Assembly (NCBI GenBank): GCA_951230915.1
Contig: OX579633.1
Location: 49,180,029 to 49,244,028 of the forward strand
DNA: 64,000 bases
Direction of reading: 5' to 3'
Origin: Antitrichia curtipendula
Taxonomy: Eukaryota > Streptophyta > Bryopsida > Hypnales > Leucodontaceae
Shown here: positions 1-64,000 of the stretch, piece after piece
How the letters are laid out: each line of letters begins with the position of its first letter
Position numbering within the stretch: position 1 is the first letter of the stretch
The notes under the pieces: model-generated
The model's database searches: none
What the model was told of the DNA's origin: nothing
The model's input: the letters and a program-made list of their open reading frames with translations, nothing else
Position numbers and translations under genes: made by a program

Positions 1-12
1 CGGCCAACTGCA

Positions 13-699
13 ATGGATTCTTACACCAAGCCCAGCGCTTACTACAGGGAGCCATCTGCAGAAGATGGAGACATTGACAAAGAGCAGGTGGACGCAAACC
101 CTGAAGAGAAAGACAAAGAAGAGGACAACATGCCTGAAACGATGCAAGAGGAGGATCGCATCCCAGAAACGTAAGGGCAACAACCACAATACTTTGTAGA
201 GACATACGAGAACTCTAACAACGCTTTCGATTCCATAGAATCTGAATGTGAGGCAACACAGCTGGCCATCCTAAGCAATCTCTTTTCGTTGCTTCACACG
301 GAGCGCCCCGTACAAAGGCAAACCCGAGCTGGATAGCCACTCATCGACTACAGCAATTCTATATTGATGACCTCCGAGGACTACATAGCTGCCATGGCCG
401 CAAAAGCAGCCCGGAAAGAATCTGTGGCCCGAGAACGTGAGCTTCGTAAAATTCAGGCAGAGGAGAAGAAAGCACAACGAGCAGAGGACAATGCCCGCAA
501 GGAGGCGGAGAAGGTGCTGTACTGCATCTAGGCGGACCAGAAGTGCGTTGAGAAAGACTGTGAGAAGGCCCAGAAGGCAACAAAACGGGCGAAGAAAAAA
601 GCCAACCTCGAGCAGCGTCGACGTTGAGGAGGAGGCCCCACAACGCAGGAAGATGACAGTGGCATTAGTGAGATAGCCGTTGGCACCCTAGACGGGTAA
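13..699 (+). pseudogene. C-terminal tail of a pogo/Tigger-like DDE transposase, broken by four stops
   Basis: One frame from the ATG at 13 to the TAA at 697 reads as an acidic segment (residues 10-50), then a motif P-L-I-D-Y-S-N-S-I-L-M-T-S-E-D-Y-I (about residues 108-125), then a highly charged Lys/Arg/Glu/Ala coiled-coil-like tail (about 130-205). In-frame stops lie at 172 (TAA), 334 (TAG), 529 (TAG) and 625 (TGA). A basic or coiled tail after an 'I-D-Y-S-x-S-x-x-x-T-S-x-x-Y' motif is what I recall from the C-termini of plant pogo/Tigger-like (CENP-B related) transposases. The catalytic DDE core would lie upstream of the window, so the assignment is an inference. The sequence is clearly more GC-rich than its surroundings, as expected for former coding DNA. 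An alternative is another transposon-borne coiled-coil protein. Confidence 0.5.
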
Positions 700-1315
700 T
701 TTGAAGTCAAGCATCTGGCGGGCTTCGTCAGAGGTAACGGGCGGAAGTCCAACCTGCAAAGCCAATGGCAACGAGAGCAACGCTAGTAGGGCCTCCTCAA
801 CGAGAGCAACGCTAGTATGCCACGATTGGAGCATAGGATCAGCGCTGATAGGGCCTTACTGCCACAACTGGAGCACGGAATCAGTGCTGCCAAGGCGCAG
901 CTGTCACGATGCAGGGTTCATTTGCAGTGAGAGTGGAGCCAAGCTTAAGCGGCATGCACCACATAAATCAACGGCCTTATAATATCCTTGGCGTGGTATC
1001 TAAGATTATTGCTTTACGATTTTGAGTTCAGGTCATTATTGTTTTAGGCGCTATTAGCGGCTATTTTTACTTACTCATAGCGCAGCGAAGGCCTAAGTTG
1101 CTCTTTGTTTTAGCAAAAGGTATAGACAGCTATACATTTAAAATGATTATATACTTTGAAATTTTGATGTAAATTCATGGTTCTCAATGGAACCCAGCAA
1201 TTCATGCAAGTATTTTTTGTACCTTCTTGCCAACCGAACCATGTAATTTTCAAACTCAGCTGATCAGTTTTGATACCTCAATTTCCTTAGAATCCCGTTT
1301 ATGGGTGCTCCTACC
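700..1315 (+). other. 3' flank of the transposase relic
   Basis: The first 280 bases stay GC-rich and carry a 20-bp perfect direct repeat (769-788 and 798-817). They probably represent the untranslated 3' part of the element to the left. From about 980 the composition becomes AT-rich. No gene is visible. Confidence 0.35.
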
Positions 1316-2233
1316 TTATTCCTTTAAGTTCTTTAACTATGTTTTCACCCAAAACACTCTAAAAGTACCATTTCTAACACAAGTACCAAATTTTGGAAAA
1401 AAATATTTTTGGACACATGTAACCATACAATCTTGTAGTATACTTACTTGAGAACATGTGGAAAAATTTCAAAAATTTCCACCACGTGGATTGCAAGATA
1501 TAAGCTTTCAAATTCACTAAAATCATTTCTTTGGCCCTACGAAAAAACGGGCAGCTCTATTTTACAAGCTCACATTTGAATGAAAAAATTGTCCAAAATG
1601 GTGGTGCTTCTTTAAATTCATATTTTAAAGCAAGTTGTGTATATGCTTGAAAATTTTCAAATCATTTGGAGTTGTACAACATATAGGAAAAAAATAGTAA
1701 GCAAAAAGAAGAAGAAAATGATTCAAAATACTAAATTGTTGAGAATTTGGTTATGGAATTGAAAAATGCCAATGCCAATGGTTGCAATGCTATTATAAAC
1801 AATCTACATCAGATGACTTTATTTTTTTCAAATAATATTGAAAATTGAGTATAATAAAGGACTTCAAAGTTTATTTTAGAGTAGAAAATCTATAATTGCC
1901 CACAAACTAAATTCCTCATAAATTTTGACTCATTAATCAAAATGGAATGATTCAAAGCTTTTCACGTATATATAAATCTCTAAAATCAATTTCATTTTTT
2001 TTTAAAGTGCTGTTTTAAAACTGCCCGAGCTGCCCATTTACAAAAGAAAGTAACACATTAGGCCATAATTTTTTTGAATCATATTTCCAAATGTTGTGAA
2101 AATTTAGTGCACATGAAAGATACTCCTTATCCACATGAAAGTTTGGACTAGAAACATGAAAATCTCTAGTCACATGTACCTGCCCAAAATTGCTATGGTA
2201 CCAAATTTAGCAGGCTGGATTTTTAGAAGTTAA
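1316..2233 (+). mobile_element. TTAA MITE, family A, copy A1 (degenerate, L to R)
   Basis: This is a non-coding repeat about 918 bp long, closely following the complete copy at 18760-19702. The left end is decayed (TTATTCCTTTAAG for TTAACCCCTAAAG), followed by the L-end text ACTATGTTTTCACC. The right end is TTTTAGAAGTTAA for CCTTTAGGGGTTAA. Internal landmarks are in the expected order: ATCTTGTAGTA, GGATTGCAAGATAT, GTCCAAAATGGTGG, CTGCCCGAGCTGCCC and TGCCCAAAATTGCTATG. No coding capacity is evident. The decay of both ends suggests an old insertion. Confidence 0.75.
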
Positions 2234-3090
2234 CAAATGTAAAGTCCCTATATCAGTTGTTTTTAATCTTTTAATGAAATTTGATTATAATAATTCCTTT
2301 AAACTAAATATTATCTGCATCATGCTATGGAATTGCACTACAATTAATATATGCACACCCATTTCTCTGTGAAACATATATTTTTTCCTAGTTATTTAGC
2401 ATATAATTATTTTGACATATAATATCATCTAGTTGATAGCTTGTTTTAAATTAAGAAGTTGGCATGTAATGACTATGAGAAGACCATATAATACCTCATT
2501 TTTAATTTAGATTTTTCTCTTATACTCCTTATTAATTTTTATGACAATTAATTTTTAAAGAGTACTGATTTTTTAAATGTAATTCTTCTTTCATAAAACT
2601 ATGAACACGTATATTCTTTTTTATGGTGACAAAAGACCCCCCTTTTTTCCTGTGGTCTTCAATGTGTTAAATTTGTATTAGCAGTTGTTCATTTGTTTCA
2701 AATTCAATAAATTCTACCCTTGTAATTGAAATTTAAAAAAACTTTAGACCTCATCTTCAAGGCTTCAGTTTTCAAGATCACCTCAGTTGGTCTAACAATT
2801 GCTGAAATTCAAGGTCGTGGTACTAAAAAAATCCCAAAAAAACATTCCTTAATGCATAAGAGTAATATGCCATATGTCACTGCTATAAGTATGACTGCTT
2901 GACTTGTGTTAAATTGGTATTTATCAGAATTGTCTTTTCTTTTATTGACTCTGTGTGAGCGAAATGCTTGAATAATTTGTATCGCATGAGTTCAAAATTT
3001 ATAAAAGTACAAATACAAAAAACTCTTTCAGATTTATAACTTTCTATTTATACTACATACACCTCCACCTTCATCACTGTAAAGTCCATA
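2234..3090. other. AT-rich intergenic, nothing recognised
   Basis: Low-complexity AT-rich sequence with poly-A/T runs. I see no open frame of note and no repeat shared with the rest of the window. Confidence 0.6.
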
Positions 3091-3324
3091 TTAACCCCTA
3101 GAGGACCAAACACCATTTTTTGGCAACATAGCAATTTGGGGCAAATTACTATGAACAAAGTTAGTTAGTTTTTTTATTTTGAAAATTTTACACCAGATAT
3201 ATCCAAGGAGTAGCTTTAAGGCCCAACAATTTTTATAACTTTTCACTACATGGTTAAAAAAATATTGCATGCTATCTAGTTTTTGTTACTCGGCATGCAC
3301 TCCGGACAGCTCCAAAAAGTCAAA

Positions 3325-5204
3325 TGTAAGACACCACAGTGGCTTGCAAATTAGAATGAGAGAAATTGTAGACAATTTAGGTGAAATTGCAAGTTACAAA
3401 CTATTAGTTGGATGGATTTAAGCAATAGTTATAAACTAATGAATTTTCCAATAGATAGGAATGAAAATTTTAGAACAATGGTGTGAATTTTCAAAGATGT
3501 GATCATGAAAAAAGAATATCCTAATAAAGAGAAAATCCTAGGAAAAAAATAGGACTTTAAAATCAAAGAGACATTAATTAAGTAAACACACCCTGACTTT
3601 GAAATGGACCCTCTCTAGTCCTTATTCCATCCATTGACAACCCTTAATTATGCAACACCATGCACTAGGAGAAATTGGCAGTCTATTTTAGAACTAGTTA
3701 CTCTCCATTTTAGAGCTCCCTACATGATTGTTTGAAAAAGAAATGAAGATCACCTACCATAGAAGAAATGAAAACCAAGACTAGAAGACACGAAAACCAA
3801 GACTAAAAGAAATGAAGACCAAGAAAAGAACAAGGAAGATGAAGGCGAATGGTAGATGGAGGAGAGTAGGGTTTGGAAACCTTCTCTCTTTCCCTTTCTT
3901 GACTCTCATGCTTCTCTCTTCTTTCCTCTCTTCTTGCACTTGGATTTGGAAGTCTTGAACATATATTAGAGGAGGAGAATGAACAAGAGGTCTAGGGGAC
4001 ATGTTAGAAATGAGTATCAACCTAGAAAATTTGCCGAGTACATTGAGCTCAATCATTGCCACAAATTTGGAAGTTTGGGTTGAAGTTAGAGTTAGAAGAT
4101 GGAGCCTAAATTAGGAGCAACAACTTCAGTGGGTAAGATCAAGAAGACCACAAAGATTTTGAAGCTCAAACTTGTAGGGATGGTGCGCCTACAAGCTAGT
4201 TTCCAAAGAATTTAGGCTCGCTTCATTTGGAACAAGGACAAGGCAGTGGTGGTTGTTTTAGTCACAAAGGATCTACTACCACCTTTATTTTGAGTAGCAA
4301 CTTTGAGAAAAGAGATTAGAAGAACAACAACAATTTTGAAAGTTATTTTTAGTGATCTAGTGATTAATCAAATTGATTTTTCAACAAAACCAGTTTCATG
4401 TCAAATGGACCTACAAAGAGGCGATAGTGATTGATTTAGTCATAGAGGGTTTGTTGCCATGAAAATTTTGACCGTCAATTTTGAGGAAGAAGATTAGAAG
4501 AACCACATGGATTTTGAATCTTTTTTTTTGTGGTCTGGTTTCTAGTCAAGTCAAGATTTTAGCAAGCCTAAATTTATATCAATTGGATACGGTATGAAGC
4601 AGTGGTGGACATTTTAGCAAGGAAAGGCCACACCGGTTTGGTACTCTCGTTCTCCCCAACTCTCTTGATGTTATGAATGGTGAATCTTAGCCATTAGTTA
4701 GCAATTGGGGAAGAGAGGAAGATGTTTGCTACCATGACCCTTGAGTATTGGGAATTTGATGCTAGTTTAGGGTTCCCACTTAAAAACTCAAGGTAGTTCA
4801 CTGTTTTGATAAATAACTTGAGGATTTAAAGATGCATTGAATTTATCAAGGTAACAACCACTTGAAGTGACCTCCTTGAGCTACCTTTAATCTCAAATGC
4901 TTTAAGTGACCATGAATGAATTGGTAAGCTTCATTGATTGTCAAATTGAATCTTTCCTTGTTGAGGCTACATTGGCATGTTTCCTTGTTTTTGTTGTCTT
5001 GGTGAATGAGTAGAAATCCAATAGAAGTAGTTGTTTTCCTAATGGAATGAATATGGTTGAAATAGAATATGTAGTTAGTGTAAAAGAGTCCACTAGGTAT
5101 GAATGTCAATTAAACCTTGAGGGGTATATGATTGGGATGCCTATAACATGAGTAGTATTGGTGTATGAGCTCCATGGAGATTTAAGGAGTTGATGTAATT
5201 TATT
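3325..5204. mobile_element. Unclassified 1.9-kb insertion splitting the left arm of A2
   Basis: The boundaries are inferred from where family-A sequence stops (about 3324) and resumes (about 5205). I found no convincing terminal repeats or target duplication, so its class is unknown. It contains the 178-bp tandem array at 4142-4670 and short open frames on the minus strand (4846-5109, 5106-5375) that match nothing I recognise. A transposon or an older segmental insertion are both possible. Confidence 0.4.
4142..4670. repeat. Degenerate tandem repeat, three units of about 176-178 bp
   Basis: Units start at 4142, 4318 and 4496. Each begins AGAAGAMCMACA followed by GATTTTGAA or AATTTTGAA. Each carries a CAGTGGTGG-like or GATAGTGATTG segment followed by TTTTAGTCACAAAGG-like text about 110 bases in. 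By eye the units are strongly diverged from one another. They do not form a continuous reading frame. Confidence 0.55.
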
Positions 5205-5738
5205 GGTTGAATTTGAAATTGGTTCTAAAGATTTATTTACACGTAAAAAAATTTGAATAATTCCATTTTGATTAATGAAATGAAAGTTATGAAGAATTCT
5301 AGTTTGTGGATAAGAATGGAATCTAGAGACTCCATACCTATCTGCAAACTGGAATGCCTCATCACTTTCATTCATTAATCAAAATGGAATTATTCAAAGT
5401 TTTTCATGTGTAAATAAATCTTTAGAACTAATTTCAAATTTTTATTTAATGAAAATATATATTCTTAAAGAATTTTTTGAGCTGCCCGGTTGCCTACCAA
5501 GTAACAAAAAATACATATCATGCAATAACTTTTTAACCACGGAGTTAAAAATTATAAAAATTGTTGGATCTTAAAGCTACTCTTTGGGCACATGCAGTGT
5601 AAAAAATTTTAAGAAAAAAATAAAAACTCCTTTCATAAAGAGCTATCCAAAATTGCTATGTTGCCAAAAAAAGAGTGTTTGGTTCTTTAGTGGTTAAGTC
5701 TCTTTTATTTGGTTATTTTTTCAAACAAATTATAGTAA

Positions 5739-5744
<6 letters not shown>

Positions 5745-5770
<26 letters not shown>
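5745..5770. repeat. (TA)n microsatellite
   Basis: Uninterrupted run of alternating T and A, about 26 bases. Confidence 0.9.
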
Positions 5771-7373
5771 CATTAATTTGAATAAAATCATTTCCACCAA
5801 CATTATTAATCAAGTTTGACTCTAAGAGAAAAAAATAATTGTAACTTTTATCTATAAAGCTGGTTTAAATTATGAGTCTATTCATCTTGGGTCCCACATA
5901 AATCTCAAGGGTCAAGGCAAGTGGCACGATGATTACATACCTTTTATCAAATGATGTAACATCTAGATACGGAGTCTCTGGATTATATCGTTTTTGTGCT
6001 TTTTATTTATTCTCTTTACTTCTACATGTAGATGGTGTAGAATCTTCCTTCTAATAAGGTGTTGTATAATTACAAATCTCCATACACAATACATCGTGTA
6101 GTTTGAACTGTCAATCAAATCATCAATCAAAATCAATACAAGAGAATGTTAAAGACACCCTCTCAAGTCCCTTCTAGTTAGAAAATTTGCCCTCACAAAC
6201 AACTAAGATTAGGTAATAAATGTAGTTGGAATTGATTGTGATAATGAAATAACTGAGTATATACCATCTCTCCACATTCTTATCAAGTGCCAAACTAAGA
6301 ATCTACATACAAGTAGTCAAGCGGCTTTTACTCCACAAAGGAAAAATCCAAGAGTGCATCAAAATGGGATATGTGTGGTGGCCATGGCATTTGCTATGAT
6401 GACTATGAGTGGTTCAATTGTTAATCCTTAATATTTATTGATTTTAAGATAAATGAATTTAGAAGAAAAATGATTGTGTTTTATGTATATTCAATCAATT
6501 ATATTGGCTACTTCCACATTACAGGACTCCAATTCCTATTGTGCACCATTGTATGCATAATCTAGCATGAAGTGCTCAATTTTTGTAAGTTTTGCACCAT
6601 ATGACACATGAAAATCTTTGCACAAAAATTTAGACATAAAAATATACTTCATTTTGCTACAGCTTCTTCATGATCTTTACTAAAAATATGAAGAATTATT
6701 TACCTCATTATTTGTATAATGTACATGCAAAATAAATAAAGCGGAAAATATTAGTTTAATTTATAAAAAAAAAATGAATCCTAAGATTCTGAACATTAAA
6801 GTTGAATATAAAAATGGAAAATTTCTAAAATAGCATTGACAAATACAATTCCTTTAGAAATAAATGTCCATATTAATTTATTTTTAAAGTCCAATTGTTA
6901 TTGATGAAATCTCTAAATTTAGTGTATTTGATGCACCAAAACAAAGTGCTCTTTTTGTGCAAATTTTTTCCATTTAGTCCATGTAGAGATTTTTTCAAGG
7001 TAATTATGAAATTTGGATAAATCCAATTTTATTAAAATATTTGCTTCCACCCAAAATTCAATGTGTATTTAATCAAACTAATTTTCAAAGTTTTAAAAAC
7101 AAAGCACAGAAGTGCATTGTGACAAAGAAATTGGTATCCAATAGAATGCAAATACCGTTTATGCATAGTGGATGGAGCATTGGAAAGAGGGGATTGATAT
7201 GGTGTAATGCATATACATAGTATATGTGGGCATAGTTTTGCATGAAAATTATAATTTTTTGAAGGTTTGAGAAATTAGAGAGGAACCCATTTAAGATATA
7301 TTTTAATGGTTGGTCTTCAAATGTGCCAACATTCATTAGAATTGGTGCACAAAATAAGAAGTTTGTGTACTTT
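5771..7373. other. AT-rich intergenic, nothing recognised
   Basis: No coding potential or repeat shared elsewhere in the window was seen. Confidence 0.5.
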
Positions 7374-7836
7374 TTAACCCCTTAGCGCTCTAACGTCTAT
7401 TTTTTGGACAATGAATAGATTGAAATTCACATTTTTTTCTCACTACTGCTTGGATGGAAGTCATTCTAATTTGTGGAGATACTTTATCAAGTTGTTGTCC
7501 TATCTAATGTTTGGATTTGGTATTATTAGAGTACATATTGTTCTAAAATTAGAAATGTGGAAGTATGTCAAGTGGTTGAACAAGTCAAAATTTCTTTGAT
7601 TATAATTAAAATTGGATTTGCAAAAATGAGGTCATAGATTTTAAAAACTCAAAATTTTCAAAAAATCATCATGTTGAGGGAATCTAACCATATGGATGGA
7701 ATCTAAAATTCAAAATATACAATTTTTGTTCATCCATCAATTTCAAAGTCTTCTTTTAAAATAGTACTTTATAATGATTTTTCTCAAATTGTCAATTTTG
7801 GAGAACACTCTGACATACAGAGTGTTAAGGGGTTAC
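7374..7836 (+). mobile_element. TTAA MITE, family B, copy B1
   Basis: A 463-bp element starting TTAACCCCTTAGCGCTCT and ending AGAGTGTTAAGGGGTTAC, so the inverted repeats extend about 17 bp. The left flank tetranucleotide is TTAA and the right one TTAC. A second copy in reverse orientation lies at 16978-17555. The element contains a 62-codon open frame (7411-7599, plus strand) whose translation is similar to a 69-codon frame in the other copy. No known transposase domain is visible. Confidence 0.75.
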
Positions 7837-9175
7837 ACAACTTTGTATAACTTTGATACGCTTTGCATTATCTTTGTATTTGTAGGGCTTTGATCTGTAG
7901 TTCAATATACCAAAATAAAACATTAATTGATGATGTTTTAGATTGCATAACACATGTTGCGGAAGGGTATTGAATAAGTCAAAATAAGTTGTGTTTTTAA
8001 CTACATGGACCTAATCATTTTGTAATATGAGGTTGAAGTTCTGCAATGAGAATTTTTTGTCTATTTAAAATTTTTTATAATACTCAATGAAAAAAATAAA
8101 TAATGTAGTATAACTAGTTGAAAATTTCCAATTTATTTTTAAGATAGAAGGTAGAACTACACACACAATTGGGTTGAAAAATTAAGATGCTTTTAGGTTT
8201 AAAATCATATCAACCAAAGGCTGCATGAGGAGACTTGTTTCAATTGTGGCTTCTCTCTTTTGAAAAAAATGCTCAAATGTGATCATTCCTTTCCTCTAAA
8301 CCTCCTTCAACAAAAATTTATTTGGATGTTTTTGGTGTTGTAAGAGTATCATCAAGCCAATTGTTATGTTGGCCCTCCAAATGTATTTCTAAATTTTAAC
8401 ATGTACATAATTATAAATTATAAATTTTATCATTGGAAGCGCATTCAAAAGTAATTTGAACAGATATTTAAACAATTCAAATTTAGACACTGGACAAACA
8501 CTTCAAAAACAAATTAAAATAATTAATTATAGAGGCTTTTGCAAATCACGCTCACCAAAGCAAAATTGCCCAATTGTTCTCCAAAGAGGATGCGTTTTCA
8601 ATGATAGGAATATCAAGTTCTAAATATATATGAGTCAAAAGTTAGAAATACATTTGAAAGGCTAATATATTGGTTGAAATGAGGTTGCTTTAATGGTGGG
8701 ACCAAAACCTCAATTTAGAATGAAGACAATTCAACTTGATTAGAGTGTGTACAATCATGGGGCCTCATTGTTGCATGGATGGAACTAATCTAGAAAAAAA
8801 TCAATTGAATAGGACCATGATAGTATACACTAGTAGAAACCTAGTCTAATAATTTGCCATGTGTAGACCAAGAAAAGGATTTAGAAGAAGATCCACATGG
8901 CAAATTAAACCACTTGAGGGTCTTCTCATAGATTGTTTCATTGGTCTTCCACTACTAGAATTCCACTAAAAGATGTAATCATGTCTTTTTGTCCCTATAA
9001 GAAAAAGAAAAAAAATCAAAATTCCAATGCAATTTAGAATAATAGTTGACTTAACATAATGAATGCTAACATTTCACAATTGGTAAGATAACTCTAATAT
9101 ATTTAGACTTTAGAAGAAAAATAATGGCTAATTGAAATTGGACTTTGTAAATTTTGCAATTGTCCCCTTAAAAGA
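7837..9175. other. AT-rich intergenic, nothing recognised
   Basis: No gene or shared repeat detected by eye. Confidence 0.5.
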
Positions 9176-9240
9176 TTAACCTCTTAGCGCTTTAATCTTT
9201 TCTGGAGCTTTTGCATATATCTTTATAAATATAAATACAC
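9176..9240 (+). mobile_element. Family B end fragment (B3)
   Basis: TTAACCTCTTAGCGCTTTAA matches the B1 left terminus with few changes. No matching right end follows, so this is either a solitary terminus or a badly decayed copy. Confidence 0.4.
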
Positions 9241-9499
9241 CATATACCCCAATTTCAAATTCATTATAGAGAAAGTCTAGTACTAGTTTGGATGAATGAA
9301 AAATTATGTGGTAAAAAAGTACCTAGAACCTCTCTATCATCATCCAAAATTAGGATGTCGGAGTTCTAAAGGGGGTAAAGATGATAAGATGTTATAATTG
9401 ATGTTAAGAAAGTGGTATAAGTTAAAGCAATTGTGAGAGACAAAAAACATATTGAATCCATAATTGACATTAGAGAAGATTTGAGGCCTCCAAAATACT

Positions 9500-9690
9500 G
9501 TTGTAGGGTTGTTCTCGCTGTTGAGAACAATCAAAATATAAAAATAATTTTAAATAATTTTAAAATTATTAGAACATTATTATTATTAATTATTACAAAA
9601 ATAATTTTTTACTATTTTTTGACATGGCACAGTTGCGACCACGTCAGACTGCACATGTGGCAGAGTTCTCAAGTTGGGAATACGCTGAAA
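9500..9690 (+). mobile_element. Family D MITE-like repeat, copy D1
   Basis: An AT-rich core is followed by TGACATGGCA, then CCACGTCAGACTG, then GTGGC and GAGTTCTCAAGTTGGGAA. The same order of motifs is found at 52325-52545 and, inverted, at 22765-23025. An inverted pair GTTGAGAAC / GTTCTCAAG bounds this copy. No target duplication was identified. Confidence 0.45.
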
Positions 9691-9939
9691 ACTTGCAGTC
9701 TTCCATTGGCTTCAAATGTCTTCTAATGATTTGACTTTGTTTCATATGTAATATGTCTAAAATGGAATTCATTATTAATAGTGAATCATCATCTGTATTC
9801 ATTCTTCAAGTTGCAATGTCATGGGTTGGCCACTAAGATAACAAGCTTGAGAATAGTTTGGGTATTAAGAACCGTCCATGTGTAAAATGTACACGATTTA
9901 TACATGCTGTTTTTTCATAGCCTTCACTGATGTACAAAC

Positions 9940-10170
9940 GGTGTACATATTAGGGGTGGACGATTTTGGAGCTCTATGCCGGTTCAACTTCAAATTTTCA
10001 TAACTAATTTCATAAAGCTCCAAAAAATATGAAACGACTTAGGTTAGATGCCAAATCCACTTCTCATTCAAGGAAAATTTACTGAAAAATATTTCAAGAA
10101 GTTTTGCCATCCCAAAATTCAGTTTCAGCTCTTAGGTGGGTGATTTATGGACATGTTATCTTAGTTTCAG
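9940..10170 (+). repeat. Family G dispersed repeat, copy G1
   Basis: Contains AATATGAAACGACTTAGG, TTAGATGCCAAATCCACTT and GGAAAATTTACTGAAAAATA. The same order occurs at 36205-36490 and more diverged at 47648-47880, all on the plus strand. The class is unknown; a fragment of a retrotransposon is possible. Confidence 0.55.
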
Positions 10171-11448
10171 TCTACATTGTAAGGGCACGAGCTTGACGCA
10201 TGAGGGTGGAATTTCACGTTGTGCCCGGCTAAAGTAACATGCTTTTAAAGCGACCATTTAAGGGCTGGTCTGCCTTTTTCACAAGCTTTCGTGGACAGAA
10301 ATATTTTTACATAATTTTTCAGAGAAACAAAAATAGATGTGGAACCTAACGCAAGTATTTTTATTTATTTTTCCAAGTATTTTTGAATTACTTAAATTTT
10401 CAAAGATTCAAGGTATAGGCACCTATTTGTGACCATAGGTCTTCTAAAATCCGTCCTCTTGCAACTTGTAAAGAGATGAGCGGAAATCAAAGACAATGAT
10501 TGGCTCTTGCAATAGAAAAAACATTTTTCCTCTATGCATTCAACTGCTAAACTGGTTCATTTAAGGATCACCCCATCTCCATTCTCCACCTAAAAATAGA
10601 GGCGGTTTGAAGAACATAGGCGCTTTTAGAGCACACTGCCTTAATACCCACCCATGTGTTCACACCTACGTGCCCAAGGCCTTCCTTGAGCTTCTAGGAA
10701 CTTGCTCTAAATTGAAAAAGCCAACATTTTGGTAAGTTGTCTCAATTATTTTTGAATTTTTACCGTACAAATTCAATCTAGACATGTTAAAGATCTCATA
10801 GAAAAAGAAAACACAACAACATCACTTATGGATTAAAAGATTATAATGTTTAATCATGAGGATGTTAAAATTGCGAAAGTGATTTGAAATCTTTCAATTC
10901 TCTTTTCACATGTCAAACCTAAAAAGTTGGTCACCAAAGGGTCTAACATGCATAACCCCAATCAATTTATGGCTTCTCAAAATCTACTCTATAATTTTTT
11001 TTAAATCAATTTCTAATGTGATATTTTCTCCAACATCTAGTGTATTTGAGGCTCATTTCCAAAAGCCCTCAACACTACGGAAAGTCAAGATTGCAATGGA
11101 CACCCTTGTACAAAATCTTGAATAGAAAAAAGTAATCAATCATTTCAAAATCAACCTTTTGATACTTAAACTAGACTTTACTTTACAAAGAATTTTTCAA
11201 AAATATGAACTACAAAAAATAGCTACTTGGTTAGGTTTTATTTAACTTTAAAGTATTGCTGACACCAAATTTGGTGCCTCGGGCACATAAAAGTTAAGCA
11301 AGTTGGGCTTTCCTTTTTAATTAGGTATGTGTAATTGTGCCAAGCACAATTACATGACAAGAGAATTGCCAAAGGTGCATTCTGTAAAGTTCTAAGATTC
11401 AGTCTCGATTTGTATGCGAGTTTGTATGGGATTGAAAGTGTCCAACGC
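10171..11448. other. Intergenic, nothing recognised
   Basis: The first 500 bases are slightly less AT-rich and may continue the family G element (GGGCACGAGC, GTGCCCGGC). No gene is supported. Confidence 0.45.
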
Positions 11449-12364
11449 TTAACCCCTCAAGGATCAACATGGAATTTTTGGCAACATAGGAATTTTGGTC
11501 AAGTTTACATATTTTTGGTTGAATCGGGGGACAAGGAATATATTTCATATGCACTAAATTTCACAACATTTGGAAATATGAATCAAAAGTTATGGCCTAA
11601 TATGTTATTTTTTTCTTGACCAAGTAGTCCGAACTGACAACAAAAAATTACTTTTTTCAAAAATAAAATTTTTGAATTTGGTTTCCAAGATTTATATGTA
11701 CGCAAAAAGCTTTAAGTCATTCCATTTTGATTAATGAGTCAAAAACTATGAGAAGTTTTAGTTTGAGGAATGTTATAGATTTCCTACTCTAAAAAATAAA
11801 TTTTGAAGTCCTTTATTTAACTCAATTTTCAATATTATTTGAAAAAAATAAAACCATAGGATGTAGATTGTTTATTATAACATTGCAACCATTGGGATTG
11901 GCATTTTTCAATTCCATAACCAAATTTTTAACAATTTTGTATTTTGAATCATTCTCTACTTCTTTCTACTTACTATTTTTTTTCCTATATATTTATACAA
12001 TTCCAAACGATTTGAAATTTTTGAAGAATGTAGCACACTTACCTTGAAGTATGAATCCAAAGAAGCACCACCATTTGGGATAATTTTTTCATAGAAAAGT
12101 GAGCTAACCTTGTGAAGTGCAGCTGCCTTGATTTTTGCAAGGCCAAAAAAATGATTTCAGTGAATTTGAATGCTTATATCTTGCAATCCATGTGGTGTAA
12201 ATTTCTGAAATTTTTACCACATGTTCTCAAGTCAGCATACTTCAAGATCCCATGGTTACATGTGTCCAAAAAAGTGTTTTTTTCAAAAATTTGGTACTAG
12301 TACTAGAAATGACAATTTTGGAGCGATTTTGGTGAAAACGTAGTCATGGAACTTAAGGGGTTAA
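11449..12364 (-). mobile_element. TTAA MITE, family A, copy A3 (R to L)
   Basis: A 916-bp element with TTAACCCCTCAAGGATC at the left and GGAACTTAAGGGGTTAA at the right. It lies in reverse orientation relative to the copy at 18760. TTAA is preserved on both sides. The R-end subtype (CATGGAATTTTTGGCAACA, TATTTTTGGTTGAA, AAAAGTTATGGCC) is shared with 47896 and 53565 but differs from the R end of 18760, so at least two subfamilies exist. No coding capacity. Confidence 0.85.
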
Positions 12365-12646
12365 GAAATAACATAAGACAAAAATCAATTGTGATTACAC
12401 TTGTGATTACAATTGTGATTACACTTTTATCTATAAATTTATATTTATATTTCTTGTTCGTTAATACAGTGATTAACTTGATGGACGATTGGGTTTACAA
12501 GGGTGAATTTATATATATATATATAAAATTTTAAATTGAAATTTATTTTAGCAAGTTTTAAAATACACACTTTTAGAGTGCAAAGGTAAAGTAAATATGA
12601 AAATGGAATATATCCGTAGGACAACTCTAATGGTACAAAGTATTGT

Positions 12647-13576
12647 TTAACCCCTAAACGCCCAAATTGCATTTTTTTTTGGCAACATAGTGATTTTGGG
12701 CAGCTCACTACAAGTGGAATTTTTTTTTGAAATTTGAAATTTTCACATAATATGTGGACAAGGTTTTTCTTTAAGGCCCAACAATTTTCATAACTTTTGA
12801 CTACATGGTTAAGAAGTTATTGTATGGTATGTAATTTTCTTTGAATTGTGGGCAACTTGGGCAACTCAAAAAATTCTTTAAAAGTCACTTTTTTCATAAA
12901 CAAAAATTTGAAATTGATTTTATAGATTTATATATACCTGGAAAGCTTTGAAACATTCCATTTTGATTGATGAGTCAAAAGTTATGAGGAGTTTTAGTTT
13001 GCGGGCAATTATAAATATTCTAATCTAAAATAAATTTTGAAGTCCTTTATTTAATTGAATTTGAAAAAAAATTGAAACCAACAAAAATTGAAACCATAGG
13101 ATGTAGATTGTTTATTACAACATTACATCCATTGAAATTGTCATTTTCCAATTTCATAACTAGATTCTCAACAATCAGGTATTTTGAATCATTCTCTACT
13201 TCTTTCTACTTACTATTTTTTTTCCTATATGTTGTACAATTCCAAATGATGTAAAAAATTTCAAGCATGTAGCCAACTTGCCTTGAAGTATGAATCCAAA
13301 GAAGCACCACCATTTTGGACAATTTTTTCATAGAAAAGTGAGCTTGTGAAGTGCAACTACCCAATTTTTCGTGAATTCAAATGCTCATATCTTGCAATTG
13401 ACTTGGTGGAAATTTCTAAAAAAATTTCCACATTTTCTCAAGTCAGTATACTACAAGACCCTACAGTTACATGTGTCCAAATTTTAATTTTTTTCTCCAA
13501 AATTTGGTACGTGTATTAGAAATGGCACTTTTGGAGTATTTTGGTGAAATCATTGTCAAAAACATTGATGCATTAA
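12647..13576 (-). mobile_element. TTAA MITE, family A, copy A4 (R to L)
   Basis: Begins TTAACCCCTAAACGCCC and has the R-end blocks GGCAACATAGTGATTTTGGG and GGCCCAACAATTTTCATAAC. It runs through to the L-end text GGAGTATTTTGGTGAAA. The right terminus is decayed (ATTGATGCATTAA) but still ends in TTAA. Only about 280 bp separates it from A3, in the same orientation. Confidence 0.8.
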
Positions 13577-13922
13577 TTGACATTAGAATAAATCTGACCC
13601 TTGCAAAGGGCCGTGAACTGTTCATTTTCAGCCCCCCGCAGTGCAAATACAAAAATTCCAGAAAAAATATTTAAGAAATAGCTGATCTGTGGTGGCAACT
13701 TAAAATAAAAAACAATAATCATTTTTTCTCTAATTGCACCGTTGCCATCCAAAACTTGCAGCTTCTTTGGGGCCTGAAATTTTTTTAATGAATTCTTTTG
13801 CTGTGGAGTTCATTTTCAGTGTGCTCCTTGAAGTTGTTAATTTTCTACTGACTTATAAAAACTCAGCAGTTTATTTTTTTAAAACCTAGATAAAAAAATG
13901 GCAAACATGTTCTCAGCTGGTC
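13577..13922. other. Intergenic between TTAA and mariner-type elements
   Basis: No gene. CAGCTTCTTTGGGGCCTGAAA (about 13760) loosely recalls the edge of the family D copy at 22765, but the match is too short to call. Confidence 0.4.
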
Positions 13923-13924
13923 TA

Positions 13925-14440
13925 AGGTGGGTACACCCAAAAACGCCACTTTTTGCTACTGAGCCTAGTTACTACTATTAGACTGGTCAAATTTTCATAT
14001 ATTCTTGCTGGCAAGTGAAAGGAGGTTCCAACGCACCAGAGAACGGGGCATTTGGACACCATATGCAAAAGTTATTAAGAGTCAAAGTTTGTTTCTGAAA
14101 GCGCTCCATCCAAATAGGTACATACCTGATTTTGGAAATGTACACAACCTGTAGATGGCACTTTAAGGTCAGGTGCCATTTTTGGCCGGGGTGAACTGAC
14201 CCCCTCGCTCGTACCCCTGGGAAAACCCTGAAATTTTTTATTTTCCATGCATGAATTTTTTTGCAAATTCTGAATTCTTATTTGCAATCAGAGGCCCCAA
14301 ATTAGCTAGAGGGGTCCTAGAAAATAGATTTTACACGACACAAAATAGGGGGCTTTTTTTTATGTGCACCCCTGGATGGACTTTGGCAGTACGAGCGAGG
14401 GGGTCAGTTCACCCCGGCCCCATTTTGGGGGTGCCTACCT
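13925..14440 (+). mobile_element. TA-flanked mariner-type MITE, copy 1, interrupted by a hAT MITE
   Basis: The inverted termini are AGGTGGGTACACCCAAAA and, read inward from the right end, AGGTAGGCACCCCCAAAA. TA lies on both sides (13923-13924 and 14441-14442). The nearly identical uninterrupted 271-bp copy at 46663-46933, in the opposite orientation, defines its borders. A 236-bp hAT-type MITE (14184-14419) sits inside. A TA duplication with short inverted repeats and no coding region is the Tc1/mariner MITE pattern. Confidence 0.75.
14184..14419 (+). mobile_element. hAT-type MITE, copy 1 (nested)
   Basis: The ends are perfect inverted repeats of about 31 bp, starting GGCCGGGGTGAACTGACCCC and reaching CCTCGCTCGTAC. 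The flanks are CCATTTTT on the left and CCATTTTG on the right, an 8-bp target duplication with one mismatch. Eight-bp duplications are typical of the hAT superfamily. The uninterrupted host at 46663-46933 confirms the insertion site. No coding region. Confidence 0.85.
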
Positions 14441-14442
14441 TA

Positions 14443-15051
14443 CTCACTTTTTAGATTTGGCTTTTTGTTTTCCCCGATTTGGTGACGATTCAGTGCAAGA
14501 GGATAACTCGACTGCTTCGTGTAGAATTGAATGATGGACCGACCTCCTGAACTGCGTCATGGCCACTAATGTAAGTTCATACCGTAAGTTCAGTCATTGA
14601 TTGCTTGTTCTCTGTCAACAATTTTCGCAATCGTTTTTTCATCAATGGTGGAATGGACATCTGTCTGCCTCTGGACAGTGTGGCAATGCATCTAATAAGC
14701 AAATAATGGCTGACGACCCATTTCCAACCACTCAAGCAGTTACACATATTTGGAGCGCAGTTTTTTTTTTGAGTGCCCAATTTTTCTCATGTACGAAAAC
14801 AAAATTTGGAAGGATTGCATATTTTTCCAGAATTTTATTACCCAAAATGTAATTACTACAAATTTTGTAGTGGAAGGTTTTCTGTGACCTATAATGGACA
14901 CATAGACCTTTCTATTTTTGACCTTAGGCTGATTGCAAGATCGACCAAGGGTTAGCTGCAATATTGATAACCTTGCAATCAATCATAATACGCCACAACT
15001 ACTCCTCAAATTGTACCACAAGTTCACGGAAACATAACAATCTATAGGTTG
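14443..15051. other. Intergenic, nothing recognised
   Basis: Unique-looking sequence with moderate base composition. Short open frames on both strands have no recognisable domain. Confidence 0.5.
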
Positions 15052-15059
15052 GAAATGGG

Positions 15060-15273
15060 GATCGGGGTGGATTGACTCCCTCGCTCGGCCTTACCAGGGG
15101 TGCATGTAAAAAAAAAGCCCCCTATTTTGGGCCATTCCAGGGTATATTCTTGATTTTATTTAAAAAATTTGTGGTATGATTGCAAATATGAATTCGAAAT
15201 TTGAAAAAAAAATCATGTGCAAAAAACATGGTTTGTCCGCAGGGTCGAGCGAGGGGGTCAATTCACCCCGACC
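15060..15273 (-). mobile_element. hAT-type MITE, copy 2
   Basis: Ends are GATCGGGGTGGATTGACTCC (left) and, inverted from the right, GGTCGGGGTGAATTGACCCC, both followed by CCTCGCTCG. The flanks are a perfect 8-bp duplication, GAAATGGG (15052-15059 and 15274-15281). The interior (AAAAGCCCCCTATTTTG) matches copy 1 in reverse. The intact duplication argues for a fairly recent insertion. Confidence 0.9.
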
Positions 15274-15281
15274 GAAATGGG

Positions 15282-16977
15282 ATGGTGTTTGGAAATGGGT
15301 CGGCTACCATATAAGGTAACTGAAGGTATATGCAATGCACACTCGGCATAGAAGCCCTACACAAGCCTTGTAACGGCAATTGGCAAGCCATTCCATGAGG
15401 TCATGGAAGTGCCGTTTATTCTTTGAACAAATTGATCAAATGCAAAGCCGGCAATCCAAATGTCAAATGGACTTTTTTGTATTATAAAAAGAAAGAAAAT
15501 AATCTACATTAAAAATGACTTACTTAGAACAAGGGAAGGTTGAATTGATTAGCACACATACCAATGCTTCAAAAGTATTGTCAATAATGATTATTCTTAT
15601 AGTGGACCAACCTGCAAGCCCTTCTCATGTTGCAAAATAGCCGGTCTTGTGTGGGCACATAACGAGGCCGTGGAATTGGAGGCCCCAATAACAGATGCAT
15701 TGGAGCACAATTTTAGTTTTAAATATTGTGCACACTACACAATGCCAATATTGACCCCAATAACATATGCATTGTGGATGCTCTAAGCCTATGATAGACC
15801 AATCTCTAGACCGGTCTAGTGCAAGCCCGTAAATTCTTGAGTTGTACATGTGCCTTGTGAAATGTACTTCACAAAAAAAATTGGTTCGCATTAGATTGGT
15901 CTAAAGTTATGCCTATTATAGGCTCAATGACCTCAAATGCAACCCTTCAATTGTGCTAAATTACGGCAAGTGCATCCATAATTGAAACTAATAGCAACTG
16001 AGACTACTTATTATTGAATATAATATGTAAGATTTTCTCAAGCTCTCATGTTGTAACTGTGTACATCTTATGTCATCAATATCTAGTTTTAGTGTCAATT
16101 CTTGGTCCAAATTTACATGTCACATCTTTAACATTGATGATTATTGATGCTAAGAACTTAAAGTTGTACATCTAAATTTGCTATATGTGGATTGAAATTT
16201 CATGTAAAGACAAAATTTATAGATTTTTTCAACACAAGTGCAAATTTTACAGTATAGTCTTCATCATTTTTGCACTTATCAAAATATTGTTCAACATCAA
16301 AACTTCCTTTAGAATAAGAAAAGACTAAATATTACACAACTATTAGGTTTAAAACTCAACATAAACATGTGAATTGGAAAAGGTACATTGGCATATGATC
16401 CTAAATTTAAAAAATTTAATCAAGATGTGTGGCAATTTTGAACATGAATTCATATCTTAAAAAATTAGCATAAACTCAAGAGCAATTTTTCTTTCAATTG
16501 TAGTTACTCTCAAACTATGACTATGAGCTATGAGTAAAGTTTTGAATTTCTATCATTGAAAAGGTGGGATTAACGTGAATTGAGTTTGAGCTACAAATTT
16601 GCAGTTCATTCTTGATAATGTATGAAATAATACTAAATCCCTTTTGAAAACATTTACAAGTAGTTTATTACAAGGCCATTGACAATTTTAAATGTAAGTT
16701 CTTGAAGTATAACTACGTGTCTAGACCAGAAAATAATTGTGTACTGAAATTTTCTTGTTTCTTATATTGTTCCATATTTCTATTAGAGAGTATTGTTGAG
16801 TGATAAATTGATTACACTAGTCTTACCTTGTTCTATAATACATTCAACATGAAGTTTCCAATATTGAAGTATTAACAAAATTCGACATAATTAACATTTT
16901 TCACTTTCTGAATTCAATCTTAGAATTAAAATTCATTAAAAGTTGTCACATAGCAATTATCAAGTTGTGAATGTGAT
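15282..16977. other. AT-rich intergenic
   Basis: Contains a short imperfect direct repeat, CCCCAATAACAGATGCATTG (about 15684) and CCCCAATAACATATGCATTG (about 15757). Nothing else was recognised. Confidence 0.5.
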
Positions 16978-17555
16978 TTAACTACTAAACGTCTAGAGTC
17001 TTTTCCAAAATCCACAATTTAAAAAAAATCTTCATAAAATATTATTTGGAAGAATATTTTAGAATTCATATACAAATAAAAGTTCTAGATTAAGAATTTT
17101 AGATTCCAGTTTTATGGTTAGATTCACCAATGCTCTATTGCTATCATCAATATTTTTGCTTTTTCATTTTGAAAGGAAAATTTCAAAATTCCTTCAAAAT
17201 TTGATTACAAGCAAAATATTATCATTTTTGAGTGCAATTTGTTGCAATGGAATTGAAATGAGAGTCTCTTCACATGGTGTTTTTTAAAATTTGTGACCTC
17301 ATTTTTTCAAATTTAGTTTTGAACTAGAGTCAATGGAATTTGAACTTGGTCAAATAGTTGATATACTTCCACATTTGTAATCTTAGAAAAATATGTACTC
17401 TAGTATCACCAAACCTGATCATTAGATAGGACAACAACTTCATAAAGTATCTCCACAAATTAAGATGACTTTCATCCAAGCAATAATGAGAATGAAATTT
17501 GAGTTTCAATCTGGTAGGCTTCCAGAAATTGAACATCAACCTGCTTTAGGGTTAA
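16978..17555 (-). mobile_element. TTAA MITE, family B, copy B2
   Basis: Reverse-orientation homologue of B1, about 578 bp. The left end is TTAACTACTAAACGTCT and the right end CTGCTTTAGGGTTAA, with TTAA on both sides. The minus-strand frame 17330-17539 translates to a peptide similar to that of B1 (shared H-Y-C-L-D, N-L-W-R-Y-F and K-L-L-S-Y-L-M). The copy is longer than B1, so it either has an insertion or B1 has a deletion. Confidence 0.7.
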
Positions 17556-17742
17556 ACTTTTTATATTGTGAAATATGATTCTTTAATTCCAAAACTTTAG
17601 ATAGAGTACTTAATTTCAAAGGAAGTTTATGTGGTTTTCAATAGTCTTGTGATTTGATGTTTTTAGAAATAATTCATGCGTATTGTTGTGTTTTCTTGCA
17701 ATAGATTATTTTTTTATGATTAAAGAATTTATTTATTAATGA

Positions 17743-18608
17743 TTAACCCCTAAAAAACTGTTTGTCCCCTTGGGGAACAATTTGGGACCGGATAGATTCC
17801 TATGACCTCAATTTTTAGTGAATTTTTTTGAAAATGTGTGATTTTGCGAGAGCTTTGTAGATATATAATTTTTACTTCAATTGGTGCCCAGGAGAAAAAG
17901 TTATGGCACAATAAGCCAAAAATGGAGGTCGACGGGCATCACAAAAAAGTCACAAAAAGTCTAAATAATTTTCCTAAAACTATATATTTTTGTCTACATT
18001 TGAAGCTTTGATTCATTCTATTTAAACTAATAATGAAAAACTTACGGACAATCTAAGCATCTTCTTGAAAAAACAATTTATAGGATTCATTTTTTAATGC
18101 AATTTCTACAATTTTCCCCCAAAAAATTGTTAGACAGGATTGTATTTGCTTGCTAGAACAATCTCACCGTTGGAATTATTGTATTTTAGTTTTTCCTTCA
18201 ATCTTGAACCTATTTGTTTTTAACAATTTTTTAATGAGTAAAAAATTAAGTTTTTTTTTCTTGAACTTTTTCCCTAGATTTTCAACTCAAGTATTCAACA
18301 TAAAAAATTAGAAAATCAAAATTGATAGTACAAAATATCTTTAAGTTGAAAAGATTCAAAGCCAAAATATCTAGTCAAGCAAGGTGCAAAAAAATTAGTT
18401 TTCTTCACTTTGGATGCACATATCTTGCAATCTATGTGGTCAAAGTTTCTGAAATTTCTTGCATACATTCTTCTACTAGTCTATTATAAGATCCTATGGT
18501 TAGATATGCAAAAAAGACAATATTTGAAGTTTTTTTGCTTTTTGCAATAGAAGTGGCGTTTTTTAGTACGTTTTAATGGAGAAAAGGCCTTGGTCATGTA
18601 GGGATTAA
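17743..18608 (+). mobile_element. TTAA MITE, family C, copy C1 (866 bp)
   Basis: Starts TTAACCCCTAAAAAACTG followed by the family-C signature TTGTCCCCTTGGGGAACAAT. Ends GGCCTTGGTCATGTAGGGATTAA. TTAA at both borders. This is the long form of family C. The internal AAAAAGTTATGGCACAAT and CTTGCAATCTATGTGG blocks are shared with C2-C5. No coding region. Confidence 0.8.
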
Positions 18609-18759
18609 AGCAAATATTGTGAAATTTAAATACCAAACATGGTATTTACACAAGAAAGTTTGGAAATTTCTTTTGTTTCCAAAATCAAATCCTTTCACTT
18701 GCACAATTGTTGTAAAACATTTTTAAAATAGTTTCTTTTCCCTCATATTATCAATATAC

Positions 18760-19702
18760 TTAACCCCTAAAGGTTTTTGACTTTGTTTTCACCAAAACCG
18801 CTCCAGAACTGCCATTTCTAATACTAGTGCCAAATTTTAGAAAAAAAACATTTTTGGACACTTATAGACGTAGGATCTTGTAGTAAACTTGTTTAAGAAG
18901 ATGTGGAAAAAATTTCAGAATTTTCCACCGAGTGGATTGCAAGATAATAGCGTTTGAATTGACAAAAATCCTTTTTTTGTCCCTGCAAAAAAACGGGCAG
19001 CTGCCCTCCACAAGGTCACATTTGTATGAAAAAATGTCCAAAATGATGGTTACTCTTTGGATTTATTCTTCAAGGCAAGTTGGCTACATGCTTGAAAAAT
19101 TTCAGATCATTTGGAATTGTACAACATATAGGAAAAAAATAGTAAGTAGGAAGAGGTAGAGAATGATTCAAAGCACTAAATTGTCAAGAATTTATTTATG
19201 AAATTGAAAAATGCCAATCCCAACGATTGTAATGTTGTAATAAACAATCTACACCCAATGTTTTTGTTTTTTTTCAAAATTATTGAAAATCGAGTTAAAT
19301 AAAGGACTTCAAAGTTTATTTTAGAGTAGAGATTCCATAACTACCCTCAAACTAAAAATCCTCATAACTTTTGACTCATTGATCGGAATGGAATGATTAA
19401 AAGCCTCCCACGTACATATAAATCTAAAGAACCAATTTAAAAATTTAGTTTTTTTTAAAAGTGATTCTTAAAGAAGTTTTTTTTGCTGCCCCGGCTGCCC
19501 GTCGAACAATGAAAATGACATATCATGCAATAACTTTTTAACCATGTAGTCAAAAGTTACGAAAATTGTTGGACCTTAAAGCTACTCCTCGGGCACATCT
19601 TATGTGAAAATTTCAAAGAAAAAAAAGAAAAATTCCAGTCATAGTGAGCTGCCCAAAATCGCTATGTTGTCGAAAAACGATGTTTGGTCCTTTAGGGGTT
19701 AA
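18760..19702 (+). mobile_element. TTAA MITE, family A, copy A5: complete reference copy
   Basis: 943 bp with intact ends: TTAACCCCTAAAGG...CCTTTAGGGGTTAA, a perfect 14-bp inverted repeat including TTAA. L-end landmarks are TTGACTTTGTTTTCACCAAA, CTGCCATTTCTAATAC, GGATCTTGTAGTAAACTTG and GTGGATTGCAAGATA. Central landmarks are GGGCAGCTGCCC, ATGTCCAAAATGATGG and CATAACTTTTGACTCATTGA. R-end landmarks are GCTGCCCGTCGA, CCATGTAGTCAAAAGTTACG, GGACCTTAAAGCTACTCC, CGCTATGTTGTCGAAAAAC and GTTTGGTCC. No frame encodes a transposase, so it is non-autonomous. Confidence 0.9.
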
Positions 19703-20109
19703 TGTAGGCAGATGCTATTGCATTAAAAATCACAATTGATTTAATCATGTTTTGAGGCTTAAAACTACTTCAAAACACTAGACTCTGGCTACGGCCCTTG
19801 AAGGCCATATATATTAGACAAATAAACAAACAGAATATTAGTCTCCAAAGCAAGGCTAATATCTTCATCTATATATTTTTTTAAGGAACTCAGTTGTAGG
19901 ATCCTCCAATTAACTTATTAGAGTACACCCTCCTAAAATTTAGAATAAAAAATCCTACTAATGCAAGATCATAATGTTTGGATATCTAAAAGAGGTATTT
20001 TCAACTCTTCCATCTTTCAAACATTTAATCCAAAAATATATAGATCCTACAACTTGCAACTCTCTATAATATGTTGATGAAATAAGTTGGGAATACATAT
20101 AAAAAATTT

Positions 20110-20591
20110 CAATTTTTTTCATATTTATATTTTAAAAATAGTAACTTGAAAAAAATAGAGAATGATTTACAACACTAAATTGTTAGAATTTAATTATGGA
20201 ATTGAAAAATGTCATTTCCAATAGTTGACACGTTGTAATAACAATCTACATCTTGTAATTTTATTTTTTCCAAAAATATTGAAAATTGAGTTAAATAAAG
20301 GATTCTTGAGAGGACTTCAAAGTTTATTTTAGAATAAAGATTTTATAATTGCTTGCAAACTAAAATTTCTCATAACTTGCATTCATTGTCAAAATGGAAT
20401 GATTCAAAGCTTTCTACATATATATAAATCTAAAAAATAATTTTCAAATTTTTATTTCTTAAAAAAATGATTTTTTTCGACTACCCAAGTTGAGAAAGAA
20501 ACTATAGACCTACATTAAATTTTTAACCATGCAGTCAAAAGTTACAAAAGTTGTATTGCCTGAAAGCTACACATGTTTGGGAGAGGTTAAT
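20110..20591 (+). mobile_element. TTAA MITE, family A, copy A6 (truncated)
   Basis: From about 20150 the sequence follows the middle and R part of family A (GAATGATTTACAACACTAAATT, CAATCTACATC, AAAATGGAATGATTCAAAGC, CCATGCAGTCAAAAGTTAC). It then jumps to a short GGGAGAGGTTAA end at 20591. The L end and most of the R terminus are missing. Confidence 0.65.
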
Positions 20592-22036
20592 GATTCCAAA
20601 TATGATTTGACCAAATTGTTCAAAATAAATACATAATTTACTACTTTTTGCATTTAAATTGAAATAATACACTTGATCAAGTACTCACAATAATGACATA
20701 AAATGAAAAAAATACTCATTTCATGGGGCATCTCCTTTTTACAAAGAAAGTGTTATTAAATAGGAAAAAAAATCTTGTATTACAATAACTATTTTTTCAT
20801 TTTTATAGAAATCAATATAATTGAATGAATTTCTATTGCATTGAGTGTAAGCAACATTATTTATTTAATTATTGAATATAAAAATAGCTCATTAGAAAAA
20901 TAAAGTGCATAATGTTAAAAAATGGTGCATAATTCACATGGTTCATAAATGGAAATACCTTTAGTTTGAAGTAGTATTGGCATATTATAAAGTATACTTT
21001 ACGATCATAAAATTGTACATGAAGATATTGGCAATAAACATCATTTTATTATTTATCTTACTCCCTACATGCAAAAATGTTTTGCAACTTTCGAAGAAAT
21101 GATCTAATGTAGTTGAAATTCAAAGTAAGGTGGATATGACTATTTTAAACTTATGTAAAACTTTGTTATTCCTAAAGTTGGTTCTTGAAAATATAGCACA
21201 CTTGTGGTTTTGAGGGTTGGGAGTACTATTTAGTATCCATTCCAAAGAATTTGAAGCTCAAATTGAGAAGATAAATACTTCTCATAGAATTGAAGCCAAA
21301 GTCTAGAATAACTATACAAAAATATAGTCTTTATTATCTATAAAATCTAAATGCCTTCAAATTAGACACTTTAGCATGCATTTTCAAACATGAAAGAAAT
21401 TTTTTAGTGCTTATTTTGATCCATAATCATCCTTATCCCCTTACATTCAATTGTTATGAACGATCAAATTTATATTTATATTATTAAAGTGTTTTTTGTT
21501 AATACCTATCTTTTTGACATTATAGAATTTTTGAATTAAAAAAAAACAAATAGATTATATATATTTTTTCTAGTATTGATTCATATTAAATCATCTTAGA
21601 GTTTTAAACATTGGTGGTATTATTTTTTAAAGTTGGAAAAACTAGAATATTCTATTAAAAAAATCACAAATATTACAGCAAAGTATGTCAATTAGTATTT
21701 TGTTGTTGTTTCATGCAATCATCTATATATCTTGTATTATAACAATAGAAACTTTTCATATTAACTTGCACTTTATACAAAGTAGTTGTCATTCTTAATA
21801 TGCACCTAGTATAATTTTCAAATAATTAGGTTGTTATGTGTCACAATCCATGGTCCTTTCATTAATCATTTATTTAATTTTCCTTGTTCTGATTATCCAA
21901 ATCCACAATGTAATAAAAAAAAGCAAACACTTTAGTTCCTATAAAGATTAATTTATTTGTTTTTTTGGTTGTAGAGAAAAAATTAAGAGAGATAAGCACA
22001 CAAAACGAACTCATTCATTTTTCTACATTTTTATTG
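20592..22036. other. AT-rich intergenic, nothing recognised
   Basis: No gene or shared repeat. Confidence 0.5.
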
Positions 22037-22504
22037 TTAACTCCTAAAATCCCATCATCCCCTCAAAGGACAAAATGCATTTGGACAAGTTCTTCTTGGT
22101 CTCAATATTCATTAGGATTTTCAGACACATTTTGTGAAGATAGAAAAGCACATTAGCTCTCTAGGAGTATAATTTTGATTTCAATCGGTGTCTGGAAGAA
22201 AAAGTTGTGGCACTATAAGCTCAAATTTTAGTTAGGTGGAAAGAAAACGAGGCCTACCAAAATTATAATTATATGTGTATATATATAGTTTTAATTCATT
22301 CCATTTAGATTTGTTATGAGAGAGTTATGGATAATCTTGTTTTTTGGACAAGTAAAGCATCATTTTGAAAAAACAATTTGTAGGACTCATTTTTGAATTC
22401 AACTTTTATAAATTTTCAAAAAAGAAGCGTCAAAAGCTTAAGATCTCTTACTAAGAAAAATCTCACTATTGAAATTAGTGCATTTCAATTCTATCTCAAA
22501 GGTA

Positions 22505-23712
22505 TTAACTCCTAAAGATTTTTTACTATGTTTCTACTAAAAATGCTCCAAAACTGGCATTTCTAGTACAAGTACCAAATTTTAGAAAAATAAAATAAAA
22601 TTGGACACATATAACGGTAAAATCTTGTAGAATGCTCATTTGAAAAGATGTGGAAAAAATCTCAGAAATTTCCAGCATCTAAATTGCAAGATATTAGCAC
22701 TTGAAGCAGCAAAAATCTTTTTTTTGGCCATGTGAAAAAACAGATAGTTCAACTAAAGAATTTTCTGTCCTGGAAGGGGCCGCGAGTTTTGACCCCCCTG
22801 GGTGCAATTGCAGAAGCCCTCGAAGCTTTGATTTCGGGTGCTGATGTGGCACTATTCGTGCCACGTCAGCTCCACGTCAGACTTTCTAATTTTTAAATGT
22901 TTTTTAAATATTTTTAAAAAAATAATAATTAAAAATAATTTTTTTTTAAGGTTCCTGTAATTGCACCACAGGGGTGCCGAAAATCATCTGTTAACAGCCT
23001 CTTCGAGGGCTGAAACTTCTTGTAATGGCACTTCACAAGCTCACATTTCTATGAAAAAATGTCCAAAATGGTGGTGATTATTTGGATTCAATCTTCAAAG
23101 AAAGTTGGCTACATGCTTGAAAATTTTGAGATCATTTGAAATTGTAAAACATATAGGAAAAAATTAGTAAGCTAAAAAAAATAGAGGATGATTCAAAATA
23201 CTAAATTGTTGAGGTTTTGGTTATAGAATTGAAAAATGTCAATCCCAATGGTTGTAATGTTGTAATAAACAATCTACATCCTATGATTTTATTTTTTTCA
23301 AATAATGTTGAAAATTGAGGTAAATAATGAACTTCAATGTTTATTTTAAAGTAGATAATCCATAATTACTCTGCAAACTAAAACTCCTCATAACTTTTGA
23401 CTCATTGATCAAAATGGAATGATTTAAAGCTTTCCATGTATACCTAAATCTAAAGAACTAATTTCAATTTGGTTTATGAAAATAATGATATTTAAAGAAT
23501 TCTTTTGAGCTACCCAAGCTACCCGGATTTTAAAGAAAATTATATATCATACAATAATTTTTTAACGTAGTGAAAAAGTTATGAAATTTTCTGGGCCTTA
23601 AAGAAATACCTTTTCCATATGTTGTGTAAAAATTTCAAATAAATAAATAAAAATTCCATTTGTAGTGAGTTGCGCCAAATCACCATGTTGACAAAAAATG
23701 CAGTTTGGGCAT
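22505..23712 (+). mobile_element. TTAA MITE, family A, copy A7, nested in C2
   Basis: Begins TTAACTCCTAAAGATTTTTT followed by ACTATGTTTCTACTAAAAA. It proceeds through the usual L and central landmarks (TGTCCAAAATGGTGGTGATT at about 23060, CTCATAACTTTTGACTCA at about 23390). The R end has decayed (CACCATGTTGACAAAAAATG, GTTTGGGCATTGAC). A family D repeat interrupts it at 22765-23025, giving three levels of nesting. Confidence 0.75.
22765..23025 (-). mobile_element. Family D MITE-like repeat, copy D2, nested in A7
   Basis: This block is absent from other family A copies. It contains GATGTGGCACTATTCGTGCC and two CCACGTCAG motifs, then an AT-rich run. GAAGCCCTCGAAG near the left faces CTTCGAGGGCTGAAAC near the right, indicating inverted ends. 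The exact borders and target duplication are unclear. It is the reverse orientation of D1 and D3. Confidence 0.5.
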
Positions 23713-24119
23713 TGACTGTTTATTTTCCTTTAGTCTTGAACCTACTTTTGTTTAAGAAATTTTTAATGATTGAAAATTAAGTTGTTGTTTTTGAACTGTT
23801 TTTCCTAGACTCTCAACTCAATTCTTCAATATATAAAATTAGAAGTTTAAAATCATTAGTCCAAAAAGTTTAAGTTAAGAAGATTGAAAGCCAAAAATTT
23901 AAGTCGAGCAAGGTGCAAAATAAATTATTTTCTTTATTTTGAATGTAAATGTCTTGCAATCTAAGTGGTTAGAGTTTCACACATTTTTATGCTAGTCTAG
24001 TATAAATTTATATGGTTAGACACAGAATAAAAATAAAAAATTAATTTTTTTTCAATTTGCACTAGAAATGACAATTTTGAGTGGCTTTTGATGAAATAAA
24101 GGCCTTGGGACTTTAGGGA

Positions 24120-24708
24120 TTTACCCCTAAAGCCTTGCTTGTCCCCTCAAGGGACAATTTGGATCCGGGTAGGTTCCTGTTGTCTCAATTTGAAGTGAAA
24201 TTTTTTGAGATTTTTTGAGGTTGTGTAGCTCTGCAAGAGCTTTGTGGATATATAATTTTTATTTCAATAGGATGCCGGATGAAAAAGTTATGGCACAATG
24301 AGCAAGAAATGGAGATTGGCGGGCAGCCCAAAAGAATTTACAAAACGTCAAAATATATTTTTAAATTTTTTTTTCCTAAGACATTATGTTTTTACCTATA
24401 CGTGAAGCTTCGATTCATTCTATTTGGACTAGGAATGAGAAAGTTATGGACAATCTTAATTTTTTGGGCAATTTAAGCATCTTCTTGAAAAAAAACTTTT
24501 TGTTCAACTTTGAATGCTAATATCTTCCAATCCGTACGGTCAAATTTAATGAAATTTTCACTACATGATCTCAAACAAGTTAAGTACAAGATCCTACGAT
24601 TGAAAATCCCAAAAAAACAAAAAAATTGGTTTTCTTAAGTGAATACAACATAAGTGATAGTTTTGAGTGGTTTTTGGTAGAAAACACCCTTGGGGCTTTA
24701 GGGGTTAA
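24120..24708 (+). mobile_element. TTAA MITE, family C, copy C3 (short form)
   Basis: 589 bp: TTTACCCCTAAAGCCTTGC with GTCCCCTCAAGGGACAATTT at the left, CCTTGGGGCTTTAGGGGTTAA at the right. It abuts C2 directly; the four bases TTTA belong to both, so one element inserted into the target duplication of the other. It is very similar in length and text to C4, suggesting a more recently active subfamily. Confidence 0.88.
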
Positions 24709-27700
24709 ATTAAAAATTAAAATAACTATTATAATATATTTTTAAATGAGTTTAAATTAATGACAACATACAACTATAGGATTTCGAGAATTTTTTAATG
24801 GATTAAGGTACCCCTTATCCTTCATTTTGTGCATAGTTTATGTTTTTTTCCATTTTTAAAAGAATATTAGATTGGGAATAGCAATCAAATATAATAATAA
24901 AATAATAATGCTAAAATCATAACATATTATATTGAACTTAAAACAATTGATTAAGGATTGCAACAATATAATGTATTAGGCAAAAAGCACATGCCACCAA
25001 ATCAAGTATTAAATAGAAGGATTTTTGAGTATTTGTAAATTTGGGTTTGACATCAAATGAATAAATGACTATACATGTAGAAATATAGAAGAACTACATT
25101 ACTTGAAAATCTCTTATCTAAATATAAATCAAGAATTATAAAGATTATATAATTAAATATATAAAATTTAATGAATGATTTTTTTTAACAATCAATTTTT
25201 AAAAATATAATCAAATTCAATATTGCAACTCATTCAAGTATCATTCAAGACTATATATTGTTAGATATTTAAAAATAATATTTAAACTTAATATTATAAA
25301 ATTTTATAAAATAAAATTTTATAATTGAGAAAATTTATTTTAATGAGAGGTTTTGAAGCTTGAAACTAATTGAAGTGTGCTTTTATATGCATGGTCTATA
25401 GTAGACCTTAATCAAACTTAGATGATTTGAATGTCCTGATTTGGACATTTTGAACATAAGTTAAGTTAGTTGTGTTTGTTTGGACATCTTGATGAGGGTT
25501 TTGTTTTCTATTAGAGTTTACTTGGTAGAATAATTTCATTATTGGATTAGTTGATGTTCTAGTAGGTAGACCAATTGGGAAGCAAAAATCTCCTTGAAGC
25601 AAGGCATGGGTCTTACGCCTTGTCTAAGGTTTGTTTGTTTAGGGCATATAAAATTATTCAATGAATAGTGCTTTGACTTTGGAGCCTAAAAACAATATTT
25701 GGCAAGCCTTATTTAGGAGTGTTGAAGTAGGTCCAATAGGTTGAATTTTTTTTCTAAAATTCTAAGTCATTGTTTATTAAAGATTTAAATGAAATCAAGC
25801 TCAAAAAACTTAGCCTCTGGTTTAAAAGGCTAGTCTAGTGCAAAATTTACGGATAGTAATGCAAAAAAGATTTAAAAAGTTAAAATTTTTTTATTCTTTG
25901 CAATATGAATGGTAGTGTTGAGTCTTTATTGATGAAGGGCGTTTGTCCCATTGAGGTTAATCTACTGAGGCTTCATTGTACTTAGCATTGCTATTTGATG
26001 ACCAATTAGAATCTTCAAAAGTCAAAATGTTATATTTTGTAAATTTGAAAATGTGTAGTTTTTTACATGCATAAGCTTTTAATGTTTTAGAAATGAATAT
26101 CTGAAAGTCTAAAATTTGTAATTTTTGAAAAAAAAATATTTAAATTTTAAAAGTTAGATATTTTTATTTTTAAAATAAAAATTTAAGAATTTTGTACACA
26201 TTTATGTTTCTTTCTTTCACTTCTTTCAATTATTTTGCATATTTTTGTCTTAAAATATTTAAATGTGAAGCAAGATATGTATGTATGAAACATTTATAAA
26301 ATTTATAAAAGAAAAAATTCAACCTTACTTCTCAAAAAAGGAAGCTTTTCATCAAAGTTGTCATTTAAAAACACTTTTGGATGAGTTTATACAATTCCTT
26401 GAAACTCATTCTCTAGATACTTTTTGTTGCTTTTAAGGTTTATGGTTGATAGAGCAAACCTCATTTGGTTATAAAGCTTTAGACATAAATGCAATTAGTT
26501 TATGCTAGAAAAATATGCATAAAATATCAATTGAAATATATTTAATATTCAAAGGGAAAAAAGGGAAATGAAACAACAAATGTTCTTACACTAATTACAC
26601 CATCATGAATAAAAAGAATCAAGCTCAAGGAAGGGCGGCACTACTTATTCAATTTTCTTTAAGAATGTACTTGAAGGATATTTTAGAAAGGCAACATGAG
26701 ATATTTTTTGTGAATTAAATGCATTATATTGTTCTCTAATATTCTAAAATGAATCATTTAAGGTGGGACTATTTTATGTAAGAAAATTATAATATTTTTT
26801 GCTTGTGTGCTGTTAGCTTAAGGTCTTATTGTTTTTGCCTTGAACTGGATAATATCCTAGCAATGAAAAGAAGTCTAGCAACATTGCTTGGAATCTACAT
26901 TGCTATTGCATATATTTTACAAACAACTTTTAGTTACAAAGGTGAAAACAACAAGCATTACAAGTAGCACTACCTAATTTTTTCTCTTCTTTCAAAGCAA
27001 TTGTGCAAACAAAATGACACACTTGCAGAAACAAAATGACATGGACAAATCAATATGAACTATGTAACAAGTGAAAACAATAAGTTGGAATCCAAAGGAA
27101 ATTGGGCTTAAGATTATATGGAACACAATAGCCATAGTGTATCTATTTATACAACAAAATGATAGCATCACGGGTACGTAGTAAGTAAGCATAACTACAA
27201 TATTAGTGCAAACACGAGAAGAATCAAATTGTTAGTTTAGAACATGATGGTCGAAGATTTATACAATCATAATGGAATTTATAATCGCATGTACATAAAA
27301 GCTCATACAATCAATTACAGAGGAAGATTGACCGGGAGATTTTAGACTAGACTAATACTAGCAATACCTTCAAAATTAAGAAAGATATATTAACATCCAC
27401 ATTCCGCCTACAACTATTGCCACTAACAATCCTCTTCCTCTATACACCAAATGAACCAATTTTTGCAATGGACTAAATTGAAGGCACCAAATCATTTTTA
27501 AATAGCTTCAATTTTTAAATGCATTAAGTGAATGGGATGTTAGTACATACAAACTAGAGGTTCTACCAACAACAATTAAAAGTTGAAGAAAACAAAACTA
27601 TTAAGACAACAATTGTTAGCTTTACTACTACTACATGAGACAGAGCAAACTCATTAAGTACAGAAATTTGTAGCACGCGATGGCAAAACTTTTTGAGCAA

Positions 27701-28415
27701 AAAATCAGTGTATTCTAATTGCAAAACAACTTCACAACATTCTACATTTGCATTTCCTATTCAACACAAAGTTAAAAATTAGAAGCTCCTACTCAAATGT
27801 GTTTACAATTTTAGCAATACATCATTTTATCTTTATACTGTGTACCAAATCAAACATATAAAACATGTCCATTGATTTGTGTAAACAAAAATAAAATCTA
27901 TCTACACAATTACACTCATCCTATCCAACAATGCATGGATTGAAGGAGAATTTGTTATAAGTCATTCCATTTTTAGTTGTAAATGTATATGCTTCTTCAT
28001 CATTTAGCATGCATCTCATCTCTAGCAACATCACAAAGTTCTTCTATTATAAATTGTCACTAGTATTAGTACAATTATCATTGAGCACCGCTTTCATGTT
28101 ATATTTGTTCCATTGGAAATATTGTTATAACACAATATTGCCATTCATGATTATGGTGTGGTTTAGACATGTCATTCATATTTGAAGTTGCACAATAACT
28201 ATGCATGACAAAATATGTATGGCTACAATGGTTTAGCGATGGGCGACTGAATTCATGCAGCAACAACACTTATTTAAGATATATAATGTTAGTGCAACAA
28301 TCACACAATACCATGTCCATGCACATTATTGCACTAATACTACATTTTTTTTATCTTTTACAATTTCAGTACTAAGTCAATTGAAAAGCAAGGATGTGTT
28401 CAAAATAGAAATTTA
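24709..28415. other. AT-rich intergenic, 3.7 kb without recognisable elements
   Basis: Strongly AT-rich with many homopolymer runs. Short open frames (for example 25408-25602 and 26992-27192, minus strand) show no domain and are not supported as genes. Confidence 0.55.
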
Positions 28416-28737
28416 GCCCTTGTTTATGTGTAGTAGAATAGCTTTCAAAAAACCCATCACACTAAGAAAAATTGAAAAATTAAGTTAAGTTTCATTTCCA
28501 AAAATTCGTTTGAGATTTCAATCTTCCACTCAAAAGTTACGGACAAATTTCAAAGATGATGTTTGAAAACATCAAAAACATTCCCTTCCAACCCCTCTCT
28601 GAAATTTGTCTATATCTTTAGATTGGAGGCTTAAAATCTCAAACAGATTATTGGAGATGAAATTTAATTTGATTTCCCATCTTTTCTTAGTTCAAAGTTT
28701 TTTGCAAAAAGCTATTCTATTATGCCTAAATGAAGTC
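28416..28737. mobile_element. Foldback (Tourist/PIF-Harbinger-like) MITE
   Basis: 322 bp with long imperfect inverted arms of about 140 bp. GTAGAATAGCTTTC near the left faces AGCTATTCTATTATG near the right; AAAATTCGTTTGAGATTT faces AAAATCTCAAACAGATTATT. TTA precedes the left end (28413-28415) and TAA follows the right end. A 3-bp TTA/TAA target and a GGCC/GCCC-type start are typical of PIF/Harbinger Tourist MITEs. The two flanks are not identical on one strand, so the superfamily call is tentative. Confidence 0.6.
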
Positions 28738-28791
28738 TAAAATTATAATTTTAATACAATTCCTACGTTTTGACAATGAGCGGTCCAACTG

Positions 28792-28967
28792 TCATCTTCA
28801 AGTTATCCAATGTCCTTCAAGTGTTCATTGAATGTATTTTAGTATAAAAAGGACCTTCTTACCCTCCATTCCCACCATCATCTTCAAGTTATCCAATGTC
28901 CTTCGAGTGTTCATTGAATGGATTTTAGTATAAAAAGGACCTTCTTACCCTCCATTCCCACCATCAA
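28792..28967 (+). repeat. 86-bp tandem duplication containing TATA-box motifs
   Basis: Two nearly identical units (28792-28877 and 28878-28963), differing at only a few positions. Each holds TTTTAGTATAAAAAGGACC, a good match to a plant TATA box. No obvious gene starts just downstream; the transposase relic begins about 950 bp further right. Confidence 0.85.
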
Positions 28968-29919
28968 AGTGATTCCTTCATTATTTCATCAACTTTCTTG
29001 ATGGCTTATTGATAAATTTAGTTCAAGTTAAAATTTGATGGCCATTAGAATGTATACTATGAAGTGATGGCAAACAAAGTGAAGGAAATGTAGTTAAATA
29101 AAAAATTATTGTTAATTAGAATGGTGATCAACAATTGAATATTGCAATCAGGTTGGGTTTTTTGGCGATTTGGAGCAAAATTGCACCGAAATTTTGAACC
29201 TGGCACTACGGCTATAGAAAAAACCCCAAATACACACACCATAAATCGCCCATGATTGTGTGCAATCACAGACCCTGGCACTGTTTCGACGCAAAACAGT
29301 CACAGAAGTGGATGCCACGTCACCAGTGTCGCCTGCCTTGTCACATCTTCCTTTTCTATTGTGGAGCCGCTTGTGCCCCACAACGTCTCTTGAATTGTAG
29401 TTTGAGTGCCATCTTCTATGAGAGATTGATGTTCGTCATAGCCACCTTCTCTCTGTCATTGAATTGCGATGGCGCCACCTTCATGTCTTCAATGCATTTC
29501 CCGTAGCCCAGTCTACAATGGCATAGGATTTAGGGAGCCAAAGAGGAGTTCTGGCTATTGCTTTCATAGCTACTTAGTACTCTTAGTGACGTGCTTGAAG
29601 CCACATTGATTTCTATTTTGTATAGGGTGCGACTGTATTTTATGTATTGCTGGGGAATTATGATTGGCTATGAAGTCCAACACTATCAAGGGCCTATGGT
29701 TGCTGCGGTTCTGTATATTGTGCAAGCGTGGGAGTTTTGGGCTCAGTGCAATTTCACAATTGCGCAACAACTCCTAGTATCATGCTCTGAATTTTTGTTG
29801 TATTTGCTTTGGGTCACTTTGGTTGAGTTGGGGTGTGGAAGTTATGTTTCACTTTGTTTGACCTGGCTCTTGTGGGGAAGATTGGTGGGTGACGGATGGT
29901 TCATGGTTCTTCCAATCCG
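28968..29919 (+). other. Upstream region of the hAT-like relic
   Basis: From about 29150 the sequence is clearly less AT-rich and could be former leader or promoter of the relic. Frames here (29252-29506 and 29591-29944 on the plus strand, and several on the minus strand) show no recognisable domain. Confidence 0.4.
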
Positions 29920-32890
29920 ATGGCGAACTCTCCTTCTGCTCTAACGGACATCGGATTTGCAAGTGTGGTGAAGGCCACATATAACATGAAGATGGTAGAA
30001 AGGTGGCAACAACGATTGGTTTGATTAGATAAAGAGGCAAAGGCAGCGGAGCAAAAGGCTCAATCATCAAAGCGAGCCCTCAAGGCTGAGGCTAGAAAAA
30101 GAGCGAAGAATGGGACGACAATGCGTAGTTATTTCACGTCCTCTATAAACTCTTTTAATCACGGACCTTTGCAATGCATCAAGGTTGGTGGCTTTGTTGT
30201 GGGATCCTCCAGTGCCCAATTGACAGACACAAAGATGGGGACCTCGCAATCAATTGACACCAAGATTCTTCTTTCCTGCCCCGCCATTGTTCTAGTCTCC
30301 GATGAAGAGCCGACTTCCAACTCGGAGGAAGATCCAGACTTTAGCGCAGATGATATGGTGGATTTTAACAATGAGGCTTTTGTGGACCCACTAAATTGTG
30401 GGGATAAGAAGAGGAAGAGTGGAGGTCTCAAGCTTAAGGGTGCAAGGGCTACGGGACCGTCTATGTTCTAGAAGTTGAAGAAAAATTACAACTTGCAACA
30501 CAAGTTTCACAATGAGTGGGCAGCAAAGGAACCTTGGAGCAAGGCTATGATGGCAGAGGATGGAGCCATGCACTTGGTGCAGTGCAAGCCTTGCTCCTTA
30601 GTCCGTAGAAAATCCATCTGCATGGCTCCTAAGTAGGACACTATCTCCAAGCACGGCCAACGGGAAATTTACAAAAAATGTATGGCCATATATGCAACTC
30701 ATGGTTTGTAGCAGAGCAGATCCAAAGGTGCAGCACATTGGAGTTGCGCAAGAAACATTTGTAATTTGCAACGTTGTTCCAGTTGCTTGCAGGTGGGCAA
30801 TCAATGACTAAGTTCGAGGCACAATTTGAACTATACAAGTTTCTGAACGTTCCCAAATTGCCTCGCAGGCACAGGGCTAATGGCTCCAGTTGGATCATGG
30901 CAGAGCATCTCTATGACTTTGTCAAATAGAGAATCAAGACACTTGTATTCACTACCGCATATTTTATCTTAACTATAGACAAAACTAATGCCTATGACAA
31001 GACCAATTGGATCGCGATTCATGTGATGGTAAATTGGTGCCATGTATTGCTCTTGCTCTCGATCTAGAAGATGGATGCCAATGGTGTCACCGCTAACAAA
31101 CTCACCATTGTGATCATACTTTGAGTGTTGAGGGTAGTGTCACTGACGCAGACATTGTACACAAGTTGTTCTGCTTTGGTGCAGACAAGGTGAGCAGTTT
31201 CCAGGGCCTCAAGTTGGGATCACGGTGCAAATTAAAGGTAAGTTTGCTCCTTTTGCCACATGAATTCATTGTTGCACCCACCGGTTGAATTTGACAGCTT
31301 AGTCACTGTCTTCACTAACAGTCATGCACGTTGTCAAAGAAGTATCATGGACGACTCATGCCTACATGGCGATATTTGTTAAATTGAGGACAAAATGGAC
31401 ATTTTGAGACTTCAGCCTTGTTATTTGAGACCTATATTTTAAAAAGTAAAAATTTATGAACAAACCAACCTTCATAAAATCAAAAGCTTGTGAATATGTT
31501 AACATATTAAAGTCTCAATTCACCAAAAAAATTCAATATCAAACATTTATTATCATCTAAATAAAAAGTTAAAGATAGTATGAGCTACATACTTGTCTCA
31601 TTTTAACAAATATGGCATTATACTTTGCACATTCTCCAAATAAGGTGACCAAATTTAGAGCCTTAACCTAGCACTTTGAATCCAAAGGCCTAAAGATGTT
31701 AAAGAACATCAAAACTCGTTGGATGAGCTGCCTTGCTCCAATCTGGAGGCTATTGGCAAAATATAGAGGTGTTATCGCGATGATGCTTGCAGACAAGAAT
31801 GACAAGAAGTGGGGGCAGAAGACACGGGTGAGTTTCTATTCCTATTCCGCTTTCTTTTTGCATTCTTCTTTTTGAACTCTATATTTTTTTGACCACTTGT
31901 TTTGTATTGCATGTTTTTTTGTTGGCTTGTTTTTTATTTCTTTTTGTTTGTCAGACGCCTTCTTGGTCTTGCTCAGTGCACATCTGTGTCTTTTGTACTA
32001 ATAAACTTGTGGGCTTCGTTTGTGCATAGGCTAATCAAACTCTCTTGCTCTTTTTTTACGTATTCCTTGGAATGTTGTCTCTCTTGCCAATGTTGGAGGT
32101 TGTAGATACTCTCTTTCAATGGGCTCAAAAATAAAATGCCTTCATCTATGATTTCATGGGAGCATTAGGCACATGCCAGAGCAAACTTTCATGTTCTACT
32201 TGAACAATGATATAGCCTTCTACAAGGATGAATTTCATGCATTTAACCAAGTTGTTTAGTGTTCTCATGAGTAGATTTTGATGAAGTAAGAGGAAAATTT
32301 GAATTTGTCATATGAGAGTTTGACATTCGTGGTGGGCGGAGAGACATTGTATGCTCTACATGATGGAAATATGGCGCATCGGGAGGGATATGTGGCCATT
32401 ATTTCCACTGTCCAAAACGATTAAGGTGAATAATTTCCTTTGTGTACTTGAACTAGAAATGGCACATTTGAACTACAACATGCATGGTTTAGTGTCCTTG
32501 AATTTTTGTAATGCTTTATTGTTTTTGCTAACTATTGTAGTTGGTCCCTTTGTTTTCAAACAGAGGTTGTACAAAAGCTCATGGACGAGATGGCCACTCA
32601 ATTCCCTGATCATGGCATCATGGACGCATTGGATATTGTATATCTGCAGTATTGGCTGCAAGGGGATTGCACTTCCAGCTTCCAAAAGCATCTTGAGATC
32701 ATAAAAGATTTCTACGAAGAGTCTAAGTGGGTTGGAGAAGGTGAGAGCAAACGGTTTGTCTCTGTTCGTATTGGATAAATTCTTCCTTGACTCTGAGCAA
32801 TCTCTTTTCAAAAATGCGATGATTGCCAATGCATACGTGACCATGGAATTTTGGATTTCTATTCCATCTATTTGGAAATGTGTACAAATT
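29920..32890 (+). pseudogene. hAT-like (zinc-finger) transposase-derived gene, inactivated
   Basis: The conceptual product starts M-A-N-S-P-S-A-L at 29920 and has a Lys/Glu/Ala-rich segment and an acidic stretch. Near 30510-30640 follows a BED-like zinc-finger segment (W-A-A-K-E-P-W, C-x-x-C, P-K-x-D-T-I-S-K-H). Near 30730-30930 come G-G-Q-S-M-T-x-F and S-S-W-x-M-A-E-H; near 31150-31210 F-C-F-G-A-D; at 31690-31750 K-T-R-W-M-S-C-L-A-P; at 32090 P-M-L-E-V-V; at 32600-32660 D-I-V-Y-L-Q-Y-W-L. This order matches plant hAT-like domesticated or transposase proteins as I know them. Introns at 31828-32029 and 32426-32563 keep GT and AG. It is dead: in-frame stops at 30022, 30469, 30634 and 30709, several frameshifts, and a MITE at 31369-31616. 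The C-terminal hAT dimerisation region is missing after about 32890. Confidence 0.8.
31369..31616. mobile_element. 248-bp MITE inside the hAT-like pseudogene
   Basis: Inverted ends GCGATATTTGTTAAATTGAG and, from the right, GCCATATTTGTTAAAATGAG, with an AT-rich non-coding interior. The coding text of the pseudogene stops before it (T-H-A-Y-M) and resumes after it (L-Y-F-A-H-S-P-N-K). I could not define a target duplication, so no superfamily is assigned. Confidence 0.7.
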
Positions 32891-33249
32891 TGAGAGAGTT
32901 TCAATTTTTTAATTTAAAAAATTAAAAATACTATATTTTGGTGAGATTCCAATACAAGTTTTTTGGGGGTAGAAAAGCATCATTCATCTTCTTATAGTTT
33001 TTTTCCCAAAGCTATATTTTTTTTCCTATAAAGTTGATAATCCAAAATTGTTATAATCTAAAAATTCAATGGTCAATATTTTCCAAAATTAATTCCATGC
33101 ATACTAGACAAAGTACTCTTTACTTTTATATGGTTAAATTAAGAATTTCAAGCACATCCATGTGCAAAAAAAATTCTAGGTGGGACAATACATTGAAAAC
33201 TTCCATTGTTGAAAAGTTGTTGGGCCTTGAGGAATTAAGGGGTTCATCA
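32891..33249. other. AT-rich intergenic
   Basis: Ends with TTGGGCCTTGAGGAATTAA (about 33212-33240), which resembles the right terminus of family E and may be the end of a decayed element. Confidence 0.35.
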
Positions 33250-34233
33250 TTAACCCCTCAACGCCCAAGGGGCTCAAAAGTAGCCTCTCATAGTTTAGAA
33301 GTCCAATTAAAAATGATGTAACTTTTGCATCCAATGTCCAAATTCAAAAAAACTTGTTGGGAAAGTTGCGCATACTCACCTAGTTTATGTAATAAAAATT
33401 TCAGATCAATTCAAGATGAATTGAGTTTGTGACAGCCGTTCAAAATTCACAGGTTCAATTTGATTTCAGCACATTGCATTGTCATGGCTGCAACTTCGGG
33501 GGCTTGTATCTCCTTCATCCAATGGTTGTTTTCAATAAAATTTGTTGTATTTTGTTCCTCTAGACATCTAATTAATGTGGTAAAATTTTCATGGCAAGCC
33601 AAGTTGTTTTGAATATTTGGGAGCAATTCGAAGTTCAAAACCCTAACATTTTTTGGTTAGTGTGAACTTCGGCGGCTTGTTACTTTTTCATACTCTGTCC
33701 GTTTTCAATTTTGTTTTTTTAGAAAGTTGCGCATACTTGTCTAGTTTTTGTGGCTAAAATTTTGTATCAATCAAAGAAGTATCGAGTGACTGAGAAGCAT
33801 TTTAGTAGAAGTAGGTTCAGCCTTAGATGTGTTTTTTGCACCCTTTTTGGCTATTTTCTTTTACATTTCAAAGTCATTTTACAAACACAATGATTTAATT
33901 TAATGAATTTTTTTTTCACCAGTGTGTGTATGTGTTGATTTCAAACCACTTTCTAGTGTAAAGTTTTTTCATTTGAGTAGGTTTAGAAATCAAATTTCAC
34001 CTCCAAATGTGTTTTAAAGAAAATTTCAGCATCTTTTTTCAACACTAAAACATTATAATCTTGCAATCTATGAGGTCAAATGACTCCAAACTTGATCCAC
34101 GTCATCTGTACAGTATGCACACTACAAGATTGTACGGTTGAGATTTTGATACCTTCATGACATGTAGACTTATAAGGCTTGAAAATCAATGATTTTTTTA
34201 AGCCCAAAACGGCCGTGGGCCTTGAGGGGTTAA
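33250..34233 (+). mobile_element. TTAA MITE, family E (984 bp)
   Basis: Left end TTAACCCCTCAACGCCCAAG, right end GGGCCTTGAGGGGTTAA, TTAA on both sides. The right subterminal region has the same two blocks as family A and C: CTACAAGATTGTACGGTTG about 100 bp in and TAATCTTGCAATCTATGAGG about 175 bp in. Internally two segments recur about 370 bp apart (GTTGCGCATACTCACCTAG and GTTGCGCATACTTGTCTAG; AACTTCGGGGGCTTGTA and AACTTCGGCGGCTTGTT). No coding region. Confidence 0.8.
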
Positions 34234-34314
34234 TGGCGTAGGAAATTAAAAGATTTAGATTAGCATCCAAAAATGAGTCTTTCCATTTGAAGCTATGTGT
34301 TTTACTTTGAGTAC

Positions 34315-34904
34315 TTAACCCCTAAATCCCCGCTTGTCCCCTCGTGGGACAATTTGGGTCCGGGTAAGTTCCTATTGTCTCAATTTGAAGTGAAATTTTT
34401 TGAGATTTTTTGAGGTTGTGTAGCTTTGCAAGGGCTTTGTAAATATATAAAATTTGTTTCAATCGGATGCCGGATGAAAAAGTTATGGCACAATGAGCAA
34501 GAAATGGAGATTGGCGGGCAGCCCCCCAAAAATTACAAAATGTCAAAATAATTTTTTTTGAATTTTTTTCCTTAACAATTATGTTCTTACCTATACATGA
34601 AGCTTTGATTCATTCTATTTGGACTAGGGATGAGAAAGTTATGGACAATCTTAGTTTTCGGGCAATTTAAGCATCTTCTTGAAAAAAAACTTTTTGTTCA
34701 ACTTTGAATGCTAATATCTTCCAATCCTTACGGTCAAGTTTGATAAAAAAAAATTTACTACATGATCTCAGACAAGTTAAGTACAAGATCCTACGGTTGA
34801 ATTCCCCCCAAAACAAAAGAATTGATTTCTTTAAGTGAATACAACAGAAGTGGTAGTTTTGAGTGTTTTTTGGCAGAAAAAACCCTCGGGGTTTTAGGGG
34901 TTAA
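34315..34904 (+). mobile_element. TTAA MITE, family C, copy C4 (short form)
   Basis: 590 bp, TTAACCCCTAAATCCCCGC plus GTCCCCTCGTGGGACAATTT at the left and CCTCGGGGTTTTAGGGGTTAA at the right. TTAA at both borders. Nearly colinear with C3 over its whole length. Non-coding. Confidence 0.88.
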
Positions 34905-36204
34905 GATATGTTTTGCCAAAGACAAGTTGACAAAAGTATGAGAAGAATATTCTATGATCCTTCATTCTTTTGCAATTTTTCTAAGGAAATCCGACTAAAT
35001 ATGTGCAATGACCAAAGACCAAGTATCACTCATCCTATTTCTAAGATAATCTTAGGACCAAAGACAAACAAACTCTGCCCTCTAAATACCCAATCTTACA
35101 CAAGGTGGATGATAAATTTTTTGAAAAAAATATATGTCTTAATTTTATTAATGAAGGAAAACTCAAGAAAATAATTGTAAAATATCATTAAAAAATCCTC
35201 TGCATGAACCAATTATATAGGTATTTTGAAAGAATTACAAGTGTTTATTATGATATATTTTACAAAATAATTCCATTGTCTAGAGTTCAAAAATTTATAG
35301 GATAACTGTTCAAAGACAATTCATGTCCCACTTGGTCAAACTTTATTAGTTTTATAATGAATTCTAAACTACTAAAATACACATTCAAAATATTTGATAT
35401 TTTTCTCATGTATTAATCTATATCTAAAATTCAGGATCCTTTTTCATAATTAAAAAAACTAAATTGATTTTACATGATTTTAAAAGTAATTTCTTCACAA
35501 AAATTATATTAATTACAAAAATACTTTAGGTAGTATAAATTTGTTTCAAAAAAATGAATATAACATCAATAAATGTCATAGTATAATTGTTGTACTCCTT
35601 CAACACCTACCATTAGAGATTCAATTGAAAAAGCTCAAAAGTGTTGTATTTTTACATTTGAAGATATTACTTTCAAAGTGTCACCAAAAGTATAATTTTC
35701 AAGGATCCTGAAAAAAAATTAGAAAAAATAAAATTAAAGTACATTATTATAGCTACATTTTCTCAGTTATGCTTTAAAACACTAAAAAAAATTCTCAGAA
35801 CTATGTGAGGGTTTAGGTTTGACTTCTCAAAATGCCCCTCATACTTGCAATGTCCATTAAGCCAACCCTAATACAAGATGGACGGAGATTAAGATTATTG
35901 ATTATCTCTGTGATCCAGCACACAGAGAAGGGAGAGATTTTATTTAAGAAATAAAGAAAAAAAATGAACCGAAAGTCCCCTGCATGAGAGGAAGTCAGTG
36001 TTGCAATGAAATCTCTTCAATGGGGTTGGAAAAAAAAACCAAAAAAACTTTAAGGCACTGGAGCAGGAACAGTGAGCCCAAGGAAGACAATTGAAGGCAA
36101 TCGGTCCCAAGTACACATGAACAATGGCAAAGGAACTGAAGGAGAAAAGGCTGAGGCAAAAATTGAACACATAAGGTAGGAGGCTCAAACTCCAACTGGG
36201 CAGT
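34905..36204. other. AT-rich intergenic
   Basis: Nothing recognised up to about 35900. The last 300 bases are less AT-rich and probably belong to the family G element that follows. The minus-strand frame at 35940-36302 has no recognisable domain. Confidence 0.45.
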
Positions 36205-36490
36205 AAAACCAAACATGACTCAGAGGTACATTTTGCTTTCTTCAATGTAACAATTATGTACATTTCAGGAGGTGGTTGCTTTTGATGATCACAAATGACC
36301 ACTTTTTTCCCAACTTCAAATATTTCTAACTAATTCCACAAAGCCTCAAAAAATATGAAACGACTTGGGTTAGATGCTAATTCCACTTGTCTTTCAAGGA
36401 AAATTTACTGAAAAATATCCCAAGAAGTTCCACCTCCCCAAAAATCAATTCCAGCCCTTACATGGTCGGTTTATGGATCTACTACCTTAT
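36205..36490 (+). repeat. Family G dispersed repeat, copy G2
   Basis: Shares CAGAGGTACATTTTGCTTTC, TTCAATGTAACAATTATGTA, AATATGAAACGACTTGGG and TTAGATGCTAATTCCACTT with G3 (47648-47880), and the second half with G1 (9940-10170). Class unknown. Confidence 0.6.
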
Positions 36491-37875
36491 CCAGTGCGTC
36501 GAGGTGCATGGTCTCCCCCACACCCTTGCACCTTCAATGTCCCACCCCCGCGGCGCGGCCGGTTGACACAACCCACGCCCACGCGCAGCGGCAGTTTTAG
36601 CACTGAAAGATAGTCCGGGTGAATCGGCTAATGCTAGAAGACTTTTTGGTAAGATTTGCAATGTGTGTGGAGAGGGAGATTCATAATACACTAGAACTTC
36701 CATGAGGTAATAGTCCCGGGATCGGAAGAGAATATTACATTAGTTAGAGAAGGTTTGCGACATTAATGACATTTGAAGATTTTTTTAGCAAGCTGTAATT
36801 TCGTGGCACCTATATTGTATTGTGTCAAGTTTCACTCAAAACAAAGGACATCTAGATTCCAAACTCAATGAAAGTTGTTTTCCTTCTTTTTACTTACTTT
36901 GTACATCTTCAGTGCGTCCAGGCAGGAACCAAAAGAATAATATTACTTTAGAAAGATTATTGACTTACAAAAGTTCACTTTATAGAAGCTCTGTTGTATT
37001 TCATGTTTTGGAGGACAGAGTGATCTCATTAGAGTCATGAAGCTCCTTCTCACTTCAATTGTAGATGAAATACAATAAATATGGATGATAACTCATTTGC
37101 ATCTTATATTAAATTTAAACTATGGTACGATTTCTTCCACCACAATTTTGGTTACATTTTCATCCAAATAGTTTTTTATCCATTCATTCTTACTACCATA
37201 ATGACATCCTTACAACTTTTTGATGAACCCCTACATGTGCCATTGCATTGCAACAAAAAAAACTTTCAATTCATCCAAATGCACACACCAATTAAAGGGA
37301 GTTATGGTAGCAAGTCTTCATTCCCCCAACTCACTTAATCCTTGAAGAATATTGCAAGCTTCAAGGGCATTTTGAAAGTCAAAACTTGAATTTCTATATA
37401 GTTCTTGATTTAAAATCATTTTAAATTTAACTAAAAATATATATCTCTAATAGTCTATTTTTTACTCCATTTTAATTTTATTCAAAAAAAATTTAATTAT
37501 AATTTTTGTGACACTTTGAATAGAACATCTTAACAACTCACAATACACCACTTTTTCAACTTTTTCTATCAAACTTTTCTTAGTGTAAGCTCAAGGACTA
37601 CCTCAATTACACCATGATGTTTGTCAATGATATTTCCATTTTTAAAGAAAATTTCAAACTATTTAAAGCATATTGTAATTATTATAATTTTTACAAAGAT
37701 TTTTTATTTTTTATTTTATAAAATTTAGTTTAATATTTTTAATTATGAAAAATTGAGATTAAATTTTAGACGTATATTACTACATGTGAAAAATATCAAA
37801 ATTTGAAAATGTGTATTTTAATGTAGAAATCTAATAAATTTTGATCAAGCCCAATCATAAAACGGTCTTTAAGGA
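36491..37875. other. GC-rich patch followed by AT-rich intergenic
   Basis: 36500-36620 is unusually GC- and CpG-rich (CCCCCGCGGCGCGGCCGG) for this region and could be the end of an element or a relic promoter. The rest is AT-rich with no gene seen. Confidence 0.4.
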
Positions 37876-38108
37876 TTAACCCAAGAAGGACACCGCGGAC
37901 AATAAATGTCCGATGGATGACAAGGAATTTTCCACTTTAGGATAGAATTACAAATATTCATCCTTGGAATTTTTTGTGGAAAGTGGAGAACATCTACAAT
38001 AGTTTGACTTCCTATGAGTATTTTTAGATTTTTTTTTTATTTCGGTGACTCTCACGGTTACACAATGCATGATTTCCAGGGTCACCCCACATCGTTCCCG
38101 AGGGTTAA
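37876..38108. mobile_element. Possible small TTAA element
   Basis: TTAACCCAAGAAGG at the left and CCGAGGGTTAA at the right, 233 bp apart. Only the seven bases TTAACCC are convincingly inverted, so this may be chance. The size is close to that of family H (238 bp). Confidence 0.25.
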
Positions 38109-38374
38109 GAATTGCACATGGAGTCAAATGAGTAGACAACCAAGAAATTTTCACCAAATTCATTGGAGAATCTTGTACTCAACCAAACCCCGTGAGTCAT
38201 TTTCTCCCATTTCATTGAATTCAAAAAAAACCTTATGACTCTTCCTATTCCAAAATGGAGCCAAGTTTTTGTAGCAATTTAGCGATACCATAAATTGCAA
38301 ATACTGAGAATCCAAAACCAAACACTCCCGGAAATGTAATACCCCCTTTTCCAAACAAGATTAAATCATCCCCC

Positions 38375-38442
38375 AAAATTAATTAATTTTAAATTTTAAT
38401 TAATCAATTGACTAATTAATTACTTAATTAGCTAATTAATTG
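38375..38442. promoter_or_regulatory. TTAATTAA-rich palindromic tract at the DRB upstream boundary
   Basis: A 65-base run built almost only of TTAAT/ATTAA units, ending abruptly at the GC-rich leader of the DRB gene. It is self-complementary and easily melted. It may mark the proximal promoter, but no canonical TATA box is evident and a role is only inferred. Confidence 0.35.
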
Positions 38443-38444
38443 AA

Positions 38445-39514
38445 GTCCCCTGTCGTAGGGCTCTGCGGCCTAGCGGCTAGTGTTGTAGGGTGCTTTTGTA
38501 GTCTTGTCGTGGTGGGTGTTTGCGTTTCTCGCCGTGCCTTGTTGCCATTGCGTCGCCTGCCCTCGTAGCCCGCCCGCCAGCCCCGTTCCGACTTCCGACC
38601 CTCTTCAGCCTCTCTCCGTCCTCCAGTAAGGATCGCGGCTGCCGTTTGCTGCCCCCCTTTTTCCGTCGCCAGCCCAGCCCAGCCTTGTCTCCTCCTCGGC
38701 CATGTGAGGCGCATCTTGCGGAAGTGGCGACCACCTCCTCCGTGGCGAGAATATCGTATCGAGTGAGAGAGACAACCTTTGTTGTCAGGGTTTGCGTCGC
38801 TTGCTCGCTGCTGCGCTTCGCTCGTTGCTGGCGTTTCGGCTTGCTGCTCCTACTTCTGCTGCTTGCTGCTTGGGCTTTGTTGGAGGAGCACATATCACGC
38901 GGCTTGGCGGGCTTCCTTGCGCTTTCCACTTTCCGCTTCTTTCGATTTTCATTCGGAGATTGGAGAAGGGCTGGTGGGAGGAGCCACCGGGGGGTGCGGT
39001 ACATGGTTGTGGGAGAGACGGGGGAGAGGTGCCTGCTTATGTGGTGAAGGCCGCACCGCACTCAGGTGCCATCTCTCTGCCCCAGAGGTGAGTGAGAATA
39101 ACAAGAGAGGCTTGGGCGGGCAGATTGGAGGAGGAAAGGCAGAGGGAGAGTAGGGCAGCTTCCGTATGAGTGTTTCCTTGTGTGTGAGGGGGGCGGAGAC
39201 GACGGTGAGAACGGGCTGAGGTAGAGAGTGGGTGAAGGTAGCTCGGTGGAAGCCGTGTTTTTGAGAGGGGAGGGGCATGGTTGGGGATGCCGTTGCAGGG
39301 GTATGGAGTTCGCGAGCTGAGCATTACTACTCAGATGCGCGTACACCAGGTAGTGGTCGTCGGGGGTGGGGAGCGTTCTTGTGTTTTGTTATATGTGTGG
39401 AGTGTTGATGCGGAAATTTGAAAAATGGATAGGGTTTGTGACAAGCGGTGTTTCGCCGGTTGGGCTATGGACGGTTTGGCTATAGAGCTTACGTCGTTTC
39501 GGGGGGTGGCAGGT
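38445..39514 (+). promoter_or_regulatory. GC-rich promoter/5' untranslated region of the DRB gene
   Basis: Base composition changes sharply from AT-rich to GC- and CpG-rich at about 38445 and stays so into the coding exons. It is rich in CTC/CCT/GCT tracts. Long frames occur on both strands (for example 38520-39047 plus, 38477-39061 minus), but they overlap each other, look like low-complexity translation of GC-rich DNA, and show no domain. A possible leader intron runs from GTGAGT at 39088 to the AG at 39511-39512, just before the start codon. The transcription start cannot be fixed. Confidence 0.45.
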
Positions 39515-41276
39515 ATGTACAAGAACCAGCTTCAAGAGCTTGCTCAGAGGAGCTGCTTCAATCTGCCTGCGTATGCATGCATCAGAGAGGGCCCTGACCA
39601 TGCACCGCGGTTCAAGGCGACCGTGAACTTCAATGGGGAGGTGTTCGAAAGCCCTAATTACTGCAACACCTTGCGTCAGGCCGAGCATGCCGCAGCCGAA
39701 GTGGCGCTCAACACGCTCTCGCGGCGCGGCCCATCGCAGTCCTTGGCGGCACGCATTCTCGTGAGTGAACCAGTCGCTCTCGGCTGTGGTGATATGTACA
39801 TCATAGATAGATACCAGCAGGCATCGTATTCTAATTTGATTGGTGGGCTTACTAGTGTTGCGCTGGTACATGGAATGCAGGATGAAACAGGTGTTTGCAA
39901 AAACTTGCTGCAGGAGACTGCTCAAAGAGCAGGTGTCGCCCTTCCCGTGTACGCAACCACTCGATCCGGGCCTGGGCATCTACCCGTCTTTACATGTACA
40001 GTGGAGGTCGCCTCAATGACTTTCAACGGGGAATCTGCGAAAACCAAAAAACAAGCGGAGAAGAATGCAGCTATGGCTGCTTGGTCTGCTCTCAAGCAAT
40101 GTAAGCTCCCCGTGCTACTTTCCTCTTCATCTCTTGTAGTATGGACAGCTCCTTCGACAATATGTATTAAACTGGGCTACAGCACTAGCCTGCAATAAAA
40201 TTTGTGGAATCAACGAACAGTAGCAAGCATTGATGAAGTTTCGCCTCTATTTAAGACGACCTCGAAAAGGCCCTGATGTGCCGTTTCTTTGGTGATGGGG
40301 ATTTCTTTCAAACCTTTTCCGGTTTTATGGCTCAATTCATTTGGTCGGCTTTGGCACTGCGTCCAATCTAAGATCTGCACTCTCTGTGATTTCAGTTGCA
40401 AATCAAGGAAGAACTGTATCTATCCCGACAGAGACGGAGATGAGTGACGAGCAAGAACAGAACACCATCGCAAGGGCGTTGGCTCTGCATTACGGCAAGG
40501 AGATGCAGTTGCCGCAGAGTGCTCAGAATCCCTCTAGCGGCGCGATTCCCATTAGATTGAGATCTATGTCTTCGAGGGAAGGATTACAGCCTGGTACCAC
40601 ACTCTTAAGCCAGAGTCATGCAGGGTCTTGGGTACCTGATCTATCCAACGATCAGCAGCGACACATGCGCAGTCAGTCACATGCAAATGTGGGGTCACTT
40701 GCGCCACCAATGTATCGTTCTGTAGGTCCTTCGCGGCCAGGTTCCTCGGTCCTCATCCGGGATGTTTCAGGACACCGTGATCCCACAGGGCTTCGGGATG
40801 CTAATGCAATGCGGGATGCTGCCATAGCTAAGAGAGCAGTGGAAAGAGCCATGGGGGGCAATTTTGGTGGTCGACCTGCACCTGTGAACCTCCGACCTGT
40901 GCCCATACGTAGAGAGAGGCACGAGGTGGCTGTGCCTTATGCGGACCATCAGCGAGACGAGGATGAATGGCTGCGTGGGGATAGCTCGAAGTCTAGTAGA
41001 GATGCTGCTGATGGCCGGAACGACTCACTTGACAAGGAGCATGGATCTTCTGTGGTGCATGGGTCCTACAATCCTATGTCTTGGTCAGGTTCCGCAACAT
41101 GGTGGAGCAGTGTGCAGGCGCCCACAATGCCAAGGGGGGCAGCCATGCCTGTGGTTTTACGTCCAGCAGTGATGGTGTGTGCTGCACCTCCTCGTCGTCC
41201 CGCGTCATCACCAGATGATGCAGAAACAGATGGGGAAGCAGCCACTCGCCAAGTTCTTAGCCAGCTGAGCCTTTGA
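39515..41276 (+). CDS. DRB: Double-stranded-RNA-binding protein, plant DRB2/3/5 type; exons 39515-39760, 39881-40100, 40396-41276
   Basis: Joined exons (246+220+881 bp) give 448 codons ending in TGA at 41274. Residues 1-70 form dsRNA-binding motif 1, beginning M-Y-K-N-Q-L, the canonical start of this clade; this is why I choose 39515 over an in-frame ATG at 39425. Residues 83-154 form motif 2, with K-K-Q-A-E-K-N-A-A in its last helix. The equivalent helix of motif 1 (R-Q-A-E-H-A-A-A) lacks the lysine pair. Exon 1 ends exactly between the motifs (phase 0); intron 2 is phase 1. Residues 157-448 are a low-complexity Arg/Ser/Gly/Pro tail, starting with E-Q-E-Q-N-T-I-A-R-A-L and ending A-T-R-Q-V-L-S-Q-L-S-L. 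Family members bind dsRNA and assist or modulate Dicer-like processing of miRNA and siRNA. Introns are short (120 and 295 bp), unusual next to so much repeat. Confidence 0.93.
40194..40199 (+). promoter_or_regulatory. AATAAA motif inside DRB intron 2
   Basis: If intron 2 is retained, the frame stays open for 32 codons past K-Q and stops at TAA (40196-40198), inside this AATAAA. A cleavage event here would yield a short protein with both dsRNA-binding motifs but no tail. The motif alone is weak evidence. Confidence 0.3.
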
Positions 41277-42560
41277 ATGAACCCTGCTGTAAGGTGCCTG
41301 GGTAATCAATATGAAGTAGAAGATGTGTGGGTCTAGTCCACGTGACGTGCCATCTCCCTGGATGGATGATCCAACTGCTGCTACATTGTGGTGGATATTG
41401 CATCCTTTGAGATGGGATCGCCTGTAGGCATACATACATATTTATATATAGCTAGATATTATATAAACTTATGAAATGTATGATGTCTTTGTTGAGGGCA
41501 TGTTCCTACCCGTGGGACTGGTGATATGTGTAGGTCGGGATCCAAATCCATGGGTTGAGTTCCATAGGATGGGATTCCGGGCTGTAGGATTTTTGGTCTT
41601 TCATTCCCTATTTGCGCCACCTATTGGAGGGATGATAATTGCTGCAGCAGGTTTGTTGGTTGAGTAGTAAGTAGGGTTCATCTACCGTGGTTCCAAACAG
41701 TATTTTACCTGAGCACTAACCGGTTTTTGATCTAGTGGATTTGTGGGTTACTTTAGCAAAGCGGGAGTCTTTCTGTGAAATATTGCTTTGGCGATTTGAT
41801 ATTGATGATGCTTCGTCTTGGATCAGCTGAACTTGGAAACCGTAGGCAATGCAACTCAAGTGCAGTTGGCTAGAGTTGTATTTCAGTGAACTGAAAACAT
41901 TACTTAATGATGGAAACGGACATTTTGAAAAGATTTGATGTCTGTTTTGGGCTGTTGTTTCTTTCTCCTTTGTCCGTTTCTGAAACGAGGAGCCCATCAC
42001 TCCAGCTGTTCGTATTAAAGTAAATTCCTTTTGATGTCTTGTACCGAACCTTTGATGAGCAGTAGGCCTTGTACGTGTGAGCTTGAATTCGGTGTTTTTT
42101 GAGCTAAGATGTGCCTGACGTGCTTGCGATGTTGCAAATACTTCGAAGTTAATACTCTAATCAATACTGTGATCATGTGGAGTGATGAAGCCAAAGCAGG
42201 GCACTTAAGATCTGTCAGCCAACTATGCTTCCAATAATTGTAGTCTCTTAAATTTGGTCTGACTTTCTGAACGGAACTATGTCAGGTGGTTAATGCCGCA
42301 GATGACTGATTAATATCAGTTGTAACTCGACGTTATGATACTCTGAACCGTCTTTGACTTCTCCATTTCCCTCTGGAAGGGTTGATTTTATTTTTCATTT
42401 TTCCGACACAAATTGAACTTCGTTTCTTAAATGGGGGCCATGTTCTGGCTCTTACCATGGAGAAGAACAGATGATGGACTTGTTATTAATTTCAACGTCA
42501 GCACAGTACAGCTGGGGGGGTTATAAATCTTTCGTAATCAAAAATATACTGTTTTTAAAT
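41277..42560 (+). other. DRB 3' untranslated / downstream region
   Basis: Composition stays intermediate, with no shared repeats, until about 42560, then becomes strongly AT-rich. This suggests a long 3' UTR or conserved gene flank. A 63-codon frame at 41476-41667 has no recognisable domain and is not supported as a gene. No strong AATAAA was found in this stretch. Confidence 0.45.
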
Positions 42561-45500
42561 TTTCTTAGCTAAACGTGGTCACGCCTAATTTCTTTTTAAT
42601 GAAATCCCAAATTTTGCATGCACTTTGAATTATGTAAATTGACCAATAGGAAGTGAGATTGTGTTTTTTGTTTCTTTCTACTCGTGCAATTGAACCCGGA
42701 GAGGTCAGCACCAGACCAGGACGTAACAGAGCTAGAGCAATGGATCGACTGGAGTGGAGTGAAATCAAACGTAGTTTAGACTGTCAATGAATTCACGAGT
42801 TTTGTTTAATTATGATTATTTCTCATTATAAGAGCTTGATATGAATGCTTTCAAGTAAGTGACCGTCAATGATCAAAATTTAAATTTTCTTATTGTACAA
42901 AAACTAAAAATTATTATGATCACCTAGTTTAGACTACTTACTTCAAAATGATGGAATTTTTTTGAAATCTAAATCTCATGGGGCTGAAAGATTAGGTTTT
43001 GACTTAGGTTCAATATGAACTATAGTGGTCAACCGGCAAATCATGAAATAATAGGGAAAATGATTCTCAAAAGTAAGAAAAAATACTTGTAGCTTATAAA
43101 GATCAAGGAAATAGTGGTGATACATACTTTCTTTGTTTACAAATAAATGTCTTTTCTAGACTTCACCTTTTTTTAAGTTTGTTTTGAGTAGGTCATTTAG
43201 AGTGGGTTTTTTTGTTTAGATTGCACTAAATATATACAATATTCTTCATTGATTTTGGTAATTAAAAGTATGAGCCCATTTGCATACTTTCTTTATACAA
43301 TATCATCAATGAAATTGGTATCAAATGTTATCAGTAACGTTGTGATCACTTAACTCTAAAACAAGGGAGTAACTTTGATATGATACATTTTTTTGAAAAA
43401 ATTTAGTGGATTGTATTCTATAAAATTGATAAGTTTATAACAATTTTTTTAAGATTACCACCTTAATTTAAACTTTACGCTTGAGTCACTTTGTGAGGAA
43501 TATTATAGATTATAATGTTATTTGGATAAATTTAAATTTATAACAAGTATTAGTTTTTGAGCTCATAATTTATTATGGTCATTTTTTTAAAATAAAACAA
43601 AAATTTAAATGAATATGTAATTTATAACAATGGGACAAGTATTTCTTTGTATTAAAATATATCAAATAACTACTTTTCATCTACAATGTTCTTAAAAAAA
43701 ATCTATCTTAAGAAGAAAAAAATCCTTCGTCTGGCCCTTTAATTTTCTCTAATCTAATATGACAAAAAATATACACTCTATTAACAAAAATGGCCATATT
43801 AACTTTGGATTTATTGATGACACATACTTCTAATTTTTTTGTTATTTATGGATTTTGATTCAATTCTTTACAGAGGGATGCAACAAAGGTAAATCTAGGT
43901 ATCGTCTTTGTCAATGAGTTGTATCTAGTCACATTACTCCTTAATAAATAAATTATTTATCTTCTTAGGGATAATATAATGATAATGATAATTATCTTTA
44001 GAATGACAACATACCATCGTTGATTTCAATTTAATCACGTTGAGATGTTTTCTCCCTATATTCAAGCTTTAATCTTAGCCTTACAATTCTAAATTTATAG
44101 ACTTATCTTTGCACCTCAAATAATGCTACACATTCATAACTTGTAGCCAAATAAATTTAATAAAAATGAATCTTATCTTGTTTCAACAATGCTTGCTTTT
44201 TCAAGACTTGTGATAGTCACTGAAGGCTTTTTCAACATATTTCATACCATAATTTGAGCAAAACTCCCTTTTGAGATATTTGTTAATTCTTGATAATAAT
44301 AATTTTCATAATAAAAACTCTTTAAAGTTTGAAATCTTTTGTTCTTTATGTCAAAATTGTGAGAAAGTATAGCTTGTGCCAGTGCTAAAACTATGAAATT
44401 TCAAGTTACATGAAATCTATTTTTAGCTAGTTTTCTTATAAATTTAAAGTCTTTGAGAAAAAAATTACTTTGAACTTTAAAATCTTTTAGTATTAGTAAG
44501 CATGTTCTAAAGTATTAAAGTTCTATAAGAGCTTTCCACTCCACAATCTAATTGGCTCTTATTTTCATACTTTTATATTTTTAAAGTTAATTTTCCTTTA
44601 AAAGTCAATTTTTTTGTTTCATAAGTTGGAATGGAAGAAATTGCACAAACCTTAATAGTTATTAGGTCTACAATGTGATAGTGAATCACAAAACAAACAA
44701 AAATAATAAAAATAAAAATAAATTATCTACCAAAATATAAAAACGAGAGAATACCAAGTTGGAGGAGGTTCCATTAAAAGATTGGACACAAAATGAGATA
44801 TAAGAATAACAAAAATACTTGATATTGGATTTTTTAATTGATTGAATTTTAAAATGGTCATGAGAGAAATTTTATAATCATTCTATATAAATTTATATTC
44901 ATTTTTTAATAAATTATTGTATTTCAAATTAGATTATCAATATGAATAAATTTTCAAATTATGGTACAACGATAAAGATATTAGATACTAGGTATTTGTG
45001 ACATCAATTATGGATCGCATTTACAATATTATATTGTATTTGATGTTTTCATCAATTAGACATTTATAGACACTTGTTTGGAGGTTCATTAATAGCATCG
45101 CCTAAAAATATTTGTTTAAAAAATAAACAACACTATTGATAGGAATACATCTAATATTATTATTGATATTATATTGTGTTGTAATATATTACAAAAATCT
45201 ATGACATTTGTGTTTCTTTATTTGATTGAAAGGTGGCGTATGTCACATAATTATTGATTTAATCCCTAAAGTTCATTTACACCCAAATGCCCAAACTCCC
45301 TTGAGAGCCTTGTTTAAAACACCATGCACATTTTTTTTTAATTGTGCATTCAACCATTAAATATTTTAGCTAGCGTATTGAAATATCTTCTCTTAAAATT
45401 AATTAAAATAAAATCCAATAGTGAGACTATAGCACTTAAATTTTATAAACTAAGTTTTAAAAGCCCTTCCAAAAAGAATAATGATATCTTTCAAGATTTT

Positions 45501-46637
45501 TAGGAAATAATGTATGCATTTTACAACCTAAGGAAGTTTGTAATACATTGTAGAATTGAATTGATAATTAGTGAACAAAAATCTAACAAAGATAAACTTG
45601 GTTTTGTTCTTTAAAATATATTAAGTATATAGGGATATAAGACGTAAAGGGCATGAAATTGCTAATGGCTTCAGCATAGAATCAAACAATGTTAATATTA
45701 ATAGATATAATATTTTAGCAAGCCATACAAACCTTTTAATCACTCTTCTTTTTTGACATTTTTCTCCAAGATGTTGTAATTGTGTATAAAACAAAATCCT
45801 TTACAATTTTGACTGTAGTCAAGTTTATTGCATGAATTGACTCATCTCTTGTATCTGTCCTACACAAGATTTTAAATATAAAAAATTTAAAAGTAATATT
45901 CAATTACCCAAAATACACTTATAATCATAGACCTTCATTTCTTTTGCAACATGTATTAGAATCTCATTAAACAAAGTTTTCCTTAAAATTTGTGGCATAT
46001 AGAAGCTACAACAAAAGTCTAAAATAATAAACAATAATTATTAAGCTACTTGGACCTCTTTAAAATCAAAAGAAGACTAATTGATTTTCAAGTCTCTTTA
46101 GAGGTTAAACCATGAAACATGTGATGTGATATAAAAACAAGTATAAACCTACTTATACTAATAATCGATTCTTCCTAAGAAAAGTTTAATTTGCAAGTAA
46201 ACTATTTACAAAAATTATTTACAAAATTTATTTAAGAATTTTTTTGGATGAATAAGTAAATACATCTCACTATCCATGCATGAAGGCAAAAATAAAAAAA
46301 TTCCTTTTAATACTATAATTTTGTCCACATGGTAATGATTTAAAAAGAAATTGTGTTCTTATCATTGATAGAACAGATGGCCAAAAGTTAATTCATAAGA
46401 TTTGGAGATATATTGACAAGTGCAAGAGAGGAGAGTCTTAAATGATATGTCACCTTGAAAGATATCTCATCCAAAAAAACCGTATTGTAAAAGACAAGGA
46501 AACCTATTTCGTTATCCTCCTTTCTCCAAAGAAAATATGTTGTACTCCTACATTACTAGATACAACAGATTTTTTTTTGAGATAGAGGGAGTAATATTTT
46601 TTGACATAGACTGAGCCTATGGACCCCAAAATAATTA
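42561..46637. other. AT-rich intergenic, 4 kb, nothing firm
   Basis: A single TTAATCCCTAAAGTTC-like sequence at about 45253 resembles a TTAA-element terminus, but no partner end is visible. No coding potential. Confidence 0.5.
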
Positions 46638-47002
46638 CTCCCTCTGTTTATAAGTAATACTAAGGTAGGCACCCCAAAATGGCACCTGACCTTAAAGTGC
46701 CATCTACAGGCAGTGTACATTTCCAAAATCAGTTATGTACCTATATGGATGGAGCGCTTTCAAAAACAAACTTTGACCCTTAATAACTTTTGCATACGGT
46801 GTCCAAATGCCACGTTCTCTGGTGCGTTGGAACCTCCTTTCACTTGCCAACAAGAATATATGAAAATTTGACCAGTCTAATAGTAGTAACTAAGCTCAAT
46901 AGCAAAAAGTGGCGGTTTTGGGTGTACCCACCTTAGTGGAAAACACAAAGGATACACTGGTATTACAAAGGTTACACTGATATTATTCAGAAGCAAAGGG
47001 AG
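46638..47002. mobile_element. Stowaway-type (Tc1/mariner) MITE, interrupted
   Basis: Left end CTCCCTCTGTTTATAAGTAA and, read from the right, CTCCCTTTGCTTCTGAATAA. TA on both sides (46636-46637 and 47003-47004). CTCCCTCYGT ends with TA duplication are diagnostic of plant Stowaway MITEs. A second TA-flanked MITE (46663-46933) is nested close to the left end; without it the element would be about 92 bp. Confidence 0.8.
46663..46933 (-). mobile_element. TA-flanked mariner-type MITE, copy 2 (intact)
   Basis: 271 bp, ends AGGTAGGCACCCCAAAAT and, from the right, AGGTGGGTACACCCAAAA. TA at 46661-46662 and 46934-46935. It matches copy 1 (13925-14440) over its length in the opposite orientation, apart from the hAT MITE inside copy 1. 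It is nested in a Stowaway element. Non-coding. Confidence 0.85.
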
Positions 47003-47004
47003 TA

Positions 47005-47647
47005 AACTTCAAAGTTTTTTTACATTTAAAAAATAAATAAAATTTAAATTCAAAGGGAAAATTAGGAAAAAGGTGGGATATTTCCTCGTCGTATTCATCA
47101 CCATGCCACTGGGATTGGAATTAATGAAGCACGACCTGAAACCCTGAATGCTCTCCCTTCCCCTTTTCCCTTTTTTTTTCCCCTGTGGACTAATAAAAGC
47201 GTGGGACTTGATGAATTTTTTCCCTGTGCCTAGCAACCCCTTCTTTATGGCTCCCCCATAACTTGGTGGAAAACATTTATAGTGCTATTGTACAGTACCC
47301 ACTGGGTGCCCCTTAATAATAAGTTACCACTCCACTCACTGGAGAGGGGGAGAGAGACCATCATCAGCTGAGTGTCTTCTTATGTGGATTTAATGAATTT
47401 CTAGTGGAACCATTGAATGCTCATAACTCCATTCCTGCAAACATTTATTTGGGGGAAAATAACCCCCTCTCAATAAGAACACAGTATTTTCCAATTGCAC
47501 AACACAATAACTTCAGTTGGGGTGTAGCCAGACTGGGAAACTCAATTGCACCATAACTTTGGGGAGCAGACTGAAACAACAACGTAACTACACCGGAAAC
47601 AGGCCCAAAGAAGCTCTGGCAACCCATGGGCTCGCTCTAAAAGCGAC
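47005..47647. other. Intergenic, probably start of family G element
   Basis: Less AT-rich from about 47080. No gene recognised; the frame at 47517-47771 on the plus strand has no domain and overlaps a dispersed repeat. Confidence 0.4.
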
Positions 47648-47880
47648 CAACGAGCACAGAGGTACATTCCGCTTTCCTTCAATGTACCCAGTGTGTACAT
47701 TTTTGAGGACCACTGCGTCTTTGACTTTCAAAAATTCAGAACGAATTCCACAAAGGTGTAGACAAATATGAAATGGCTTGGGGTTAGATGCCAATTCCAT
47801 TTTACTTCCTAGAAAAAAAATTTAGTGAAAATTATTTCGATGAGTTTAATATAGCTTTCCCCCCAAATGCAATTAGCCGA
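47648..47880 (+). repeat. Family G dispersed repeat, copy G3
   Basis: CAGAGGTACATTCCGCTTTC, TTCAATGTACCCAGTGTGTA, AATATGAAATGGCTTGGG and TTAGATGCCAATTCCATTT align in order with G2. It ends where a TTAA element begins. Confidence 0.55.
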
Positions 47881-47895
47881 ATTAAAAAGGGCCCC

Positions 47896-49767
47896 TTAAC
47901 CCCTAAAGGACCAACATGCGGTTTTGGGCAGTATAAAAAATTTGGGCAGGTACTTGTGACTGGAGATTTTCATATTTTTGGCTGAAATTTTAATAGAAGG
48001 TGGGCGCGAGGAGTACCTTTCATACGCACTAAATTTCATGACATTTGGAAATAGGAGTCAAAAGTTATGGCCAAATATGTTACTTTTTTTCCGTAACTGG
48101 GCAGTCCGGGCAGATCAGAAAAAATCACTTTTTTCAAAAACAACAATTTGAAATTGGTTTTCTAGAGTTATATATATGTGGAAAGCTTTGAATCATTCCA
48201 TTTTGACCAATGAATCAAAAGTTATGATGATGTTTAGTTTGCGGGCAGTTATAGATTCTCTACTTTGAAATAAACTTTGAAGTTGTTTATCCCCTAAAGG
48301 TTTTTACTATGTTTTCACCAAAAACGTTCCAAAACTGCCATTTCTAATACAAGTATCAAATTTTAGAAAAAAAACATTTTTGGACACATGTAACCATAGG
48401 ATCTTGTAGTAAACTTGTTAGAGAAGATGTCGAAAAAAATTCAGAATTTTCCACTGTGTAGATTGCATGATATTAGTGTTTGAATTGAGAAAAATCCTTT
48501 TTTTGTCCCTGCAAAAATCCGGGCAGCTGCACTTCACAAGGTCACATTTATATGAAAAAATGTCCAAAACGGTGGATACTCTTTGGATTCATTTTTGAAG
48601 TCAAGTTGGCTATATGCTTGAAAAATTTCAGATCATTTGGATTTATACAACATATAGGAAAAAAATAGTAAGTAGAAAGAAGTAGAAAATGATTCAAAAC
48701 ACTAAATTGTTAAGAATTTAATCATAGAATTACATAATGCCAATCCCAATGATTATAATGTTGTAAAGACCTATCTACACCCACTGTTTGTTTGTTTTTT
48801 CAAAAATATTGAAAATTGAGTAAAATAAAGGACTTCAAAGTTTATTTTAGAATAGAGATTACATAACTACCCTCAAACTAAGAATCCTCATAATTTTTGA
48901 CTCGTAGATCAAAATGGAATGATTCAAAGCTTCCCGCGTATATATAAATCCAAATAACCAATTTCAAATTTTAATTTTTTTAAAAAGTAATTTTTAAAGA
49001 TTTTTTTTTCGCTGCCCGGGCTGCCCGCCGAGCATTGAAAATCACTTATCATGCAATAACTTTTTACTCATGTAATCAAAAAGTTATGAAAATTGTTGGA
49101 CCTTAAAGCTACTCCTTGGGAGAATGTTGTGTGAAAATTTCAAAGAAAATAAAATAAAATCTTCGCTCGTAGTGAGCTGCCCCCAAAAGCTATGTTCTCA
49201 AAAAAGCATGTTCAATGCTTTAGGGGTTATTTAACTCAATTTTTAATTTTTTTTTAATTTTTTTTCGCATAGGATGTAGGTTGTTTATTACAAAATTACA
49301 ACCATTGGGATTTACATTTTTCAATTCCATAATTAAATTCTTACCAATTTAGTATTTTGGATCATTCTCTACTTCTTTCTACTTACTATTTTTTTTGTAT
49401 ATGTTGTACAACATCAAATGATTTGAAAATTTTTAAGCATGTAGAGAACTTGTTTAGGAAAAAGAATTCAAAGATGCACCACCATTTTGGATATTTTTTC
49501 ATGCAAATGTGACCTTGTGAAGTGCAGCTGCCCTATTTTTCGCAGGGACAAAAAAAGATTTTTGCCAATTCAAATGCTAATATCTTCCAATCCGCATGGT
49601 GGAAAATTCTGAAATTTTTTCGACATCTTCTAAAACTAGTTTACTATAAGATCCTACGGTTACATGTGTCAAAAAAGTTTTTTTTTCAAAAATTTGGTAC
49701 TTGTACTAAAAATGGCAGTTTTTGAGTGTTTTTGGTGAAAACATAGTCACAAAACTTTAGGGGTTAA
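47896..49767 (-). mobile_element. TTAA MITE, family A, copy A8 (R to L), split by A9
   Basis: Left end TTAACCCCTAAAGGACCAAC (R end, same subfamily as A3 and A10). Right end CAAAACTTTAGGGGTTAA (L end). TTAA at both borders. The sequence breaks at 48290 within GAAGT...TTTAT and resumes at 49226 with TTATTTAACTCAA, the family consensus, so the inserted A9 can be excised exactly. Without A9 it is about 933 bp. Confidence 0.88.
48291..49225 (+). mobile_element. TTAA MITE, family A, copy A9 (L to R), nested in A8
   Basis: 935 bp from CCCCTAAAGGTTTTTACTAT to CAATGCTTTAGGGG. Flanked by TTAT on both sides (48287-48290 and 49226-49229), a 4-bp duplication of the host family-A text CTTTATTTAAC. It is in opposite orientation to its host, so the pair forms a large inverted repeat. 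Interior colinear with A5. Confidence 0.9.
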
Positions 49768-50090
49768 GAGTGAACTACCTTACCAAAAGAAAGTGAGGGT
49801 ATGTTGTCTTCTAGAGAACTTTAGTGAGAGATTTTAGAAAAGGTGAAGACATCGAAAACTGCCAAAATAAGCAATTGAGCATAGTTGGAGGCACTTTTTT
49901 CAAGAAGAATTTTCTTTTGGTGGTATTAGCAATTGGAAATCAATAAGTTTAAAAAACAAAATGATTTTTTGGGGATAAGACATGTATTTACTATGAATTT
50001 TCAAAGTGGAAGCTCCCTAGGCTATTGAAACTGTCACATAGCTTGGTCATAAAATCAAAATCTAGAGAATCAACAATAAACAAATTGCAA

Positions 50091-50866
50091 CTAACCCCTA
50101 AAGCCCCAAGTCTTGTTTTCCATCAAAATAACACTCAAAACTAAAATTTCTATAGCAAAGACCAAAAAATGGTTAATTAATTTTTTTTTGCATATCTAAC
50201 CTTATGATCTTGTACTAGACTAATGCATGATTGTGTGGAAGAAATTTCACAAATTTTGACCGTATAGATTGCAAGATATTTGCATTTAAAGTGAGGGAAA
50301 AAAGCTTTTTTGTACTTTTTTTGACTTTGAACCTTTGTTACTTTTTTTTTTTGCTCTACTAATTTTGAATTTCTAAATTTATATGATAAAAATTTGAGTT
50401 GAGATTCTAGAAATTAAAAAACAAATTAGTTAGTTTTTATTAAATAGAAGTAGGTTCAAGATTGAAGGAAAATCTAAATTGTTAATAGCTCGAAGATGGA
50501 ATTGAAACACTAATCACAATAGTGAGATTATTCTAATAAGATATCTTTATATTGTGAAACCTTTCAGTTTTTTAAATGGAAAAATTGAGGTAAAAAATGA
50601 ATCCTACAAGTTTTTTCTTCAAGAAGACGCTTTGACTGTCTGAAAAACAAGATTGTCCATAATTTTCACATAACAAATCCAAATGGAGTAAATCACAGCT
50701 TTTAATGAACATAAAAATATAATCTATATACTAAAGAAATTGATTTTTTACTTCAGGTTTTGTTTTTTGAAATGTTTTTACAAAATCACGATAAATATTG
50801 AGACCGTAGGAACTTGCCCAAAATCCATTTTGTCCCCCAAAGGAACAATGGAACTTTAGGCATTAA
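50091..50866 (-). mobile_element. TTAA MITE, family C, copy C5
   Basis: Left end CTAACCCCTAAAGCCCCAAG, then GTTTTCCATCAAAATAACAC. Right end TTTGTCCCCCAAAGGAACAA then ACTTTAGGCATTAA. Reverse orientation relative to C1. About 776 bp. Confidence 0.78.
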
Positions 50867-50880
50867 GAAAGTGGAATGGT

Positions 50881-51455
50881 TTAACCCCTAAAGTCCCAAG
50901 GCCTTTTTTCCATCAAAGACCACTCAAAACTGCCATTTCTATTGCAAAGAGCAAAACACTTTAAATTTTATTTTTTTTGCATACCTAATTACAGAATTTT
51001 GTACTAGACTAATATAAGATTGCATGGAAGAAATTTCAAAAACTTTAACAATGTAGATTGCAAGTTATTTGCATTTGAAGTGAAAAAAACTAATTCTTTT
51101 AAAAAACTAACTTAAATTGCCCCCAAAACAAGACTGTCCATACCCTTTTCATCATTAGTCCAAATAGAATGATATAAAGCTTCAGATGTAGACAAAAATG
51201 TAATATTTGAGAAAAAAATTGAAAATTGAAAAAATTCAACTTTTGTGATTTAATTTAGGTGCCCCTTGAATTGCTTTTTAGACTTAGGTTGGCATAACTT
51301 TTGCTTCCAAGTAGCAATTGAAATAAAAATTCTATTTCTACAAAGCTAATCTTATTTCCTATCTTTAAAAAAGTTTCAAAAAATCAAGTTAAAAAAGCCT
51401 ACGCAAAATTCCAAGAGTCCCCCGTAGGACACTTGGGGGGACACTTTCAATGGAA
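50881..51455 (-). mobile_element. TTAA MITE, family C, copy C6 (right end decayed)
   Basis: Begins TTAACCCCTAAAGTCCCAAGG only 14 bp after C5, in the same orientation. It follows family C to about 51455 (ATGATATAAAGCTTCAGATG, GGCATAACTTTTGCTTCC, CCCCGTAGGACACTTGGGG) without a clean terminus. A terminus-like CCTTTGGGGATTAA at about 51943-51957 might be its displaced end. Confidence 0.6.
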
Positions 51456-52324
51456 GTCTACTTGTCAAAAATGGATACATGGATGATTTGGGGTGTTTTC
51501 ACCTTAGAACCATCCATGGGTCTATCCACCCCACTACGTTCTTCAATATATAATAGATTGTAAATTCTAATGGCAATAATGCTCTTAAAAAAATATGCAC
51601 TATGTATTTGCTTCGTTTGTATATTTTGTTTTACATGTTTTTGTTCACTTCATCTCACTAGTTGAAACATAATGGTTCAAGGTTGTTGGGTGTAGGAATC
51701 AAGTTATACTATAAGTTAGAATTAATTCATATTTTTTGAAGTTATTTTTGTCTTCCCTTTTTGATATGACAATTTAAAAATAGAAACTAATGTTTGCAAT
51801 ACTTATTGAATTGACATGAAATGAAGCTTTATATGAAGGATATGATGATTAATAGTCACTATGAAAGTTTCATGGAAAAAAGTCAAAATTTAAAGTTTAT
51901 AGATCCTACTCCGGTTTTCAGAAATTTAAAATTGGATTCCTTAGTCCTTTGGGGATTAAATGACTAATCCTTTATTGTAGGCACTATACATCTAAATTCT
52001 TTTTCATTTTGCTAATATGAATGAAAATGGAATTTGAAGCAAATCTTAAAAAAAGTGAGGGAATTTAGAATTGCATGCTTCTAGTGAGATATAGACTTCT
52101 TCATGGCATAATTTGATTAGGAATGTAATCAATAAAATTTAAATTAGTGGTACATAAACATAGAGATGTAAAGTGGAATGAAATTTAGAATGTGATTTTG
52201 ATTACTTGTCAAACCATGGAGATCTAATACGTAAATTTTCAAAGACCTTGAAGACCAGTAAAATCCTTGAAATTTTTATAGATTCATATATCATAATGTA
52301 ACAAATACATTAGACTTTTGTGGG
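51456..52324. other. AT-rich intergenic
   Basis: Apart from the terminus-like sequence near 51943, nothing was recognised. Confidence 0.4.
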
Positions 52325-52545
52325 GCTTTGGAGGGACAATTCAGGCATGTTTTCCATGTTGCAAACTAGCTACTATTAGTTAGAATATTAAAATTATATA
52401 TATATATATATATATTTTTTAATTTTTTTTAATTTTTTTAAATAATAATAATAATAATTATCTGACATGACAGTTGCTCTACCACGTCAGATAGTTGTTG
52501 TGGCCAAGTTCCCATAGCTTGGGAACTTGGAGGAATTCACAACCT
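52325..52545 (+). mobile_element. Family D MITE-like repeat, copy D3
   Basis: AT-rich core including a (TA)n run at about 52396-52418 and an (AAT)n run at about 52440-52456. These are followed by TCTGACATGACAGTTGC, CCACGTCAGATAG, TGTGGCCAAGTTCCC and the palindrome AAGTTCCCATAGCTTGGGAACTT. Motif order as in D1. Confidence 0.45.
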
Positions 52546-53564
52546 TATTGAGCAATTGAATCTCATCTAATATATTAGAAGTAGGTGCCTGCTACAAAAG
52601 CATGAAAGAATAAAATTTGAATTCTGAATTTTTTTTTAAATAAGGAATTCTTTTTATGTGGATTGTACAACTTGCAATGTATTTGTAGATTGATATTTTA
52701 TATTGAATGTATTTTATGTTTCTAAATTATTGTAATAAAAAATAACAATCTATTCATATAATATAAGTGACTACATATACAAGTCCCTTGATTCTACTAG
52801 TATTACACACATAATGAATGTTGTTGAGAGAATAAATTTTAGACCAAAAAATATATAGTTTGCTATTCCTATACTCAATCACCATGCATTTCTGTACATT
52901 TAATAGTACTAGTATACCTTATGGTCGCTAGATGTTGTGAAAGAATAAAAGATAAAAATGTAAAGTAAAATATAGAATTTGAAGTTTTATGCTTATTATA
53001 TTCATATTTTTTAATTATCTCACTCTAATATCAGTGATTATAAGTACCATTCATTATGATTTGTTTTGTGATTGTAAATTCAATTTTATTTATAAAAAAA
53101 AAATTTTAACATTTTCAGTGCACTCTACAAGAAGGTGTTGACAAAAAAATAATTTATACTCATAAAAATTTTAAATGCAATTTTTTCATAATTGAATGCA
53201 CGTAAAATAATTACATGAAATTTTCAAAAGAACCCTTCAAATTTGGATACCAAACAATCAAATACATTTCCTTTGGAAGTATGCCATTTAAAAAAATTGT
53301 ATCTTGAAAAAGCTAATTTTTTTTTAAACCAAATATTTATTTTAACTAGTTTATTTATAAAATAGTTTATTTTTGAAGCACTTCCAACAATGGTAATCTC
53401 TTTGTGATCTAGTTTTATATCATGATAAGTTATGATTTTCTCAACATCTTTTTCTAGAGTGTGTTGGAAATACTTTTAGAGTAATAAAAATAGTTTATAC
53501 TTTTTAGGTTGTCAGTTTGTATGTTTTACTATAGGCATTCACTATTTAAGTATTGTTGATCAAT
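52546..53564. other. AT-rich intergenic, nothing recognised
   Basis: No gene or shared repeat seen. Confidence 0.5.
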
Positions 53565-54494
53565 TTAACCCCTAAAGGACTAGCATGTGTTTTTTAGCAC
53601 TATAGAAATTTTGGGCAGGTATGTGTGATTGGAGATTTGCATATTTTAGGCTGAAATTTTAATAGAAGGTGGAGACAAGGAATATCTTTCATATGCACTA
53701 AATTTCATGACATTTGGAAATATGAGTAAAAAATTATGGCCTAATATGGTGTTTTTTTTTGTAAATGGACAATCCGTGCAAATCAAAAAATCACTTTTTT
53801 CATAAACAAAAATTTGAAATTGGTTTTCTAGAGTAATATATATGTGGACAGCTATGAATCATTCCATTTTGACCAATGAGTCAAAAGATACGAGGAGTTT
53901 AAGTTTGCGGAATGTTATGGATTCTCTACTCTAAAATAAAATTTGAAGTCCTTTATTTTACTCAATTTTCAATATTATTTGAAAAAAACAAAACCATAGG
54001 ATGTAGATTGTTTATTACAACATTGCAACCATTGGGATTGGCATTTTTTAATTCCATAACTAAATTCTCGACAATTTTGTATTTTGAATCATTCTTTACT
54101 TTTATCTACTCACTATATTTTTCCTATATGTTGTACAATTCCAAATGATCTGAAATTTTTCAAGCATGTAGCAAACTTGTCTTGAAGAATGAATCCAAAG
54201 AAGCACCACCATTTTGAACATTTTTTCACACGATTGTGACCTTGTGAAGTGTAGCTGCCCGTTTTTTCACAGGGCTCAAGAAAGTTTTTTTGTCACTTCA
54301 AACACTAATATCTTGCAATCTACACGATGGAAATTTCTGAATTTTTTTCCACATCTTTTCAAACCAGCGTACTATAATATCCTTTGGTGACATGTATCCA
54401 AAAATACAAAAATTCTAAAATTTGGTGCTTGTACTAGAATTACAGTTTTGGAGTGTTTTTGGTGAAAGTATAGTCATGGTCCTTTAGGGTTTAA
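53565..54494 (-). mobile_element. TTAA MITE, family A, copy A10 (R to L)
   Basis: 930 bp, TTAACCCCTAAAGGACTAGC to GGTCCTTTAGGGTTTAA, TTAA on both sides. Same R-end subfamily as A3 and A8 (TATTTTAGGCTGAAATTTTA, AGGTGGAGACAAGGAATA). Non-coding. Confidence 0.85.
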
Positions 54495-54769
54495 GCTTGC
54501 TTTAGAAAGGATGAAATGAAAAAAATAAATAGATATTTAGCTTTTAGATGAAATTCTTAGTGTAGAACTTCATAAAATGGTAAATATGATAATCAATTGC
54601 TCATAAATAAATAAAATATTTAAAAAAGACAAATCTATAACCTAAGACTAATAAAACATGGATTAACAGGTCTTCTATGTTTTCTTTGTGTATTTCCTAA
54701 AGGATAGAGGCACATTTTGGCATAAATTGTAAAAAATCGCCTTCTTTCTAGATTATGGAAAAAAATAGA

Positions 54770-55000
54770 GAATAAAACCTTTTCTTGAAACCATACAAAA
54801 TTTTACTAGACTAATATGGAAATGTGTGTTTACAACCTTTGACCCTATGGATTACAAGATGGTAGCATTTAAAGATGGAATTTTTTCAAACCATCGTAGA
54901 TAGTGGTCTTGTGAAAGCTGCCAAAAGTTGTCCAAAATTGCTTCCAAAACTTTAGGCAATATAAATTTTTATTTGGACACCTCATTGGTAGTAAAAAAAT
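54770..55000. repeat. Decayed family C-like fragment
   Basis: ACTAGACTAATATGGAAATG and GACCCTATGGATTACAAGAT with TAGCATTTAAAG resemble the interior of C5 and C6. No termini are visible. Confidence 0.35.
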
Positions 55001-55171
55001 TCTCAAAAAGATAGTATATCCATATACTGTATCAAAAATGTAAAAGGATCAAATCAAAATTGACTTCATAGAAACCTGTTATAAATTTTTAATTATCCAT
55101 TTAGAGGACAATTACTATTTAGTAATTAACATGCCACATTTTTTGGTTTCACTTTGCGTAAAATAAGACGT

Positions 55172-55727
55172 TTAACCCCTTGCAAAAAATAGGACAGCTG
55201 CACTTTACAAACTCACATTTGTGTGAAAAAATGTCCAAAATGGTGGTGCTTCTTTGGATTATTTTTCCTAAAGAAGTTATCTACAGGCTTGAAAATTATC
55301 ACATCATTTGGAATTGTACAATATATAAGAAAAAAATAGAGAATGATTCAAAATACAAAATTGTTAAGAATTTAGTTATGGAATTGAAAAATGCCAATTC
55401 CAATGATTTAAATGTTGTAATAACCAATTTACATCCTACAATATTATTTTTTTCAAAAAATATTGAAAATTGAGTTAAATAAAGGACTTCAAAATTTATT
55501 TTTGAGTGGAGAATCCATAAGTGCCCGAAACCTAAAACTCCTCATAACTTTTGACTCATTGATCAAAATGGAAAGATTCATAGCTTTCCACATATATATA
55601 ACCCTTGAAAATCAATTTCAAATTTTTGGTTATGAAAAAAAAAAAAAATTCTGATCTGCCTGGTGGGAAAAAAGTAACATATTAGGCCATAACTTTTGAC
55701 TCATATTTTCAAATGTCATGAAATAAT
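55172..55727 (+). mobile_element. TTAA MITE, family A, copy A11 (internally deleted)
   Basis: The terminus TTAACCCCT is joined directly to TGCAAAAAATAGGACAGCTG, text that normally lies about 230 bp inside family A. It continues colinear to about 55727 (CATAACTTTTGACTCATATT) and then stops without an R terminus. Confidence 0.7.
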
Positions 55728-57574
55728 AATTTCAAGTAGTAGACTAAAAGTAATTAGCGGATGAAGTTTGAAATACTGATCAACAATTAAAATTCATCTA
55801 TTGCTACCTTTCACTAGAAAAGTTTAATATTCAAGGGTTTTAGTATCTTAGATAGGTGAAATGGTGAATCTAAACTCTTTAAAGAACAAGTCTTAGAAGT
55901 CTAAAAATAATAAACCAATAGAAGTTATCCAATTCAATGTGTAGCTTTTTCCATTTGAAGTGCATCTGTCTGAGGTTTTTAGTGGTCCAAAAAATAAAAC
56001 TCTCATCTTTAGGGCTCCAACAAAGATAAAGATCTTAGGATTACATTTTGAGAATTGCATTATTATTTTATCTATAATTTGTTTTTTGCTAGGCTCTATT
56101 TATAGACCAAAATGGTCTCATGAGATCACTAATTTTTTAGGGTTAAGATTGCTATCAATTCAAGGAGTGATATTGAAGGTACATTGAGATTTTATAGGAT
56201 TGAATGAGAATTCTTTTGTAAAACTTGAATATAATATTGCATATAATAATGTGAATCATTCACTAACATTAAAGAATGATCAATCAAGAAGTGAACCCTC
56301 TCTACTCTTCACCATCTTAGATTGCCTTAAGTAGGTAATTGCAAGAATTGGTGGTTGATTTTGTAATGTTTTGGCAACTTTCATGCTTTTAGAGGATACT
56401 ATAAAATTATAAAAATAATTTTTAAAATATAAAAAACATGGCTAGTATGTACAACTTCGAGATGAAGGTATCCGAAGAAAGAAAAGCATAGACAATTCTC
56501 TAGGTAAGAGAACTAGAAAAGTACAAAATTTCAAGAAAATAGGTACTTTGACATTGTAATTTGTAAAAAATAGGAAATACAATTTACAAAGAAACTAAAA
56601 AGTGACCCTTAGAGAGTACTTCATGATGAAGAGATTTTACAAAAAAATGATCTTAAACCATCTTCAATGTTCTAGTGCGTATACAAGGGAGCTCTATTTG
56701 CATAAACGTGGAGGATATAAAATAATATATTTTTAGATGTCCCTTGGTAAGAACATTTAGACCTATTATAGGAATAGACTACAAAAATTTCAACTCTAGA
56801 ACATTAAATTTAGAGACTCTTCCAATACTAAAACCCTCTAAATTCAAAGTGTGACAAATTTAAAAAAACTGAATTTTAATTATAAAATTATTTCTAAAAA
56901 ATAAAAAATATCAAAAATATCAAAACATTGATCTTTAATGAAAATTTCAAATTGATCATCTCCATGCTTCAAAAGTTATAGCAAAAGCGAGAGCAAAAGA
57001 CAAGTCCATCATGTTACTTGTGATTCCAAAATCAATCACCAATTCTTGCAATCATCCAATTCAAAAGCCTCAATTACAATAGAGTGCACAAGTCAACAGT
57101 TTAAAAAATCTTAAAGATTGGCAAAGATGCAAAGGTAATTGATCAAGAATATTATATATAATACATGTGTGTGTGTGTGCTATTCAAGTTATACTTATAT
57201 ACAAAAGCCCTTAAAAGGGTGTTAAACCAAATTATGTATGTTACATGTCAATATAGCATTTGGTTTAAAATAGAATGTTACACCTAGAATCACCCTGAAA
57301 TCCACTTGTAAATAGGTTAGAAATCGTGAATTAGTAAGGATTGAAGGATTTGAGTGATGTTGCCTAGAATGGCCTAATCCTACCATGGATGGGACTAATA
57401 TTGACTAAATTGGTTTGAGGGAACTGAGGGAGATCCTTCAAGTTCCCTCATGTATAAAAAAGATAGCAAAACTCCAATTATTAGCCTAAGGGAATTACCA
57501 TTTCAAGATGGACCAGTGGAAGGAATCTATTGCCAAAGGATGGTGATTTCGGATTGAAATCACACTAGAAACTC
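55728..57574. other. AT-rich intergenic
   Basis: Contains a (TG)n run at about 57165-57179. Nothing else was recognised; short frames lack domains. Confidence 0.45.
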
Positions 57575-58480
57575 AATGGCAAAATTGATTTGCTAAGATT
57601 TTTTTGTGTGTGAAAGAGTCTTTGTTTATTGATGTTTTGAAGAAGAAGTAGGATTTTATCCTCCTTCTTTGAAGATACAAAATACAAACAAGATATTGTA
57701 CATCTTTTTAAAAATTCCATGAGAGGTTCCACAAAAAGTTTTGAAATTTTTTTATTGTTAGAAGATGTTCTTTTGGATGATCAACCGCCAAAACCTACAA
57801 TAGAAAATTCTTAGAAACTACCCAGGTTGCGGTAAAACCTCATTAAAAATGATATTAGCTTTTTATATATTAATAATATGCTTCAACAAGTTCAAGACAT
57901 TCCAATAACCAGAAGTACCCAAACTAGCAGGATTTTTTAATTTGCAGGAATTTAAGGATTATAGCAAAGTTGACTGGTGATTCAAGAGCATGCAAAATTA
58001 GAATGAGGTCAAAGTTAGGTCTTCTTTTACTCCTTCCTACCTACTAAAGAGCCTAGACTATTTATTTTTCACAAAAAAGTCAAACTCCAAAAGTTGGATT
58101 TATACCTCGTCTTGATTTTAAGTTGGCTTTAGGTTTCAATGAGATTTTTGAGACAGGAAAAGGGACGGGTATTCCTTTAGACTAAATATGGCCTTTTTAA
58201 AGCCAATGGTGCAATTTTTTTTATGATTTGGAGTTACTCCAAAAGTTAAAGTGTTGGACCATCGTAGAAAGTAAAAATCTTCAAAGATTAGGATGAAAAT
58301 CATAAATAATAGGGTTACCTTAGAAAAAATGAGAGGAGGCGGATAGCCTTGAAGAGTCTAAAAGGGCACCTATTTCCCTCTCAAAACACCCCATTGTTGT
58401 ATTTGGTTCCACTAGATCCAATTTATGTTGGAATTTTTGATATTTTAGTTAAAAACCTTGAACGTTTTTTTGGAGGCTTT
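57575..58480 (+). repeat. Dispersed direct repeat I, copy 1
   Basis: ACCCAGGTTGCGGTAAAACC, TTCAACAAGTTCAAGACATT and AAGTACCCAAACTAGCAGG correspond in order to text at 62205-63100. Within the copy the motif AATGGCAAAATTGATTTG recurs about 626 bp later as AATGGTGCAATTTTTTTTATG. It could be an old LTR, a tandem array or a segmental duplication. Confidence 0.5.
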
Positions 58481-59975
58481 TTTGCTCCATTGTTGTTGTC
58501 TTTCAAGCTTTTGTGAAGGTCTTTGGAGGTCTTTTCATGTGTTGTAGTCTCATATACTTGTTATTGGAGGTTCCTTTTGTACTAACTCATTGTATTTGAG
58601 TTCATTTTGTTTTTATACTAATCCTAGAGTCACAACCCACTGTACCTTGGCAATGCCGCTTTGGAAAGCCTCCTGTGTTTTGTGAGTGAGATTTTGTTCA
58701 CTAACTTGTTGCATTATTAAAGAAATGTTCCTTTGAAGAGCTTAGAAGGAGTGTAGGAAGTGGTTGGCATAAGAATCCTAGTGTAAGTTTTAGTTTGCAA
58801 TTTGTTTCAAGGAAGATTGACAAAAATTGCAACTTCTAGGTTGTTTTGAAGATAGTTGCAAAATCCTTGAGAGTAGCTGGAATTGTTGGATTTATGCTGA
58901 AATTTGGTGTGAGATCTTCTTAATCTCTTAATTTTAATTGTTAAGAACGTTAGAATTTGTTAGAGCTTTCTAAAAACAACAAAACTATCAAAAATTGACA
59001 AATTATGCTAAAGTTGTAAAGGTTTGAATTTTTGAAGTCAACGAGGGTTTCAGAAGCTATTTTGCAAGCAATTGTTTATGTTTTCATAGCGTTAATAGCT
59101 TTTGACAAAAGATAAAAGGTTGAAGGTTATCTAGCCATTAAGATAAGGTTGGGAGGAAATCTCAAGGATCCTAGTAGGCCATTAGATAGGGGTATTAGGT
59201 AGACATTGGATGGCTCAAGTAGGAGATAAGAAGGGCCTCATTAAAACTCACCTTAAGAAGTGTAGTGGTAGTGATTGTGAATTCAGTTAGGCCAATCAAT
59301 GATGTAAAAAAAAGAATGTAGAAGGAAAAGAAGAGTAGAGAAGGGAATGAAGAGGTAGGAGGAAAGATTAGAGAGTTAGGATAAAATAGGAGTTAGTGTA
59401 AACACCAAAAACTTGTATTGAAGACCAACTTTATAAAAACATCAAAAATTCAAGAAAGAAAATGGTAGATGGAGAAGAGTTTGAGGGGATTTTTGACAAT
59501 TATCATCAATGACATTGTACATAGAGTGGGCCATGAATACCTTACTCCTTCATTGGAATCTTACTTAGGGCCGAGGTCTAGGATTAATTCAGACCATTCA
59601 AACAAAGTGTCAAGCTAAGATTGAATTTAAAATCCAATAATAGAAGTTTAGAGGTTTTCAAAAATGTAAAATAAGTAGAAATTGGAGTTGAAACAAGAAA
59701 AATACATGCTTATGAAGTTTAGTGTGTTGATTGGATGAAAAGTAGCTAAAATCATCCACAGAGAACAAGATTAGAAAATCTAGATGTAGAAATAATTAAG
59801 ATTCCAAAAGTGAAATTATAACTTAATTTGGATAATAAGGTTAATACTTCGTAGTAAATAGTGGATGAAATTTGATAAGCTGATTAGCGTTCAAACTTCA
59901 TTTATTGATAACTTTTACAAGGAAAGGTCAATTTGGAAGTAAGATAGCATTTTAGAAAGGTCAAGAAAAATTCTT
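58481..59975. other. Intergenic, no gene recognised
   Basis: T-rich up to about 58700, then mixed AT-rich sequence. No coding region is supported. Confidence 0.4.
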
Positions 59976-60514
59976 TAACCCCTAAGCACTCAAACAACCA
60001 TTTTTTGGTTGTTGCTCAACTTTGGGCAGAATTTTCGGGGCAAAAAAAGCTTTTTTCAAAAAAAAAAAAAATTTCAAAATCTTGGATTGTCTTTCAATAT
60101 TTATATTCAAAACAAAGATCACTATGGTCAAACAAAAATTATTAGAGAAATAGCACAAAGTGTTTAGAATTGGCTAATGTTGAAAAATTTACTATTTTGG
60201 AAAAGTGTTGGTGTTCTCATTTCTAGATCTTATGCATTTTTTTACAAATCAATAGAAACCACAATTTTAACCAATAAAGAAAATTCAAATCCTAAGTGTA
60301 GAAATTGTATTTTTGATAAACATTTGAAGCTATATCTTCAAAATTCATTTGAAGAGAATCTAAAAATAATTTTATAATTTTGACCCTACAGATACTTTCT
60401 ACTTTTTATACTTCACATTATCTTTTTTTGTTGCAAACTTCAAAAAAGTTATAGAACTTATATTTTATAACACATTTGTGTTTTGTCCGGACCCCTTGGG
60501 CTTTTAGGGGTTAA
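59976..60514 (+). mobile_element. TTAA MITE, family F (539 bp)
   Basis: Left end TTAACCCCTAAGCACTC, right end CTTGGGCTTTTAGGGGTTAA, TTAA on both sides. The interior shares no long block with families A-E that I could see, apart from a TTTTGGTTGTTGC/GGGCAGA-like left subterminus. An open frame at 60177-60377 (plus) has no known domain. Confidence 0.75.
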
Positions 60515-60794
60515 GGAATAAATGTTAAAAATCTAAATATAATAATTGACCAAAAATAGTTCAATTCCTTAAGTAATCAAGGATTAGTAAAGCAAATTAG
60601 GATAAAAATTATCAAGTAAGGATTTAGATTTTGAATTGGATAGAAGAAACTTAGAGAAGTACATAACTATTTTTAACTTAGGAACATACTCAAAATCTTG
60701 GAAGTTAATGAAGGATGAAGTTTAGACTAAAAAACAGATGAAGTTAGATAAAACCATCCATTCAGGGCCAAATTTGATCTTTAGGAAGTTAACC

Positions 60795-61032
60795 TTAACC
60801 CTTTATGTATTAAGAATTCATGATTTTAAGTTGCAGACTTTGATTAATTATATTGTAGAAATATAATGGAAACGGAAAATTTTATTATATCATTTGCTTA
60901 AGTGAAGAATACTGTATGCATTGGTTTAAATAAACAATTATTTAAATTTTAAAAAATGTCCACATAAACTCTTCAACATTGCTTAAAAAAATGTGAGATC
61001 CAATTTGGGCTTCCTAGACATTAAAGGGTTAA
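60795..61032. mobile_element. TTAA MITE, family H (238 bp)
   Basis: TTAACCCTTTATGTATTAAG at the left and ACATTAAAGGGTTAA at the right, so the inverted repeat is TTAACCCTTTAATGT with one gap. TTAA on both sides. It differs from families A-F in having CCCTTT rather than CCCCTAAAG. Non-coding. Confidence 0.65.
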
Positions 61033-62006
61033 TCTAAACCCATAGCAAAGATGAATTTTGAAGTACCAATTAGTGTTCAAACATCAACTGGTCATAACTT
61101 TGGCTTGGAGTGTTAGAAAAAGGTAAAGTTGATGTTTTTGAATTTGGCATAAAATTCTTCACAACTCAAAATTGTTATATTTAGATTTTCATTATTTTTA
61201 TTAGAAAACCACAACGGCCTATTTAAGTAGGTTGTGTACGTTATTTCTTACAGTTAGGTAGGTTTTGTGGGCTCTTTTGTAAATTTGGGTACATTTAGAC
61301 ACTTAGGAAATATCCATTGTTTGAAAGGCACAATAGACCACGCTTAGGCACTTATTTAGTATAAATCCAACACTAAATTAGAACTCATTTGTATACGTCT
61401 AATTACCAAAGGTGGATAATTAAACGTGTATAGTGGTCAGAGAGAGATTTCAATAACTATGTTGATTTGTCATCCAAGTATTCTAGAAAAAATATCTCCA
61501 AGATAGAATTTAATTTTGTATATTTAACAAAAATATTTAGGACCTGATTTGAGTAGAAATAAATTAAAGGTCAATTTCCTCTTATTAGGTCAATTCTTTT
61601 TAATTGATTGTACAATTGAAAGATTTAAATATGAATTTTTAAAATTAAATTAAATTTTTAATTTTTAATTTTTTTATCATTGATATCTAATTTCATATTA
61701 TTTGGATATATATGTGAGCCCATGAGTTGTCACTTGAATATTAGTAGTAAAATTTATAGTAAAAAATGTATAAAAAGAATGTTCAATTTATAATTGTTAA
61801 AGTCCCTATGGAAATAATCCTTAGAAGCTTGGAGTGCTAAAAGCACTCCAATTCCTTGTTTTTAGGGTATGCTAGGTATCTGAAATGCAAGTTAAATGTC
61901 TGAGAGAGGATTAGAATTCCAAGAGATAGCCAAGCCTAACATTTATGAGATTCTTATTAGAAACTAGAACCAAGACATACAAGTGCATGTGATAGAACTT
62001 GACTAA

Positions 62007-62192
62007 ATGAAGCTAGTAGTTCACGATAGAAAATTCCTTTTAGCCTTAGGTATATTTGAAGTTACCGAATTTAAAAGTTACCATCCATTCCAAGAAAACT
62101 GTAGAAAATTAGATGTTTGTCTTGTCGATAAAAATTCAAGTAGTACAAAGGATGACAAAACTGAAGATCAAAGAGAAGAGTTCTTGACATAA
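62007..62192 (+). CDS. Short open frame, hypothetical (61 codons)
   Basis: Charged peptide (K-L-V-V-H-D-R-K-F near the start, S-S-S-T-K-D-D-K-T-E-D-Q-R-E-E near the end) with balanced codon use compared with the surrounding AT-rich DNA. It lies between the two copies of direct repeat I and could be a fragment of a retroelement protein. I do not recognise it, and there is no supporting promoter or intron evidence. Confidence 0.15.
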   Translation: MKLVVHDRKFLLALGIFEVTEFKSYHPFQENCRKLDVCLVDKNSSSTKDDKTEDQREEFLT

Positions 62193-62204
62193 AAATACGC
62201 CAAG

Positions 62205-63130
62205 AGTTCAACGGCACAATTGGTTTGTCAAAATTCTTCCCTTCTAGTTAAAAAATTCTTTGTCCATTAGATATTTAAGGAGGTAATTAATTTAGATTTT
62301 TTTATAAAAAGTGCAGGATAAGAATATGAACTTTTCATATTTAAAAACTTCCTAGAGGTCATCAGAAAAGTTTTGTATTTTTACAAAATGAAAAAGATGA
62401 CTATGAAAAGTCAATTTATTTAGCTATTGACAAATTTTTTTTATAGAAATTACCTAGGTTGTGGTAAAATTTCACTAAAAATTAGGATATAATTTTGTGA
62501 TAATAATGTACCATGACAAGTTTTAAGGTATTCCACCAACAAGTACCCAAATTAGAGGCTCCATTGAATTTAGTTGGAATTTAAACGAATTTGATGCATT
62601 AATCAGCATATTTGGAGCTTATGGCATCTAAACAAGGTCAAAGAGGAGTCTTGTATTACTCCACAACCCTTTCAGACTCCTTAGGCAAATAAAATATTTG
62701 AAAAATAGAAATTCCATTGTCCAGGATTTTTACATTTTTTTATACTAACAATTTGTTGGCTTTTTCAAGCTTGGATGACCTAGAAGTAGGGTTGGAATAT
62801 TGCAGGATAATTTATGCCTTCTAAAGTCAATGGTACAATCAGTTTGTCATTTGGAGATTTTTTCCAAAAGCTAGGTAGAGTCCAGTAGTAAGTTTGACTT
62901 TTTCTATTAATTAGCAATAATTAGTGATTAATTCTAGAAATTTCTAGAGATTAGAATAGGAGAGGGAGACCTTGGAAAAATTATGAAAGGCAAATCTCTT
63001 TTCTTTCAAACCATTCCCTACTTGTTATTGTTAAATTATTGGCAGTTTTGTGTTTGTAGTGTTTTGGACTAATTTAGTCATTTTGTATCTACGTCGTGTT
63101 TCTAGAGCATTTTCCTCATCTTTTTAAGTG
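62205..63130 (+). repeat. Dispersed direct repeat I, copy 2
   Basis: ACCTAGGTTGTGGTAAAATT, CATGACAAGTTTTAAGGTATT and AAGTACCCAAATTAGAGG follow the order of copy 1 (57575-58480) at an offset of about 4.6 kb. AATGGTACAATCAGTTTGTC at about 62830 repeats a motif found about 620 bp earlier. Similarity may continue into the T-rich sequence up to the end of the window. Confidence 0.5.
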
Positions 63131-64000
63131 TCTTGGATGTGCTTTTTGTAGGACGTGGAGGTCCCTTCAAGCCTTAGCATCTTTTTCTTGTTTTCGTTTT
63201 GATTGCTAAAACTAACAATTATGATCTCATTGATTTTTCTTGAGTTTAGGTCTTTATTTCTTTGTGGTGATCTTGTACTGTACTAGCTCTTTGTGTGAAA
63301 ATTTCCATTTTAGAAAAAAATTCCTAGAGCCTTGACCTCCTAGACATGTGTTTTGTCAAAATTCAAAGTATTTGGTCATTGTTTTAAGTTCTAACCAAAT
63401 TTTGACTTCATTTAGATGCTAATTCTTTTTTTGTTCTAGTGGATTCCTTTTCCTTGTGTTCCCTTTCATTATAGCTTTTGTCCCTATGTCAAAGCTTTGA
63501 CTTTAAATAATCCATTTAGAAACTTGTTAGTAATTTTTTTCCTTGTGTTTGTTTTAATCTCTTCTCCTTTGGTATCAACTTGGCACAATAAAACTTTGAT
63601 CCCATCCTAGGATTATCTTTTTATCTTTGTTTAATTGTTGGCTTAGAATCCACTTTATGGTGAAATTATGACCTTGGGTGCTTAGTTTTTGTATTTGATT
63701 TGTCCATCACCTAGTTCACTTATAAAGTTTTTAGATAGATTATTTTTAAATTTGAATTAGTCCATGATTAAGAAAAAATAATCTCTCAAGGTTGATGTGG
63801 GTCAAATCAATGTTCCAGTGAGCGAATTGAAGCCACATTGACTAAGATTAGAGCTTCCAATGTGCTCATCAATTTATTTTGATAGGGACCAAAGCTTCAA
63901 CAAACTGATATAGCCGTCACAATATGGACTAGGTCTCTGAGGTTTTGTACTAGGTATTGGGATTCTAAAGCTCTACAATCACTAATCTGGTTGTGGCTAT
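63131..64000. other. Intergenic, no gene recognised
   Basis: T-rich on the plus strand, loosely resembling 58481-58900. No coding region supported. Confidence 0.35.

What the first reader, a model, noticed from the sequence alone, without database searches (positions are those of the whole stretch)
1316..61032. A piggyBac-like TTAA MITE superfamily in a land-plant genome
About 20 elements in at least six families (A: 1316, 3091, 11449, 12647, 18760, 20110, 22505, 47896, 48291, 53565, 55172; B: 7374, 16978; C: 17743, 22037, 24120, 34315, 50091, 50881; E: 33250; F: 59976; H: 60795) share the end TTAACCC(C/T) with its inverse at the other side. Preserved borders are TTAA or one mismatch away. 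TTAA targets plus CCC-starting inverted repeats define the piggyBac superfamily; to my knowledge it is not an established component of land-plant genomes. Internal sequences differ between families, so conserved ends imply selection for transposase recognition. The piggyBac link is an inference from ends only.
Basis: partly seen in the sequence, partly recalled or inferred. Interest (0 to 1): 0.85.

Follow-up and report, generated by a model that had tools for sequence, protein, structure and literature searches.

The report
Moss transposons inserted at TTAA
A stretch of moss DNA is packed with old, gene-less jumping elements that insert at the four letters TTAA and copy them on both sides, which is the habit of the piggyBac group best known from animals, but no piggyBac enzyme gene has yet been found to prove the link.

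Summary
Twenty elements have both borders read. Their shared end is TTAACCCCTAAAG. Of 40 borders, 31 are TTAA and 9 are one base off. A control not selected on TTAA agrees: 12 of 16 CCCCTAAA words follow TTAA and the other 4 follow a one-base variant.

A nested insertion shows that the four bases are a target duplication. Element 48287-49230 lies between two TTAT words, and none of 9 paralogous sites has the extra copy. This argues against a 2- or 3-bp duplication, on one clear site.

The host is a moss by its DRB2-like gene. Elements are old: seven A copies are 76-87% identical pairwise.

Corrections: A and C, and weakly E, share internal sequence. Sites 20110 and 55172 are not complete elements. 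45259-46108 was missed.

Best explanation: non-autonomous TTAA-targeting cut-and-paste elements, most likely mobilised by a piggyBac-type transposase. The ends fit piggyBac better than Kolobok, though their fourth base is C. No transposase was found in a partial search, and the genome search did not complete. PiggyBac is already reported in land plants (PMC4438587), so this is a new member of a known kind.

The parts
18760..19702 (+). A element, 943 bp, reference copy, TTAA on both sides
48287..49230 (+). A element nested in another A element, TTAT on both sides (border words included)
   Evidence: none of 9 paralogous sites has the extra TTAT copy
47896..49767 (-). outer A element interrupted by 48287-49230, TTAA on both sides
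53565..54494 (-). A element, TTAA on both sides
11449..12364 (-). A element, TTAA on both sides
12647..13576 (-). A element, TTAA on both sides, one decayed inverted repeat; right end set by hand
1316..2233 (+). A element, TTAT / TTAA, decayed ends
22505..23715 (+). A element (1211 bp, with about 280 bp extra inside) within C element 22037, TTAA / TTGA; right end set by hand
   Evidence: paralogue at 50092 has one TTAA there
3091..5697 (.). 2.6-kb element whose two ends are both A right ends in inverted orientation, TTAA on both sides, 1.9 kb of DNA not matching A inside
17743..18608 (+). C element, TTAA on both sides
22037..24123 (+). C element interrupted by A22505; right border TTTA shared with the next element
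24120..24708 (+). C element abutting the right border of 22037 (TTTA / TTAA)
34315..34904 (+). C element, 89% identical to 24120-24708, TTAA on both sides
50091..50866 (-). C element, CTAA / TTAA
50881..51347 (-). C element with a good TTAACCCCTAAAG end at 50881; other end uncertain (not among the 20)
7374..7836 (+). B element, TTAA / TTAC
16978..17556 (-). B element, 83% identical to 7374 over 232 bp, TTAA / TAAA (TTAA if shifted by one base)
33250..34233 (+). E element, TTAA on both sides, single copy, weak internal similarity to A and C
59975..60514 (+). F element, TTAA on both sides, single copy
   Evidence: ends only
60795..61032 (+). H element, TTAA on both sides, single copy
   Evidence: ends only
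   Evidence: ends only

Best explanation
These are non-autonomous cut-and-paste transposons of a moss. Each is typically a 0.24-1 kb element with a 9-bp inverted end, CCCCTAAAG...CTTTAGGGG. It was inserted into a TTAA, or rarely a one-base variant, with duplication of those four bases. Shown: the ends, the TTAA preference, a 4-bp duplication at one nested site and a consistent second site, repeated copies in both orientations (A, B, C), and the absence of a long reading frame in the A consensus. Inferred: a transposase supplied from elsewhere in the genome cut at the CCCC ends and joined them to TTAA, as piggyBac transposases do; the source is most likely a piggyBac-superfamily element of the same moss.
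For: Border and end table of 20 elements and flank test. Control not selected on TTAA, 12 of 16 plus four one-base variants. Nested site: TTAT on both sides of the element and no extra copy at 9 of 9 paralogous sites. Second nested site with one TTAA in the paralogue. Two elements abut through one shared TTTA, as expected if one landed in the border duplication of the other. In print: piggyBac elements have a CC[C/T]T terminal motif and TTAA duplications, and coral piggyBac-type MITEs include ends beginning CCCCT (PMC2872659, passages); [quoted passage not shown] read on either strand this covers our TTTA, CTAA, TTGA, TTAC and TAAA, but not TTAT); Kolobok also uses TTAA but ends in 5'-RR (PMC9587614, passages).
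Against: No transposase or remnant was found, but the search was partial: Pfam on 10 frames (8 of the 117 frames of 60 aa or more counted, and two of the DRB gene) gave no transposase family, and a six-frame scan of the window with recalled piggyBac motifs gave two isolated weak matches. The whole genome could not be searched (10 unanswered genome-search runs). The fourth base of the end is C (36 of 40), where the published motifs that I saw have T or A (CC[C/T]T; CCCTC, CCCTT, CCCAT), coral MITEs with CCCCT excepted. The terminal repeat (9 bp clean) is shorter than the 12-19 bp quoted in PMC2872659. No significant subterminal repeat was found in the A consensus. The 4-bp duplication rests on one clear nested site. 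A transposase of another superfamily with the same target taste is not excluded.
Confidence: 0.67

Rival explanations
1. Non-autonomous elements of another superfamily with 4-bp TTAA-type targets, such as Kolobok or Sola, or of an undescribed plant lineage.
For: Kolobok also makes TTAA duplications (PMC9587614). No transposase was identified here. The fourth end base C is unusual for piggyBac.
Against: Kolobok termini are 5'-RR according to PMC9587614; here they are 5'-CC. That passage lists plants only as chlorophytes and rhodophytes for Kolobok. Sola2 is listed as animal-only in PMC4438587; the ends of Sola were not found in the passages read.
Confidence: 0.23
2. Elements with a 2-bp TA (Tc1/mariner, end ACCCC) or 3-bp TTA/TAA (Harbinger) duplication whose next bases merely look like TTAA.
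For: TTAA contains TA, TTA and TAA, so symmetric TTAA borders alone cannot separate these; at the nested site a TA model survives if the end base mutated.
Against: At the nested site TTAT stands on both sides of the element and none of 9 paralogues has the extra copy; a TA or TTA model needs an end mutation that happens to match the target. The outermost T of TTAA is conserved in 37 of 40 ends, which a TA model does not explain.
Confidence: 0.07
3. TTAA is part of the inverted repeat and the true duplication lies outside it or is absent.
For: TTAA is as conserved as the CCCC next to it.
Against: Flanks outside TTAA match no better than shuffled pairings for lengths 1-10 (all p above 0.2). The nested element carries TTAT, the word of its own target.
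Confidence: 0.03

Closest known systems
piggyBac-type MITEs (for example coral CMITE families, PMC2872659, passages)
   Same: TTAA duplications, CCC-starting short inverted ends (CCCCT occurs among the coral families), non-coding, several families sharing end motifs
   Different: Moss host; elements up to about 0.9-1 kb instead of about 100 bp for the coral families seen; no autonomous partner found
Autonomous piggyBac superfamily (IFP2 and relatives)
   Same: TTAA target, CC-starting termini, rare non-TTAA targets
   Different: No DDE_Tnp_1_7 transposase found here; fourth end base C; clean inverted repeat 9 bp; no subterminal repeat shown
Kolobok superfamily
   Same: 4-bp TTAA duplication
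   Different: Kolobok ends are 5'-RR, here 5'-CC
Plant Tourist and Stowaway MITEs (recalled)
   Same: Short non-coding elements with inverted ends in plants
   Different: TWA or TA duplications and other end sequences

Membership tests
piggyBac superfamily | 4-bp TTAA target duplication | tested here: met
   31 of 40 borders TTAA, 9 one base off; one clear nested site (TTAT) and one consistent nested site (TTAA)
piggyBac superfamily | Termini beginning CC, usually CC[C/T]T | tested here: inconclusive
   C in 31, 33, 36 and 36 of 40 ends at bases 1-4: CCC is met, but base 4 is C instead of T; coral piggyBac-type MITEs with CCCCT exist
piggyBac superfamily | DDE_Tnp_1_7 (PF13843) transposase in the element or in an autonomous relative with the same ends | tested here: inconclusive
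   None in 10 frames given to Pfam or by motif scan of the window; genome search unanswered
piggyBac superfamily | Precise excision restoring TTAA | not testable with these tools
   needs alleles, related genomes or an excision assay
Kolobok | TTAA duplication with 5'-RR termini | tested here: not met
   Termini are 5'-CC; rule from PMC9587614
PIF/Harbinger MITE (Tourist) | 3-bp TWA duplication | tested here: not met
   Four bases duplicated at the one clear nested site, barring an end mutation that matches the target
Tc1/mariner MITE (Stowaway) | 2-bp TA duplication | tested here: not met
   Four bases duplicated at the one clear nested site, barring an end mutation that matches the target
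MITE (non-autonomous DNA element) | Multiple copies, inverted ends, target duplication, no transposase | tested here: met
   A, B and C are repeated; longest stop-to-stop frame in the A consensus 93 aa; A elements of 0.92-0.94 kb are long for a MITE; E, F, H and N45259 are single copies here
Sola | 4-bp duplication with Sola termini and transposase | not tested
   Sola termini were not found in the passages read

The most novel reading that the evidence does not exclude
Mosses carry, or carried, a land-plant lineage of piggyBac transposons that drove repeated bursts of large (0.5-1 kb) TTAA MITEs, including a composite form with two identical right ends.
Probability: 0.43. Interest if true: 0.6.

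Novelty: new member of a known kind. Interest (0 to 1): 0.42.

Why it matters
Plant repeat annotation usually sorts MITEs into TA, TWA and longer-duplication groups (recalled), so a TTAA group can be missed. A dense set in a moss, with evidence for a 4-bp duplication, gives a concrete end sequence with which to look for a bryophyte piggyBac transposase, and bears on how far this superfamily reaches in green plants.

Tried and rejected
Duplications outside TTAA: tested for 1-10 bases, no excess over shuffled pairings. Subterminal repeats in the A consensus: direct score reached by 47 of 500 shuffles, inverted by 326 of 500, so neither is claimed. Coding capacity: longest stop-to-stop frame in the A consensus 93 aa. 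Pfam on 10 frames: only dsRNA-binding families of the DRB frame (dsrm, DND1_DSRM) passed their cut-offs, and the other matches were below them. Those 10 were 8 of the 117 frames of 60 aa or more counted outside the A/C elements and the DRB region, plus two DRB frames; the other 109 and the frames inside the masked elements were not searched. The interior of 3091-5697 was translated in six frames, and no piggyBac motif pattern matched there (patterns recalled). Copies elsewhere: one exact 21-mer of the A family had no match in viral contigs or in the prokaryote collection, which says little for a moss element. Rfam: no match at gathering scores.

Literature: 10 searches. In the titles and abstracts shown (several lists were capped: 20 of 24, 20 of 41, 10 of 73 and 25 of 644), I recognised no report of TTAA MITEs in a moss; the library is open-access only. 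The superfamily review by Bouallegue et al. is not held, so its plant records could not be read. I ran no further search on an insect piggyBac transposase, because I judged that the 120 hits listed would nearly all be animal.

Full report
Host. The window holds a gene with two double-stranded-RNA-binding domains, with frames at 39422-40195 and 40296-41276 (Pfam dsrm on the first; frames; that the second frame belongs to the same gene is inferred). The best three of the 120 hits listed (of 1034) are unnamed environmental proteins at 78-79% identity; the nearest named ones are DRB2-like proteins of the moss Physcomitrium patens (76-77%), ahead of Sphagnum (74% and less) and vascular plants. In a tree of 32 sequences it lies near the Physcomitrium rows, but with weak support: no starred set holds it, and two fern rows fall in the same open group. 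I take the host to be a moss, probably not Sphagnum. The window is 33% G+C.

Is the pattern real? TTAACCCCT occurs 13 times and AGGGGTTAA 7 times against about 0.3 and 0.4 expected. From self-comparison (the first two lists are capped) and end scans I fixed both borders of 20 elements. Pooled over 40 ends, conservation starts sharply at TTAA and stays high to about position 13, TTAACCCCTAAAG, while the 8 bases outside are near background. Thirty-one borders are TTAA and nine differ by one base; two of the nine are one physical site shared by abutting elements. Because most ends were found with a pattern containing TTAA, I also took all 16 CCCCTAAA words on both strands: 12 follow TTAA and the others follow TTTA, TTAT, CTAA and ATAA. 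Looser words give 18 of 36 (CCCCTNA), 20 of 76 (CCCCT) and 20 of 225 (CCCC), against about 1% background. Three items were left out of the 20: 20110 and 55172 (A fragments without proper ends) and 50881 (right end uncertain). The right ends of A12647 and A22505 were set by hand.

Target duplication. A symmetric TTAA on both sides could be a duplicated target, part of the inverted repeat, or a shorter duplication with symmetric neighbours. The flanks outside TTAA show no excess of matches. The nested element 48287-49230 bears on the rest: it interrupts the outer A element 47896-49767 and is flanked by TTAT on both sides. At the same place none of the 9 other A copies examined has the extra four bases: 7 are collinear (in one, 1316, a base change makes a second, overlapping TTAT), one (20134) has a short insertion just before the site, and one (22505) is more diverged and was read by eye from the printed stretch. 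The simplest reading is that the four bases came from the target and were doubled; a 2-bp TA duplication would need an end mutation that happens to match the target. At a second site, element 22505-23715 interrupts C element 22037-24123 with TTAA / TTGA, and the paralogue at 50092 has one TTAA there. That right border is decayed, the match beyond it has a 2-base gap, and the other paralogue (17743) has a deletion, so this site is only consistent (one search prints the left word on both lines). Elements 22037 and 24120 abut through one shared TTTA.

Anatomy. Six A elements without a large insertion are 916-944 bp. Seven aligned copies are 76-87% identical to each other, and their consensus has no stop-to-stop frame longer than 93 aa. 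Uninterrupted C elements are 0.59-0.87 kb. A and C share internal stretches of about 90-200 bp at 64-69% identity, so they are probably one lineage; E matches A and C only weakly (64-67% over 82-102 bp, and 22 of 23 bases with C17743, E-values 3e-4 to 9e-4). B, F, H and N45259 matched no other family at 1e-3. The 2.6-kb element 3091-5697 has two A right ends in inverted orientation with TTAA on both sides and 1.9 kb of other DNA inside.

Mechanism. Shown: insertion at TTAA-like targets, evidence for a 4-bp duplication, and CC-starting inverted ends; repeated A, B and C copies, with no coding capacity in the A consensus. Inferred: mobilisation in trans by a transposase that recognises CCCCTAAAG. 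By published descriptions, piggyBac has CC[C/T]T ends with TTAA (PMC2872659, passages) and tolerates variant targets (PMC10813416, passages), while Kolobok has 5'-RR ends (PMC9587614, passages). Against this, the fourth base here is C, as in some coral piggyBac-type MITEs but not in the quoted motif, and no transposase was found in a partial search. PiggyBac is the best fit among the superfamilies compared; I put it at about 0.67.

Novelty. A survey of 257 species lists PiggyBac among the DNA superfamilies present in all groups studied, land plants included (PMC4438587, passages), a 2021 paper says piggyBac-like elements occur in plants (PMC8086355, passages), and a longan paper mentions PiggyBac repeats (PMC12946498, passage). 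The survey and the longan paper are annotation-level statements. In the ten searches (several lists capped) I recognised no paper describing TTAA MITEs in a moss. The finding is a new member of a known kind with modest taxonomic interest, which would rise if a moss transposase with these ends were found.

Noticed in passing
3091-5697: Element with two inverted copies of the A right end as its termini and 1.9 kb of DNA not matching A inside; possible composite or foldback derivative.
   Followed up: partly
13922-14185 and 46673-46936: Two inverted copies at 95% identity, more alike than any TTAA copies compared; identity not determined.
   Followed up: no
35373-37820: Inverted repeat with arms of about 480 bp at 70% identity; no TTAACCC end seen at its left arm.
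   Followed up: partly
28784-28966: Two copies of 97 bp at 95% identity, 86 bp apart start to start, just after a 364-bp imperfect palindrome at 28395-28758.
   Followed up: no
39422-41276: DRB2-like double-stranded-RNA-binding protein gene of moss type.
   Followed up: yes
17743-18608 and 33250-34233, with 18760-19702: A subterminal stretch shared by A and C and weakly by E (22 of 23 bases between C17743 and E33250); could be a common transposase-binding region or just descent.
   Followed up: no
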